Shown piece after piece: positions 1 through 64,000 of a stretch of DNA of 64,000 nt (positions are counted from its first letter, which is position 1; each line of letters begins with the position of its first letter). A program made the position numbers and the translations under genes. The stretch spans positions 62,253,725 to 62,317,724 of the forward strand of contig OZ038383.1 of NCBI GenBank assembly GCA_964036045.1. Direction: 5' to 3'. A model generated the notes under the pieces. That model was given only the letters and a program-made list of their open reading frames with translations. It was not told the origin of the DNA and did no database searches. The stretch comes from Eutreptiella sp. 'Long Island Sound 2002' (Eukaryota; Euglenozoa; Euglenophyceae; Eutreptiales; Eutreptiaceae).

Positions 1-911
1 CACTCGTTGGCTTTTGGCCCACCCCCCCCCGGGTCCCCCCGGTTAGTCCGGTTAGGCGCCTGGTACTTCGCAGGCGTGGGGACGTCGGCCCCCAGGGCGG
101 GGCAAGGGCGAGCGCCCAGAACTTTGGGTGGGGCAGTGCATCGGCGGGTGGCCGGAGGGTCCGAGGCGGGGAGGGCCTGGGACGTCGGGCGGGCCCGTCC
201 GAGCCATGAGGGCAGCGCGGCCGCCCCCGCGCGTCGGGCCTCAGGGACGAGCACCTAGCGAGCCGGCGCAACCCGGGGCGGGGCTATGGGGCAGCTTGGG
301 CCCCCGAGGAGCCAGTGTGGCCTTCGTGGCCCGCCTGGCAGCAACGGTTGATGCCGCAGCCCCGGCTCCTGCACCGGGCACAAGACGGCGCCCCATGCTC
401 CAAGCAGAGCGCGCCCTGCGTTCCGCTACCCGCGCCCGGAGGGCGGCTGCTCTGTGGTGCCGCGAGCGGGAGGCAGCGGGCTGGCGCCCGCGGGGGCCGC
501 CGAGCATACGGGAGCAAAGGAGGCCCCCCCTCGAGGGGGCGAGGGAAATAATCCACAAGAAAACGGTCACTGCACAGTGGCCGCATGCGTGCAAGCGCTC
601 GCAAGCGCCTGGTCCACGAGTCGCGGCAGCGCGCTGCCAGGCGCATCAGCTGCAGCAGACTTCGCGGCGCGCCGCGAAGTACGGGCGGGCCGAAAGCCCC
701 GCGCACACGCGGCCCTCGAGGGGGAGGAGCGAACGGCATCACCCCAGCGGGGCCCCACTCAGCACTGCGGCCGCCGCCGGGTGGCGCTCCGCCAGACCCA
801 CCGCCTTGCGCACAATTGGGGCTCGCTCCCCCAAGGGCAGGCGCGGGCCCCGCAGCCGGTGGTCCGGGGAGGCCGGGAGCGCCCGCCCCACGAACGCTTC
901 ATAGTCCAGTG
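1..911. other. GC-rich stretch, no gene supported
   Basis: Both strands carry long open frames here, up to 258 codons, but base composition explains them: stop codons are rare in such GC-rich DNA. The predicted peptides are Arg/Pro/Ala-rich and have no domain. A C run lies near positions 24-34. The stretch abuts the stop codon of the minus-strand LINE fragment at 912-1451, so it may be that element's 3' untranslated part. That placement is inference. Confidence 0.4.
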
Positions 912-1451
912 TCAGTTCCGCCCGGGAGACCTCCGCCGACCCTGGAATCTAGGCATAGAGTCCTGGGGCCATCTCCAATACGGCGGCACCCCCGGCTGGA
1001 GCCGCGGTTGGTGGCGGACGGTGTCCCCCGGCATGGGGCCAACGAAGGCGTCCCAGGGGTAGGGGTCGCGGGGCCGTGGGCGCGGCTGCTCGGTGAAAAG
1101 GGAGTAGCCGTGGCCCGGTTGATCCCTCTGGCTGGCCGCCATAGGAGCAGCAAGGACCGCCAAGTACATGCCATATAGGCGGTACAGGAACTCGTCGAGG
1201 AGGTCCCGGTCCACCCCCTGTGCCAGCCGTAGGGGGAAAAGGCCCGCTTTCCGCAAGCAGGAGGGCCACCGGTCCGGCAGGCCCAGGTTGAGGATGGCTC
1301 CCGCCGCATCGTTCAACCAGGGGAGCCACGTCCCCCTGGCGTCGCCCCATTCCGGGCACTCCCACAGGATGTGGGCCTCGTCCTCGTGTGCCGCGCCAAA
1401 GTGGGGGCACGCGGAGTTGGCCCGCATGCCGTGGCCCGACACAAAACACAT
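912..1451 (-). pseudogene. C-terminal fragment of a LINE-like reverse transcriptase
   Basis: The 179-residue minus-strand frame starts inside a longer protein. Residues 15-33 read CPHFGAAHEDEAHILWECP, which matches the Cys/His zinc-binding motif at the C-terminus of many non-LTR retrotransposon polymerases (two Cys, then H..W.CP). The second Cys of the usual CPxC pair is Phe18 here, so the site is probably damaged. The following Trp/Leu/Pro-rich helix (WPSCLRKAGLFPLRL, about residues 62-76) also fits this class. No RT palm remains upstream: the sequence turns into satellite at about 1,445. The family call rests on motif recognition. Truncation by the satellite is seen directly. Confidence 0.6.
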
Positions 1452-3690
1452 AAACAGGGGCTAAAACATGCTTTACATAGGACATTTGATCATTTGGGAT
1501 GGTCAAAGTATCAAAAAAATCAGTTTCGGGAATTTCCATTTTTGAGCTGCCGAGGCTTGAAAAGTGCATAAGCAGGTTGTGCCCTAGACATCTTGGGAGC
1601 CACCCCCTCCCCCCAACACCCTAAAGATGTGAAAAACACATGAAAAGGGGCTAAAGCATGCTTTACATAAGATATTTGATCGTTTTGGATGGTCAAAATA
1701 TGAAAAAAAATCAGTTTCGGGAATTTCCATTTTGGAGTTGCTGAGACTGGAAAATTGGCGAAGCAGGTTGTGCCCTAAACCCCTTGGCAGCTAACCCCCC
1801 CCAACACCCAAAAAAGGTAACAAACACATAAAAAGGGGCCGAAACATGCTTTCAATAGCATATTTCATTGTAAGGGGTCACAATATCAAAAATTGTTTTT
1901 TTGCAAAATTTTCCATTCTTGACGTGTAGAGGGTGGAAAACTGCTACAGCAGTTTGTGCACACACCAAATGCCATTGAACCACCTACAAACAGCAATTCT
2001 ATTGCCTTCGGCAAGTCCATTCCGCAAAGAATGTACCCCAAGTAACACACACCCCAAATAGGGTAGACATTACATAAATACGGGTTAAAACATGCTTTAT
2101 ATATCTCGGATGGTCATTTTGGGTGATCAGAGCATGAAAAAAACAAGCTTCAAAAACTTCTAGTTTTGAGCTGTCCGCGGTGAAAAGCTGCATAACCAGG
2201 TTGTGTACCAATCCCTTGGGAGACCCCCCCCCCCGCACCCAATACCCAAATGGAGTGAAAAAAACATCGATACGGCCTGACACATGCTTTACATACCTTG
2301 GATGATCATTTTAAGGGATCAGAATATCAAAAAAAGGAGTTTCGAAAACTCTCATTTTTGAGCCGTCCAAGGGTGAAAAACTGCATAAGCAAGTTGTGTA
2401 CCAATCCCCTGGGAGCCCCCCCACCCCCCAACACGCGCCCCATGCGCTCAATACCCAAATAGGGTGAAAAACACGTAAATACGGCATAAATCATGCTTTA
2501 CATATCTTGGATGGTCATTTTCGGTGATCACAATATCAAAAAAACAAGTTTCAAAAACTTCGATTTTTGAGGTGTTTCCCAATATCCTAATCCTCACCTC
2601 TCCTGCTATTTTTGCTTCGTGACCTACTGTGATTCCTTTGTCACATAGGGTCTCCTACATTCGTTGCTTTTCTTATGTTGATTGCATCTCCTTCCTTCTC
2701 CACCATCGCTGTGTACATCCGCCACTGAGTACCCTCGACACACCAAAGTGATCCTCATCGACTTGTTGCAGCTTGCTCGTGTGAGTGTCCAAGGGTGTGC
2801 AGTCCACAGTGAAAAAGTGCATTAGCAAGTTGTGTACCAATCCCTTGGGAGACCCCGCCCCCGCTGCCCCCCCCGTGCGCTCAATACCCAAATAGGGTGA
2901 AAAACACGTAAACAAGGCCTAAAACGTGCTTTAGGTAGCTTGGATGGTCATTTTGAGTGTTCCAAACATCACAAAACAGTATATAAAACTTCGATTTTTG
3001 AGCTCCCTCGGGTGAAAGAATGCATTAGCAGGTTGTGTACCAATCCCTTGGGAGACCCCCCCCCCCCCCCGCCGGTGCGCTCAATACCCAAATGGGGTGA
3101 AAAACACGCAAATACGGCCTGAAACATGCTTTACATAGCTTGGATGGCCATTTTAAGAGATCGGAATATCAAAGAAACAAGTTTTGAAAACTTCGATTTT
3201 TCAGCTGCCAAGTGTGAAAAACTGCATAAGCAAGTTGTGTACCAACCGATCCCTTGGAAGGCCCACCCCCCCTCGCTCCCCGTGCGCTCAATACCCAAAT
3301 AGGGCGAAAAACACGTAACTACGGCATAAATCATGCTTTACATATCTTGGATGGTCACTTTAGGTGAGTACAATATCAAAAAAACAAGTTTCAAAAACTT
3401 CGATTTTTGAGCTGTCCAGAGTGAAAAAGTGCATTAGCAAGTTGTGTAACAATCCCTTGGGAGACCCCCCCCCCCCCGGTGCGCTCAATACCCAAATACG
3501 GTGAAAAACACGCAAATACGGCGTAAAACATGCTTTATATACCTTGGATGGCCATTTTAGGTGATCACAATATCAAAGGAACAAGTTTCCAAAACTTCGA
3601 TTTTTGGGCTGCCCAAGGGTGTAAAACTGCATAAGCAAGTTGTGTACCAATCCCTTGGGAGCCCCCCCCCCCCCCCCCCCCGCCCCCTCC
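1445..3690. repeat. Satellite array, unit about 195-200 bp
   Basis: About ten diverged tandem copies are visible. Each holds, in order, CATGCTTTACATA, a TTGGATGGTCATTTT block, ATCAAAAAAACAAGTTTC, TTCGATTTTTGAGCTG, GTGAAAA.CTGCAT, AGCAAGTTGTGTACCAATCC, CTTGGGAG, a C run, and TCAATACCCAAATAGGGTGAA. Marker positions near 2210, 2404, 2840, 3040, 3250, 3450 and 3650 give the spacing. Copies before 2,000 are more diverged. About 230 bp of unrelated sequence (near 2,575-2,805) interrupts the array. The C run varies in length between units and ends in a long one at 3,662-3,681. Confidence 0.85.
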
Positions 3691-3753
3691 CACGGACTTC
3701 ATGCACGTTATACCGTTAATTCCTTCGTTCACCCTTGGACGTTGCTGAGGGGA

Positions 3754-4154
3754 TCACGTTCTACGTCTCAGGGAGGGGCTCCCCATGCCAGGGCTGGCGC
3801 TCGCAATGCCTTGGCTGCGCCTCATGGGACAATCACCACCAAGACGGTCCACCAGTTGCCACAGCCACGTCGCGTCTGCCAGAGCCCGCTGTTGCACTTG
3901 CACTGCATTGTCATGTTCCGAAAGCAGCTTTTTCCATTTTCCTCTGTGAGGCGCACCACATCCATCCGAAGGCCCGGTGTGTTTGCCTTTGCGTGATCCG
4001 CTACTTGTTGCAATACGTCCACGCTGCTCTGCAAATGGGCAACCCATTGCCGGAGGGTTTCCTTCTCCTTGCCGAGACACGCAATCTGGGCCTCTTGCGA
4101 CCCTGGCTTGGGGTTAACGCCCTGTTGGACGGCCGCACTTGTGGCAGAGGACAC
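3754..4154 (-). pseudogene. Possible coiled-coil gene fragment, unrecognised
   Basis: On the minus strand a frame from 4,154 reads a plausible heptad-type helix (KEKETLRQWVAHLQSSVDVL, then a QQVADHAKA stretch) and ends with a Cys/Trp-rich tail. The plus strand is open as well (3,735-4,178), but its peptide is Cys/Leu-rich and less protein-like. No family is recognised. Another minus-strand frame of similar character lies at 4,715-4,975 (ALHPFL..AVEDLGARVWAAQEKVEEAANV), so both may be exons or debris of one mobile-element protein. This is a coding-potential judgement only. Confidence 0.25.
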
Positions 4155-4179
4155 CTATGCGCAAAGTTCATAGGTTAGT

Positions 4180-4789
4180 GTTGGTAGTAAGGCGAGCGTG
4201 GCGGCTAGTGCTCCTCAGGCGTTGGTGTTTCCCGTCGGGGTCACTTGTGTGCTTCCCGTCCTGACCTCCACACTACACCTTGCCTTGCACCCCCTGCCAG
4301 CCCCCCCTGCCAACCCTTTTCGACGGGATGATCATTGTAATGTCAGGTGGGATGAGTGCGCGCTTGGGTCATGGGCACACGAGGCCGAGACATTGGACTC
4401 AGCCAAGGACCACCACACCATGGTGAGCAGGGATACTCCTTGGTACATCATGGCACCGACATGCCAGTTTGGTGGCTTCGGCATGGGCCGAGACGACGGG
4501 CGGGCCTCCATCGTGCGCTGGGACAGGGAACATCCATTGCAGCCACCCCGCATGGGGCTGACGTGTGGTCGGCTCATAGAGGCATCGAAGGATGGAGCCT
4601 ACTGGTGCAGATGCAGGTGCAGATGCAGGCAGGTATTGACTGTACTGCCCTATTGTACTGCCCTATGCCTGACATGATATGCAGTAGGGTTTGTTGCCTG
4701 CGAGATCCTTAACTTTAGTGATGAACATCGGTCTGGCATGGGATCAGGACGTCTGCCGGGAAGGTGCTTCTGCCTGTGAAAACCTTTTT
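4180..4789. other. No recognisable feature
   Basis: An open plus-strand frame (4,198-4,677) ends in a short (GCAGATGCAG)-like repeat that encodes alternating Cys/Arg. No domain, splice structure or repeat partner is seen elsewhere in the window. Confidence 0.3.
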
Positions 4790-4957
4790 TAGGTCACCGA
4801 CATCCACATGAATGGCTCGCATGCGCCCGGCATTCATGTGCACTTGGAGGGGGCGGGCGGTGGCAACCAGAACGTCGTTAACATTGGCGGCCTCTTCCAC
4901 CTTCTCTTGAGCCGCCCAAACGCGGGCCCCTAGGTCCTCTACGGCCCGCAAAAATGG

Positions 4958-5317
4958 ATGCATTGCCGGGAGCACGGCGGCCTGTGGGCGACGTCAAGGA
5001 GAACGGTCCAACTGTGGGTCCCACAACACGAGGTCGGCAAGACCTCCACACCCACGGGCAAGGCGGCCCTCCCGCCAGCCGCCGTCAAGGCGAAGAAAAG
5101 CCCGTCGCTTGCCCCGCTAGCGCTAGTGCGACTCAGCTCGTCGTTGGATCATGAGGCGCGGGTGCGCGGGCACAAGCGGCCCCGCCAGCCCAACCCCTCC
5201 TCTTGCTCTTGGAGCTCGAGCACCACCACGAGCTCCAGTGAGGAGGTGGAGGAGGTGCACCCTGGCCCGCGAAAGCCGCCAAAGGAGAAGAAGGCGGCAA
5301 CTAAGCGCAAGGGGTAG
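4958..5317 (+). CDS. Conserved 119-residue ORF of the dispersed repeat, copy A
   Basis: The frame encodes 119 residues: an N-terminal half with no recognisable domain, a middle PPAAVKAKKSP..LAPLAL stretch, a Ser/Thr run (SSCSWSSSTTTSSS), an acidic EEVEEVHP patch and a strongly basic end (RKPPKEKKAATKRKG) like a nuclear-localisation or DNA-contact tail. The second copy at 8,921-9,280 has the same length, frame and stop with many substitutions. That pattern suggests a protein-coding history, not chance. The true N-terminus may lie upstream: the ATG is poorly conserved in context, and upstream exons could exist. It is probably the C-terminal tail of a mobile-element protein. No family is recognised. 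Confidence 0.45.
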   Translation: MHCREHGGLWATSRRTVQLWVPQHEVGKTSTPTGKAALPPAAVKAKKSPSLAPLALVRLSSSLDHEARVRGHKRPRQPNPSSCSWSSSTTTSSSEEVEEVHPGPRKPPKEKKAATKRKG

Positions 5318-5329
5318 AGGGGGAAACCC

Positions 5330-5534
5330 GTGAAAATACCATTGTAGGAGGTTTGCTCACCTCTGCAACTGCCGCGGTGATACGTACAGGGGTGTAGACC
5401 CTCGTGCGTATCACTGCAGGGAAGTACTCCTTTGCACAAATGTTGCAATAATATTTACCAGGGTGTAGACCCTGGGTCTACTCCGTTGTACAAGTGCTAA
5501 AGCGATATGTACAAGGGTGTAGAACCGTGTACAT
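5330..5534. repeat. Palindromic minisatellite A, first short array
   Basis: About three units of the roughly 70-bp repeat also seen at 9,300-9,700 and 25,330-27,850. Each has a hairpin of the type GTGATATGTACAAGGGT-GTAG-ACCC..GTATCAC. The array stops at the left end of the inserted TIR element at 5,535. Confidence 0.85.
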
Positions 5535-5573
5535 CCCTTGGTACACGCTAGAAGACCCAATCTTGATCTTGCC
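5535..5573 (+). repeat. Left TIR of the 2.8-kb element
   Basis: Begins CCCTTGGTACACGCTAGAAG; pairs with 8,283-8,321 with three mismatches. Confidence 0.85.
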
Positions 5574-5660
5574 TACAACACTCTAGCCTAGATGTTCTAG
5601 CCTAGATTAGATCAAAACTAGAACGATATAATAGCCTGGGTAGAGCACAAAAAACAAATT

Positions 5661-7304
5661 ATCACACACACACACACACACACATGCATGCACACACTTT
5701 GACGCAGGCACGGGCACTGTGGGGGTGCCCTCCCTTCAAGCCCTTAGTGGGGGGGGGGGCTTTGCTTTTGTCACACATTTTTCAAGGGGGGGGGGTTGAG
5801 AACTCCCTTGGGGAGGGGTTGTACTCAGGGGTCTGGGAGGGTGTTGTGTTCTTCGTTTCACAGGTGGTTTTTTCTTGGATTTTACCGATGTTGATGACGA
5901 AATGCAATTTTGAAGTTGCAGGTATGCCATGCAATGCTGTGCAGTGTTGTGGTGTGTTGTGGTCTCGTAAGGTGTAAAGTGGTGTGGTATGTTGTGTTGT
6001 AGTCTGTTGTGGTGTGTGATCTGCTGTGGTGTGCTGTGCTGTGCAGTGGCATGGTGTGTTGCGTTGTGGTCTGATGGGATGCGCTATGGTGTGTTGCAGT
6101 GTCATGTGGTGTGGCCTCGTGTCTTGTGGTGTGGTGTGGTGTCGTGTGGTGTGCTGCGGTCTGCTGTAGTGTCTGATTGGCTGTGGTGTGTTGTACTGTG
6201 TTCGGGGGTAGTGTGTTGTGGTCACATGACGTGCCCTATGGTGTGCTGTGTTTTCATGTGGTGTGGTTGGTGGGGTTGGTTGAATGGTGTGTTGGTTGCT
6301 TGGCAGGTTGGGTTGTTTGGCAGCTTCGGTCATTTGTTGGGTGTTTAGCCGGTTGCGGCATGCGGTGTGGTGACTGCACCCTGTGGTGTGTGCTGTGGCA
6401 TTCTGTTGTATGCTCTGTGATGTCACATCTGTGAGTGCACCTGCATTTGCTGCCATTCCAAGGGAGGTGGGGGGTGGTAAGCATTAAATTTTTTTGTTCT
6501 AGCGGCGTTCTAGGGAACCGTTCTAGCGGCGTTCTAGCGACGCTCTAGAGGCTCTAGTGACTGCTTATCAGCCCCCCCCCCCCTCCCTTGGAATGGCAGT
6601 AATTACATGGTACCCACAGACATGACATCACAGAGCACACAACAGCATACGGCACCTAACACCACAGGGTGCACACACCACACAGCGTGCCCCACCCAGC
6701 CAAACACCAACAAACAACCCAAGCTGCCAAACAACCCCACCTGCCAAGCAACCAACACACCCTTCAACCAACCAGACACGCAACCCTATTGCACGATACC
6801 CCACCAGACCACACCACACCACATGACACCCGACCACACCACATGACAACACAACACACCACAGGGCACGTCATGTGACCACAACACACTACCCCCCCCC
6901 CCCCTTCGCACAGTACAGCACACCACAGTAGATCACACACTACAGCAGACCGCAGCACACCACAACACACCACACTACATGACACCACTTTACACCTTAC
7001 GAGACCACAACACACCACAACACTGCACAGCATTGCATGGCATACCAGCAACTTCAAAATTGCATTTCGTCATCAACATCAATAAAATCCAAGAAAAAAC
7101 CACCTGTGGAACGAAGAACAGAACACCCTCCCAGACCCCTAAGTCCGACCCGCCCCCCAAGGTAATTCTCAAGCCCCCCTTGAAAAATGTGTGACAAAAG
7201 CAAAGCCCCCCCCCCCCCACTAAGGGCTTGACGGCAGGGCACCCCCACAGTGCCCGTGCCTATGTCAAAGTGTGTGTGTGCATGTGTGTGTGTGTGTGTG
7301 TGTG
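5661..7304. repeat. Large foldback: inverted arms of about 0.75-0.8 kb
   Basis: Arm 1 (about 5,661-6,480) runs from a CA repeat through GGCACGGGCACTGTGGGGGT, a G run, and a long TGTGGTGTG-rich tract, to GCCATTCCAAGGGAGG. Arm 2 (about 6,570-7,304) is its diverged reverse complement, from CCCTCCCTTGGAATGGC to the GT repeat. About 90 bp of GTTCTAGCGGCG-rich sequence separates the arms. The long His/Thr-rich or Cys/Val-rich open frames here come from the TGTGG/CCACA tract and are not genes. Confidence 0.8.
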
Positions 7305-7324
7305 CTCTTCGGCAGTGTGGCCAC

Positions 7325-7402
7325 GCGTGCAGCGGGAATCGAACTGGCGCCTTCACGGCACGAGCCCGATGATTCAACCGCTGGGGTAGCATCCACCACG
7401 CC
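7325..7402 (-). tRNA. tRNA-Thr(CGT)-like sequence, probably a pseudogene or SINE head
   Basis: The minus strand reads a 78-nt tRNA-like string. It has an A-box-like TACCCCAGCGG, a CATCGGGCTCGTG stretch that places CGT at the anticodon position, and a good B-box, AGTTCGATTCC. The 3' side of the anticodon stem and the acceptor pairing are broken, so a working tRNA is unlikely. It sits inside the TIR element, next to a GT repeat. Confidence 0.4.
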
Positions 7403-8282
7403 AACTTGTAGGAGCACGCACGCATACCAACACAGCACAAGAGACCGGACACCTCAGGAACTGTTACCAGCGATCACCCGTATGCGTGTGTGTGTGGAGC
7501 CCCGGTTACGGGACTCTCTGTTTTTCTTGCTTTGCCCTCCAATCCTCCTGTTCTGTTTCGAGGCTACAAATGTTGAAGAGGAGTGCGAACACCTGGTGGT
7601 ATTGCAACGGGGTCCAGGTTCCTGGTGAGGAGGGGCAGTTGGCAGGGACAGGGGTGAACCCACCCTGAGGTAATTTTGTAGAGCCTTACGCTCGGCTTGC
7701 TGTGCAGGCGTGACCGCGGGCTTGCCCAAGGCTGCCATTGAGCTGCTGGCCCTGTTTCTCCTCACACAGAAAGGCGCCTAGTGCAGGCGGGACATGCTAC
7801 TGTTTTTGTTCTGCTTTGCACCTGACGAGATCTAGTACATCCAGACCAGTCTTTTCTGTGCTCTGTTTGTCGCCGAAGTGTGTGTGTGTGTGTACGCACA
7901 TATGACTAGACATGTACCAAATGTGATTGTTTCCATGTGTCTATATGTCATGGAACCCCCCCCCCCCTTCCCACATTGGTGTGTTTTACTTGCCAAATGT
8001 GTGTGCGTAGTTTTGTTCTAGCTTCGTTCTGGCGAAGCGTTCTAGCGACGTTCTAGCGCCGTTCTAGCGGGGCGGCGCTAGAGCGCCGCTAGAACGTTCC
8101 TAAAACAGTTTTTTGTACTTGTTGAATTTCATGTCAAAAATGTGTTTTTCTGAAAAACAACGTATGGACCCCCTAGTATGGTAATAGGGGTCCAATTTGC
8201 ACCCTTCATACCCCCGCCCCCCTATGCCCATGGGTCGGCGTACCCCCCTCTTTTTTCGTTCTAGCCACTCTAGTGCGTTCTA

Positions 8283-8321
8283 GGCAAGAACGAGATTGGG
8301 TCTTGTAGCGTGTACCAAGGG
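8283..8321 (-). repeat. Right TIR of the 2.8-kb element
   Basis: Reverse complement begins CCCTTGGTACACGCTACAAG; partner of 5,535-5,573. Confidence 0.85.
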
Positions 8322-8640
8322 ATATCACCGTACGGGGTGTGCTCCTCTATACTAGTGCTGTATAACCCTGCCTAGGCTCACGGGCATGGAGGCCGCCATC
8401 GCAAGAGAACGTTGCCGCGCCCCAAGACTACGCGCTGCTATCCCCGCGAGGCGGATGCTGTTGAGGAGGAGGCCAAACACCGGAGGGCCTATTCCGCGCT
8501 GGCGTGACGGCCCTGCTGGTGCTTGCAAGCAGCCAAGAAGTCCAGGTCTGCCCCCCCCCCCCCCTTGTGGTCTCTCCCATGGTGTACAAATTTAAATGCC
8601 GTTTACTTGTCGTCTGCGGGACAATTAAATTTGAAGAGTC
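8322..8640. repeat. Dispersed repeat copy A, right part
   Basis: Resumes exactly where the left part stopped (ATATCACCG). It matches copy B from 9,573 to about 9,940, but copy B has about 120 extra bases of minisatellite A. The shared part includes CCTAGGCTCACG, TTGCCGCGCCCC.AGACTACGCGCT, a GAGGAGGAGGCC..AACACCGGAGGGCCT block and an AGCCAAGAAGTCCA.GTCTGC.CCCCCC tract. The peptide ADAVEEEAKHRRAYSALA is readable in copy A. Copy B is frameshifted there by one C, so this stretch is probably decayed coding sequence. Confidence 0.7.
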
Positions 8641-8920
8641 AAATTCAAAATAAGCAGGTCTGGGCAATGCTGTCATTTATTGAAATTTCAAAAAGGAATT
8701 TGAAAACTCAAAACTTGATATTTTTACATGCTGTGCTTGTCATAATTTTTTTCACGTCACCGACATCTCCACGAATGGCTCGCATGCGGCTGGCATCCAT
8801 GTGCACTTGGAGGGGGCGGACGGTGGCGACTAGAACGTCGTTAACATTGGCGGCCTCTTCCGCCTTCTATTGAGCTGCCCAACTGCGGGCCCCTAGGTCC
8901 TCTACGGCCTGGAGAAATGG

Positions 8921-9280
8921 ATGCAGGGCCGGGAGCTCAATGGCCTTTGGGCGATGGCAGGGAGGCCGCCCCAACCTTGGGTCCCGCAGGAGGAGGTCCG
9001 CAAGACCTCTACACCCGAGGAAAAGATGGCCCTCCCGCCCGCCGCTGTCAAGGCGAAGGAAAGCCCGCCGCTTGCCCCGCTAGCGCTAGCGCGACTCAGC
9101 TTCTCGTTGGATGATGAGGGGCGGGTGCGTGGGCACAAGGGGCCCCGCCAGCCCAACCCCTCCTCTTGCTCTTGGAACCCCGGCACCACCACGAGGTCCA
9201 GTGAGGAGGTGGAGGAGGTGCACCCTAACCTGCGAAAGCCGCCAAAGGAGAAGAAGGCGGCAACTAAGCGCAAGGGGTAG
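8921..9280 (+). CDS. Conserved 119-residue ORF of the dispersed repeat, copy B
   Basis: Same frame, length and stop as the ORF at 4,958-5,317. Shared segments are the PPAAVKAKES.PLAPLAL middle, the RVRGHKGPRQPNPSSCSW block, an acidic SSEEVEEVHP patch and the basic KPPKEKKAATKRKG end. The Ser/Thr run is shorter here (NPGTTTRSS). In the overlapping minus-strand reading upstream, copy B has a stop that copy A lacks, which favours the plus strand as the coding strand. Probably a mobile-element protein tail. Function unknown. Confidence 0.45.
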   Translation: MQGRELNGLWAMAGRPPQPWVPQEEVRKTSTPEEKMALPPAAVKAKESPPLAPLALARLSFSLDDEGRVRGHKGPRQPNPSSCSWNPGTTTRSSEEVEEVHPNLRKPPKEKKAATKRKG

Positions 9281-9299
9281 ACCACGAGGAAAGACGGGG

Positions 9300-9700
9300 A
9301 AACCCTTGAAAATACCATTGTAGGAGGTATACTCACCTCTGCAACTGTTGCGGTGATACGTACAGGGGTGTAGACCCTTGTACGTATCACTGCAAGGGTG
9401 TACAAATGTTGCGGTGATAGATACGAGGGTGTAGACCTTTGTACATATCACCGCAGGGAAATACTCCCTTGTACAAATGTTGCAGTAATATTTACAAGGG
9501 TGTAGACCCTGGGTCTATTCCGTTGTACAAGTGCTAAAGTGATATGTACCAGGGTGTAGAATTGTGTACATATCACCGTAGGGGGTGTACTCCCCTATAC
9601 TAGTGCTGCACCGAATACATACAAAGGTGTAGACGTTTGTGCATATCACCATCCGGGGTCTACTCCCCTGGACCGGGGCAAGCTCACCAGGTCCGGGCTG
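9300..9700. repeat. Palindromic minisatellite A, second short array
   Basis: About six units of the GTGATATGTACAAGGGTGTAGACC..TTGTACATATCACCGCAGGG type. The last units diverge (GCATATCACCATCCGGGGTC). Same position relative to the ORF as in copy A. Confidence 0.85.
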
Positions 9701-9960
9701 TATATCCCGGCCTAGGCTCACGTTGCCGCGCCCCGAGACTACGCGCTACTATCCCTAGTAGGCGGATGCCGTCGAGGAGGAGGCCCAAACACCGGAGGGC
9801 CTGTTCCGCGCTGGCGTGGCGGCCCTGCTGGCGCTTGCTAGCTGCCAAGAAGTCCACGTCTGCTCCCCCCTCCCCCGTGGTCTGCCGGGTGGTGTGCAAA
9901 GTTAATTGTGGTTGACATGTCGTTTGTAGGACATTCAAATTTGCCAGCGTGGGTGCCGTA

Positions 9961-12690
9961 TCCACGGGGGTTGGAGAAGGGAAAGGTGGGGGGGACGGTG
10001 AAGAGGTGGCGGCAGAATTGGGTGTGGTTCAGCCCTGGGGACACACCGTACAAGGTGGCGGCACATTTGTGCTTTGCCACTGAGGCTATAGCCACGGTGC
10101 GGTAGCAAAAAGCCACAAGGGCAGAGCAACACAACAGCCCCCCCCCCCCCCCGCACAGGCAAACGAGGCGGCAAACCACACCCCAATCCCCAAACCGACA
10201 AGAGCCGCCGCGGAGCCCGGCACCGGGTCCACGCCCACGGTATCCACCACCGGGTCCGCCGACGACGGAGCCCGGGACACACAAGCTCTTTGGGAGTCCC
10301 CATGGTCCCGCAAACTCTAAGGGACACATGGGGCCCTTTTTGGTGTCCTTGGAGTGCATCCATTTGACAATTGGGGTGATGCGTGTGAAAGGTTGCTGTG
10401 TTTTGCATGTGTGAGTGCCTACGTTGGTGGGAAGGTTGTTCAATTTTGAAAGTTCAAACTTCAAGAATTAGTTCAAACCTTTTTTGAAGTAATTCTGCCG
10501 GTTTTTGAACGATTTTTACAAAGATTGGAAAACTGGACCCCCCCCCCCCCCCCCGCCCGCCAGCCCAAAATCACACGGGCATCCATTAGCAATCACAAAA
10601 AACTGCCACAGCATTATGTCACATAATTGGCCAAAGACACTATAAAAGTTTTGAAACGTCAAATACTGTGATTTCCTTGAACGACCTTATGTTTCAGACA
10701 GGTTCCCGGGGTAGTGTGCAACACTGCAAGTGCAATGCAATTCAAAGTGAATAAGGTGTATGGGGATCAACACCCGACGCATAAGGTCACAGCTTATGAC
10801 ACCACATACAAATTTGGCGACGCACCATGGAGTTCCACAAGTAAGCCTATTTGACGTGAAACCAAAAAAGCTTGTTCTGACCTGCCACCCAATGGTTGAT
10901 GCAATTCTGCTACGTGGTCGGCTATATTGGAGAGAACGGATGGGAAAGTGAGCCACTCACGCTGGGCGTGGAGTTCTCACCCCCACACTTGCGGAGAGAG
11001 GGGGCACAGAGCCGGCGCCTGTGACTGATGCTTCTAGACCACCTTGGGTAGCGTGCGACCGTGTTGCTCGACAGCTCGGTCAGTCAACCACAGATCAAGC
11101 GGCACTCTCGCCACCGTTCCGTTTATCTCCTTGTGAGTTACAGACAAGGTCTCATCATGGGCTGGAACTGGGGGCTGTGTCCCAAGGGGAGGTGACATGC
11201 AGAATGAAGCACTGCCGGTGAACGGCATTGGACACCACGTTGGCTTCCGCGCCTGGTCCGCGTCGACCAAGCCACGCCCGTCTCAAGTTGTAGCCCTGCA
11301 GGCACAAGGCCACGTATTAGATAGCCCTGTAGTGGACCGTCAACGGCCTTCCAAGGGACAATAACGCACAAGCACGGCAAGTGCACACAAAGGAGGGAGC
11401 CACCGGCCACTTACGTGCATGGATGCATAGAGCCATTGAGCGCTGGGCCACTGGGCTGTGGCGACTTGGGGGGGTGGGTCTGCTGGGTTGGTGTGGGCTG
11501 GGTCACGGCTTCCGTTGGTGGTTTGGTGTCCGTGGTCAACTACCCAAACCTGCCGAATATGATTGCCCGTGTCCACTTGACTGCCCAATCACAAGGCCTC
11601 CTAGGCTGCTGACAGTGCCCAGACTCTACGTAGCGTGCGCGAGCGGGAAGTATCACCATGCCTACGTGTGTCCTAGGAAGCTAGGCAAGGAGAGCCATCC
11701 TCTCGCAGGCCACAACTGCGTCCTGCTCCCCTTGCTCAATTGTGCATGAGGGCATGGTGGGGCTTTGGCTATGGGGGGCCGGGGCATGTTGGCACCTGCC
11801 GGCTCCGCAGTTGGTTGTCATTGGGGTTGTGTGCTCGAGGCTCCAGGCCCCAGGATGGGGCAGGGGAGCCCTATGCTGACACCGGCAGGGCACCACAGGT
11901 GGGATAGCCTACAGGCACCAGCCGCTCAGCGGATGTTGTGCTGCCCCCTACCGTACCTAATGGCCATCGGTTGACTTCCAGGAGGGGCAAGCAGACCGAG
12001 GGCACTGCCGACTGACACCTGAGGGGTCACAAGCGGCGGCTTCGCTCCTGTGATTATGGGCAGGGGGTATCGTTGGAGGTCTTGGGGGCGTGCTTAGCAC
12101 TGCCCTGTTCTTAGGACACCGACACGATAGGGGTGCAGCGCCCTGGTTATCTCTGGTGGGGGCACTCCAAGGGTAGACTCCGCAGGGGCCTAGCCTTTGA
12201 AAAGGTCCACCAGGGAAGAGAATTTGCATTGCATTGCATTGCACGCTGGGTCTAGCAAGGCCCACAACCCCGTACACAGCAAATCTCCGTGTTGGGTTCA
12301 GTGGAATAACGAAATAGCACCCGAACCAACATTTCAGTGCGCTCCAAAGGATGGATGGAACCAAAGGAGAGATTCATATACTGCAGGGCGCTGGCAGTAG
12401 GCACAAATGGGAACCAGTCCGTCGTAGTGCAATGGTAGCAGGTGGCACAAGGATATGTGTTTTGTAGGATATTGTGCAATGTTTGGATGCATGTTTCCTA
12501 GTTTGTTGGTGCTCAATGGCCAATGGTTCCTCCATTGGATCTATTCTTTCTTGTCAAGGGAGTAACACCCCTCCTATGAAAGCACAATACAACAGTGATG
12601 CTTCGTATGTTGATGCAGAGCTGTGTCTCTCCTTTGCAGAGAGTGATGGTGTCAACTTGCACATCTGATCTGCCTTTGGGGGCGGGGGGG
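9961..12690. other. No recognisable gene; scattered repeats
   Basis: A plus-strand frame at 9,908-10,105 (WVPYPRGLEKGKVGG..) and a longer minus-strand frame at 9,838-10,464 overlap; neither shows a family. C runs occur at 10,138-10,152 and 10,540-10,554. From 10,600 to 12,690 only short frames exist, with no splice pattern I can defend. A GCATT repeat lies at about 12,225-12,243. Confidence 0.35.
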
Positions 12691-12694
12691 CACA

Positions 12695-12780
12695 AACAGT
12701 GGAGCAGTGCGCGTGCAGTGCGCGCGCAGTGCAAGTATTTTGGCGTCTGGCCGTAGTAGAAACCCATACTTTGTGGTACT
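12695..12780. repeat. Dispersed repeat, copy 1 (partner at 63,090-63,160)
   Basis: Shares GCAGTGCGCGCGCAGTGCAA, then .TATTTGG.CGTCT.GCCGT..TAGAA.CCCATACTTTG with 63,090-63,155, in the same orientation. A related GCGCGCAGTGTGCGCGCAGTGCAAGG occurs at 13,388-13,413, after the ORF at 13,003-13,377. These may be ends of one small element family. Confidence 0.65.
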
Positions 12781-13002
12781 TTGGGCATCATTGTTGTTTG
12801 GTAGTAGGTTTTCATGCATTGGGGATTTGGCATTTTTGGATGTTCACCCTGTTTCACCCATTTCTACTTTTGTGCACACATTTTTTGCCCATTTCCACCA
12901 CATCTACTCTTTTTCTCAGTTGATTGATATGGTGATAGGGTTTGAGGGTGCCTGCTATTGGACATCATACTTCCCTCCTCATTTCTCAGGCCCATTTTCT
13001 CC

Positions 13003-13377
13003 ATGGATCTCAGTATTGGGGATAGGGTGTTCTACACCTGCTCCAATGGCCTGCGACCTCCTACCACGGTGGCTAGGACGGCTGAAGACGGACTCCTCCA
13101 CTTGGAATACTACCAAGATGGGTTGAGAGTGGTGAATCGGCAATGCAAGATGGAGTCCATCTCCTTTGCCATCCCAAGTTCAGACTTGCCACCTGATTGC
13201 CCTCCATCTCCGTTGCCCAACACACAGTCAAGTTCCCCCCCAAAGGCCCCTGGTCCTTCACCATGCCACAAGAACCAGGAAGGTCCCCCTCAAGGTCCCC
13301 TCCAGTCCAGTTTGGGCCGCCTAATTCTAAGGGTGTTTCCAAGGGGCATGCCTAGGGGCTCTTCGGGGGGAACATAG
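13003..13377 (+). CDS. Small beta-rich (Tudor/SH3-like?) TE-type protein
   Basis: The frame starts MDLSIGDRVFYTCSNGLRPP and continues TVARTAEDGLLHLEYYQDG, a run of short beta strands that looks like a Tudor/SH3-type barrel. A Pro/Ser-rich disordered half (about residues 58-105) and a basic end follow. A possible 3' splice site (TTTCTCAG) lies 13 bases before the ATG, so this may be an internal or last exon. The ORF lies between two GCGCGCAGTGCAA repeats (about 12,710 and 13,395), which suggests a small mobile element. The transposon gene at 19,544-22,044 has a similar barrel-like stretch, but I see no direct sequence match. Fold assignment is inference. Confidence 0.4.
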   Translation: MDLSIGDRVFYTCSNGLRPPTTVARTAEDGLLHLEYYQDGLRVVNRQCKMESISFAIPSSDLPPDCPPSPLPNTQSSSPPKAPGPSPCHKNQEGPPQGPLQSSLGRLILRVFPRGMPRGSSGGT

Positions 13378-13409
13378 TCTAAAAGTAGCGCGCAGTGTGC
13401 GCGCAGTGC

Positions 13410-14074
13410 AAGGATTCCCCCTGATACCAGATGGTGGTGCTATGTGATTGTTGTAGGTTTTTTTGTTGCTGGGTAGCAGAGGAACGATTCTTGGCCTGCA
13501 GCATGTCCTGCGACGCCCCTACAGCATGCCTGTTGTGTATCTGTGCCAAAGCACCCCCAATGCACCCCACCCCTATCCCCCTGCGGGGCCATTTCTGCAC
13601 AAAGGGAGTTTGTGACTTATGGAGCGTTTCGGCGGAATCAGGCGCCTCGTTACACAAGGTGCAGACCGCTCTGGGCGCATGCACACCCCCCCCCCCCCTG
13701 TGCAGCTTGTGGTTGCCCCCCCCCCCCCTTCCCTGCCGTGCGCCTTGTGCACGCTAAGCGCCCGTTGCGGATCTGGTACTGCGTAACAGCTGGCAACTGG
13801 CATGGCATTGTTTGTGGGACCTCCAACTTGGGGGGGACCCAAGCAATTGCGGCGTGTTAGCATTGCCATGAAGATTTCGAGACCCCATCCCTCTTATGCT
13901 GAAAAGCTGCATTGCACACTATCCCTGTGAAACGGTGGTTTGCAATTTGGAGAAGAGGGTTTTCAGTGCCTTGCGGAACAGACTGTACCTTTGGTGGTTG
14001 CCCTCTGGGCCTTGCCAGGGCAGAGGTACAACACGCCGCCGTGGCTCTCACTTCATGGGCTGCGCTGTTTACAG
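13410..14074. other. Upstream of the first FAS exon; no gene supported
   Basis: Two C runs (about 13,687-13,698 and 13,716-13,728) and open frames on both strands, but no recognisable domain. The frame of the FAS exon stays open back to about 13,940, but that peptide does not look like FAS, so it is taken as intron. Confidence 0.4.
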
Positions 14075-14232
14075 TTGTTGAAGAGCACTTTGGGGCCCCT
14101 GATGATGGAGTCCAAAGGCGTGGGCTGTGACGTGCAGTTGACGGTGGAAGTCAACATGGACGATGCCACATTTGTGGAGCGCAATTTTACGGACCAGGAA
14201 ATTGAGCACTGCCGATCGCAGCCTGACCCACG
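14075..14232 (+). CDS. FAS-alpha-type phosphopantetheinyl transferase domain, first exon
   Basis: This exon encodes the N-terminal half of the 4'-phosphopantetheinyl transferase domain found at the C-terminus of fungal-type FAS alpha. That domain transfers phosphopantetheine from CoA to a Ser of the acyl carrier domain, in the cytosol. Visible marks are KGVGCDVQL, with the Mg-binding Asp expected in G(V/I)xxD, then DDATFVERNFTDQEIEHC and RSQPDPR. The left boundary is set at an AG after TGCGCTGTTTAC, phase 0; it is less certain than the right one. The right boundary is CG|GTGTTG at 14,232/14,233, phase 2. The domain stops mid-block here and continues without loss at 58,507. No ketosynthase exon was recognised upstream, so the rest of the enzyme probably lies beyond the window or behind further large introns. 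Confidence 0.75.
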
Positions 14233-14239
14233 GTGTTGT

Positions 14240-16330
14240 GTGCCTGCCTGCCGGGGTCCAGTTGGGCAGACTTCAGAACCGGGCCAGAGCTATCTGGTGA
14301 ATAGCCTCTGGGGCTGACTGGGTCACCACAGGCACTGGACCATCTGAGTGCTTGCACCAAATTTCTTTTTAGCCGTGCTGAACGGCCAAGTGTTGAGCCA
14401 ACGACTGTGGCCGCTGGCTCGGGTGCTGCGGGTGGCCTGGGATAACGCGAGGCACTCCCCAAGCATTAGCGCCATGTCTGATAGAAAAGTTTTTGAGTGC
14501 AGGGCGGTCACGGGCTTCGCCAATGGTTGTGACATGTGCAATGCATGATTTGCGCCGCGGCTGTTGCTGGCCATAGAGGCCACCTTGGGGTCTTGACTGC
14601 CCAACTCGGTGGCACCTTGGGATCGGGGCCAAGGGCCAAGTCCAGGGGTGCTCTTTGTCTTGCTTGCCGCCCTTTGCCGTCAATGGAGGGAGACGGGGGA
14701 TGTAATATCTTTGCCTTTGCAGCACAAAGAGATCACAACACGCTTAGCACAACACCTGTTAGTGTTCGCGGGACCCTGCCGCGGGATCCTGAATGCTTCC
14801 TTGGTCACGGCCATCCACAGCCGCTCAGGAGACGCCCACCTTTGCCTACAGTTGGGTCGTGGCAGCAGCTAAGGCGCTATGTGCCGCCCTACAAGGGGGG
14901 CAAGAGGGCGTGCCACAAGTAGTATGATGCGCTTAGCGACGTGGCAATGTCACATCCGTTGAATGTACCTGTTGACAAGCTCACACACCACCCGAGTCCC
15001 CTGTCATCCATTTCGGGAAACATCCAATGTTGCACAAGGTCCCTTGCCGTGGATGTGTTAGTAGTGGGGTGCAGTAGACGGCATACATGGAAACGTTCAA
15101 GAGGTGGACCCCAAGCGGGGGGCCAGTGTGACCCAAATCTTGCCCTCCCGTAAAATGTCCTATGTGAGACCCGCGGCGGATCTGTCATTGCCACACATGT
15201 CGCGTTAGTCCCCGTCCTATGCAAAAATTGTGTCTTTCAATGTTCCCCGTGGGGGGGGGGGGTTCCCGGACCATATGTGAAATACCCCATATAATTCCAC
15301 ACTGTTTGACCCGCAATTTCCTTCCGACGACCCATCATGGTTGCCCTTAATTTTTCCCCGGGGCTCGTGTAGGCCTTCCCTACACGGGTGGCCCGTCATG
15401 GGATCCCGTAATTTTACCCGTAGCTCTTGTAGGCTTTACCTTCATCACCCGAAGGCAAAACAATAGGATGCTGCAAGGAATTTGTTGCCTCCTTTTGTGT
15501 TGCACTTGCTTGCTATGGTGCCCCAACCCCTCCAACCCCTGTTTTCCAATTACATTTCTTCACGGTCAGGAAGTGCACTCTTCGGGTCCAATGGGGATGC
15601 CCTTCATTGTGAAATTGAATGTCATGTACACTCGCGTACAATCTTTTTAGTGTTCCGCCCAACTAAATTCTGACATATACACCATGCTGGCCGTGCCCCC
15701 CCCCCCCCCCCGCCCGCAACTCTTTAATGCGGATGACAAAATGTTTGGCTCCTTTTTTTTGTGTTTGGGTGACCACCACCCCACCCCCTCTTCAAAAAAA
15801 GCAGTCCGCGGAGCCCCGGCGGCACGGCGGGCCTCGTGGGATGGTAGGAGGGGAGAGCGACACACGGCTTGATGTGGTCATCCGGGTGCATTGATGATGG
15901 CTGCTTTTTTTGTGCAAAATAAACTGTTTTTCACTGTTTTCATGGCGATGTGCAGTGCTTTGGAGTGTTTTGTGCTCATTTTCCAAGGTTTTAGGGAAAC
16001 AAGCCACTTGGGACCATGCAAATGGGAGTTTGTGCCTAATACATCCGCACTATCTCTGTGTTGCTTCTTTTCGTGCCCCGTTTTATGTTCCACGGTGCCA
16101 CAAGTTTGAGTTGGCACATACTAGCAACTACTTCTTTCTCAAGCCCACCATGCTTAACATGGGACCCGGTGGCGGCACATGCCCTTGGGAGGTGCGGTAC
16201 GAGTAAAGGGCCCCGGAACAGTGGAGGCGCAAGAGTGCTAGGGCACGGGGGCAGTGGTGAGCGGGCTATGGTGGACTTCGAGGAGCTTGCCCCCCCCCCC
16301 CCCCCCCAGAGATACTATTTCATCATGGGG
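14240..16330. other. Intronic sequence, no clear gene
   Basis: Short protein-like stretches occur at 14,609-14,872 on the plus strand (LCRQWRETGDVISLPLQHKE) and 14,889-15,224 on the minus strand, without a recognised family. G or C runs lie at about 15,251-15,261, 15,697-15,711 and 16,291-16,307. A short inverted repeat (CGTGTAGG...CCTACACG) lies at about 15,367-15,390. Confidence 0.35.
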
Positions 16331-16334
16331 TCTG

Positions 16335-16490
16335 TAGTGAAACCAAGTAAAAAAATTTTAGAAAATTTTTTTACCAGATAACAATTTACTAGGTTCACTA
16401 GTTTTTACTAGGGTTTGGGAACCTAACAAAAAAAGTTTTTTTTACTAGATTTCGGAGAACCTAGTGAAAATTTTTTTTTACTAGGTTACT
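16335..16490. mobile_element. AT-rich MITE-like element, copy 1
   Basis: A segment of about 155 bp that opens with AGTGAAACCAAGTAAAAAAA, closes with TTTTTACTAGGTTACTAGG, and has internal TTTACTAGG repeats. The element at 24,436-24,590 has the same length class, the same end motif (GGTGAAAC.TAGTA) and the same AT-rich core. There is no coding capacity. Confidence 0.5.
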
Positions 16491-16492
16491 AG

Positions 16493-16790
16493 GTAGCCAC
16501 CTTACCCACTTGTGGGCCACGTGTGATTCTGCTTCGCGCTCTGAAGCGGTGGGGACCCCCCAAGGCGGCAGGGGTTATGTAGCCACCTTGCCCACTTGTG
16601 GTCCACCTTTGATTCTTCCCCCCGCCCTCAAGCGGTGTATGTAGCCACTTTGCCCACTTGTGGGCCACCTCTGATTCTGCCCCCCGCTCCGAAGCGGCGG
16701 GGACCCCCTAGGCGGCAGGGGTTATGTAGCCACCTTGCCCACTTGTGGGCTACCTTTGATTCTGCTCCCCGCTGTAGGGGGACTCACAAT
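16493..16790. repeat. Tandem repeat, unit about 85 bp
   Basis: Four units start TAGCCACCTTGCCCACTTGT at about 16,494, 16,580, 16,640 and 16,727. They contain GATTCTGC..CCGC.CCGAAGCGG, GGGGACCCCC.AGGCGGCAGG and GGTTATG. The second unit lacks its distal 25 bp and the last is truncated. Confidence 0.8.
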
Positions 16791-17316
16791 CCTTTTTTGA
16801 TTTTGCTCCCTGCGCTTGGCGTTGGTGACGCCCGAGAATACAGGGTGACATAGCAATTCTGCCCTTTTTTGGGCACCCCTTTTTCCTTTTGCCCTTCGTG
16901 TTTGCAACGGTGTCCTCCAAGCAAAGCTCTGTGGAAGGCACTGAGGCAGGCACGAAGAAATTGGCGACAATGAGTCGCCGGCACGGGTGACACCCTTAGA
17001 ATACGCATGCAGTGTACTTTGATTGCTTGGTTGTTTGTGACACTCTCCCCTTGATCCGATGAAGGAGCTTACTCATCATTCATGGGTAAAGAGTCACAAA
17101 CACAGGCTAAGGTGCAATGCATGCGCGGGACCGACAATCAAAATGTATGCCCCCCTATTACGGGCTTCTACACTCATTGGACGTTCCGGAGGTTATTTCA
17201 TGCCTCCGGCTCGGCTATCTTCCCTGCATTGTGGTGTATCACTGGTGGGCTGCCCTAACCGCTCTCAGTCTGGATTGGGACACAATGGGCGTGGTGTGGG
17301 TTGTCCGCGACTCTTT

Positions 17317-17342
17317 CCCTAGTGACCTAGATTAAAGTCAAT
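17317..17342 (+). repeat. Left TIR, 26 bp
   Basis: Starts CCCTAGTGACCTAG and ends AAAGTCAAT; exact reverse complement of 22,446-22,471. The inner flank is rich in TTAATTTT and TTAATAT. Confidence 0.95.
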
Positions 17343-17593
17343 GTGTTAATTTTTAATTTTCAATGTATGAAGGCGTTAATATACTAATCTCGCAAATATT
17401 AAGAGGTTAAAGTCAAATTTTTGCGATCGGGCCATTTGTACCCATTTTTCCATGCACATATGCGGACCTATAAGGGGTGTTACGTGGTATATTGTTGCAC
17501 AACGGTATAGTAGAGAGGTTCCAATGTTGTGTTGGTGGGTGTCTTGGACACCCCCCCTCCGGTTGCCCGCACCCCCCCCCCCTCCACACCACC

Positions 17594-19683
17594 ATGTTCC
17601 CTTGTATAGCCCTTGTTATGCCTTTCTCTTGGGAGACCCTTACCGAGCTTAACATGACGCTCGTGCGTTTGAGTGGGGTCAAGAGTTTGCGGGACCCTTT
17701 GGTCTCGCAACTCCTTGGTGAGTGGGTGGCCTCATCCCCTTTGGCCCGGGCCCGATGGTCCGAGGCGATGGAGGTTGGCTACCCCTCCCTTATTGGTACT
17801 AAGCAAGTGGAGGCGGTGAAGCAATATGCCTCCCACCTTTACCCGGCCCCGGACCTCATGGGCCTCCTCATGGACTTGAACGTCCCCAAACTCGGCTTCC
17901 GGCACGTGTCGGAGTACATGAGCCGCCGGGGGTCGGCCTACACGGCCGCAACGGGCCTCCCGTCCCCCCACTCCATCCCCACTCGGGATACCTTCACGGA
18001 CACGTGGAAGGAGTTGGTCACCCCCCTTGACCTACAACCACCCGGGTCCGTCCCCGATCCCCCCGCGAGTGGGCGCTCTTGGCCGCTACCCTCATGGGCC
18101 CCGTACGTCCAATCACGCCCATCGCTAGTGGAGACCATCGATTGGACAAGGCCCCTCACCTTCATTGTGTGTGGGGATGCGTACCCGTGCGCCGGTGGTA
18201 GTTGGACCCAACTCTCCATTGGGCTCCTCAACCACGGCGCACAGGGCCGCACACCCGCGTACTTGTGGGTGATAGGGATGGCCGTATGCGGGGACAAGGA
18301 CATGGCGGCACTTGCAACGATATGGGCCGACAACTTGACGGTTTGTGGCCCATTCGTTGTTTGTTAATTTTTGTGTTTTTGCGTTGATTTCTCGAGATTA
18401 ATATCTTGTTTTCGGTTAATATTAACGCCGACTGAAAAATTAACTTAATATTAATCTCGAGAAATTAATGTAAATATTAATCCATGTCCTTTTTGTAGGT
18501 ATTGCAGTCCATACAAGACTGCGAGAAGTTTCATTGGGTGTCGCGCTGGGTGCCAAGCAGGTTGGTCATCGGGGGAGACCAACCGTTTGTGCGGCGCCTT
18601 ATCGGTGTGTCCACCTCGCCCATGGTGGGCTCCATTTACAATATGGGGGTGTGGGACAAGGTTGCGACGGCATCGGTCAGCGTGGAGACCCGGCGCACCT
18701 TGGACCGTGAGGAGGCGGCCCGCCGCCGCTACAAGGAGACCGGCCGTAGCTTGGAGAATGGGGGATGCATAGGGGATCCACACATTGTGGTTGACCGGTG
18801 CATGGTTTTCCTATGCATCCTCCATTGTTGCATGGCCATTGGCCGGCTCCAAGTGGCGTTCATCGAGACACGCCTTGTGGACCTCCCCAAGGAGAACACC
18901 GACGCCGTGCAACGGGTCCTCTACCGGGCCCGCACGGGTGTGAAGTTGGGTGCGACGGGGGCACCCAACGGGGAGGAGGCCCGTGCGTTGTTCCTCGCGT
19001 GGGAGGAACTTGGTCCTTTGTTGGACTACGTCCCGGTGGATGGCGAATGGCAAGCCGTCGTGGCCATGCGTGACCTCCTCCGGGAATTGTACACGGACAA
19101 GCCGCCCCGCGGGGACCTACGTGCGGCCGAGGTGGCACTCGCCTACCGTGCACATTGTTGCAAGGAGGCGTGTCAATCAAACTACCTCCTCTATTTGGAG
19201 GAGGATGTCACCGAGGCCGTGGCCAATGCACGCCGCTTGGGGGTTGGGTTGGGTGCCGTGTGCGCGGATGTCGTTGAGAGCCTCAACACCATCCTTAAGC
19301 GCGCATACAATGACCACTCGGGCCGGGGGGGGGGGGGGGGGATGCCGGGGGCAACCCAAGTAGAGCGGGAGGGGGAGGTAGTTTCACAAGTGTGGGAGTG
19401 GTGGTTTTTAAAATTTGACCTTCCGCTACGCAATTACGGGACCCCCCATACCGCCCCATGCACTATGGCCAAACTCATGGCAACCCATGGCCCCCCTCCC
19501 TCCACCCTTGCTTCCCCACCACTAGCTTTGTTTTCTCCTTGCCATGGACGCCTCGGCCATGCAAAAGATGTTGGCCGACATGTTCAAAGCGAACAACGAA
19601 GCCCCGGTGTGTTTTGCTTGTGCATGCTTGCTTGCGTATACGAATTAATATTTCTGTCGCTTCGTTTAATATTTCGAGTTTAA
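17594..19683 (+). CDS. Transposase candidate, two exons, superfamily not recognised
   Basis: Exon 1 is 17,594-18,340 (249 codons) and exon 2 is 18,499-19,683 (394 codons and stop); the intron is GT-AG, phase 0. A second in-frame ATG lies at 17,618. Candidate catalytic acids, by spacing and hydrophobic context, are Asp195 in TFIVCGDAYPCAGGSW, Asp276 in SRLVIGGDQPFVRRLIG and Glu509 in ADVVESLNTILKRAYNDHSG. The D-D-E order, the long D-to-E insert with a Cys-rich middle (CMVFLCILHCC, about 350-360), and a WEWWFLKFDLP block after the Glu fit an RNase-H-fold transposase. A run of 14 G (19,326-19,339) encodes Gly just after the Glu block and is a frameshift-prone site. The last ~45 residues, which overlap the start of the next gene, may not be real. 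The gene lies 277 bp inside the left TIR. The DDE assignment is inference from pattern. Confidence 0.6.
18341..18498 (+). other. Intron 1 of the transposase gene, hairpin-forming
   Basis: Donor ACG|GTTTGT, acceptor TTTTTGTAG|GTATTG, 158 bp. It contains an exact 15-nt inverted repeat, TTTCTCGAGATTAAT at 18,388-18,402 and its complement at 18,450-18,464, within TTAATATT-rich sequence. The fold would bring the splice sites closer together. Confidence 0.7.
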
Positions 19684-22044
19684 TATTAATAGGCGCGGTC
19701 ATTAATATTTAATATATTAATTAATTTTTTGATAGATTATATTAATTTCAAGAAATTAAGTCGGGGGCACAAAAATTAAATTTTTTTTAAATTTTTGTTT
19801 TCATCCTCTTGCTCTTTTAGATGGCACAAGTGGAGCAACGACTGGCTGCAGCTCATTCAGCAGCAGCAGCAGCTCCAGCACCAGCACCAGCACCAGCACA
19901 AGCACCTCCTCCTCCCGCCGCTCAACCGCCAACCGAGTCAAGCCAAGACTCCTCGGATAGGCGGAGGAAGGAGAAGAAGGAGAAGAAGAAGAAGAAAAAG
20001 AAGGAGAAAAGGGAGAGGAGAGAGAGGGAGAGGAGCCAGGGGCAGGGGGGGGGGGGTAGAGGCCAGCGTGGGGGGGGGGTCAAGGATGAGGGGGAGGGGG
20101 AAGTGGTGGTGGACAAGGGGGACGGGGACGGGGAAGTTCAGGTTGTTGACCCCCCCAATGACCCCCCCCCCCCCTCCCCCAGTGGCTTCTCAAAGCCCTG
20201 GGCCCCCAATCTGCCACCGCCCGAAAGGCGGGGCCGATCCCCTGGTCAGCCCAGGTTCTGCAGGAGGGGTGCGCGGGGGATCAACCCGTTTTTTCCTCCC
20301 CCCCCCCATGGCCACATGATGGTCATGTGGATTTTTCGGCGGTTGATCCGGTGTATTTGCCGGAACGAGGGGAAACACGAAGGCACCTGGGGTAAGGATG
20401 TCTCCAGGGGGGGGGTCTGGGTCTTGAAACCCCTCCCTGGTGCCCCTCTTGCCCCCATGCCAGAGGCAATCCGTGTGGGCGCCTTGCCCGCACTGAATTT
20501 GCTTTTCGACCCCCGCGGCGTATGTTTTGGGACGCCTCATTACCTGGTGCTGCTGCAGCACTGGGCCCAGCTGGGCTGGGTCAGGCATTGGCGCCAGGGC
20601 AAGGCTGTGGCTTTTGGGGTGGACTGGGCCACTGTGCTCGCCCTACCCCGCCCCATCTACGACCCGGGGTGCCAGCCCTCGCACGAGGGCTTGGTCCCCC
20701 AGTCCCGCGCCGTCAAGTCGGCGACCACGGCCGCGACCGCGGCCAAACCGGGGGCCCAGGCGGCCCCGATGGCCAGCGCGGAACCCCTGTGGCCCCTGTG
20801 GAGGCCCCCAGTGCCGCCGCGCTCTTCTGGGAGGCCATGGGGGCAGTTCAGGCAGGCGGAGTGAACGGGAGTTTTGAGGTATGTGTTTTGCGTGCGTGCA
20901 TTAATTTTTAGGATGCCACGTTTAATTTTTCGAGATTAATATTTAATTTTTGCGCCGCCGGTCGCAATATTAAAAGTTAAGACTTAATATTGGAGTTGAA
21001 AAATTAAAAATGTCGCCGAAAAAATGAATATTTTTTTTTCATTGTTTTTCCAGGTTATTGACGTCGTGGTCAACGCGACGAATGCCAAACCCATCCGGGT
21101 GGCTTGGCGAGACACCGAAGGATCCCAGGAAGTACCCCTGGGGTCCCTCCACCGCATCGTGGCCCGAGACCCACCCTTGGGCCTTGCTCTCTTGCGAGGT
21201 CTCCACGATTGGGAGACTTCGCGCTTGGTGAGCGGCGTATGGGTGGCGCCGCGCCACCTCCGGCCCGCGGAGTGGGCTCGGATGCAGGAGGTGTGGTACG
21301 CGGGGGGGGGGGGGGGATGAGGAGATGTGGGGGAGCATGGGTGGGGGCGGGGTGAGCGAGGGGGAGGAGGGGGGGGGGAGGCGTCCACCACCACCTCCCC
21401 AAACCCCCCCCCCCCCCCAAGCGAAGCCCAACCCCCCCCAACCCGCCCCCAAGAAACGAAAGTTTTCTTTCGAGTCGGCCGACGAAAGCGACGACGGGGC
21501 GATCCCCCGGCCCAAAAGGGCGAACTGCCCCCCCACCACCACCACCGCACGGCCCCGCCGTCCCCGCCCCCAAACCCACCGACCCCCCACGAGACCGCCA
21601 CCACAAACCCCCCCCCCCCCCACCAAGACCGACACCCCCAAGGGTGCTAAGAAGAAGGACGACCGTCCCGAGGATACGATCATCGGGACGGTCGTCCACG
21701 TACCCTACCCCAAAGGGGTAGAGAAGGGCACCGTCCGTGGTATCCACGGGCGGAAGTACGGTGCCGTTTGGGTGGAATACCCGGGCGGCACCACCCTCTA
21801 TGAGGTGAACCGCTCCCTCCTCTTCCCCAGCCCCGAGGAGGCCGAGCGGCACCGCGAAGAGGCCCAAAAGAAAGAGGGCCAAAAGAAGACCAAACCCCCC
21901 ACCCCCACAAACGAAGAGTCTAACCCCCCGAACGCAAACCCTACCACCGAACCCACTAACCCACCTAACCCCACTAACCGCGCTAACCCCCCATCCGGAC
22001 CCGCAAAGATGCGGGACCCCAGTACGGGGTCCCACGAGGTATGA
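19544..22044 (+). CDS. Accessory transposon protein, three exons, basic and Pro-rich with a barrel-like domain
   Basis: Exon 1 (19,544-19,606) reads MDASAMQKMLADMFKANNEA. Introns 19,607-19,820 and 20,879-21,053 are GT-AG, phase 0, and TTAATATT-rich. Exon 2 (from 19,821) has an Ala/Pro stretch, a long Lys/Arg/Glu run (KKKKKKKEKRERRERER), Gly/Pro runs and a Trp-rich part (VLLQHWAQLGWVRHWRQG). Exon 3 (from 21,054) reads VIDVVVNATNAKPIRVAW, then a Ser/Asp patch (KFSFESADESDDG) and a small beta-rich unit near 21,680-21,850 (GTVVHVPYPKGVEKGTVRG, AVWVEYPGGTTLYEVNRS), which I read as Tudor/SH3-like. Two frame changes are needed: one near 20,780-20,800, and one at the 14-G run (21,301-21,314). Both could be errors, decay or slippage. 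The deletion derivative retains the exon-3 part. Role unknown; a DNA- or chromatin-binding partner of the transposase is plausible. Confidence 0.55.
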
Positions 22045-22445
22045 GGGCCCGGACAGGGACCCAAGGGGCCACAATGGCCATGGACAAGAGACAGAAACAC
22101 ACACATGATGCATTCCATGTTGCGTTGTGCCATTGTTAGGAGGGTTAATATTTGGGGAAATGAGTTAATATTTGTGAGATTAACATTAATGCCGGCGACC
22201 CTTTAATTTTCAACTTTTCAAATATTACTGGAAAAATTAAAAACAAAAATTAAAGCCAAGAGCCATTTTGACTTTTTGAAACAACCACATGGGTAGAACC
22301 CCCCCACCAACCCCCGGGGCAAAATGACACCCAAGCCCGTAAGGCAACCCGTGGGGGTCATAATTTTCATGGCAAACCCCCTAACCCCCCCTAAAAAATT
22401 GAAACTTGAGATTAACGTGTTAATTTTTGGCCAAATATTAAACGT
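22045..22445 (+). other. 3' untranslated and subterminal region of the transposon
   Basis: Non-coding. It holds TTAATATT.GGGGAA.TGAGT repeats, AAAATTAAAAACAAAAATTAAAG and CCCCCCTAA repeats. The deletion derivative preserves it closely at 45,200-45,600. Confidence 0.7.
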
Positions 22446-22471
22446 ATTGACTTTAATCTAGGTCACTAGGG
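22446..22471 (-). repeat. Right TIR, 26 bp
   Basis: ATTGACTTTAATCTAGG...ACTAGGG; exact complement of the left TIR. Confidence 0.95.
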
Positions 22472-22589
22472 TTTGTGGAATACCTCATGTGCCTGTGCAC
22501 AACGCCGCAAACAGCTGATTAAACCGTGGGCAGAGCGCATTTTACAAGCATCGTCCATAGACATGTTTTCCACCCCAGTCCGGATCTGA

Positions 22590-23061
22590 GCACAATCTGT
22601 GACATAGCTTTCGGTGGTGAGGTCCCTAAAATGGCGTGCCTTAAACTCAAATTGCTGCGACGACAAACGTGGAGCTGCGACATGCAGTGGCTGCCTCTAG
22701 TTGTTGCCAAGCTGCGCCTCTACCTCCAACATAGCTCGGTGAAACGAGCCTTAGGTATCACTCAGAGCTTTGCACACATCAGCCAGGATTTGTTCAGTTA
22801 CATTTTGCTTGTGCACATGGGGTGTCTGGCTGTGTTTCTGTCATGACTCCTCCCAGGTATTTGCACCTTGAGATTCGTTTCTATTTTTTTCAACTGTGTT
22901 TGCCCCCAAGATGCCCCTCCCCCCAGGCGCGCCCACGGACATCAACGTACATGGAGGGTATCCAGATATGGAAATCGAGGGGGGCACTACATGCAGCTCT
23001 GGTGCACATATTGTGGGTTGAGGTTTCGCCCAAGACCGCTATTTTGGTTCTGCGCATGTAA
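22590..23061. other. No clear gene
   Basis: Open on both strands in places. The plus-strand peptide ..MACLKLKLLRRQTWSCDMQW and the minus-strand SSQQFEFKARHFRDLTTESY overlap. Neither is recognised. Confidence 0.3.
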
Positions 23062-23817
23062 GTGTTGTATGTATGTACGTTTAGAAGCACAGCCGAGCCG
23101 TGGCCGAGGCATCAAGTACCCCACTGGACCCTGTCCCACCCTGTTCCTTTCCGCCCGGAATCGTTGCTGCTGCACCATCCGATGATCACCCAACATCTCC
23201 TTCCGGGTGTTGTGGCGCAGGTGTATAATTTGAGCAATTCCCATTGGGTGCTTCGCTTGTCGTTGATTGCCCCAACTCGTGAATACCTCTGCCTCAAGTT
23301 TGACCCAATGTGTGACCGGCCACTCATTGTTTGGGCAAACCAAGAGGAGTTGGTTTTTGTGGATTCGATTGCCGAGCGCGAATGCGTTGAACCACAACAG
23401 CGGAAGAGGTGGTCAAATATTTTGGATGCTTTCGGTGCCTTGGCATTTGCAATTGCACCGCTGCATTCCACCTTCATACAGCAGCTGGATGGTGTCAGGT
23501 GCCATCGGGCATGTCTCTTGGTGTTGTACCGTGCCTTGTCTCTGCGCGTTGTCACGGGCATATTGCAAGTGCCACAAGATCGATTGTGGTTGTTGCGTGA
23601 AATGGCTGAGGCTACTCTGTACTTCAGTCGTTCAAAGCTGGCCTCCACCCCAAGGACCCCAGCGATACATTGGGAGGTGGCTCGGATGTACCCCCGAGCC
23701 AAATCCGTGGACCCCGTTGACACATGCTTTTCTTGTGATGGCACACGTCACATGGAGTGCCACAAATGTAAGGTTCTTCATTGTGGCTGGCATGCGTCCA
23801 TCATGTGTCAATCGTAG
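23062..23817 (+). CDS. Unrecognised protein with a C-terminal Cys/His cluster
   Basis: The 251-residue frame has ordinary protein composition over its middle (LSLIAPTREYLCLKFDPM, LDAFGALAFAIAPLHSTF) and ends in a putative zinc-binding cluster, CFSCDGTRHMECHKCKVLHC, where two CxxC pairs are visible. The first ~40 residues look less protein-like, so the true start may be an upstream splice junction; the ATG at 23,062 is only the first in frame. A GTAAGG inside the Cys cluster (about 23,769) could be a splice donor, in which case the frame at 23,830-24,315 would be the next exon. It lies downstream of the 5.15-kb transposon and may be part of the gene that transposon hit. Function unknown. Confidence 0.45.
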   Translation: MLYVCTFRSTAEPWPRHQVPHWTLSHPVPFRPESLLLHHPMITQHLLPGVVAQVYNLSNSHWVLRLSLIAPTREYLCLKFDPMCDRPLIVWANQEELVFVDSIAERECVEPQQRKRWSNILDAFGALAFAIAPLHSTFIQQLDGVRCHRACLLVLYRALSLRVVTGILQVPQDRLWLLREMAEATLYFSRSKLASTPRTPAIHWEVARMYPRAKSVDPVDTCFSCDGTRHMECHKCKVLHCGWHASIMCQS

Positions 23818-23829
23818 ATTTGTGTTCGG

Positions 23830-24315
23830 TTGCGACAATTTTCGACAGCCAACCTTGCTGCTATTGCTGTTGATTCTGCTGCTGCTTCTACTGTTGTTGC
23901 TGATGCTGCAACCGACACCCGTCCTAGTGTGCCTACCGTTGTTGTTGTTTCTGCTGTTAACACCCGTTGTGGTGTCTGGACCTGTTGCAAGTGGTATGCA
24001 GTGCCTCCTCAATATCCCCAAATTGCCAATGGTCAATTGAGAAATGACAAAGCATTTTGCACCGAGCGGCAAGGGGAGTTGAAAACGGCTCTGTTTGGGA
24101 TGTGCACCAATAATCGCACATTGCGAGGCAAACCGCGCCATGCAGATACCAAGGCCGACTTGATTTTCAAGTGTGTCTTTTGTAACTACTTGCAAGTAGT
24201 TCCCACAGATTTTGTTTCTATTGCCCAGCCCCAATTATGTTTTGTTATGTCGGCCGAGTGCCAACTAATTGGTGTGCATGATGGTTTGGCCTGGGTGGGA
24301 CGCCATCAACACTAG
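23830..24315 (+). CDS. Unrecognised protein or exon with Cys-rich end
   Basis: The frame begins in a GCTGTTGATTCTGCTGCTGCT-like triplet repeat that encodes Ala/Val/Asp. It continues with CGVWTCCKWYAVPPQYPQIA and KADLIFKCVFCNYLQVVP, with paired Cys residues that could bind zinc. It follows the 23,062-23,817 frame by 12 bp in another phase, so the two may be exons of one gene or one gene with a frameshift. No family is recognised. Confidence 0.4.
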   Translation: MRQFSTANLAAIAVDSAAASTVVADAATDTRPSVPTVVVVSAVNTRCGVWTCCKWYAVPPQYPQIANGQLRNDKAFCTERQGELKTALFGMCTNNRTLRGKPRHADTKADLIFKCVFCNYLQVVPTDFVSIAQPQLCFVMSAECQLIGVHDGLAWVGRHQH

Positions 24316-24435
24316 TTGCCGAGAATCGACTCAGGGGCATCGTGCCCTCAAACAAAAGTACCACCTGCCATCAAAGTGTTGACTACCTTGTTTGAAACGG
24401 CAACCGGGGGGGGGGGGGGGTGGCTTAGTGGACCG

Positions 24436-24590
24436 AGGTGAAACTTAGTAAATTTTTTAAAAATTTTCACCTAGTAAAAAAAACTTTTTCAAAAAAAATG
24501 TTAAGAAATTTTTGTACTAGGTTTTACTACTTTTTACTAGGTTTTACCATATTTTACTGGGTTTTACTACGGCGCATACTAGGTTTCACC
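24436..24590. mobile_element. AT-rich MITE-like element, copy 2
   Basis: Begins GGTGAAACTTAGTAAATTTT and ends TACTAGGTTTCACC, with TTTTACTA repeats inside. The two ends are imperfect inverted repeats of about 14 bp. Partner of 16,335-16,490. Confidence 0.55.
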
Positions 24591-25330
24591 AAATGCCCGT
24601 CATCGCGCGGCCACATACAGGGCTCAGCAACTACGATCTATGTATGCCATGCACCATGCACATAGTTGGTTCCCCTCTCCAACCTTGCTGCCTACCATCT
24701 ATTCGGTTTGGCGCTTCTATTAGGAGGACAACGGCGCAGCTCATTTTTGAGATGTCCCAAGTATCGTTTCTGACTTCGTCCCCAACGTTTCCCACTAGAA
24801 TACGGTGGAGGGACCTCCATGAGTTGCTGTAGTTTAATGCCGCGGGGGACCTCTCATCATGGGACTCACGAACGAAGAAGGATACAAAATCCGAAGCAAT
24901 GCACCATGCCCCTCCTAACCCTAAAGTCTATTATCATGAAGATTTCAGCAAATGACCTCCGACAAGCGATGCACAGCGCAAACGGAGGAATCTTTTGGAC
25001 AAGTGCCGTGTTCCCCTTAAGGGCACACACAAAATGAACCGGAGAATGACAGTGCTGCGGATGAGGGCTCTGAGACGAAGAGATTCCACTAAGAACCCAT
25101 CATTCCAAGCGCTATTCTTAGCAGTAGCAATAGCAATAGCAGCAGCACGAGCAGCAACAATGGACGGAAAGGTACCGGTACCTTTTGCCGCACTATTTCC
25201 CCCGGTACGGACGCTAGTAGCGAATCATTGAACATCGCTGTTGAAGAAGCACACTTTCGTGTTGTTGGTGTTAATGACCCGGCATGGTCCGACATGTCCG
25301 CATTTGTATGTATGTTGTCGGAATTTGACA
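24591..25330. other. No clear gene
   Basis: Short frames only. One contains an AGCAGTAGCAATAGCAATAG triplet-like repeat near 25,120-25,160. Confidence 0.3.
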
Positions 25331-27850
25331 AGGTTGAATTTAAGTACAATGTGTAGACCCTTGCACATATCACTGTAGGAGGTGCACTCCCCCGTATAAG
25401 TGATGCCGTCATATGCACAAGGGTGTAGACCTGTGTGCATATCACTGCAGGGTGTTGTGATGCTGCTGCGATATGTACAATGGTGTAGACCCTTGTGCAT
25501 ATCACTGTAGCAAGTGTACTCTCCTATACAAGTGGTGTGGTGAAATGCACAAGAGTGTAGACGCCTGCACATATCACCGCAAGGGGTGTACTCCTCTGTA
25601 CAAGTGCTGCGGTGATCTTTACAAGGGTGTAGGTACCCTTGTACCCTTGTACCCTTGTACGTATCACTGCAGGGTGTGTACTCCACTATACAACCGATGC
25701 GGTGATGTGTACAAGAGTGTACACTCTTGTACATATCGACGCAAAGGTGTATTGCCCTGAACAAGTGCTACAATAATATATACAAGGGTATAGACCCTTG
25801 TACATATCATCGAAGGGGGTGTGCTCCCTTGTCCAAGTGTTGTGGTGGTGTATACAATGGTGTAGCCCCTTGTACATATCGCCACGCGGGGTGTACTCCC
25901 CCCTCTACCAATGCTGCCGTGGTATGCGCAACGGTGGGAACCCTTGCACACATCACCGCATGGGATCTACCCCCCCGTGTACTTGTATGGTGGTGGTGTG
26001 TAAAGGGGTGTGGACCCTTGTACATATTAGCGCAGGGGGTGTACTCTCCCATACAACTGCTTCAGTGATATTCCGAAAATCGCAGCCCCTTATACATATC
26101 ACCGCAGGGATTGTACTCCCGTATACAAGTGCGCTGGTGATACGTACAAAGGTGTAAATCTTTGTACGGATCGCCGCAAGGTTTCTACCCCCTCGTACAA
26201 GTGCTGCGGCGATGTGTACATGGGTTTAGACCCTCGTACATGTCACCGCACGGGCTATACACGCATGTACAAGGGATGCGGTGGTGTATACAAGAGTGTC
26301 GCCCCTTGTATGTATTGCCGCACGTGGTGTACTCCCGTGTACAAGTGGTGCGGTGATATGTACAAGGCTGTAGACCTTTGTACATATCTTCGCATGGGGG
26401 TCTTTTCCCCTCATCAGGTGCTGCGATGCTACATACAACGGTGTAGACCTTTGTATATATCACCGCAGGGGGTGTACTCCGTTTTGTGCTGCGGTGATCC
26501 GTAGAGGGGTGTACATCCTTGTTCATATCGTTGCGGGGTGATATATCCTAGGGGGTAGCCCCTTGTACATATCATGAAAGGGGGTGCATTCCCATGTAGA
26601 AGTGCTGGGGTGATATATAAAATGATGTAGACCCTTCTATATATCACTCAAGGGGGTGTACACCCATGTAGATTGCCGTCAACAAGTGCTACTGTCACAT
26701 ATAACAAGGGTGTAGACCCTTGTACATATCATCGAAGGGGGTGTGCTCCCTCGTACAAGTGTTGTGGTGATGTATATAATTATGCAGCCCCTAGTACATA
26801 TCACTACGCGGGGTGTACTCCCCTGCACCAATGCTGCCATGGTATGTGCAAGTGTGTGAACCCTTGCACGCATCACCGCATGGGGTCTACCCCCCCCTCC
26901 CACGTATAGGTATGGTGGTGGTGTGTACAGGGGTGTTGACCCTTGTACATAGTAGCGCAGGGGGTGTAGTCTCCCATACAACTGCTTCAGTGATATTCCG
27001 AAAATTGTAGCCCCTTGTACATATCACCGTAGGGATTGTACTCCCCTATACAAGTGCGGTGGTGATATGTACAAAGGTGTAAATCTTTGTACGGATCGCC
27101 GCGGGGTTTCTACCCCCTTGTACAAGTGTTGCGGTGATGTGTACATGGGTTTAGTAGATATCACCCCAAGAGCCGTACACACATGTACAAGGGATGCGGT
27201 GGTGTATACAAAGGTGTAGCCCCTTGTCTGTATTGCGGCACTGGGTGTACTCCCGTGTACAAGTGGTGCAGTGATATGTACAAGGCTGTAGACCTTTGTA
27301 TATATATATACATTCTTTTCCCCTCATCAGGTGCTGCGGTGTCATATACAACGGTGTAGACCTTTGTATATATCACCGCAGGGGGTATATTCCGTTTTAT
27401 ACTTCCGTGATCTGTACAAGGTTGTACCTCCTTGTTCATATCGTTGCGGGGTGATGTATACAAGGATGTAGACCCTTGTACATACCATCAAAGGGGGTGT
27501 ATTCCCATGTAGAAGTGCTGCAATGATATATACAATGGTGTAGACCCTTCTATATATCACCGAGGGGGGTGTACACCAATGTAGAAATGCCGTAATGATA
27601 TGTACAGGCGTGTAGATCCTTGTACATACGGCTGCAAGGGGTGTTACCCTGCACAATTGCTGCGGTTATATGCACCAGGGTGTAGCCCCTCGAACATGCC
27701 ATTGCAGGGGTTGTATTGCCTTGTATGAGTGTCGTGGTGATATGTACCAGGGTGTCGACCCTTTTACACACCTTGGCAAGGGGTGCACTCCTTTGTACAA
27801 GTGCTGCGGTGATATGTACAACAGTGGAGCCCTTGTACATATCAAAATGC
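25330..27850. repeat. Palindromic minisatellite A, main 2.5-kb array
   Basis: More than 30 units of about 60-75 bp. Each combines a hairpin (TGATATGTACAAGGGT, GTAG, ACCCTTGTACATATCA) with a spacer such as CCGCAGGGGGTGTACTCCC and TGTACAAGTGCTGCGG. A higher-order repeat is visible: about 25,780-26,480 recurs at about 26,700-27,390, an offset near 919 bp (shared oddities: ATCGAAGGGGGTGTGCTCCCT, TATGGTGGTGGTGTGTA, GGTTTCTACCCCC). The overlapping Tyr/Thr/Cys-rich frames on both strands come from the repeat, not from genes. Confidence 0.9.
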
Positions 27851-27859
27851 CGAAATTTA

Positions 27860-28790
27860 GGTCGTAAAGGAGCTCCCTTCAACCACCACACTTCCACCAC
27901 CACACCACCAACACACCACCACCACAACAACTACACCAAAACCACCACAACCACCACCACCACCACCACCATCACCCAGTCCGGACCCACTTCGTTGCGC
28001 TGGTAGACCACGTACAGTCTGACAGTGGCCACACGATGTCACTGCATGTGAGCGCATTCCGCCAGAAGGCAATGCGGGGCACCCGGGACCACACGAAGGC
28101 CTCGCTGCCACAAGAAGCGCGAGGGCCGTCGCTAGCAGGTGCAACGCGAGTGCATGCAGCACACCGGAAGGTACGATCCTGCCCACCCCTTGAGTCGACA
28201 AGGGGCCGACGACCACGAGAGGCTCAAGCCCGTGGCATGGCCATGGGAGGCACCCATACCATGATGCCACAAGATGAATCATGCACGAGCCATCGGCCAC
28301 AACGTCGCAAGATGCGCTAGGCGAGACCTCAGAAAATGCGAGGTGGCGTGAAGGGTGTAGGGGGTGGGTTAGCGCGCTTGAAAGCACTTCCGACCTCTAA
28401 CCTCTCACCTCTGACCACCGCCAGCACCACCACGACAACACCACCACACCTCAAGCAAGCCACCACCACCACCGCACCTCCACCACAGCACCATCGCCGA
28501 CCCAGCACCATACCACCACCACACCACCACAACCACAACCACCACCTACCGACGACCACCATTGCATCACCACCAATCCACCACCACCAGAAACACCACC
28601 ACCTAGTTTTGCCCTTGCAGGCAAGGTACCATACATGATACAGAGGTAGGCTATAAGGAAAAATCAACCGCTGCAAAACTGGCCTATAAAACAAAGAAAG
28701 GCACCCCCCCCAAAAAAAACACAATGCACACATCTTCAATGAATCAGGAAATATGAAGCAGAAAGGGGGAGTACCTTCCCGAGATCCGAT
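27860..28790. other. CCA-rich tracts around an unrecognised GC-rich core
   Basis: 27,880-27,975 and 28,420-28,600 are (ACC)n-like, on one strand Thr/His/Pro-coding and on the other Gly/Val/Trp-coding. The core at 28,020-28,320 is open on both strands but shows no domain. Confidence 0.5.
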
Positions 28791-28799
28791 GCACATAGT

Positions 28800-29893
28800 G
28801 TCATCACAACATATCAAATCACATCAAATCCAGTCACATCACATCAAATCACATGGCATCACATCACATCACATCACATCACATCACATCACATCACATC
28901 ACATCACATCACATCACATCACATCACATCACATCACATTGCATCACATCACATCACATCACATCACATCACATCACATCACATCACATCACATCACATC
29001 ACATCACATCACATCACATCACATCACATCAGATCACATCATATCATATCCCATCCCATCCCATTGCATCCCATCCCATCCCATCCCATCCCATCCCATC
29101 GCATCCAATCCCATCGCATCCCATCCCATCCCATCCCATCACATCACATCACATCACATCACATCACATCACATCACATCACATCACATCACATCACATC
29201 ACATCACATCACATCACATCACATCACATCACATCACATCACATCACATCACATCACATCACATCACATCACATCACATCACATCACATCACATCACATC
29301 ACATCACATCACATCACATCACATCACATCACATTGCATCACATCACATCACATCACATCACATCACATCACATCACATCACATCACATCACATCACATC
29401 ACATCACATCACATCATATCATATTCCATCCCATCCCATTGCATCCCATCCCATCCCATCCCATCCCATCCCATCGCATCCAATCCCATCGCATCCCATC
29501 CCATCCCATCCCATCGCATCACATCACATCACATCACATCACATCACATCACATCACATCACATCACGTCACGTCACGTCACGTCACGTCACGTCACGTC
29601 ACGTCACGTCACGTCACGTCACGTCACGTCACGTCACGTCACGTCACATCACATCACATCACATCACGTCACGTCACATCACATCACATCACATCACATC
29701 ACATCACATCACATCACATCACATCACATCACATCACATCACATCACATCACATCACATCACATCACATCACATCACATCACATCACATCACGTCACGTC
29801 ACATCACATCACATCACATCACATCACATCACATCACATCACATCACATCACATCACATCACATCACATCACATCACATCACATCACATCACA
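28800..29893. repeat. Pentanucleotide satellite (ACATC)n with variant blocks
   Basis: Over 1 kb of nearly pure ACATC, with blocks of CCATC (about 29,050-29,140 and 29,430-29,515) and ACGTC (about 29,567-29,650, smaller ones near 29,667 and 29,792). The two CCATC blocks and their flanks (ATATCATAT.CCATCCCATC and CGCATCCAATCCCATCGC) match, which shows a duplication with an offset near 375 bp. All three plus frames are stop-free only because the 5-mer lacks stops. Confidence 0.95.
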
Positions 29894-30249
29894 TATGCAC
29901 AACGGACATCACATCATAGTGCATCAACATTCACACATGGTCCCAAGAAGTCCCTTGGACGAGGTGAATTGTAGGGTTCCCACTATGGCTCCTTGTATCA
30001 ATTGTGACATGTCACATTTCACTTCCCCGCCCCCACCCAACGCCACCCACAAATTAGAATCGTTCCTAGAGGAGGACTATGGCATGAGGGGTGAGGGGGC
30101 TTTCCTTGGGTAGGAGGGGGTGGCACATGTCCCAAATCGCTTTGCTTCTTATGTCCAAATCCCTACCCATTTCCCACAGGATTTAGCGAAAATACCCGGG
30201 TATATGCACCGGGATTCGAAACCATCGCCGCCAAAATGCTTAGGATAAA

Positions 30250-30415
30250 TCCCGACCCGAAAAAAAACGCTCGGGATATATTCTGTGGCCGCTCGGGATA
30301 TCGCTTGGGATTTATCCGGTGGCCGCTGGGGAAATCGCTTGGAATTTTTCCGGTGGGCGCTCGGGATATCGCTTGGGATTTATCCAGGGGCCGCTCGGGA
30401 TCCTCCTCAGGGATT
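30250..30415. repeat. Subterminal 34-bp minisatellite, left
   Basis: About four units of GCTCGGGATATCGCTTGGGA-TTTATCCGGTGGCC. The same unit occurs at 33,270-33,430. Confidence 0.85.
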
Positions 30416-31458
30416 TTTGCCAACGTGCCTTACCCAATCGGTAGGCGTTTTCAGAAAAGTCAGGTCAGACCCAACCCATTGAACACCCCACCACATGCAT
30501 CTCCCAATGTGCCCAACCCACCATCATTCCTTTGTTTGACAGATCTTTTGCTACATAACCCCCGGCCTTAACATCCCTCCTCCCTCCACATGCCCTGCTC
30601 AATGGGCACTGTGCATCACCATTGTTGTTCTTCACAGATATTTTCTTGACCGGAGAGCCCCTTAAGTGACGGCCGTGTCCGATGAAGGTGCCTATTTGTA
30701 CGGCACTGGAGGGATGGGGGACCATGGACATATGTGGACAGGTTGACCAGCATTGGGTATAGTAACCATGGCCCCCTTTCCTTCTTGCCTTTCACACCCA
30801 TGCCCGACAATTTGTTGCACTGATTGCCCCCCTTTTACTCCAGTGTTTACAACCCATGCCTAATAAGTCTGTTTGTGGGGACAGATGCAACCGTCCCAGT
30901 GGCCGAACTGGGCGACGCTCTCCAACGTGGTGCTGTTGCAATGTACCCACGGTGCCCAACCGACGCAAAAAGTAAGCTAAGGTAAGGTAAGGTGCACCCT
31001 CCGGTAGAGTCAAACAATGATTGTTGTGGAGGTGACCACGGTTGTGGTCCAAATTTGTTGTGAATGCGCAGGGTGTTGCGCTGATTCGTGTCTGATTGTG
31101 TACGGGTGTGCACTGATGATGGTACCGGTGCATGCACATGACGCATTAAAGGGTAGGCCACACATGGTGCGCTCGGTAAACCCTTGTTTAGGTTACCCAG
31201 GGGCTCCGCCCTACGTTCTATAAGAGAACGGGCGAAGTTCCTTAAGCTTGCTTTCTTGAAGGGACCTGTTTCGGGGCAGTGTATTATTTTCCACTCGAGG
31301 ACCTGTACAATACGGCGAGGGTGGTTAGGTTCCAATACCGGAAACACTGCCCGCATGTGTATCTTTCAGGTGGTGTAGGTCAAGGTGATTGGTGCACTTC
31401 GCTGTCTTCGACAGCGCAATTTTCCTCCCAGCAAAAAGGGCGCTAATCACACCAAACA

Positions 31459-31854
31459 TTAGGAAGAGAAGATGCAGTTCGACTTCGCCATGAACGACAC
31501 GTACTCACGTTGCGCCGCGGTGCACTCCTTCCCTCCTAGCCCTGGCAGGGGTACGCGTGATGGCGTCCCTGTCACGCCACAAATGCTTAGCAGCGCTGTG
31601 TGTGCTCGCAATTTCGCAAGGAGGCCACTAGGGCCTTCGATTTGTTCAACTGCAACTCCAAGTAGCGTGTGTGTGTAGGTGTGGCAAGCCTGGATGGTGT
31701 CATCCTTCGAAGGCTGGGTCCACAGTAGGGTTTGTAGGACCTGTAGTGTGTGTGTCACCGTCCCGCCAGTTTCCTGGAATCTTGCCAGGGTTTTAGGTGG
31801 GCAGTGGTTGTGGTAGCCTAGGTTTTGACCACATAGCAAACAGGCGTTTTTCAA
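31459..31854 (-). CDS. Unrecognised protein fragment in the 3.4-kb element
   Basis: The minus frame reads CLLCGQNLGYHNHCPPKTLA near its start, with a possible Cys/His metal site (C..C...H..HC). It continues as ordinary-looking protein (HTLQVLQTLLWTQPSKDD, LLAKLRAHTALLSICGV). The next minus frame upstream (31,851-32,354) ends just where this one begins, in a different phase, so the two may be one gene with a frameshift or intron. No family is recognised. Confidence 0.4.
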   Translation of the reverse strand: MKNACLLCGQNLGYHNHCPPKTLARFQETGGTVTHTLQVLQTLLWTQPSKDDTIQACHTYTHTLLGVAVEQIEGPSGLLAKLRAHTALLSICGVTGTPSRVPLPGLGGKECTAAQREYVSFMAKSNCIFSS

Positions 31855-32354
31855 GCCTCATAGCTTTTTGGCCAACCCTCCCCTGTAGTAGGTAGTAGGC
31901 AAAAGCAATACCTTGGTGTTAGCGTTGGGTATTCCCCCAAGGTTTGGTGCCGGCACAGAAATTGGGCACCTAGGGGCGGAGAGACGTGGGGCGTACCCGA
32001 TCGCACCGTGTAAAGACATCCGCCGGGTTTAGCAAGGGTGCCGACTTGGGTATAATTAGGATACCATTTCTGCAGCTTGCTCCAGGACCTCAGGCTAGCA
32101 CACTCACACAGACAGTGGTATAGGCAGGTATAGGAAGGTTCAAACCCAGCTTGCCATATTTTTACCTTCGCTTTTCTGATGTTCTTTATGTCTTCGTGTG
32201 TGGTCAGTGCCTCCCCCATGTGGAGGGCAGTGTTCGAGCGATTGCTCGCAAAAACTTTGGACAACAATGCGTTCAGGTGCTGCATGCATATGAGCACCCA
32301 GTCAGTATATATAACCTTTGACCCCTGCAAGCCGCAAATGGATGTGTACCGCAT
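31851..32354 (-). CDS. Unrecognised protein fragment, upstream partner of 31,459-31,854
   Basis: The 167-residue minus frame contains WVLICMQHLNALLSKVFA, KVKIWQAGFEPSYTCLYHC and SKLQKWYPNYTQVGTLAK. It overlaps the first part of the plus-strand ORF at 32,179-33,228. That overlap (32,179-32,354) can belong to only one of them; the plus ORF probably starts at the ATG at 32,338 or later. Confidence 0.35.
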   Translation of the reverse strand: MRYTSICGLQGSKVIYTDWVLICMQHLNALLSKVFASNRSNTALHMGEALTTHEDIKNIRKAKVKIWQAGFEPSYTCLYHCLCECASLRSWSKLQKWYPNYTQVGTLAKPGGCLYTVRSGTPHVSPPLGAQFLCRHQTLGEYPTLTPRYCFCLLPTTGEGWPKSYEA

Positions 32355-33228
32355 CTATGGCCGTTGTGGTGCTGAGCGGAGTGGACAACGGCGCTGGACC
32401 CTTGGAACGATTGCAGCGGTACGGCACTGGCGCACATTCATCTATGCCAAAGCGAACCCTTATCTAACCAAAAAACAGCGGAAACAATTGGCCAAGGAGC
32501 GGGCAAAAGGTAAGGCAGTGGTAGATAAGCATAGTACAACCCGCGAAAAGGGGACGAAGGTGACAGTGGTGACAAACGGTGCCGAGGACTCGGCCGCATC
32601 CTTTGATATTGGTCCTCTGTCGGACTCGGCCACGCAGCGGATCCAACCAATGCGTGCTGTCAAGCTGCACAGGCGCATTGTTGTGGATGCAAATAATTCG
32701 TCAAACCCTGACCCAACAGCTTCAAACAGCTCTGGTAATTCCTCTATGGCATCCAGTGACGCATCTTCACATACGGACAACGGTGATTCTACAAGTACTG
32801 GCACCCCCAGTACCACGAGCAGCAGGAGCAACAGTGACTCCCTTGTTCCGGCGGCACCACCTCCAAAAACATTTCGCCGCCGCGGCGTCCCAAGCAAGCC
32901 AGCTGTGAAGGTGGAGTGCATTGATGTGGATGACACATCCTCAAGTGCCCCCCCTACCACCTTGCTTCGCGAAAGTGACCATTACCATACAGACCACGTT
33001 GATCGTTCACCTTTGCTTTCCTCTACCTCAAGAACCCACTCCCTTGAGGTCCTCTGTGCGGCCGGGGTGTACCAAAACCGATGTCACCCATCCTGTTTTG
33101 GGCTGGGGCGGTGCGAATGTCAGGCTGCAGCACCAGGGCCGCATACCCAACTGTTCGGAGGTGCCCGACACATGTTTTTTGTGGTACTTTGTACAATTTT
33201 TCTTTTTTTTTTCTCAGTGCGCGCCTAG
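32179..33228 (+). CDS. Basic, Ser/Thr-rich protein in the 3.4-kb element
   Basis: A likely start is the inner ATG at 32,338 (MDVYRIYGRCGAERSGQRRW). It is followed by a basic helix (LTKKQRKQLAKERAKGKA), a long Ser/Thr/Asn/Asp disordered stretch (about 32,690-32,850), a FRRRGVPSKPAVKVE patch and ECIDVDDTSSS, which resembles a SUMO-interacting motif (hydrophobic core followed by acids and Ser). The end is hydrophobic (MFFVVLCTIFLFFF) and may be read-through. No family is recognised. Chromatin- or SUMO-related function is only a suggestion from the short motif. Confidence 0.45.
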   Translation: MFFMSSCVVSASPMWRAVFERLLAKTLDNNAFRCCMHMSTQSVYITFDPCKPQMDVYRIYGRCGAERSGQRRWTLGTIAAVRHWRTFIYAKANPYLTKKQRKQLAKERAKGKAVVDKHSTTREKGTKVTVVTNGAEDSAASFDIGPLSDSATQRIQPMRAVKLHRRIVVDANNSSNPDPTASNSSGNSSMASSDASSHTDNGDSTSTGTPSTTSSRSNSDSLVPAAPPPKTFRRRGVPSKPAVKVECIDVDDTSSSAPPTTLLRESDHYHTDHVDRSPLLSSTSRTHSLEVLCAAGVYQNRCHPSCFGLGRCECQAAAPGPHTQLFGGARHMFFVVLCTIFLFFFSVRA

Positions 33229-33269
33229 AGCGATTTTTTCTGTGGGTGCACCAACTCTCACACGCGGAT

Positions 33270-33430
33270 TTCTCCACTGGCCGCTCGGAAAAACGCTCGG
33301 GATTCATCCGGTGGGCGCTTGGGATATCGCTTGGGATTCATCCGGGGCCCTCTCGGGATATCGCTTGGCATTTATCCGGTGGCCGCTCGGGAAATCGCTT
33401 GGAATTTTCCGGTGGCCGCTCAGGAGATCC
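33270..33430. repeat. Subterminal 34-bp minisatellite, right
   Basis: Units of GGGATATCGCTTGG.ATT.ATCCGG.GGCCGCTC in the same orientation as 30,250-30,415. Confidence 0.85.
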
Positions 33431-33540
33431 CCAAGCATATTTGGTATAGCCTTAGGTGTATCCGAGCACGTTCCTAGGCATTTTTCATTTAAACTCCCCG
33501 GCCATTTGGACATAAGAAGCAAAGCGATGGAGCGACATGT

Positions 33541-34355
33541 GGTGGTGCCGAGCATACATTGGGGATGGGGGTGTGTTAGACCTAGTGCACTAAAAGGGCT
33601 ACCTATTTAAACTTGTGGGGTCATATTGGGGCACGGCCCAATGTCTTGGGGGTCAGGGGCGGGCCATAAAGGGGTGATGTCTGATGTGTGATGTGTGATG
33701 GCCAAGTTGATTGCTATACACAGGGCTGATAAGTTGGGGCCGGTCGGAGGTGCGATCCCTCACGCCGAAAGACATCGAGAGAGGAGCGTAAAAGGCGTAT
33801 TCAAAGGCCCAAATATACACTGAGTCCAAAATGCAAAATAGCTACCCAAACCAAATAATTTAGGGCACCCGTCGGGCCCCTTGGAAATCAGTGCCATGAT
33901 ATGACCTGTTTTGAAATCCCGGGCCATGATATGACCTTTTCGTATCTAAGGTGCCCCAAGGCACCCCTTGCACATTACACATGCACATCAAAAGCGACCA
34001 CAACGCCAGAGGAGAGAGAAGTACTCACACCCAGGCAAGCACTCACAAAGCACATGAGTGCTGTCACGCAACAAACATACCACTCTACCCCCTTGCAATC
34101 GAGCAAACAACCGTCAACATTGAGCAGGCGAAGTTGGCTAGGCAGCTGGCCCGGCCGTTTCGTTGGCCCCTATGTCCATCAGCTACCAGTAAGCGGATGC
34201 AGTCCGGACGTGTGGAGCTGCACGTTCCGCCCACCAAATGGTAACAAACATCCGTTGGTTTTGGCCATCGCTTTTATGTACGCTCGGATGAAATGATCCG
34301 TGCTCTTTTTCTGGTCTACATGGGCAGTTGGCAAGTCATTTAGTCATCAGACTTC
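33541..34355. other. No clear gene
   Basis: Short frames only. TGATGTCTGATGTGTGATGTGTGATG at 33,676-33,700 is a small tandem repeat (described, not coding). A duplicated CCATGATATGACCT..TTT motif lies at 33,893-33,941. Confidence 0.35.
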
Positions 34356-34967
34356 TCAAGCATTTTCAATGGTGCAGCTTACATCCAGGCTTCTAGGGCA
34401 TCCGTGTTTGAAAGCATTGCTCATCCGTTTTTCCAAGATCATACTAGTAATGACGATGTTAGAATGGGCCGACACAAGGACAAATCCTTTTGTTGCAAGA
34501 TGGCGTCCTAAAGCGTACAAGGTGCCGAACTCGTGGATATGGACAAGCTTGAAGCCAGGTACGCAGTTTGTGGCCGCGCGTTTCAACGGTGCATGGCGGT
34601 GCTTGCACCTGTCTATCCTGCGTCGCCGCGACGTGATACATTGCAAGAGGCTTGCACCCATCTCCTCTGGTCCAGGGTATTTGCTTAAGAACATCTGTAC
34701 TTCACCTTCTGCATCAACCATCCGATTATGCAAATATTGATTCAAAATGTTGCGTATTTGTTCCACTTGGTTTAGGTCATACTTGGCACTGGTGAACATG
34801 GTGGCTTTGTACCAATCAAACCGTTCTCCAACTTGCACATTTAGGTTGTCCATAGGTCCAACATGGGAACTGCAATCACCAGCAACAGCTCTACGTGGGG
34901 ATTGGTCACCAGCACCTTGCAGCACATTTACAAACCCAATCACAAGGCTGAGGGGACGAAATATCAA
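34356..34967 (-). CDS. Unrecognised protein, 203 residues, minus strand
   Basis: The frame reads like real protein for most of its length: MDNLNVQVGERFDWYKATMF, LNQVEQIRNILNQYLHNRMV, EVQMFLSKYPGPEEMGASLL, GFKLVHIHEFGTLYALGRHL. The first ~35 residues are less convincing. An overlapping plus-strand frame (34,863-35,363) reads EREERADVTELWFPMPLKRQ and could be a separate exon. No family is recognised, and no intron sites were fixed. Likely mobile-element or orphan gene; the evidence is coding character only. Confidence 0.45.
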   Translation of the reverse strand: MIFRPLSLVIGFVNVLQGAGDQSPRRAVAGDCSSHVGPMDNLNVQVGERFDWYKATMFTSAKYDLNQVEQIRNILNQYLHNRMVDAEGEVQMFLSKYPGPEEMGASLLQCITSRRRRIDRCKHRHAPLKRAATNCVPGFKLVHIHEFGTLYALGRHLATKGFVLVSAHSNIVITSMILEKRMSNAFKHGCPRSLDVSCTIENA

Positions 34968-35690
34968 AAGAATGCAACCGTCAACTCACTTGCCCCTTAT
35001 GGTGTCAGACCAAACGTTGTACCAAACGTTAGCATCGCGGAATTGCAGACCCAAGAACGAGAAGAACGTGCGGATGTGACGGAATTATGGTTTCCTATGC
35101 CGTTGAAACGTCAAGCACTCCCGTACACAAATATATATAAGCATACAAATAGAAAGATGAGAGAGAAAAATGCAGGCCGTGAATTTCATACTTCTAACTC
35201 CAATTTTTTTTTGAGAAACTATAGTTCTCATGTAACGCAGCGTGTCAACTTTTGTTCCAGTATTGTTGTAGCCAAAGCGTGGTTTTTTGGTCCCGAGAAT
35301 AGGACTAGAAAGAACTCCTCACAGCACACCACACCAAAACATAGCAAAAGTTGTGAAATGTGACTGCACCCTGCCAGAGAATCACTGAAACTACGTGGTT
35401 CCTATGTGCACGCGCGTCCGTGCGCGTGTGCTAGCATTGATATGTACATGTGCTTAATTTGTTGTTGTGTGCATGTGTATGTGTCCTTGACCTTCTCCTC
35501 TTGGTTCCCCTCGGTTATTGACATATTTGAGTGTTTGTGTTGTAATATAGCTCTGGCCACCGCCATTCATTTTGTTTAGTCAAGTGAGCCTATGTTGGAA
35601 TGTGTTTGGGAGTGGGGGGCAGGGGTTATCCCAAGCCCTCATTCTGGCCCAATGCATCTTTAGTTGCAAAACATGTTTGGATTTTTTCAT
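34968..35690. other. No clear gene
   Basis: Apart from the tail of the plus-strand frame ending at 35,363, this is AT-richer, non-coding-looking sequence with no repeat partner seen. Confidence 0.35.
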
Positions 35691-35694
35691 TGCA

Positions 35695-36130
35695 CTAGTA
35701 TTCTAGGCTATAGTTTCTAGTGTTGTTCTAGTGAGTAAAGGGTTCGTAGGGGCATACCACCAACCCGGGGCCGCCATGGGTCGGGGTAGCACTCCACTTT
35801 TTCGCTTTAACCTTTCTAGGTAATCTAGATTGGGTGTTCTAGCGTACCAAAGGTACATATGGTCCTTGACCACATGCTTCTGTCTAGGTTGTGTGGAGGT
35901 GAACACAGAACCCCCTTTCCCCTCCCGGAATTGGCTGGTGGTCATCGACGCTCCCGGGATACTCCACCACACCCCACCACACCACACCACATGACACCAC
36001 TGTACACCTTACAAGACCACAAGACACCACAACAGTGCACACCACAGCATAGCACACCTGCAACCTCAAAAATGATCATTTTCATTGTTTTTTTTGGTGG
36101 ATTTTTAATGCATAAAACAAACCACGTGTG
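35695..36130. repeat. Remnant of the 2.8-kb TIR element family
   Basis: CTAGATTGGGTGTTCTAGCG and TACCAAAGGTACATATGG (35,825-35,865) resemble the right TIR at 8,283-8,321. The stretch 35,950-36,130 (CCACACCACACCACATGACA, CTTACAAGACCACAAGACAC, CACCTGCAACCTCAAAA) matches the foldback arm at 6,960-7,120. The element is rearranged and truncated where minisatellite B begins. Confidence 0.6.
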
Positions 36131-37366
36131 AAAGAGAGAAAAGTACACCCTCTCACACATCATCGCTTGGGGTATAGAGGGCACGCGATGATTCCGTGAG
36201 GGGTGTAGATGCCTTAGGGAATCATCGCTTGGGGCATTGAGGGCACGCGATGATTCCCTCAGGGGTGTAGACCCTTCAAGGAATCATCGCTTGGGGTATA
36301 GAGGGCACGCGATGATTCCATGAGGGGTGTAGACCCCTCAGGGAATCATCGCTTTGGGTATAGACAGCACGCGATGATTCCCTGAGGGATGTTTAGACCC
36401 CTCAGGGAATCATCGCGTGCGGTAAAGAGGGCACGCAATGGTTCCCTGAGGGGTGTAGACCCCTCAGCGAATCGTCCCGTGGTGTATGGAGGGTACACGA
36501 TGATTCCCTAAGGGGTCTACACCCCTTAGGGAATCATCGCGTGGGGTTTAGAGGGCACGCGATGATTCCCCAAGCGGTGTAGACCCCTCTGGGAATCATT
36601 GCGTGGGGTATAAAGGGCACGTGATGATTCCCTGAGGGGTGTCGAACCCTGAGGGAATCATCGCGTGGGGTATACAGGGCACTGGATGATTCATTGAGGG
36701 GTGTAGACCCTTCAGGGAATCATCGCGTGGGGTACAAAGGGCACGAGATAATTCTCTGAGGGGTGTAGACCCCTAAGGGAATCATCGCGTGGGGTATACA
36801 GGGCACTGGATGATTCCTTGAGGGGTGTAGACCCTTCAGGGAATCATCGCGTGGGGTATAGAGGGCACGGGATGATTCCTTGAGGGGCGTAGACCCCTCA
36901 GGGAATCATCGTGTGGGGTATAGAGGGCACGTGATGATTCCGTTTAGACCCCTCAGGGAATCATCGCTAGGGGTATAGAGGGCACGCGCTGATTCCTTCA
37001 GGGGTTTAGGCCCCTCAGCGAATCATCGCTTGGGGTATAGAGGGCTCCCAATGATATCCTCAGGGGTGTAGACCCCTAAGGCAATCGTCGCTCGGGGTAT
37101 AGATTGCACGCGATCATTTCTTGAGGGGTGTAGACCCCTCAGGGAGTCATCGCTCGGGGTGTACACTACTCTAGAGGGGATGCCATGATTCCCTGAGGAT
37201 GTAGACCCCTCTGGGAATCATACCTTGGGGTATACACTAGTCTAGAGGGGATGAGATGATTCCCTGAGGGTGAAAACCTTTCAAGGAATCATCGCTTGGG
37301 TATACACTAGTCTAGAGAGCAGGCGATGATTCCCTGAGGGATGCACACCCCTTAGGGAATCATCGC
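36130..37366. repeat. Palindromic minisatellite B, left block
   Basis: About 20 units of about 61 bp: GCGATGATTCCCTGAGGGGT, GTAGACCCCTCAGGGAATCA, TCGC.TGGGGTATAGAGGGCA. Each unit holds a near-perfect hairpin. After about 37,150 units switch to a TATACACTAGTCTAGAGGGG variant, which is also the form on the far side of the Copia insertion. Confidence 0.9.
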
Positions 37367-37869
37367 CATCAGCTCCTCCAGCTGCGCCACATACTCTGAG
37401 GTGCGGGCACCTGATGAGAATTTGGGCAGGGAAGGCAACACCTCTGTTTTTCTGAGTTCAGATGATCATGTCTGTTGATCTATAATTAATTGAGATGAAA
37501 ATTTATCAGCCGGATGTGTTATCATAATTGGCGGAACATGGGATTTGCATTGCAAAATCCTAGGTTCGATTTCCAGATGCCATCCATGCAATTTTCCTAA
37601 AGGCGATAAGTCCATTTCAGCATGGGATCTTCCTAATGTATGACATGAATATAAAATGAGCTTTTGCATGATTTACAAATGTTTTTATATCAATTTGTGA
37701 GGTTCAAACAAGGCTATGGTACCATTCTTCTTGCTACCTTTTAGGTTGGTGTTTTGTTGATGCATTGAATTGTCACTATTCAAGTGAGAGATCATTCCTG
37801 GAATTTACTGCATTGTTTGCTATTGAAAAGGGTCAAGGGAAATTTTAACACTGGTAGCATCACTATTCC

Positions 37870-38774
37870 ATGGATGGACTTACTTTGGATGATCTGGATC
37901 CTACTTACGCTCCTGGAGCAGGACATTCTGGCCACACTCTGTTGTATCCTCCTGATGGTGTGACTGGTATTGCGCCGGTTGATTTGAACACGTCTATGGG
38001 CACGTTGCAAAGACAGTTGTTTCAACAAAATCAAGTTTTGCACGACATGAAGCAGGCATTCGACGCACGGGTGCTTTCTCTGCAGGCTGAGCAGCAACGA
38101 GTTCAACAAGACAACGTCCACTTACTGCATCGCTTGAATACGTCACCCACTCCGCTGTCTTCTGGATCTCCTTCGCCACTCGATTGTCCGACGTTTGGTT
38201 CTGAGGACGAGGCAGTGGACAGCAAGCTTGGATTACACGAGTTTCACGCCGGGCGCGTACAGGTCATCGCGTGGCATGCAGAGAGTACGCTTGCTGTGTC
38301 AACACGCAATGTTCAGGTTCTCACGAAGCTACGAGGACGTGCGGCGCGCGTTGTCGCCGCGAAGATGCCACTGGACGCACTTCGTACTGATCAAGGCTTT
38401 CAAGGGCTCCCTAGGATACTAGAGTGGGCGTACGGTGGAGATACTGCGGACAATATACTTCAGGCAGTTGTGGGGCTGTTGGAGTGTCAACGTGGTGACA
38501 GTGACATGCTTACCTGGATTAATCGGCTGCATATGCTGGTCTATCGTCTTGCGGATTTCGGCATTGTCTTGGATGAGCAGTTTTCGGGGTGCTGGCGTTG
38601 CTGAACTCCAACCTGAATGCGGATCAGCGGGCTATGGTTGTCGCGAGCACAGGTCGGTCGTTAGTTTTCTTGCAAGTGTTGGTTGCTATTCGGCAGCTTT
38701 TTCCGGGCGGGTCGACGTCGAGACCGATCGATTGCATGTTTGGGGCTGAGGCGCAGCGACTAAAAAAACAATAA
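37870..38774 (+). pseudogene. Gag-like gene of the Copia fragment, frameshifted
   Basis: It starts with MDGLTLDDLDPTYAPGAG. A coiled segment follows (LQRQLFQQNQVLHDMKQAFD), then a Ser/Pro linker and a helical capsid-like body (LTKLRGRAARVVAAKMPLDA, ILQAVVGLLECQRGDSDML). At about 38,585 the frame changes, and the reading resumes as VLALLNSNLNADQRAMVVAS, which is typical of the end of a Gag body. The CCHC knuckle (CWKCGKRGHVQRDC) lies further on at 38,824-38,865, in the original frame. The Copia label rests on the knuckle and the downstream order. Confidence 0.7.
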
Positions 38775-38823
38775 AACACCAACCAGAAATAAGGCTGGCA
38801 CGCCAAGTGGGTCACGGGCTACC

Positions 38824-39700
38824 TGCTGGAAGTGCGGGAAGCGTGGGCATGTTCAGCGTGACTGTCCTGAGAAGACGACATCCGCTTCGACCCTGATGGC
38901 ACAAGATGCGTCGACGGAAGAGGGGGGTCGTCACGTGCGGTGCCGGCCGCTGAAAACAAGTCTGGTGGGGCTGGCATGCGTGAGGTTTTCTCGGTGGTTG
39001 GTCATGACACGACCGTTGATTTGTTCCACAACCTCGGTGTGTGTTTGATGGCGCAGTCTTGTCAACTGTCTTCTGCACTGCAAAAGCTTTGCTCCGAATC
39101 TTTGGGTCATGGGATCATTGATCTTGGGTGTACTGACACCATGTTATGAGAATTTGGGCTGGATCACTATCTGTGCAAGCTTGGACCAGATGGCACCGAT
39201 ATTCGTCGTTGTGACACCAATGCGTGGTTTGTATTTGGGGATGGTGGCACGAAGTCAGCGCTCTACAGAGTCGACTTACCCGTATAGATTGGTGGTTGAG
39301 TGCAGTTCTTACATACTCACGTGGTTTCCGGGGAGACACCTCTGTTGATTGGCGGGCGATCTTTGGCGAGAATGCGCATGAGGATTGCCGCGGCGAATAA
39401 CACGGTTACCGTAGACTTGGGTGCTGGCGATGTCACGATTCGTTGTGATGTTTCTTCGTCCGGACATCTGGTGTTATCTCTTTGGGATTCGTCGCATGGT
39501 GCGTCGTTGTGACTAGCTTCTCTGCCGGTTGGACACTGGTATTCGATGTTCGCTGCTGTGTCTTGGGGCGACAACCAGCTGGCGCGCAAGGAATTGCTGG
39601 CCTTGCATACCAAGCTCGGGCATGCAGCGTTTCCTCATCTGGTTGAACAGTTGGCTCTGGCGTATCCGGATCGAGACCCTTCTCTTCTTCGGTCTGTGGC
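38824..39700 (+). pseudogene. Copia-like knuckle, protease and pre-integrase remnant
   Basis: The CCHC knuckle is at 38,824-38,865 (C-x2-C-x4-H-x4-C). A protease-like stretch follows: IIDLGCTDTML near 39,115-39,147, in the place of the Copia ID(S/T)GCT motif, then a change of frame and GGTKSALYRVDLPV, then GETPLLIGGRSLARM. A pre-integrase motif ends it: ELLALHTKLGHAAFPHLVEQ near 39,590-39,650. At least three frame changes or stops separate these blocks. The protein breaks off at RSVASSLG, where minisatellite B resumes. Confidence 0.7.
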
Positions 39701-40147
39701 ATCATCGCTTGGGGCGTACACTAGTCTAGAGGGTATTAGATGATTCCCTTAGGGGTGTAAACCCTTCAGGGAATCATCGCTTCGGGTGTGCACTAGTCTA
39801 GAGGGGGTGCGATGATTCCCTGAGGGGTGTAGACCCTTCGGGGAATCATCGCTTGTGGTATGCACTAGTCTAGAGGGGGTGTGATAATTCCTTGAGGGTG
39901 TAGACCCTTCGGGGAATCATCGCTTGGGGTATACACTAGTCTAGAAGGGGTGCGATGATTCCCGGAGGGGTGTAGACCCTCGGGGAATCATCGCTTGGGG
40001 TATGCACTAGTCTACAGGGGGTGCAATGATTCACGGAGGGGTGTAGACCCTCGGGGAATCATCACTTGGGGTATACACTAGCTTAGAGGGGATGTGATGA
40101 TTCCCGGAGAGGTTTAGACCCTCAGGCCATCATCGCTTGGGGTATAC
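39701..40147. repeat. Palindromic minisatellite B, right block
   Basis: About seven units of the TATACACTAGTCTAGAGGGG variant with the hairpin TGATTCCCTGAGGGGTGTAG-ACCCTTCGGGGAATCATCGC. The block passes directly into the 10-bp array. Confidence 0.9.
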
Positions 40148-40150
40148 ACT

Positions 40151-42234
40151 TGGGGACCTATGGGGACCTTTGGGGACCTATGGGGACGTATGGGGACCTA
40201 TGTGGACCCGTGGGGACCTATGGGGACCTTTGGGGACCTATGGGGAGCTATGGGGCCCTATGGGGACCTATGGGGAGCTATGGGGCCCTATGGGGACCTA
40301 TGGGGACCTTTGGGGATCTATGGGGACCTATGGGGGCCTATGGGTACCTATGGGGGCCTATTGGCACCTTTGGGGACGTATGGGGGCCAATGGGGGCCTA
40401 TTGGCACCTATGGAGACCTATGGGGACCCTTGGCGGTGTATGGCGGCCTTTGGGGACGTGTGGGGACCTATGGCCACCTATGGCCACCTATGGGCACCTC
40501 TGGGGACCTTTGGGGACCTACGGGGGCCTATGGGGACCTATGAGGACCTTTGGGGACCTGTGGGGGCCCGCGGGGGCTTATGGGGGCCTTTTGGCACCTT
40601 TGGCGGCCTATGGGGGCCTATGGGGGCCTATGGGGACCTTTGGCGGCCTATGGGGGCCTATGGGGACCTATGGGGACCTATGGCCACCTGTGGCCACCTA
40701 TGGGGACCTATGGGGACCTATGGGGGCCTATGGCGACCTATGGGGGCCTATGGGGGCCTATTGGCACCTTTGCGGACGTATGGGGACGGTATGGGACCTA
40801 TCGGGGTGTATGGGGGCTTACGGGGGCCTATTGGCACCTTTGGGCACCTCCGGGGACCTATGGGGACCTATGGGGTCCTTCGGGGACCTGTGGGAACCTA
40901 TGGGACCTATGGGGGCTTGTGGGAGCCCATGGGGGCATGTGGGGACCTATGGGAGCCTATGGGGACTCATTGGCATGTATGGGGACCTTTGGGGACCAAC
41001 TGGCACCTATGGGGACCTCCAGGGGCCTATGCGCACCTATGGGGGCGTATGGGGACCTATGGGGACCCGTCGGGCCTATGGGGACCTATGGGGACCTCTT
41101 GGCACCTATGGGCACCTATGGGAACCTATGGGCGCCTATGGGCGCGTGTGGTGACCCATGGGGTCCTATGGGGACTCATTGGCATCTATGGGGACCTTTG
41201 GGGACCCATTGGCACCTATGGGGACCTATGGGGGCCTATGGGCACCTATGGAGACCTATGGGGATTTGCGGCGGCGTATGGCGGCCTTTGGGGACTTGTG
41301 GGGACCTATGGCCACCTATGGGCACCTACGGGGACCTATGGGGACCTTTGGGGACTTACGGGGGCCTATGGGGACCTATGAGGACCACCTATGAGGACCT
41401 TTGGGGACCTATGGGGGCCTGCGGTGGCCTATGGGGGCCTTTTGCCATTTTTGGCGGCCTATGGGGGCCTATGGGGGCCTATGGGGACCTTTGGCGGCCT
41501 ATGGGGGCCTATGGGGACCTATGGCCACCTGTGGCCACCTATGGGCACCTATGGGCACCTATGGGGGCCTATGGCGACCTATGGGGGCCTATGGGGGCCT
41601 ATTGGCACCTTTGGGGACGTATGGGGACCTTTGGGGACCTATGGGGGTGTATAGGGGCTTACGGGGGCCTATCGGCACCTTTGAACACCTATGGGGACCT
41701 ATGGGGACCTATGGGGTCCTTCGGGGACCTGTGGGAACCTATGGGACCTATGGGGGCTTGTGGGGGCCTATGGGGGCATGTGGGGACCTATGGGAGCCTA
41801 TGGGGACTCATTGGCATGTATGGGGACCTTTGGGGACCCACTAGCACCTATGGGGATCTCTAGGGGCCTATGGGCGCCTATGGGGGCGTATGGGGACCTA
41901 TCGGCGCCTATGGGGACCTATGGGGGGCTACGGGGGCCTATGGGGACCTATGGGGACCTCTTGGCACCTATGGGGACCTATGGGAACCTATGGGCGCCTA
42001 TGGGGGCCTGTGGTGACCTATGGGGGCCTATGGGGACTCATTGGCATCTATGGGGACCTTTGGGGACCCATTGGCACCTATGGGGACCTATGGGGGCCTA
42101 TGGGCACCTATGGGGGCCCTTGGCGACCTATCGGGACCTATGGGTACCTATGGGGGCCTACGGGGACCTTTGGGGACTCATTGGCACCTATGGAGACCTA
42201 TGGGGACCTATTGGGGACCATGGGGACCTATGGG
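40151..42234. repeat. 10-bp minisatellite, unit TGGGGACCTA
   Basis: About 208 units in almost perfect 10-bp register, with variants such as TGGGGGCCTA, TTGGCACCTA and TGGCCACCTA. Shared variant order shows higher-order repeats: about 40,530-40,990 recurs at about 41,390-41,840. Register slips occur near 41,069-41,080 and 41,385-41,390. All three plus frames stay open for 330-440 codons because the unit contains no stop. Confidence 0.95.
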
Positions 42235-42613
42235 CTGGGGCGCATCAACTTTTTGCACCCCCATGTTGACACCCCCCGTCCTTCCTCCAAGCATCTGATC
42301 TATATCAGACATATCACACATCTTGTTGTATACGCTGCAAAAACAACATGCCATATCATACATCAGACATTAGACTTTATACCCAATCCTGATGCCCCTC
42401 CCACCCACTGTCCACCCTTCCCCTTTCCCCCTTCAAGCCCCCTCCCGGTTACCCCATTCAGCCCGGTTAGCCCCCAATTGCAAAGGCTAGTTGGAGGGTC
42501 ACTTGGAAGGTCAATTGGCTAGGGCTAGCCCAATTAGCATGATTAGCCCCGTTTGCAGGACACAAGTCAGCCTTTCTGCGTTGTTGGGGGTCCCAGGGGC
42601 GCACACTCGATAC
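42235..42613. other. Flank between the 10-bp array and the 10.4-kb interval
   Basis: C/T-rich, then CTAG/AATTGG-rich. No gene is seen. ATCTATATCAGACATATCAC and related TATCA motifs occur at 42,297-42,370. Confidence 0.3.
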
Positions 42614-42631
42614 TATGTACCCTTCGTGAAC
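42614..42631 (+). repeat. Left 18-bp inverted end
   Basis: TATGTACCCTTCGTGAAC; exact partner at 52,992-53,009. GTTGGAACGG also recurs, in inverted form, close to the other end. Confidence 0.8.
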
Positions 42632-42819
42632 CGGCCGTTGGAACGGGAGATTCACGGTACCGTGAATTTCACCAGTGTTGGCTGTGTTTTGCGCGTAACT
42701 TGATGCCATTCTGTGCGTTTTTCCCGCTATCTTCGCCCAAAGTGAGATCCAACAAATGTGTGCAAATTACAGGTTTTGAGTAGCCACATGGTTCAACATA
42801 TTCGGTGAGATTTGGTCGA

Positions 42820-42945
42820 ATCTGAAATTCACGCACCCAAATTCACACAGAAATCCACGCTAGGTTCACAGATTCAAGAGACTGAAATTCTCACGAAATT
42901 CGTAAAAATTTCGTACGAATTTGCCCGAATTTGCTTTTCGCTTTC
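42820..42945. promoter_or_regulatory. Palindrome cluster 1, upstream of gene A
   Basis: GAAATTCACGCACC and CACGAAATTCGTA..AATTTCGTACGAATTTG lie just before the gene A ATG at 42,980. Degenerate relative to cluster 3. Confidence 0.45.
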
Positions 42946-42979
42946 TCACAGCTCTCAAAGCCTTTCTTTGCCCCTTCTT

Positions 42980-44428
42980 ATGACCATGTCCCAACAAACA
43001 TTGTCGCAGCTCGCCTCCTTGCAGTCCCGCCCCGATCCTGCTGCCGACACCTTGGCGCAGTACCAAGCCCTCCCCGTGGCCCAGCACCAATTGGAGGAGG
43101 CAACCTACCAGTTGGGGGCACTGGGGCTGGACGATGTTATGGGACTGGCAACATCCCTCGACCCCTCCCCCGAGGTCATTCACATCGACCTGTGCAGCCC
43201 CTCCCGCAACTGCTATCTTGGGGGGAAGGCCTAGTCCGCAACTTTGTGCAGGGGAACTCCGCTCCCAACTCCCCTCCCTTAAGTTTTTGCATCTGTCCCC
43301 TCAACCCGCCACCATTGACCAACTGCTCAATTCCATGCGTACGAACCCGGTGGGGAACCCCAAGGAGGCCCACGTCCAGGTGTACCCCACCACTAACCTT
43401 GTGTATACCCCTCCCCATTGCGACATGGTGTGCCTGCTGGATCTTGCTCCAGGGGCACCATCTGACCACTCCTTTTCCCCCTTCTCCTGGCACCTCGCCA
43501 GTCCCCGGTGATGGGAGGATTTGGGCATCGCCCCTTTCCATCGCACCATCCCCCCACATGTGCACATCCCCAACATCACCAACCCCACCTTCTAGAGTAC
43601 AACTTCTTTGCAATGGTACCGTGGTGCCTCATGCGCCCCCCCTTCATTTCGAGCGAACCGCCCCTCCGCACCAAACCCCTTCCCGAACCCCCTCATGGGG
43701 TGATGGGCAACCCCGACCCCACCCCGGACAGGGTTCGCCCCTCCCAGCCGCCCCTCAACTTTGTTGATGGGAACTACTACATTGTGCTTTGGGGGCTTGT
43801 GGAAGCACGGGATTGTGAGGTGGGGTGGAACAAGGTGATGAAGGCGTGGGGCAGCCGCGACGAAAAAGTCGTCGCAAAAAATTTTGAGCTGCTGTTCAAC
43901 GCCGCGCGGAGTGAAGATCAGGCACGGGATCCGGATCTCCCGCGGCATTGTCAAAATTAAAGGTCCATGGGGTCGGGGGTCGGGGGGCCTCTTTTCAAGA
44001 AGTTTCACCCCACCACCTCATTGAAAGTGTCCCTCATGTTCGGACACTCCACCCACTGACGCCGGGCAGCGTCATCGTGGCGAGTGTGGGGAGTGGGGCC
44101 TAGCTGCCCCACACCGATGTTGCCACCCACCCCGCCGTGCTCCCCCCCGACAGCAGGGACATCTCGGGGTGCCACCTCACTAGCTTCCTCCGCCTGTCAG
44201 AGGACTACCAGGTGGCGGTGCAGGCGGACACGGCCATGGGGGATGCGGGGCAGGCGCAATGGGGCACCATTAGGCTGTAGAGGAGGGGCATGCTGCTGAT
44301 GGTGGCCACCAGCCGCCACCATGGGATGCGTGCCCTCCCTGACTCCAAGGATGGGCGGCAGGGGGCTCTTTTTAACTTGTGGACCCTTGACCCCCGGCAC
44401 CGCCACCACCAGCCCAACACCACGCACC
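42980..44428 (+). pseudogene. Gene A of the 10.4-kb interval, frameshifted, unrecognised
   Basis: It starts MTMSQQTLSQLASLQSRPDP with a helical segment (AQHQLEEATYQLGALGLDDV). Further blocks lie in other frames: LRSQLPSLKFLHLSPQPATI and HVQVYPTTNLVYTPPHCDMV (about 43,260-43,500), then LNFVDGNYYIVLWGLVEARD and KVVAKNFELLFNAARSEDQA (about 43,750-43,920), then SFLRLSEDYQVAVQADTAMG (about 44,180-44,250) before the nested insertion. At least three frame changes lie in C-rich runs. The gene may resume at 45,640-46,048. No family is recognised. Confidence 0.45.
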
Positions 44429-45626
44429 CCCCGTTGACCTAGATTAAAGTCAATATGGAGGGTGGGCTCGGATGCAGGAGGTGGGGTATGCGGGTGGGGG
44501 GATGAGGGGATGTGGGGGTGCATGGGAGGGGGTGGGGTGAGCGACAGGGAGGAGGGGGGGGAGGGAGGGGGCGTCCACCACCACTCGCCCGAACCCCCCC
44601 CCCCCCCCGCTCAAGCCAAGCTGCAACCCAACCCCCCCCAACCCCCCGCCAAGAAGCGAAAGTTTTCCTTCGAGTCGTCCGACGAGAGTGACGACGGCGC
44701 GATCCCCTGGGGCAAAAAGCCCAAACCCCCCTCTCCCCACCCCACCCCGCACGGCCTACAAAGGCTGTCCCCGCCCCCAAACCCGCCAACCCCCCCAAGA
44801 CCGCCCCCCCCCCCCCCGCGACCAAGACCGACACCCCCAAGACGGACGACCGTCCCACCGATCCGATCGTCGGGACGGTCGCCCGCGTCCCCTACCCCAC
44901 TGGGGTAGAGAAGGGCACCGTCCGCGGTGTCCCTGGGCGGAAGTACATACCCGGGCGGCACCACCCTCGACGAGGTGTCCCCCTCCTTCCTCTTCCCCAC
45001 TCTCGAGGAGGCCGAGCGGTACCGGGAAGAGGCGCGGGCGGGCAAGAAAAAGCTCAAACCCCCCGCCACCACAAACGAAGAGTCTAACCCCCGGAACGCG
45101 AACCCTACCAACGAAACCACTAACCCCACTAACCCCACTAAGCCCCCCTCCGGACCCGCGAAGATGTGGGACCCCACCACGGGGTCCCATGAGGTATGAG
45201 GGCCAGGATAGGGACCCAATGGGCCACACTGGCCATGGACAACATACATGAACGCACACACAATGCCTTACATGTTGCGTTGTTCCATTGTTAGGAGGGT
45301 TAATATTTGGGGAATTGAGTCAATATTTGTGAGATTAACATTAATGTTGGCGACTCTTTGATTTTAAAATTTTCAAATGTTAATCCAAAAATTGAAAACA
45401 AAAATTAAAGCCGAGAGCCATTTTGACATTTTGAAACAACCACATGCGTAGGACCCCCCCACCAATGCCCAGGGGAAAATGACACCCAAGCCCGTAAGGC
45501 AACCCATGGGGGTCATAATTTTAACGGCAAACCCCCTAACCCCCCCTTAAAAATCCAAACTTGAGATTAACGTGTTAATTTTCGGCCAGATATTAACTAA
45601 ATTGCGTTCAATCTAGGCCACTAGGG
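44429..45626 (+). mobile_element. Internal-deletion derivative of the 5.15-kb transposon, 1,198 bp
   Basis: The left TIR (44,429-44,454) differs from that of the full copy at three of 26 positions and the right TIR (45,601-45,626) at four. The left TIR joins almost directly to sequence matching 21,272 onward (GTGGGCTCGGATGCAGGAG), so about 3.9 kb that includes the whole transposase is gone. The exon-3 part of the accessory gene remains (KKRKFSFESSDESDDGA, GTVARVPYPTGVEKGTVRG), with a short deletion after GRKY that breaks its frame. The 3' untranslated region is retained. No clear target duplication is visible. Confidence 0.85.
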
Positions 45627-45639
45627 GCTGGACGCCCCC

Positions 45640-46048
45640 CCCCCCCCAAGAGGCCCTGGCCGTTGCTGGGGATTTGTCGAGCTGGGACTTCCCCAGCGTT
45701 GACCAGGTGTTGTGGGTGGGGGTGGTTGGGAGGGTGGGCTTGTGGGAGGTGGGTGCTGCCCAGGCCCTCTTCGCCGACGCCCCCGAGGCGGCCCCGGCCG
45801 GCCCCCCCACGTGCCCCTTCCACCCCACCTTCCTCTCGCGCTCCGATCTCGCCGTCATGGAGATCGCCGAGCAGAGCATCCTCATCTTCGTGGGGAGCAT
45901 GCACCAAATCGAGATCTGCAAGGGGGACAACGTCGATGCGGAGTCGGAGACCCACTTGCCATGTCAGGCGTTGCCCCCCCGGTGCGGCCGACCACGCTGT
46001 GGCATGTTCTCAACACAGCCCCAGCGTGGCGGTCGCCCAAATGTATGA
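45640..46048 (+). pseudogene. Gene A continuation or separate frame after the nested insertion
   Basis: The frame reads ALAVAGDLSSWDFPSVDQVL and LSRSDLAVMEIAEQSILIFV, then GSMHQIEICKGDNVDAESE. It looks protein-like and follows the nested transposon directly, after a C run. No domain is recognised. Confidence 0.4.
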
Positions 46049-46129
46049 AGGGTGGGGCATGGTCAATCACATGTCCATATGATTGCAAGATGTGCTTGGT
46101 TGTGTGTTTGCCTCCTGCATTGCCGAATT

Positions 46130-46255
46130 GGACGAAATTCACATGAAATTAGCACGAAATTCGTACGAATTTCGTGCGAATTTCCCATGAATGACTGGAT
46201 GTGAATACATAAGCTTATGTGAAATTCGTACGAATTTCTGTGAATTTCGTCCCCT
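46130..46255. promoter_or_regulatory. Palindrome cluster 2, upstream of gene B
   Basis: Two palindromes centred on ATTCGTACGAAT, the first with arms AGCACGAA/TTCGTGCG, and a CATAAGCTTATG palindrome between them (46,208-46,219). Located between genes A and B. Confidence 0.55.
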
Positions 46256-46472
46256 TTGTTCGTTTTATTGTGCTCCATCTTTGCTCCCCCTTTCTCCATT
46301 GGTGCCTTGCACCCTTCTCCCTGTCAGTAGGTACCGTTTCACGCCTGGTCGCTGGACGTTCGCCACCACACCCGGCGCCGATGCGCGCCCCGGCCCCGTG
46401 TGCAGGCGCCCGAGCAGGAGAGCGAGGCGGCCCACGGCACCGGTCGTGGACGGGCCCCGAGCGAGGCTGGCA

Positions 46473-47319
46473 ATGAGCGCAGTGAGGCCTCGCGGCGCTG
46501 TGGACGCACTGCAGCGGAAGCCGGAGTGGGTGGACGTGGCATGGCTTGCCATGCGCTTCCATGTGGGCCCGCAGCGGAAGGGGGGGGTTGACGTCTTTGA
46601 CGTCGAGGGGGAGGAAGAGCCCCCCCACCCCCTCGGCCCGGAAGCGGAAAGCCCCCCCCCCCCACAAGGGGACACCGATGCCCCCCCCCCCCCCCCCAGC
46701 CCAGAAGGCCCCGCGTACGGCCACCGCGGCAGAGCGGGCGGAGCGGGCGGCAGGACGGGGGCAGAGGGGGGCGGTGGGGGAGTGGGTGGAGCAGCAGCAT
46801 CCGCAACGGGCGGGGGCGTTGGAGGTGTGCGTGATGAGCGCGGAGGCCGCCAACCGCGACCTCGAGGCCCGCCTGTCTAGGGCGAACGAGGACAGGCGGG
46901 CCGGCGAGACGCGGCTGGCGGACCTCACCAAGGAAAGGGACCGCCTCGCCGCCAGGGTGAAAACCCTGGAGCGCGACTTGGGGACGGCGCGCAAGGACGC
47001 GGGGGCACCGGCAACGCCACCGGCACAGAGAGGGGAGGGTGCTGAGGGTGCCAAGGGCCCAACTAACGAGAGTGCGGGGGGGGCGGCCAATCCAGCCGGT
47101 ATTCGTTACTTTTTGGCCGGCACGCAGGCATGGCATGCCCAGGATGAGGCAACGGCTGGACAGATGTCGGCCGTCTCGACGGGTTTCTGGATGGCCCTGC
47201 TGGCGAGTGGCCAGTCGGTCAAGGTGGACACCCTGGCGCCCGACATGGCCAAGGTCTCTGCCGCCCACGAGGACGTGGGACGGCAGTACCCCCCCCCCCC
47301 CCCCACCGCCTCACGTTAG
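46473..47319 (+). pseudogene. Gene B: coiled-coil protein, frame broken at a C run
   Basis: It starts MSAVRPRGAVDALQRKPEWV, then WLAMRFHVGPQRKGGVDVFD and an acidic/Pro stretch. At a run of about 17 C (46,680-46,696) the frame must change by one to continue as AQKAPRTATAAERAERAAG. A clear coiled coil follows (about 46,835-47,000: EAANRDLEARLSRANEDRRA, LADLTKERDRLAARVKTLER). The final part is FLAGTQAWHAQDEATAGQMS and FWMALLASGQSVKVDTLAPD, with a Pro run before the stop. Five bases later another frame starts with MDASF. No family is recognised. The homopolymer shift may be decay or a sequencing-length uncertainty. Confidence 0.5.
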
Positions 47320-47324
47320 CGGCG

Positions 47325-47471
47325 ATGGACGCCTCTTTCGTCGAGGCTGTGGAGCAGAGCTCCCAGGGCTCCGCTAGCCGGAGCTCTGCTCCAGGCGGGC
47401 AACAACACCACACTGGCATGCTACCGACAGGGGGAATGGTGGCACACATTACACGCTTGGACTGTCAATGA
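47325..47471 (+). CDS. Start of a following gene, cut by the RT insertion
   Basis: The frame begins MDASFVEAVEQSSQGSASRS and runs only 48 codons. It starts five bases after the gene B stop. In the 5.15-kb transposon the second gene likewise begins MDAS immediately after the transposase body (19,544), so this could be an exon 1 whose continuation was displaced by the RT-bearing sequence that follows. Confidence 0.3.
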   Translation: MDASFVEAVEQSSQGSASRSSAPGGQQHHTGMLPTGGMVAHITRLDCQ

Positions 47472-47579
47472 CACGGCACAAGCGCTGCCAATGTCAGGGA
47501 ACACCGCCCCTGGCGTACAACACGCTAAGCAACTACAAACCACCCTGCGCCAAGCACATATCGCACGCATCAACAAGGA

Positions 47580-50038
47580 TTTTGCACGCTCAGTAGTCCT
47601 GAATCGGACATCCAACGCATCGCAGCACGCATGAACATACCACTCGGCAAACCGGTGAACATTACCGTCCCATACCTCACACCATCACAGCGCGCACCTG
47701 TAGCACAAGTCATCATCAAAATTTTGCGCTCCACGACCTTTTCAGCCCTCGAAAGGAAAACAGTGCGCACCCAGATACGAGTTGTCTCCTCCAGCCCCCT
47801 CAATGTACGTCGTGCATTTGAGTGACATGTCAACAAAGCAGGCCGGATGACCGATTGCCCCCCATGCTTTTGCAACCACACGCACTTACACACATGGCAA
47901 CAAGGAGGGGACGTATGTGTCGTGAACGGACACTATGCATTGCTTCCAATTAACGTCCAACATTACTTAGCCCCCCTCTGTGCATCCGACCCCCTCCCCT
48001 GTGCCGGGACACGCTCTCGCCAAGTTACTTTACAGGCACTTGCGCAGCTTGCACAAATAGGGCATGCGGGCCGAGCCTACACACATCAGTCGATAGGAGC
48101 CCTCGTGCCGCAGGACCAATGGGACGAGGACAGGCTCCTCCGACAACGGGTATGTACTGTTGCACAGGCCTTAAGCTCTGTTGCATACATCCGAATTGCA
48201 GACAAAAGTTCTGCCATGCTGTTTGGCTTCTGTCACCAGTGGGTCTGGGACTCCACGATTGAGTTCTTATCCAATGAGGGATACACACACCAACCACTCA
48301 CACACGCACAGCGCATCCACAAGTCCCTGAAACATATTGTAAAAAAAAAACAGTTGGCCTGCAAATCCGTCATCCGTCCTACCTCTGTTATATCTCATAG
48401 GCAAGGCCAAGTGATGGGTGGGTGAAATGCAGTATATTATGGCGTCCCATAGCTGCTGTCATTGAACCCTAATTCAGCGCTTTTACTTACGCATGGCAGC
48501 ACGCGCATTCCCATTGCTCCTCAAAACTCTCATTTCCGAAATACCAGACTGTTTCTTGGTCCTCCGTATCAGCGATATGACTGATTGGTTTCATGGCCTC
48601 TGTGAATGGGATTGCCAGTGCATTGCAGAAGCAGACTGCTCAGGACAGTTTAACAATATAAAGCCTCAGGACGTCATGACATCCCTCTCCGAGGCAGTCA
48701 CTTGGCTTCAAAAAACACGCCGCTGGTCCGCAGCAGGCATGGTATGGAGCATCCACCGCGACAACAGAAATTTGGACAGGGCAGGCAAGGGTGCATCAGA
48801 CCGATTTTCCACATGGCACACACGGACCTCGAAAACCTGGTTTACTTTTCTCCAATGACAGACACTTCTACACAAGTGTCCGGTCGAGTGTGGGACAGGC
48901 AAGGAGCAATTACCATGGGCGGCCCTTTCAGTGCGGCGGCCCTTTCGTTGCGCAGGCCGCGGACCTCCGCTCAATATGGGGTGTAAAGCAGCGAGTCGAC
49001 CTCATGCGCCGCTTGGGGAGGCTCCAATTCACCGAAAGAGGACACCCGCTATGGCTCACTCCCACAGGAAATACGCTCTCACTATCACAGTTTCGGGACA
49101 ACGTGATGGTGGCAGCACGCGGACCCACAGCCAAATCCACCGTGAAAAGCGTCAAGGACACATGCACAGAAATCTGGGACCTACCAGTCCTATGCCCATG
49201 CAGCACAGACACCGTACACACCTGCATCGAAAAATGTATCACCACCAGCGTCACTGCCATGGGCATCACTGTGCACATACACAACACACACCCACCACTC
49301 ATATACACACAGCCATCTAGTCTCACGAACACTTGGTGCCTCAAGTACTCGGTCACATTGCAAAGCCCATGGGCCCGAGACTATAAACACATTGCCAGCA
49401 TCATTGTCAGCGCTGTCCTCAACGTCCAACCATTTTTGCAATCTTGGCTGGGAATTATAATCAGCATCACAGCGTGGTGCCAGATCTCACTACTCTCAGA
49501 CTACCCACGGTCGGCCGTCCTGCGCGCGCTGCACTCCGCTGTGCCCCGCATTGTAAGCCGTATACCATGGGACGTTGAAGCCACGCAGGCCTATACAGTG
49601 CATATTTTATACCCTCTCCCATTAACACGTGATACTATTTTATATCGGCTGCGTAAGTGGCTACAGGGTCACAATTTATGGTCCAATTCAGCCTATGCGT
49701 CATGGCATGTACCACACGCAGGACCATGCAGCGAGACATGCGCTGATTGGTGCTATGAATTTCCTATAGTATCGCCACACACGCCCCGCACAGATCCTTC
49801 ACAACCCACTCCAGTGGCGCCACCGGCCCGGGGGGAGGGGACTCTGCATTTCCGTTACTGCCATTCCACACATGAACTCTTGATGATATATGGCAGATCC
49901 AGGGGCCAATGCTTAGCGAGAGCATCAGGTGCATACCGCTGCATAGCCCCTGCTTACTTGTCGGTGTCCCACCCACAGGTTGTCTTCGCGTTGCACTCTT
50001 TGCGACAGAAAGGTACCTATGGTCTTTCAAGCCACTGA
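47580..50038 (+). pseudogene. Decayed reverse transcriptase of a protist-type retroelement
   Basis: The blocks, in order, are an N-terminal part (47,847-48,425; a Cys/His stretch PPCFCNHTHLHTW, then DKSSAMLFGFCHQWVWDS), an RT motif-A-like AEADCSGQFNNI with Asp codon at 48,634, a motif-B-like QGAITMGGPFSAAAL near 48,904-48,945, and a motif-C-like SLSQFRDNVMVAA with the Asp codon at 49,097 (RDN where most RTs have xDD). They lie in four successive reading states, so at least three frameshifts separate them. The last frame runs to 50,038 with a Trp/His/Cys-rich tail (HAGPCSETCADWCYEF). The RT call rests on the order and spacing of A, B and C. The resemblance to RTs of dinoflagellate-type elements is from memory. 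Confidence 0.5.
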
Positions 50039-50039
50039 C

Positions 50040-50464
50040 GAGCCATTTTCTTCCTGCGCTTTTGTGTTGATCGCCTCTTGTGCGCACGTGCATAAGCATA
50101 GGCTTCCCCCGGGGGAGGGGGGGCCTAGCTCAACCTTTAACTTCGGGACCACCTGTCCCTTCTAACCTGCACGGCTGTTAATTGTACATTTTTATATACG
50201 AATATATGTACATGCAAGTACTGCCTGCACCCCCCCCCCCCGGCATGGGCAGTTTGAACGACATTTCGGGTACCCCCCACACACACTTTGCGAAATTTTC
50301 TTCAGCACGGTCTGTATCGTAGTTCCTCTCTCTTGTGCCAGTCCTTCTTTTACACTGCCGAGGGGACACGGAGGCCCCATGGAGACCATAATTAGGCAGT
50401 CGCCTGTCACTAGTAATGGTCCTATATATAGCACCTATGGCAACAGTTCCTATCCAGTTGCCGT
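50040..50464. other. 3' flank of the RT remnant, no gene
   Basis: C-rich, then AT-rich with TATATACGAATATATGTACA near 50,193-50,212 and a C run at about 50,230-50,240. Confidence 0.35.
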
Positions 50465-51401
50465 CTATTGCACTTGGTGTGCCAAAGGTAGCAAGGCAAC
50501 CAGCACGGTTGCACATGCAGACCCAACACACGGTGTCACCGGGGGATTCTGCCTTCCAATTGTGGCAGCCCGCCATGAGCACCTGTGCTTTCCCGTCTGC
50601 ACACAGATACACAGGGACTGCCTATCGTTCCCTTCCGTATCTTTAAAACTTACGGTTGCGGCCTTGCGCAGCTCATCATCAAAATTGATTCCTTGGGAGG
50701 CCGCGTAGAGGGTCTCCCACTTTTCACTGCCCCCCAGTAGCCACCAACTAGATAGTTGGTTGTGGCTCGCGGTGACACCAAGCGTGCAATGGACGTACGA
50801 GGCCTCATGCCTTGATGTACCATCCAGTGCGATAGGCAACCAATGCAGCCGTCGGTCCCCGGGCTGCATGATGTCCGAGGGTGGGGGTGGTCGACACTTG
50901 TACAAGTGGCCGATGCGGTCAGGTTGATAGCAGGCCGCACCATGGATGGCCGTGTCGTCTCCTGGCAGTGAACGGGCGGGACTCGGGTAATGCTAGCTGC
51001 CGAAGCATGCCGTACACCTGGTCCCATACCACACCGTACGTCATGCTCCCCACTAGGTACCGCGCCTCTGTCCTAGAGAGGTGCAACGACTGGATCCGCC
51101 AAACGGCCATAGTCAACCTCTCCTCCATGGTGGGCTCAGGCGGGACGGCCAGTACAACTCTTGTTTCCGGAGTAAGCACTATTGGCCCGATGTCGGGGAG
51201 GTACTTGACGGTGTAGGGTGCTGCAAGCTCCTTGGTAACAACTTGCTGGAGCTCTTGTAGGCGCCTCCGTCGCATACGTTCGGCTACCAAATGGAATGGC
51301 TCCTTGGACGGAGCTCCATCACCACGCGGCATCGTGTTTGGTACAAAGCCTGTGAAATTGGGGAGACTTTTATCGGAGGTTTCTACCATCTCCATGCCCA
51401 A
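50465..51401 (-). pseudogene. Minus-strand gene of the 10.4-kb interval, unrecognised
   Basis: It starts MGMEMVETSDKSLPNFTGFV, then a basic helix (FHLVAERMRRRRLQELQQVV), YTVKYLPDIGPIVLTPETRV and an Arg/Tyr-rich part (LSRTEARYLVGSMTYGVVWD). A stop near 50,919 and a frame change separate it from a second block (50,465-50,905) that reads MQPGDRRLHWLPIALDGTSR and WWLLGGSEKWETLYAASQGI. The start codon lies directly beside palindrome cluster 3, divergent from the plus-strand gene at 51,820. No family is recognised. Confidence 0.5.
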
Positions 51402-51414
51402 GGTGACTAAATTT

Positions 51415-51630
51415 GGTGAGATTCACGTGAAATTCGTACCAAATTCGTACGAATTCGGTACGAATTTCACGGGAATGAATGTGTGTGAATACTGAAGATT
51501 CTGTGAAATTCGCACGAAATTCGTACGAATTTCGTGCGAATTTCACGTGAATGAATGTGTATGAATACTGAAGATTCTGTGAAATTCGCATGAAATTCGT
51601 ACGAATTTCGCGGGAATCTGAGCGAATTTT
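51415..51630. promoter_or_regulatory. Palindrome cluster 3 between divergent genes
   Basis: Three tandem units of about 85 bp, each with a palindrome centred on ATTCGTACGAAT, linked by GAATGAATGTGT.TGAATACTGAAGATTCT. The middle one (51,503-51,546) is a perfect 44-nt palindrome with outer arms GTGAAATTCGCACG/CGTGCGAATTTCAC. Its position between diverging start codons suggests a shared control or replication site. That role is inference. Confidence 0.65.
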
Positions 51631-51819
51631 TTCAAAAAAAAACTTGACCCATCCTTTTGCCCTCGTTGGCCCTCACAAAGCAAGCACAGGCTCAAGCTTA
51701 GGGGTTACCGCACACCCGGTCCAATGTTTACTTGTTTTATTTTTTCGGCCGACACTCTTGTGTGGCATAAACGGGACACGGGACCTAGTTGTACAATTGA
51801 CAGGTAAGGCACCGGCCAC

Positions 51820-52557
51820 TATGGCACGCACCATGCTCCAACTAGTTCTAGATGAGGCACGGCTTGCAGCACGAACTTGCACCCGTGCCTCATTAAACAA
51901 TGACAAGGCAAGCAGCAAGGGGAAGGTAAGGATGGAGTGTGCTGCTGCCATCCATTTCATGCGAAACAGGGGTTGGTGGAAGGTAATAGATGCTTGCCTA
52001 CAACACCCCAGTGTGAGGCAGCATCAAGTAGGAGGAAAAAGTTGGGAGTTGGTGTGCAAAACATGGTGGGAGAATTTTGCAAGCATGTGTGTATTCGCTT
52101 GGCGTTCCGCATGGTTTCCGGGGCCAACTTGGGGCGGCTCCGGAACCCTAGCATATCCATGGGCACTGCCCACAATGAGCTCCAGTGGGGCGGACTTCTG
52201 TGGACGCATCTTTGGATGGACGACATGTATTATTTTTCAAAGAAGTGGAGAATCTTCTCAAAGTTCTCCTGCTTTGCCATGGAGGCAAGTCACCGCAGGC
52301 TGAAGCGCATGTTGCGCAATATCGGGGGCCTAAGCCTCCTCCAAGGGAGACTAGGGGTGCAAGTGGTTGTGGACAAACGCACCATGGATGATAGCCTCCG
52401 GTCGCATGGGTGGGATGCGACCAAAAGGGCACAAAATGGGCAAGGGCCCATAAGTGTACAAACGTATGCAAGCCGTACAAGAAGACGGCTTCTAACCGAC
52501 ATGCAGCACCTTCAGACTCTGCAGCGGCGGTTCCGGTGTCGCAAGAAACGGGCATGA
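51820..52557 (+). pseudogene. Transposase-like gene of the 10.4-kb interval, one frameshift
   Basis: The first block (from about 51,820) reads MARTMLQLVLDEARLAARTC and RGWWKVIDACLQHPSVRQHQ. Near 52,040 the frame changes and continues NMVGEFCKHVCIRLAFRMVS, HLWMDDMYYFSKKWRIFSKF, CFAMEASHRRLKRMLRNIGG and a basic end (TYASRTRRRLLTDMQHLQTL, RRFRCRKKRA). The H.W.D.MY and F.ME..HRRLKRML segments look like the last catalytic region (E) and helix of a DDE transposase. The upstream D motifs are not identified, so the class is open. Confidence 0.45.
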
Positions 52558-52664
52558 GATCACAACATGAACCCAGACCATTGTTGCCTGTGGCCAGGGT
52601 GCATGCAGGGATGCATTGGAGAGCGTACCTTGGGTGTTAGGACAAATCAGGGGGTGCACACCGG

Positions 52665-52760
52665 TAACATTTGTGTAAAATCCCGTGAATTCACGTGAAA
52701 TTCGTACGAAATTCGTGCGGATTTTGGACGAACTCACGTGAATTCACTCCGGTGAATACG
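52665..52760. promoter_or_regulatory. Palindrome cluster 4, right subterminal
   Basis: GTGAATTCAC, GTGAAATTCGTACGAAATTC and ACTCACGTGAATTCACT follow the transposase-like gene. A further ATTCACGTGAATATTCACG lies at 52,945-52,964, next to the right end. Confidence 0.55.
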
Positions 52761-52991
52761 CTACAGGCTTGCCGGATTTTGGCACCTCTCGTTTGGGGCG
52801 CGGCTTGGGCATGGTGGATGCTTTTGGGGCGGGACCTTCACTGGATGATGCGTAATGAAGCTGGGGTAAGAATTTTACCCCCTCAAAACCCTCAAGGGAA
52901 CCAAAGATATGGCGTTTCCTCCCGAAAACCTCGAAATTTGGGTCGATTCACGTGAATATTCACGCCCCATTGGAACGGCCACTTATCCCCC

Positions 52992-53009
52992 GTTCACGAA
53001 GGGTACATA
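52992..53009 (-). repeat. Right 18-bp inverted end
   Basis: GTTCACGAAGGGTACATA; exact complement of 42,614-42,631. Confidence 0.8.
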
Positions 53010-53860
53010 CTAACCCCTCCCGCCTCCTTGTTGCCACCCTCGTCGTGCCCCTTATTCCCCTTGCTGTCCCCATTTTCTTCTTTGTCATCCCCATTGATTT
53101 CCACCCCGATTGCCTCCTAGGGCTTTACGGCCGCCTCTTTGTTTTTGAAGACGACCCCCCCCCTCCCCGCACGGTGTGCCCCCGCCACATCTATCTTTCG
53201 CGTTCCCCTCCTCCCCTTGTTCAATGTTCGCCCCGTCCCCGCATTCGCTTTGGACCCTGCAGACACCACGTCCCAATCCACCGGGTTCCACCTCATCATC
53301 CCAATCCCCGCACCAATGTGCACCTACTCAATGTTCCTCCACCCCCCCCCCCCCATCCCACGGCACACACCGCACCATCCCCGGCTCCAGTATCTCCCCA
53401 TGGGGGTCCCCACCCCTTTGCTCCAATGGGGGGGGGCAAACGGCACGGCCTTGCATAGTGGCCTCCTTGTGTATTGCACTCCATTTACGCCCCGAATCCT
53501 CATCTACCCCTTCCCCCAACAACAACGCCATGCGTCATACAACGGTTCAGGCTTCTTTAAATGTCCCCACGAAATTTGGCCTACCTCAACAGCGAATTTT
53601 TTTCTAACATAGCATTTGCATTGTCCTCAAGGCTCAAAGGATGCCATGACGCGGTGCTGTTAGCAGAGTAGCAGCGGACGCCCTCTGCCTTGGTAGCGCA
53701 CTAGGGGCGTTAGGGATCTTGGACCGAGGTACCATAGAGGGCCCCCAGGAGGACCCAAGTTTTCGCGAAGGCTTTGTATTTTGCCGTGCCGTCTTATTGT
53801 CGATCGTCCTAGCAATTTCTGGCCATGCCTCATAAGACTTTGCCGTCCCTTCCCCATGCT
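53010..53860. other. C-rich flank, no gene supported
   Basis: Pro/Ser-coding open frames in a CCCC/TCCC-rich background with C runs at about 53,155-53,163 and 53,341-53,353. No domain. Confidence 0.35.
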
Positions 53861-54125
53861 ATGTGCTAATCCCACAAAGACTCCACCTCATCTTGCTGTT
53901 AGCGAGGAAGACCTGCAGGTCGTGATAGGCGGAGAGTTCAACTATTTTGGTGTTGTGGTAAACCAACTCTCCTGGCAAGCGGCCAAGGCTCAGGTCAAGT
54001 GCAGGATGCACAAGACAATCTAGGCACATAGCAAGCGTAAGATGGGTGCCATACTGCACCCGGCAACATGCAATGCCATAAGTGTAGGTTCAAAATTTTG
54101 TTGGCAAAGGAGCAGGGTATGACTA
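53860..54125 (+). pseudogene. Possible LINE RT thumb fragment
   Basis: The plus frame reads HLAVSEEDLQVVIGGEFNYF, then GVVVNQLSWQAAKAQVKCRM. The EFNYFGVVV core resembles the F.YLG.. motif that follows the palm domain of non-LTR reverse transcriptases. One in-frame stop follows. No other RT block is seen next to it, so this is a small relic at best. Confidence 0.35.
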
Positions 54126-55475
54126 CTAATTTTTCACACGATGCTAGCCTATTGGGAGGCGTCAGAGAGCAAGAGACGACCGGCACGCCTCACAATGCGC
54201 GTCACGGCACAGAACATATTAAGTTAAAGTGAAATTCTTTATGGTTGCAATGCTCAGTTGATTTTGTTGTCCACACAGCAACACTGCACCACACACACCA
54301 ACAAGCATGCATGGCAATGCAATCAATGGAATGGCATCTTTGTGGCTTCATGTTTTGTTCTAGTATTCTTCTAGTCTAGCCTAGAACGGTCCAAGCTACA
54401 AGTTCTAGCCTAGAACAATATTGGGTGTCCTAGCGTGCACCAAGCACAAGCGAGCAACTCCCGTACCAGCCCCAAATCCCATATGTGAGGAAGTACATGA
54501 CGAGGACCAAAAAGTGATCCACCGCGCCATACATCTTAGAGTGCCGGCTGATGGTGTTGGCATCCCTCTACAACTCTCGGAAGCAGGGGTGGCATTTCAC
54601 AAGGAGGCCCACCCCAACAGCTGGGTGTGTGGTTGGCATAAACATCTCCCAATACATGATGCGCCCTACGAAACACCCCTTCGTACTACCCACCTCCCGC
54701 AGCCACACTAACTCCGGGCACTGCAAATCCCACAGAAAGACCCCTAGCACTTGGATCCTGGGTTTAAAAAAGTCCTTTATTAAAAAGGAGTCGATGATTT
54801 AAAACACCTCAGCTACATTCGAAGCTTTGGTATCATGGCGAAGAATGACCTCAAGCACGCGATTGCAAGGAAGTGTGGAAAATGTCCCCAAGTGATGTCC
54901 TACTGCAGCAACGCTTTTGAGTAGCTCCTCACGAGCCAGAAAAATAGCGACAATACCACTCAATGAATGCAATGCTTCCGTGCATCACTAGTATGTACAA
55001 TTCGAATCACATTCTCATATATGTGGACATCTCGAATAATGTACAAATGTGCGGCAATGGTGCACAAACAGCACCACCAGAATAGTGTATTTAGTGATGC
55101 TCAGGTTGACAATTGTTTTCCACTCATGAAACCCACCTCCACCACCACCCCTTGCGCCATCCGCAACCGTGGAGGATCCCTCCATATTGTGCAAGGCACT
55201 GTGGGAGTTGAGCAGGTCTAGTAGCCTTAGCGATGATCGGGTTGGCTACTGCCTTGCCAAGCGGGCTCTATCATGCCCAGTAGCATAGCAGCAACTCAAC
55301 ATCACCACCAAGGACCTCGAGGCCGGCACCTCCTCCTTAGATATGGGGAAGGCATGCAAGGCTGCAATTGAGGCATATGCTGCCTCCTTTGCCCCCCATC
55401 CCCCACCCACCTCCACGCGTGAGATGAAGTGCTCAACTTGGCGCTCCCTAGTCTTCATGGAGCACCCTCTCGGAG
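54126..55475. other. GTTCTAG-rich stretch and unrecognised debris
   Basis: Around 54,355-54,440 TTCTAG motifs cluster (TTCTAGTCTAGCCTAGAACG, AGTTCTAGCCTAGAACAATA), then GGGTGTCCTAGCGTGCACCA, which resembles the TIR zone of the 2.8-kb element. A minus-strand frame at 54,568-54,750 (LGVFLWDLQCPELVWLREVG) is protein-like. Other frames are weak. Confidence 0.35.
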
Positions 55476-55718
55476 TTGTACACACTGCGCACGTTGGAGT
55501 ACCACCACACCATTCTTGGTGGGCCCATACGCCCTTTCTCTTTTACCGAGCAGGCCTTCCAAGCTTGGTGGAAGGAGTTGATCAGCCGCATGGAATTGGA
55601 TGGCCCCGTTGCGATGGTGTTGCCAATGGCCACAAGGATCTCATGGTCCTCTACCTCTTGGGTCAACTACATCCTTTCCCACCCAGGATTGGTGCGGGAG
55701 ACCAACCTCCCTTCCTGA
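55476..55718 (+). pseudogene. Unrecognised protein fragment
   Basis: The plus frame reads LEYHHTILGGPIRPFSFTEQ, then AFQAWWKELISRMELDG, and is more protein-like than its neighbours. The opposite strand is also open (55,448-55,666; SNSMRLINSFHQAWKAC). No family. GTTCTAG-type motifs return at 55,935-56,030. Confidence 0.25.
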
Positions 55719-56085
55719 TGACATTCATGGTCCACCGGAGTGCCTACCCCATGGTTGGGGTCAACCGGACCCATCCCACCATTTCATTGGCCAACTTTCC
55801 CTGCGTGGCCTGCTCCCCAGCGGGGCTCTTGGTGTTGAGCATGCTCAACTAGTATATTAAGGCCATGGAGGCACTCAGGACGCTATGGAAGGATATCTTG
55901 CAATTCTTCTTTCCACATAATGTCCGCGAGCTCCAAAATTTTCGTTGTAGTTTCGTTCTAGCTAGCACCGGCCGACATTCGGTGAAACACCATTGGAACA
56001 TCTAGGCTAGAATCACACTAGAACACATCAGTTGTGGCGTAGCTTATTCAAGAGATGATCGATGCACGCGCGGTCCAATGAGGGG

Positions 56086-56576
56086 CTAGCACGTAGGAGG
56101 CCAAGGTGATGCTTGGGGGGGCACCAACCTTGGACAAGAAGGGTCATTTGTGTGTCCACATGCCCTCATGTTTGCGCCATGTTCAACGTTCAACAAGGGG
56201 ATATGGAATCCACAAGAGGGTTTGGGAGGGCAAGGGTCATCCGTGGGCCATGAATCATCTGTGAGCGCGATGAAGCGCGCTACACAGCCTTCCTCCTCGA
56301 GGCGCCTTCTTTGCATTTGCAAGTTCTTTTCTACCCCGAGGCTGACAACCCAAAACCGACCCCGCTCTTGGATTTGTAGAACACATGTTTGGCGTATTCC
56401 CCTCCGACATGGTGCACCAGGATGTTGGTGGACCAATGTTGAAGGATACTGGGCATGCGGAAGTCTCCCGTTTGGACAGAGATGTGCTGCAGACCCATAT
56501 GTGCCCCCGGTAGATGCCCCCTGACCGGGACCATCTGCCCCAAACCCGCCAACCCGCCGGCGTCGGTGAAACACAC
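56086..56576 (-). pseudogene. Unrecognised minus-strand gene fragment, frameshifted
   Basis: A first frame (from 56,576) reads HISVQTGDFRMPSILQHWST and YAKHVFYKSKSGVGFG. Near 56,335 a second frame takes over (EKNLQMQRRRLEEEGCVARF, CGFHIPLLNVEHGANMRACG). Both look protein-like and lie in order, so one frameshifted gene is likely. No family is recognised. Confidence 0.4.
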
Positions 56577-56599
56577 GCTCCACTAGCCCTGAGGACTGC

Positions 56600-57290
56600 G
56601 TGGGCTCACTGCACCTAGGGCCTCGTGCAAAAGATGTGTGTGTGCCTCCACCTTTGGCCTTGGCTATTCACTTGTATCTAGTGTGACGGTGCCCGACAAG
56701 GACCCCCCCCCCCGACAGTCAGAACGAGTAGTGGTGAGAGGCCAATAGGCACTGCCAAAGGCAAACAACCTAATACCGAGGCCTTGCCCCCCCCCCCCCC
56801 CTTGGGCTACTATCGGGGCCCTGCAGGGCTCTAGGTTGGAGCCCCCTTGGGCGCGGGTAGGTTGTGCTAGGCCGCGACTAGGATCGGGGATGGGGAGTAA
56901 GCCCTTGGTGCCTCCGTGGCCCCTAGAGCCCAGCAGTCGAAGAGCGGGAACGGTCGATCTTGCTAGTGCAATGAGCTTGCAGGGGGCACTCCCAAGGCCG
57001 ACTGGTGGGGATCCCACTGTGGAACCCAGCCCGCTTGTATGGGGTTCGGGTTGGAAACCTCGGCTTGGTGCCCGCAACACTCCCGGATAGTCCTGTTGTG
57101 GTACATGGAAGTGGGTTTGGGGTTGGGGTCCCACAGCAGCCACTCTTGCGTATGTCCGGTCTTCCTCTATGGGGATTGCCATTGGCCCTCCCTCTGGTTT
57201 CCCTCTAGGGAGCGGTGAGAGGACGACTTCTAACCTGGTGAACATCTAGGACTTGTGCGATGGTCTTGCCCCCCCCCCCCCCCCGAGGCT
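56600..57290. other. No clear gene
   Basis: C runs at about 56,702-56,712 and 56,788-56,802. Open frames on both strands lack any domain. Confidence 0.3.
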
Positions 57291-57299
57291 CGCCCCCCG

Positions 57300-57412
57300 G
57301 GCCGCTGCCACTCACGTGCCGGAGACCGGGAAGGGGATTGGCGCTCCTTCCCGGGTCGCTGTCACTCACGTGGGGGAGACCAGGAAGGGGATTGGCGTTG
57401 CTTCCGGCTCCC
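57300..57412. repeat. Two-unit tandem repeat, about 60 bp each
   Basis: GCTGCCACTCACGTGCCGGA and GCTGTCACTCACGTGGGGGA begin two copies that both continue GACC.GGAAGGGGATTGGCG.T.CTTCC. Confidence 0.8.
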
Positions 57413-57522
57413 CTCCCCCTCCGAAGAATGCATGTTGTCTGCCGAGGGATCCCAAAGACCCACCACAATATCTCCTCCCCGGATCTTGCTACGATCCCCG
57501 TCCTTTGCTTGGTGTAGTCCCC

Positions 57523-57762
57523 CTAGAGCTTCCCTCCGGTCAATGGCTGGGTGCGCGCCTTCTCCGCATGGTACATAAATTGCCTGTCATTGGGGCCTAT
57601 CTTGGCCTTGGAGAGCATGCCATCCACTTTCGGGCGGGCTCCCACCATGGCCCATCCCCCTTTCTTGGTATGGCAAAGTTGTCCTTTGAGGATGTAGGAC
57701 ATTTGGCCTTCGCCGAAAGCCTCCTGAAGGGCAATATTGTGGCGTTCTACCACAAGGGGCAT
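57523..57762 (-). pseudogene. Unrecognised minus-strand fragment
   Basis: The minus frame reads HNIALQEAFGEGQMSYILKG, then KVDGMLSKAKIGPNDRQFMY. Protein-like, no family, no neighbours that extend it. The plus strand here is open too (57,253-57,930). Confidence 0.3.
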
Positions 57763-57929
57763 GATGGGCTTCCCTCTGTCTGTTTCCTAGTAGCACCACA
57801 ACGCAATCAAGGCAAGGGCAGCAGCAAAGGTGGAGGCCAGCCACAGCGCCACTCGTCCACATCAACAAGGTCCCCGCAGAGGAACAGTTGGCTGCAGCCC
57901 ACTCCATCTCTTCCTGACCTCGCAGGCTG

Positions 57930-58506
57930 ATCTAACGGCGGGTTTCCTGCTAAGTAACCTGCAGCACAAGTACTCAGCCCTAGCTAGGCTACTCAAGGAG
58001 CAACCAGGGATCAATTCGCTCTCGGAGCGCTACCCGACAAGCCTGCCGGACACCTGAATTGCGGAGTTGGTGTCCCAATCTGACCCCTCAGATCTCCGGA
58101 AAGGGATGGTTTTGCCGCAGGAGGCTTGATTTGCCCATCTCCTCCTCCTCCTCCTCCTTCTCACAGCAGAGCACAGCACAGCATGGCACCAGACAACACA
58201 CAACACAGCACAGGACAGCTCAACGGATAGCCCGCAACACAGCACACAGGGCAGAACAGAACCCAGTGCACTTCACGGCACATTGCAGCACACTACCGCT
58301 GTGACAGAGCCTCCACTGTGGCAGATGAAGCGACGAAGGCCTCGTCCTTCTCCCTTGATGCCTTGGTTTCCCCTCTCCTATGCCGACCTCCGCTGCTGCC
58401 TGTCTCAATCCTGCCTTTATCGCACACTGCTCCCATGGCCTCTCCTCTGCTGCCCTGCTGAACAACGCCAATGCTGCCCTGCTGTGCTGTCGCAACGCCT
58501 CCACAG
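57930..58506. other. 3' end of the giant intron
   Basis: Contains a (CTC)n/(CCT)n stretch at 58,138-58,160 and a CAGCACA-rich stretch. The last 60 bases are CTGCC-repeat-like (GCTGCCCTGCTG twice) and end CGCAACGCCTCCACAG. No coding sequence is needed between the two FAS exons. Confidence 0.45.
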
Positions 58507-58816
58507 ATCCAGTTTTGCTGGCCGCTGGTGTGCCAAAGAAGCGGTCATCAAGGCCATCAGCAACTATGCGCCAGACCTGCCTCACTTATGGCATGGCGGT
58601 GGCGGATCCTTGAAGCAAATTGAGGTCACCCCCTCTCCCTCCCGGGCCCCGCGGGTCACTTTGCTGGGCGCCGTCAAGGCCCAGGCGGAGAAGGTGGGCG
58701 TCACGGAATGCAAGCTGTCCATCTCTCACTCCGGGGCTTACGCCATGGCTGTGGCTGTAGCAAATGGCCCTGTGGCCAATGGCCCCTTGACGAATGGTGG
58801 CTTGTTTAGCCACTGA
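58507..58816 (+). CDS. FAS-alpha-type phosphopantetheinyl transferase domain, last exon
   Basis: The exon completes the split Arg codon and encodes SSFAGRWCAKEAVIKAIS, with the catalytic Glu of the (W)xxKEAxxK motif. It continues GGGGSLKQIEVTPSPSRAP, VTLLGAVKAQAEKVGVTECK and LSISHSGAYAMAVAVA, with the SxSHs motif near the end. About 20 more residues (NGPVANGPLTNG) precede the TGA at 58,814-58,816. All three signature blocks of the domain (Asp, KE, SHS) are present across the two exons. Compared with the fungal pattern there is an insert of about eight residues (YAPDLPHL) before GGGGSLK. The stop marks the end of the protein, as expected for the last domain of a FAS alpha chain. Confidence 0.8.
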
Positions 58817-60560
58817 GGACATGAGGACCACGACTCCCATCCTCCATCAACGCAGAGGTGGCTGTGCATGGAGGCCCTCCTTCAAACCTCCTCTCGCCTG
58901 TCCCCTGAGCCTTCTCTCTCAACCCCATCCCTCCCTCACCCACATCCTCTGTCCCTTTCGCCCACATCACTCGGTCAGCCACATCCCCCTCTTGACCACA
59001 CCCTTCTTTGAATCCTCATTACCTCTCCTCCCCCCCCAATCTCAGTTCCCCTCCCCCAAGAAGCAACTGGATATCAGACTTTGTGGAGCCGAGGGACCTG
59101 TTGACAGAGACCTCGCTCCCGTTTGTCATGGACACTGGACAGACCAACTCCGATCAAGGCCCACCATGCTCAGGTCCCCATAACCCCCCGCCACTTGCCA
59201 CTTCTGCTTTGTGTCCTCTGAATCCTGCCCTGGCTAACCCATGTCAATGCCACCAAAGTACTGAATGCGCTCAACACTGAACCAAAGAACCCCAACAGTG
59301 ACGTGGCCCCCAAACACTCATCCTAAACTCTGGGCTGCAAATGCTGTTTGTCACTCGCAGCCACGTGTCAATACCATCGGCCACCCCTGGCCCAGCCACG
59401 CCCAAAACCTCTTGGATTTAGGAGTTGTCTGACAGTCGACCCTTCGCGCCCACTGGCGACGCGCAATGCGCTGGACCCATTTTGGTCTCTGACGCAGCTG
59501 TGCAAATCTGCATCTGTACATAGATGGCTCCGACCCCCATCCCCCACCCCGAAGTGCATCCTTCTTCCCAGCCCCCCGCCCTCCTTTGGAGTTGCGTACC
59601 TTGAAATATCCTGCATATCCAGCAGCCCGAGGCGGTTCCTTCCTTTCACAAAGGCAACCAGCCCTTTGATTGATTAGAGCTCATGTTTGTCTCGCAGGAT
59701 CAGACGATGCCAAGGTTACTGTGACCCTCTGGTGCATTCCGGAACCCCCTGCCCTCCCCCGCCCGACATTGGTGTGCTTCTGCAGGGCTTTGGTTACTCC
59801 ATTGCACATGATTTGTGTCCCAGTTCCTGTACTTCTGCACTGATTTAAAAATTTTTGGGGAGATCACTCTGTTCCTTCTGGGGTCAGTATCCTGTTTTTC
59901 CAGCCATTTGTTGTCACTCCATTTGCAACCCGGTGCTGTTGCGTGCCATCCTTTTGGTGACCTTTGTGGTTTGAGTTTTGTGAGTTTTAGCGCCCCATCC
60001 TTCTATCACACCCGGTTCAACGCCGCTGTGCCCCAACCCACTGTCTTTGAAGCTTCACTTTCTGCGGCCTCCTGCAAGGCTGTGGGGCTGGCGGCGTCAC
60101 TTTTTTCAGTGGGGGGGAGGGATTCTGTCTGACCAGGAATCTGCCCAGGCCTAGGCCCATGCCCATGCCCAAGCGTGAGCGCATGCCTCAAGGTTGGGGC
60201 TTAAGCTCTAATTTGTGTCATTGCTTGGGAGGATTGCTCTTCTTGCCCGAGTCCATTTTTCGGACTGGCTGCATAGAGCACTCCCGTATGTACGCCACCC
60301 TTCGCGCTACATCAGAGGCTGGGTGATTGTCTCTGTCTTTTAGTATCAACGTTTTTTGCATATTGTGGGACACACACGCAGCACCTCCTTCTATGTATGG
60401 GTGCACATGCACCAGCGCTACACACTGGTAGATAACTGCAAGCGAAATTATAAGGGACCAGATTCTCAACACACAATGATGCATATGTGCCCGAGAAAAC
60501 ATACAACTACACCCACAGTGCCTGAGACATAAAAATGACATCTACACACAAGAGAGACAG
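58817..60560. other. 3' flank of the FAS gene, C/T-rich; no further gene supported
   Basis: 58,860-59,060 is strongly pyrimidine-rich. A frame near 59,060-59,280 (SNWISDFVEPRDLLTETSLP) is protein-like but isolated. No polyadenylation signal can be assigned with confidence. 60,218-60,541 is open on the minus strand without a domain. Confidence 0.35.
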
Positions 60561-60564
60561 TGGG

Positions 60565-60635
60565 GGAACGTTAGCGCGCCGGGCGCGCGCCGGGCATCTT
60601 TTGTGACCCGTGCCCCACCGGTGGACTGTTGCCGT
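60565..60635. repeat. Dispersed repeat (partners near 63,030 and 63,905)
   Basis: GTTAGCGCGCCGG and CATCTTTTGTGACCCGTGCC, then CCACCGGTG, match 63,031-63,080 in the same orientation. The first part also resembles 63,908-63,925 (GAGCGTTAGCATGCCGG). Confidence 0.65.
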
Positions 60636-60935
60636 TGATATGTTGGGCAACATTATATGGATTTACCCTTTGCTCCCCGGGACATCAGCAGATGTTTTGA
60701 TTTGGGATGGGTATGGATCTTCTCGTACCCGAGGTGATTTCTTTGATTTCGAAGTTGGGGGCCATGATGGTGTTTATAAAGGCCGAATTCATGTTATTGT
60801 GCCATTCATTGGAAGAAAGAATGGCACTTTGACAGCCCGCCAAACAATGTTACAACGACATGCACGGGTGGTATAGGGCACGCATTGAGCAGCTGTTTGC
60901 TCGGTTGTGGCACGCAAGATGAGGCAGAGGATGAG
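60610..60935 (+). pseudogene. Harbinger/DDE_4-type transposase C-terminal fragment
   Basis: The frame reads AVDMLGNIIWIYPLLPGTSA, then DVLIWDGYGSSRTRGDFFDF, GGHDGVYKGRIHVIVPFIGR and KNGTLTARQTMLQ. After a frame change near 60,850 it continues YNDMHGWYRARIEQLFARLW. The VxDxxGxIxxxxxLPGTxxD start, the acidic GGHDGxYKG block, the PFIGRKN..LT stretch and the R.RIEQLFARL end match the order in the DDE_Tnp_4 (Harbinger-like) nuclease, whose last catalytic Glu is the E of RIE. Upstream parts (DNA-binding region, first part of the core) are missing. It follows a dispersed repeat at 60,565 and decays into non-coding sequence. Confidence 0.65.
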
Positions 60936-61160
60936 GCAGAAGTGTGTGTGTTGTGTTGCCAGAAGCGCTCCACCGTCGCAGTTTATGATGAGTGTAAGGA
61001 GCACTATTTGTACTGAATGTATTGACACCCACACTTGTGGGACCAATGTTGTTTGTTAAGTACAATACAGATGACAGTTGGAGTTGCTGAATTCACAGAT
61101 ATTGGTTTATTATGCAACACGGTTTGTAGGGAAGGTTTGCAGTGCAACGTGGTCTATTTG

Positions 61161-61255
61161 GGGGGCTTCTCCATGAGAGGGTAAATCTGGGGCTAAAGTC
61201 GGGATAGTTAATAGAAAAGTAGCGCGGGCAAACATTCCCCCAGTGCTGCTCTTTC
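61161..61255. repeat. Dispersed repeat, copy 1 (partner at 63,726-63,820)
   Basis: Shared string: CTTCTCCAT.AG.GGGTAAAT, C.GGGGCT.AAGT.GGGATAG, TTAA.AGA.A.GTAGCG.GC and CATTCCCCCA.TG, same orientation. Confidence 0.75.
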
Positions 61256-61704
61256 ATCTCATTTCACAAGGTCTCACTAATCCCAATTGCTGGTGGCACC
61301 TGATGGTGGCCACCCTGTGGCCAGCCTCTGGCATACACCAGTGGTTACGGATCGTAGTACGGGCCTGTCCCGACCATCCATCCTTTGTCCTATGTCTGAT
61401 CAACACCCAAACGTCTAGAGGAGCTCTTCTCCTCACTATCCCCAGTGACAGTGTTCGCAGCATTCAGATAAGGGCTTGGTATTGGACCCCACATGGTAAC
61501 ACACACCTGCTTGTGCTAACAGTGCATTACAGAAAGGCGTCTCTCGCTCATCTATTCAGTAGATGCATAGCCGATTGCTGCCTCCTACAAAGCGCAGAAG
61601 AGGCCCAGACAATCTGGGGAAGGGGATGTATGCAAGGGGATTGTGTGCACTGTGTGTGTTGTCCAGGGCTCTCCTTTGAACAGACAATTCTCCAAGGTGT
61701 TTAG
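61243..61704 (+). CDS. Unrecognised 153-residue ORF
   Basis: The frame reads VVRACPDHPSFVLCLINTQT, then GALLLTIPSDSVRSIQIRAW and LVLTVHYRKASLAHLFSRCI, with a Cys-rich end. Composition is protein-like, but there is no domain. The start overlaps the dispersed repeat at 61,161-61,255, so the ATG may not be real. Possibly transposon debris, given the Harbinger fragment 400 bp upstream. Confidence 0.3.
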   Translation: MLLFHLISQGLTNPNCWWHLMVATLWPASGIHQWLRIVVRACPDHPSFVLCLINTQTSRGALLLTIPSDSVRSIQIRAWYWTPHGNTHLLVLTVHYRKASLAHLFSRCIADCCLLQSAEEAQTIWGRGCMQGDCVHCVCCPGLSFEQTILQGV

Positions 61705-61709
61705 AGGAG

Positions 61710-63020
61710 TGTTCAGAGATACTTGACTTGCCAAATTTGCACAATGCATGGAGTCTGGCTCTTTTCCTGCTTTCCACTCAATTTGCTCCTAAGGTTGCAA
61801 CCGTGGTTTGGAGTCAGTCTCAGAGTGTTCCATGTCATTTTGGAGTGTTGTCTGTGGTCCATCAGCAGTCATGCAATCATAACATATGGTTGGTGCAGAA
61901 CATTTGAGTTTCAGCTCCACCTCATCTTTTTAGGGTAACCCGCAATGACATGCTTCAGAATGTGGGTTCTTTTCTATGTGAAAGGTATTGCACCGTTAAG
62001 TTCCTCATGCTGATTTTCGAGATGTGTATGCGCCACCACACCTCTATCGAGCAGTCTCATTTTCAGCCTTTTCAAAGTTAGAGTAGTGTCCTAGTGCTTG
62101 CTGTGCCACCAGAAGGCCTTTCGACCGCAATTATTTGTGGCGGGCCCGCAGGAGTGGGTTTGGACATTGCACCCCACACGATGGTTTTATGGTCCCTGAA
62201 ATATATACTGATTCTTTGCAGAACAGGGCCACATTCCTGGACCTGAACCAAGAATGTTTGCATGGTGGGTTTTCTGCTCTAAGTGCTCCCCTGCGGTCAA
62301 CATTTTCTGTTGACATCTTTCCGTGGATCCTGAAAAGTGGATGTTTGCATTTCCAAAGCAACGCTCCCCTCTCCTTTTCCCCTGTCTGGTGCTGGTGCAC
62401 CAAGCACATTTTTTATTTGCTGCTCCAAGTGTAAACGGTTGCAGGTCTAGCAGATGTCCTCTAGGTCCATTCCTTTCCATTAATGCCCAATTGTTCTTAG
62501 ACCAATATCTCTATGGATGCAAAAGTGGGTGTGATGGGTGTTGTTTCTTTTCTTCCTATTTCTTGTGCACAAGCCTGGTCCACAGAATTGATCAAGCTGG
62601 AAACAATGGGTTAGCAAGCATATGCAACTCCAATGAATGAGTGAACATTGTATAGCTTTCCGAATCTGAAGAACTCACAGATTTTGCTTTTCATGCTGTT
62701 TGAGCCTCTCCGTACCTCGAGAGTATGACCCATGTTTTTGCCTTTTGCAGTTACGTTTGGGAGTGCCAGACTGGCAGGCAGCTGTGGCCTGGGGATATCA
62801 GGACAGTGGAAAAAATTTTATGTCTGTGTGTGTGGGGTATTTCTTGGGGGGGGGGTGCAGGAAGGGGTTCCTTCAGCCGGGCTTTTGTAAAAGTCCTTTA
62901 TTTCATTGTATTGCTTGTAGTGTCACACAAGAGCTTGAGATGCTGGGAGTTGGATGTTGTCTTGATTGCTGCCATAATAATTTTGCCCGATTTCCGCACT
63001 TTGCCTCAACTCCAGAGAAT
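61710..63020. other. No clear gene
   Basis: Frames on both strands at 62,078-62,480 are short and unrecognised. A G run lies near 62,848-62,856. Confidence 0.3.
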
Positions 63021-63029
63021 GGGGGAGCG

Positions 63030-63160
63030 TTAGCGCACTGGTCATCTTTTTTGGCCCGTGCCCTACCGGTGACCTTTTCGGGGGTGCAATAAGCGCAGTG
63101 CGCGCGCAGTGCAACTATTTGGACGTCTAGCCGTCCTAGAACCCCATACTTTGGGCATGA
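63030..63160. repeat. Dispersed repeats joined head to tail
   Basis: 63,031-63,085 matches 60,570-60,635 (CATCTTTTTTGGCCCGTGCC, CTACCGGTG). It is followed directly by 63,090-63,160, which matches 12,710-12,780 (GCAGTGCGCGCGCAGTGCAA). Confidence 0.65.
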
Positions 63161-63317
63161 TTGTAAAGGTTAAAAAAAAGTGTGTTCACTCCATGTGTCT
63201 ATCCTCGGTATACTCGGAATTTGCAGGAAAATTCAAAAATGCGGGAAAATTGGCCTTTTTCAGGTAGCACAAAATTAGTATCCCATCTCTATCCACAAGA
63301 TGTCAGAGATGGCCACT

Positions 63318-63440
63318 ACCCTCGTTGGTGGTGCAGTGCACCTGCAATTTGAGGGTCCTAGGTTCAATCCCTAGTTCTGACCGTATTGGGCCACAAGCTG
63401 ATTGGGGTGGTATGATTGGATTGGATTGGATTGGATTGGG
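63318..63440 (+). mobile_element. tRNA-derived SINE with a (GATTG)n tail
   Basis: GGTGGTGCAGTGCACCTGCA resembles a damaged tRNA 5' half, and GGTTCAATCCCTAG is a good B-box in a T-arm context (GGGTCCTAGGTTCAATCCCT). About 35 bp of unrelated body follows, then GATTGGATTGGATTGGATTG as tail. A pol III promoter, a short body and a simple-repeat tail are the marks of a SINE. Confidence 0.6.
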
Positions 63441-63725
63441 CTTTGAAATTTTCCTTTCCTTTTTTATGCCAATGCCTCATCATGAATCCCTTGTTTTATG
63501 CTTAAAACAGTTCTTTGCCTTTTTTTAGCAGGCAGTTTTCTGTCCCACCCAGTTTGAGTTACATGAAATGTATTGATTTATGCAGTGCCCCCCCCCCCCC
63601 CCCCTTGGCAAAGTACTTTTCCAAGCCATGCGTCATGTAGCCATTTTTCAATTTGTCCCCTTCTAGGGCTCGAGGGTTCTGATGAGGCTTTTGTACAAGG
63701 GGCCAATGAGGCCGAACAAGCTTTG

Positions 63726-63820
63726 GTGGCCTTCTCCATAAGGGGGTAAATCCGGGGCTGAAGTGGGGATAGTTAACAGACAGGTAGCGTGCCGGGCAAG
63801 CATTCCCCCAATGTTCAGTT
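63726..63820. repeat. Dispersed repeat, copy 2 (partner at 61,161-61,255)
   Basis: See the partner for the shared string. It follows a run of about 18 C (63,587-63,604). Confidence 0.75.
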
Positions 63821-63829
63821 TGCAATGTG

Positions 63830-64000
63830 CAGTGATTAGACCTTTGTTTCAGTTGGGTTTCACCGTAAGGCAGGGGGGGGGTACGTGGCTGAGAAAGGCG
63901 CTCAATGGTGGAGCGTTAGCATGCCGGTGTGCAGCCCGCGCCGCCTGCCACGCTGGCTGGACTGCCTCGGGGCGCAGCACCACGGGTGCTGGCGGCAGTG
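63830..64000. other. Window end, no gene
   Basis: Contains GGAGCGTTAGCATGCCGG, related to the dispersed repeat at 60,565. GC-rich to the end. Confidence 0.35.

Follow-up and report, generated by a model that had tools for sequence, protein, structure and literature searches.

We conclude, at a probability of roughly 85%, that the window (the whole 64,000-nucleotide stretch of DNA analysed here, C6:62253725–62317724, where C6, of 146.9 Mb, is contig OZ038383.1) contains the 3′-terminal part of a cytosolic fatty acid synthase I (FAS I) gene of the fungal type, with fused beta and alpha parts and with conventional, cis-spliced GT-AG introns of 44,274 and 142,683 bp. The initial annotation had proposed one FAS-type domain split by a 44,274-bp GT-AG intron, and this is supported as the best reading. 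Its single giant intron, on the other hand, proved too modest: the 44-kb intron stands, a second one of 142,683 bp lies upstream of it, and the gene covers at least 361 kb. The sequence examined comprised the window plus 200 kb upstream (264 kb), and the genome searched comprised 2.28 Gb in 2,205 contigs.

The ACPS exons and their junction

The following parts of the gene fall within the window.

1–14,074, + strand: 3′ end of the preceding intron, ending ...TTTACAG (upstream exon at C6:62124759–62125115)
14,075–14,232, + strand: exon coding for the N-terminal half of the phosphopantetheinyl transferase (ACPS) domain (LLKSTLGPL...SQPDP-CG); profile match of 41.4 bits
14,233–58,506, + strand: intron of 44,274 bp, donor ACG/GTGTTG, acceptor CCACAG/ATC, no N; GT-AG ends in frame
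58,507–58,816, + strand: final exon, coding for the C-terminal half of ACPS and closed by the stop codon TGA (58,814–58,816); profile match of 90 bits

On re-reading, the exon coordinates, strand, order, GT and AG ends and split arginine codon were all as first claimed. The exon at 58,507–58,816 begins A-SSFAGRW, and its A completes the CG left by the preceding exon to give Arg. When the proposed comparison of the translated exons with FAS alpha was run, the joined 155 residues matched Pfam ACPS (58.9 bits; cut-off 25). Furthermore, the alignment to yeast FAS alpha (PDB 2was, 2uv8) was gap-free through the junction, and the junction point was ungapped in 11 of the 12 aligned relatives, the other (P0052) having a one-residue insertion. 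These results agree with the claim that no residue is missing at the join, and an exon overlooked within the 44 kb was rejected because the junction is ungapped. Six GT and two AG splice options lie within 30 nt, and two of their 12 pairings keep the frame; 14233/58507 alone preserves SSFAG, the other in-frame pair losing two residues.

The GVGCD and WCAKEA motifs are both intact, and the gene has the arrangement of a fungal-type FAS I alpha, in which the C-terminus after KS is an ACPS bearing the D and KEA motifs. A second complete copy of the domain, raised as a concern in the initial annotation, was not found: a search of the 2.28 Gb, in which 58 of 58 candidates were scored, located each half at one place (E 1.5e-63 and 1.2e-27), and the next-best match, an ACPS on a different contig, was 38% identical (E 3.5e-8). 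Among the ten single frames or proteins compared with Pfam, the joined ACPS was the sole match. Nothing in Pfam rose above the cut-off in three + frames of 1–14,102 and of 47.5–53 kb, in one + frame of 50,002–64,000 and of 37.5–39.7 kb, or in three + and two − frames of 30.5–35.5 kb. An Rfam and ARAGORN scan of the whole window gave 0 matches.

Upstream exons and the extent of the gene

With the C-terminal part of yeast FAS2 as the query, four further exons emerged upstream, correctly ordered and on the strand of the two window exons. A profile built from 69 FAS alpha relatives (those longer than 560 aa among 120 fetched) was run on the 9,483 open frames of at least 12 aa on both strands of the 264 kb. 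It gave six matches of 41–132 bits, all on the + strand and in order, the seventh scoring 4.9 bits. From the upstream side, the exons measure 192, 283, 200, 357, 158 and 310 nt, and the introns between them 1,036, 1,371, 450, 142,683 and 44,274 bp. The last exon is measured to its stop codon; the count for the first begins two bases ahead of where it probably starts, which leaves its initial residue uncertain. All five introns, including the 44-kb one, have GT...AG ends and keep the reading frame, as conventional (U2-type) introns do, and joining the six exons gives an uninterrupted reading frame (499 aa) that shares ~52% identity over 97% with FAS alpha proteins of fungi.

The intron that enters the window from upstream (C6:62125116–62267798; 142,683 bp, of which 128.6 kb lies beyond the window start) is three times the length of the 44,274-bp intron. 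For its donor we took GAG/GTCCCC, since this matches the phase of the acceptor ahead of 14,075 and yields a linker as long as that of yeast, with 34 residues between the conserved Phe and GVG. This donor is not certain, because GTCCCC is a poor donor and linker length differs among relatives. The true donor may be another site in this open frame, whose end, at 71,637 of the 264-kb stretch, is 246 bases further on; such a donor would alter the intron length by less than 0.3%. An exon missing from within the 143 kb is disfavoured: the 69-relative profile found no FAS exon above noise there on either strand, and the linker equals that of yeast, although linkers vary.

How far upstream does the gene reach? 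PF18325 (two tandem ACPs, C6:61953121–61954304) and PF18314 (C6:61954383–61955027) were each found at no other locus in the genome, so that both FAS-alpha-specific families were found only on the same contig and strand as the six exons, and on their upstream side. The upstream loci match fused beta-alpha relatives (P0141, 4,193 aa, residues 2043–2925), and their exons cross the beta-alpha border region. Introns among these loci are roughly 0.3–0.5 kb, judged by the gaps between matches; the gene has five to seven short introns of 0.3–1.4 kb. It runs at least from C6:61951623 to 62312540, a span of at least 361 kb. The sequence read leaves out C6:61955805–62043724 (87.9 kb) of this span, and no exon was assigned to the last part of KR or to the N-terminal half of KS. 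Because no FAS exon was recognisable across the 77.5 kb before the first KS exon (67.5 kb plus a further 10 kb searched), there is probably a third very long intron ahead of the KS exons, barring missed very small exons. The gene would have at least two, and probably three, giant introns. The FAS alpha on C6 is the only one found in the genome.

Repeats within the 44-kb intron

The initial annotation described the intron as built largely of mobile elements, arrays and foldbacks. Repeat-rich it is, but a composition mostly of transposons was not borne out. Matches to the remainder of the 264 kb make up 23.8% of the 44 kb, matches to itself 24.2%, inverted matches to itself 5.0%, and tandem arrays 17.5%, these fractions overlapping one another. 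Tandem arrays account for 12.3% of the 143-kb intron and for 18.3% of the 67.5 kb that precedes the KS exons. The main repeats, listed without strand, are as follows.

17,317–22,471: element of 5,155 bp with perfect inverted ends (CCCTAGTGACCTAGATTAAAGTC...), likely a DNA transposon, from its copies and ends
25,651–27,629: 72-bp tandem arrays in two rows, 25,651–26,388 and 27,452–27,629
28,802–29,894: CATCA 5-bp tandem array, ~219 copies
36,159–37,366: palindromic tandem arrays of 62–71 bp, the source of 21 of the 22 long inverted repeats
39,701–42,234: 71-bp array, then a 10-bp (TGGGGACCTA) array with ~208 copies
44,429–45,630: piece related to one end of the 5,155-bp element, 80–82% identical, from the repeat comparison

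The window copy of the 5,155-bp element has perfect 23-nt inverted ends, both exact. Three more copies, at 90–95% identity, lie in the 143-kb intron, and there is a likely 2-bp target duplication at three of the four. A Pfam search for a transposase in three + frames of 17.4–20.9 kb gave nothing above the cut-off and two sub-threshold matches (E 0.43 and 0.64). Foldbacks throughout the intron are less well supported: of 22 inverted-repeat pairs of at least 60 nt, all 70–81% complementary, 21 lie within one palindromic tandem array at 36.2–37.2 kb. Consequently, the difficulty of splicing across many long inverted repeats had been overstated, and this concern is weaker.

Could the tandem arrays and near-identical repeats that fill these introns have been misjoined or collapsed in the assembly, making the introns look far longer than they are or giving a false arrangement of the exons on one molecule? 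We consider this improbable. The order, strand and frame of the six exons hold through two long introns, the strand is shared by the ACP and FAS_I_H parts further upstream, and neither ACPS half has a further copy. In addition, there is no scaffold gap in the 264 kb or the next 10 kb upstream, since N is absent throughout both.

Under the preferred reading of a fused FAS I gene with cis-spliced giant introns, the whole gene would be transcribed as a single pre-mRNA of at least 361 kb, from which conventional cis-splicing would remove the 44,274-bp and 142,683-bp introns. Both would have been enlarged as mobile elements inserted and tandem arrays expanded, while the exons and neighbouring short introns stayed small. 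The intact transposon-like element in the 44 kb, with its copies in the 143 kb, favours this reading. The ACPS domain at the C-terminus would come from the last two exons; judging by its yeast counterpart, it may attach phosphopantetheine to the ACP of the same enzyme.

Host and splice signals

The 44-kb intron had been judged very long for a unicellular or fungus-like gene. It is indeed very long, but the host is a photosynthetic euglenid and not fungus-like, because an uninterrupted PPT gene (L004, contig C8) matches transcript proteins of Eutreptiella gymnastica (Euglenida, Eutreptiales). From this one gene, we take the genome to belong to E. gymnastica or a species very close to it. Its best two protein matches are Eutreptiella transcript proteins with TAXON_ID 73025 (E. 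gymnastica). The top one is a doubled protein whose copies match at 95% (224/236) and 93% (235/253), both with long stretches at 100%. EG_transcript_16237, which we take to be from Euglena gracilis, is 50% identical to the PPT gene. A cytosolic FAS I is present in E. gracilis, according to the excerpted text of PMC6630311.

An E. gracilis intron survey, as excerpted (PMC11170887), gives GTGTG as the donor consensus of GT-AG introns and describes a C-rich tract in them. The donor of the 44-kb intron (GTGTTG) is close to this E. gracilis consensus, and that of the 143-kb intron (GTCCCC) fits it poorly. No clear C-rich tract is seen in the present introns, and pyrimidine content before both acceptors is ordinary, being equalled or exceeded at 16.9% and 27.5% of the 3,224 AGs in the window. 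Euglenid nonconventional introns carry CCAGG at +3 to +7 and CCTG at −9 to −6 (excerpted text of PMC11170887); this class was rejected for the 44-kb intron, which has GTTGT and CCTC at those sites, plus GT-AG ends.

Could the parts be transcribed separately and then be trans-spliced, or be kept as two proteins? Euglenids add a leader to many mRNAs by trans-splicing, and the distances between the exons are extreme. The known euglenid case, however, adds a leader exon only, whereas both sides here are collinear, on one strand and with cis-type donors. Two separate proteins would fare no better, since the ACPS domain is cut in mid-fold and neither half would function alone. Separate transcription is therefore very unlikely in either form. 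A dead gene, broken by insertions and with its splicing lost, is likewise very unlikely: no same-species FAS transcript protein was found among candidates of 275–873 aa and 1,650–5,250 aa, but the six exons are open with GT-AG ends, the GVGCD and WCAKEA motifs are preserved, and this is the sole FAS alpha found in the genome.

Implications and comparison with known systems

For a one-celled organism, introns this large would be remarkable. Should the 44-kb and 143-kb introns of this unicellular euglenid prove real, long-intron splicing would need no multicellular host, and both the pairing of splice sites over 100 kb in such a cell and the use, within a cell cycle, of a gene so slow to transcribe would become testable. 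A bolder reading, to which we give slightly less than even odds, is that, in a unicellular alga, a single RNA is made from a housekeeping gene spanning at least 361 kb and several introns of 40–140 kb are spliced out of it, in a cell where nonconventional, structured introns and the trans-splicing of leaders occur as well. Giant introns would then be common in phototrophic euglenids, missed because the drafts are fragmented, and long-intron splicing would have arisen there too.

No report of euglenid introns of tens of kb, or of a Eutreptiella nuclear genome, was among the best matches listed from the open-licence literature. The word "intron" is absent from the examined part of the text of the chromosome-level E. 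gracilis genome paper (PMC11252322), and a diplonemid study states, in its excerpted text, that its own assemblies may miss long introns (PMC12621601). Intron-length caps in gene finders would split such genes into false short ones.

The giant, transposon-filled introns of animals and plants are tens to hundreds of kb long, repeat-rich and bounded by GT-AG, in multicellular hosts. The present introns are alike in size, repeats and GT-AG ends, but the host is a single-celled alga. The conventional GT-AG introns of E. gracilis share the GT...AG ends, the near-GTGTG donor (that of the 44-kb intron) and a euglenid host. Their lengths, in the excerpted survey (n = 11,527; PMC11170887), average 512.5 bp and reach at most 8,197 bp, on a draft genome that its authors call incomplete and fragmented, in contrast to the 44,274 and 142,683 bp found here. 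Nonconventional euglenid introns belong to the same lineage and differ in their paired CCAGG/CCTG motifs, of which the 44-kb intron has none. The dinoflagellate Prorocentrum cordatum, as described in the excerpted text of PMC10666404, is similar in its large protist genome and repeat-driven intron growth, and differs in its mean intron length of 4,709 bp and its mixed GT/GC/GA donors. Finally, the fused beta-alpha FAS I proteins of chytrids, oomycetes and others (P0121–P0168) have the same order of ACP, FAS_I_H, KS and ACPS, whereas the present gene spreads these parts over at least 361 kb.

The 143-kb intron of the fungal-type FAS gene holds two open frames that resemble each other and are probably repeat copies, as well as three copies of the 5.1-kb element, a likely DNA transposon:

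Window 4,934-5,314, + strand, open frame
Window 8,897-9,277, + strand, open frame
C6:62144218-62167135 (C6, contig OZ038383.1), 5.1-kb element, three places

The three copies of the element are spaced by ~8.9 kb. Two of the three have the same left flank, as though one copy had been duplicated along with its surroundings. Across the 264-kb region (the window plus 200 kb upstream), runs of at least 10 C or G occur at ~5-6 per 10 kb.

Farther upstream, at C6:61951621-61955804 (search loci L044 and L045), the same FAS gene has two tandem ACP domains and a long exon without interruption; introns in this stretch are short, and the next FAS exon found lies 166 kb downstream.

Elsewhere in the genome, a separate ACPS (81 bits) with an uninterrupted frame was matched on a contig other than that of the FAS gene (C52:41582-41950; L001, L031), and this may represent contamination or an enzyme of organellar type. 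Three similar PPT-family matches, with open frames of 353-375 aa, all lie on contig C24 at 15.2-18.1 Mb (L005, L006, L008).
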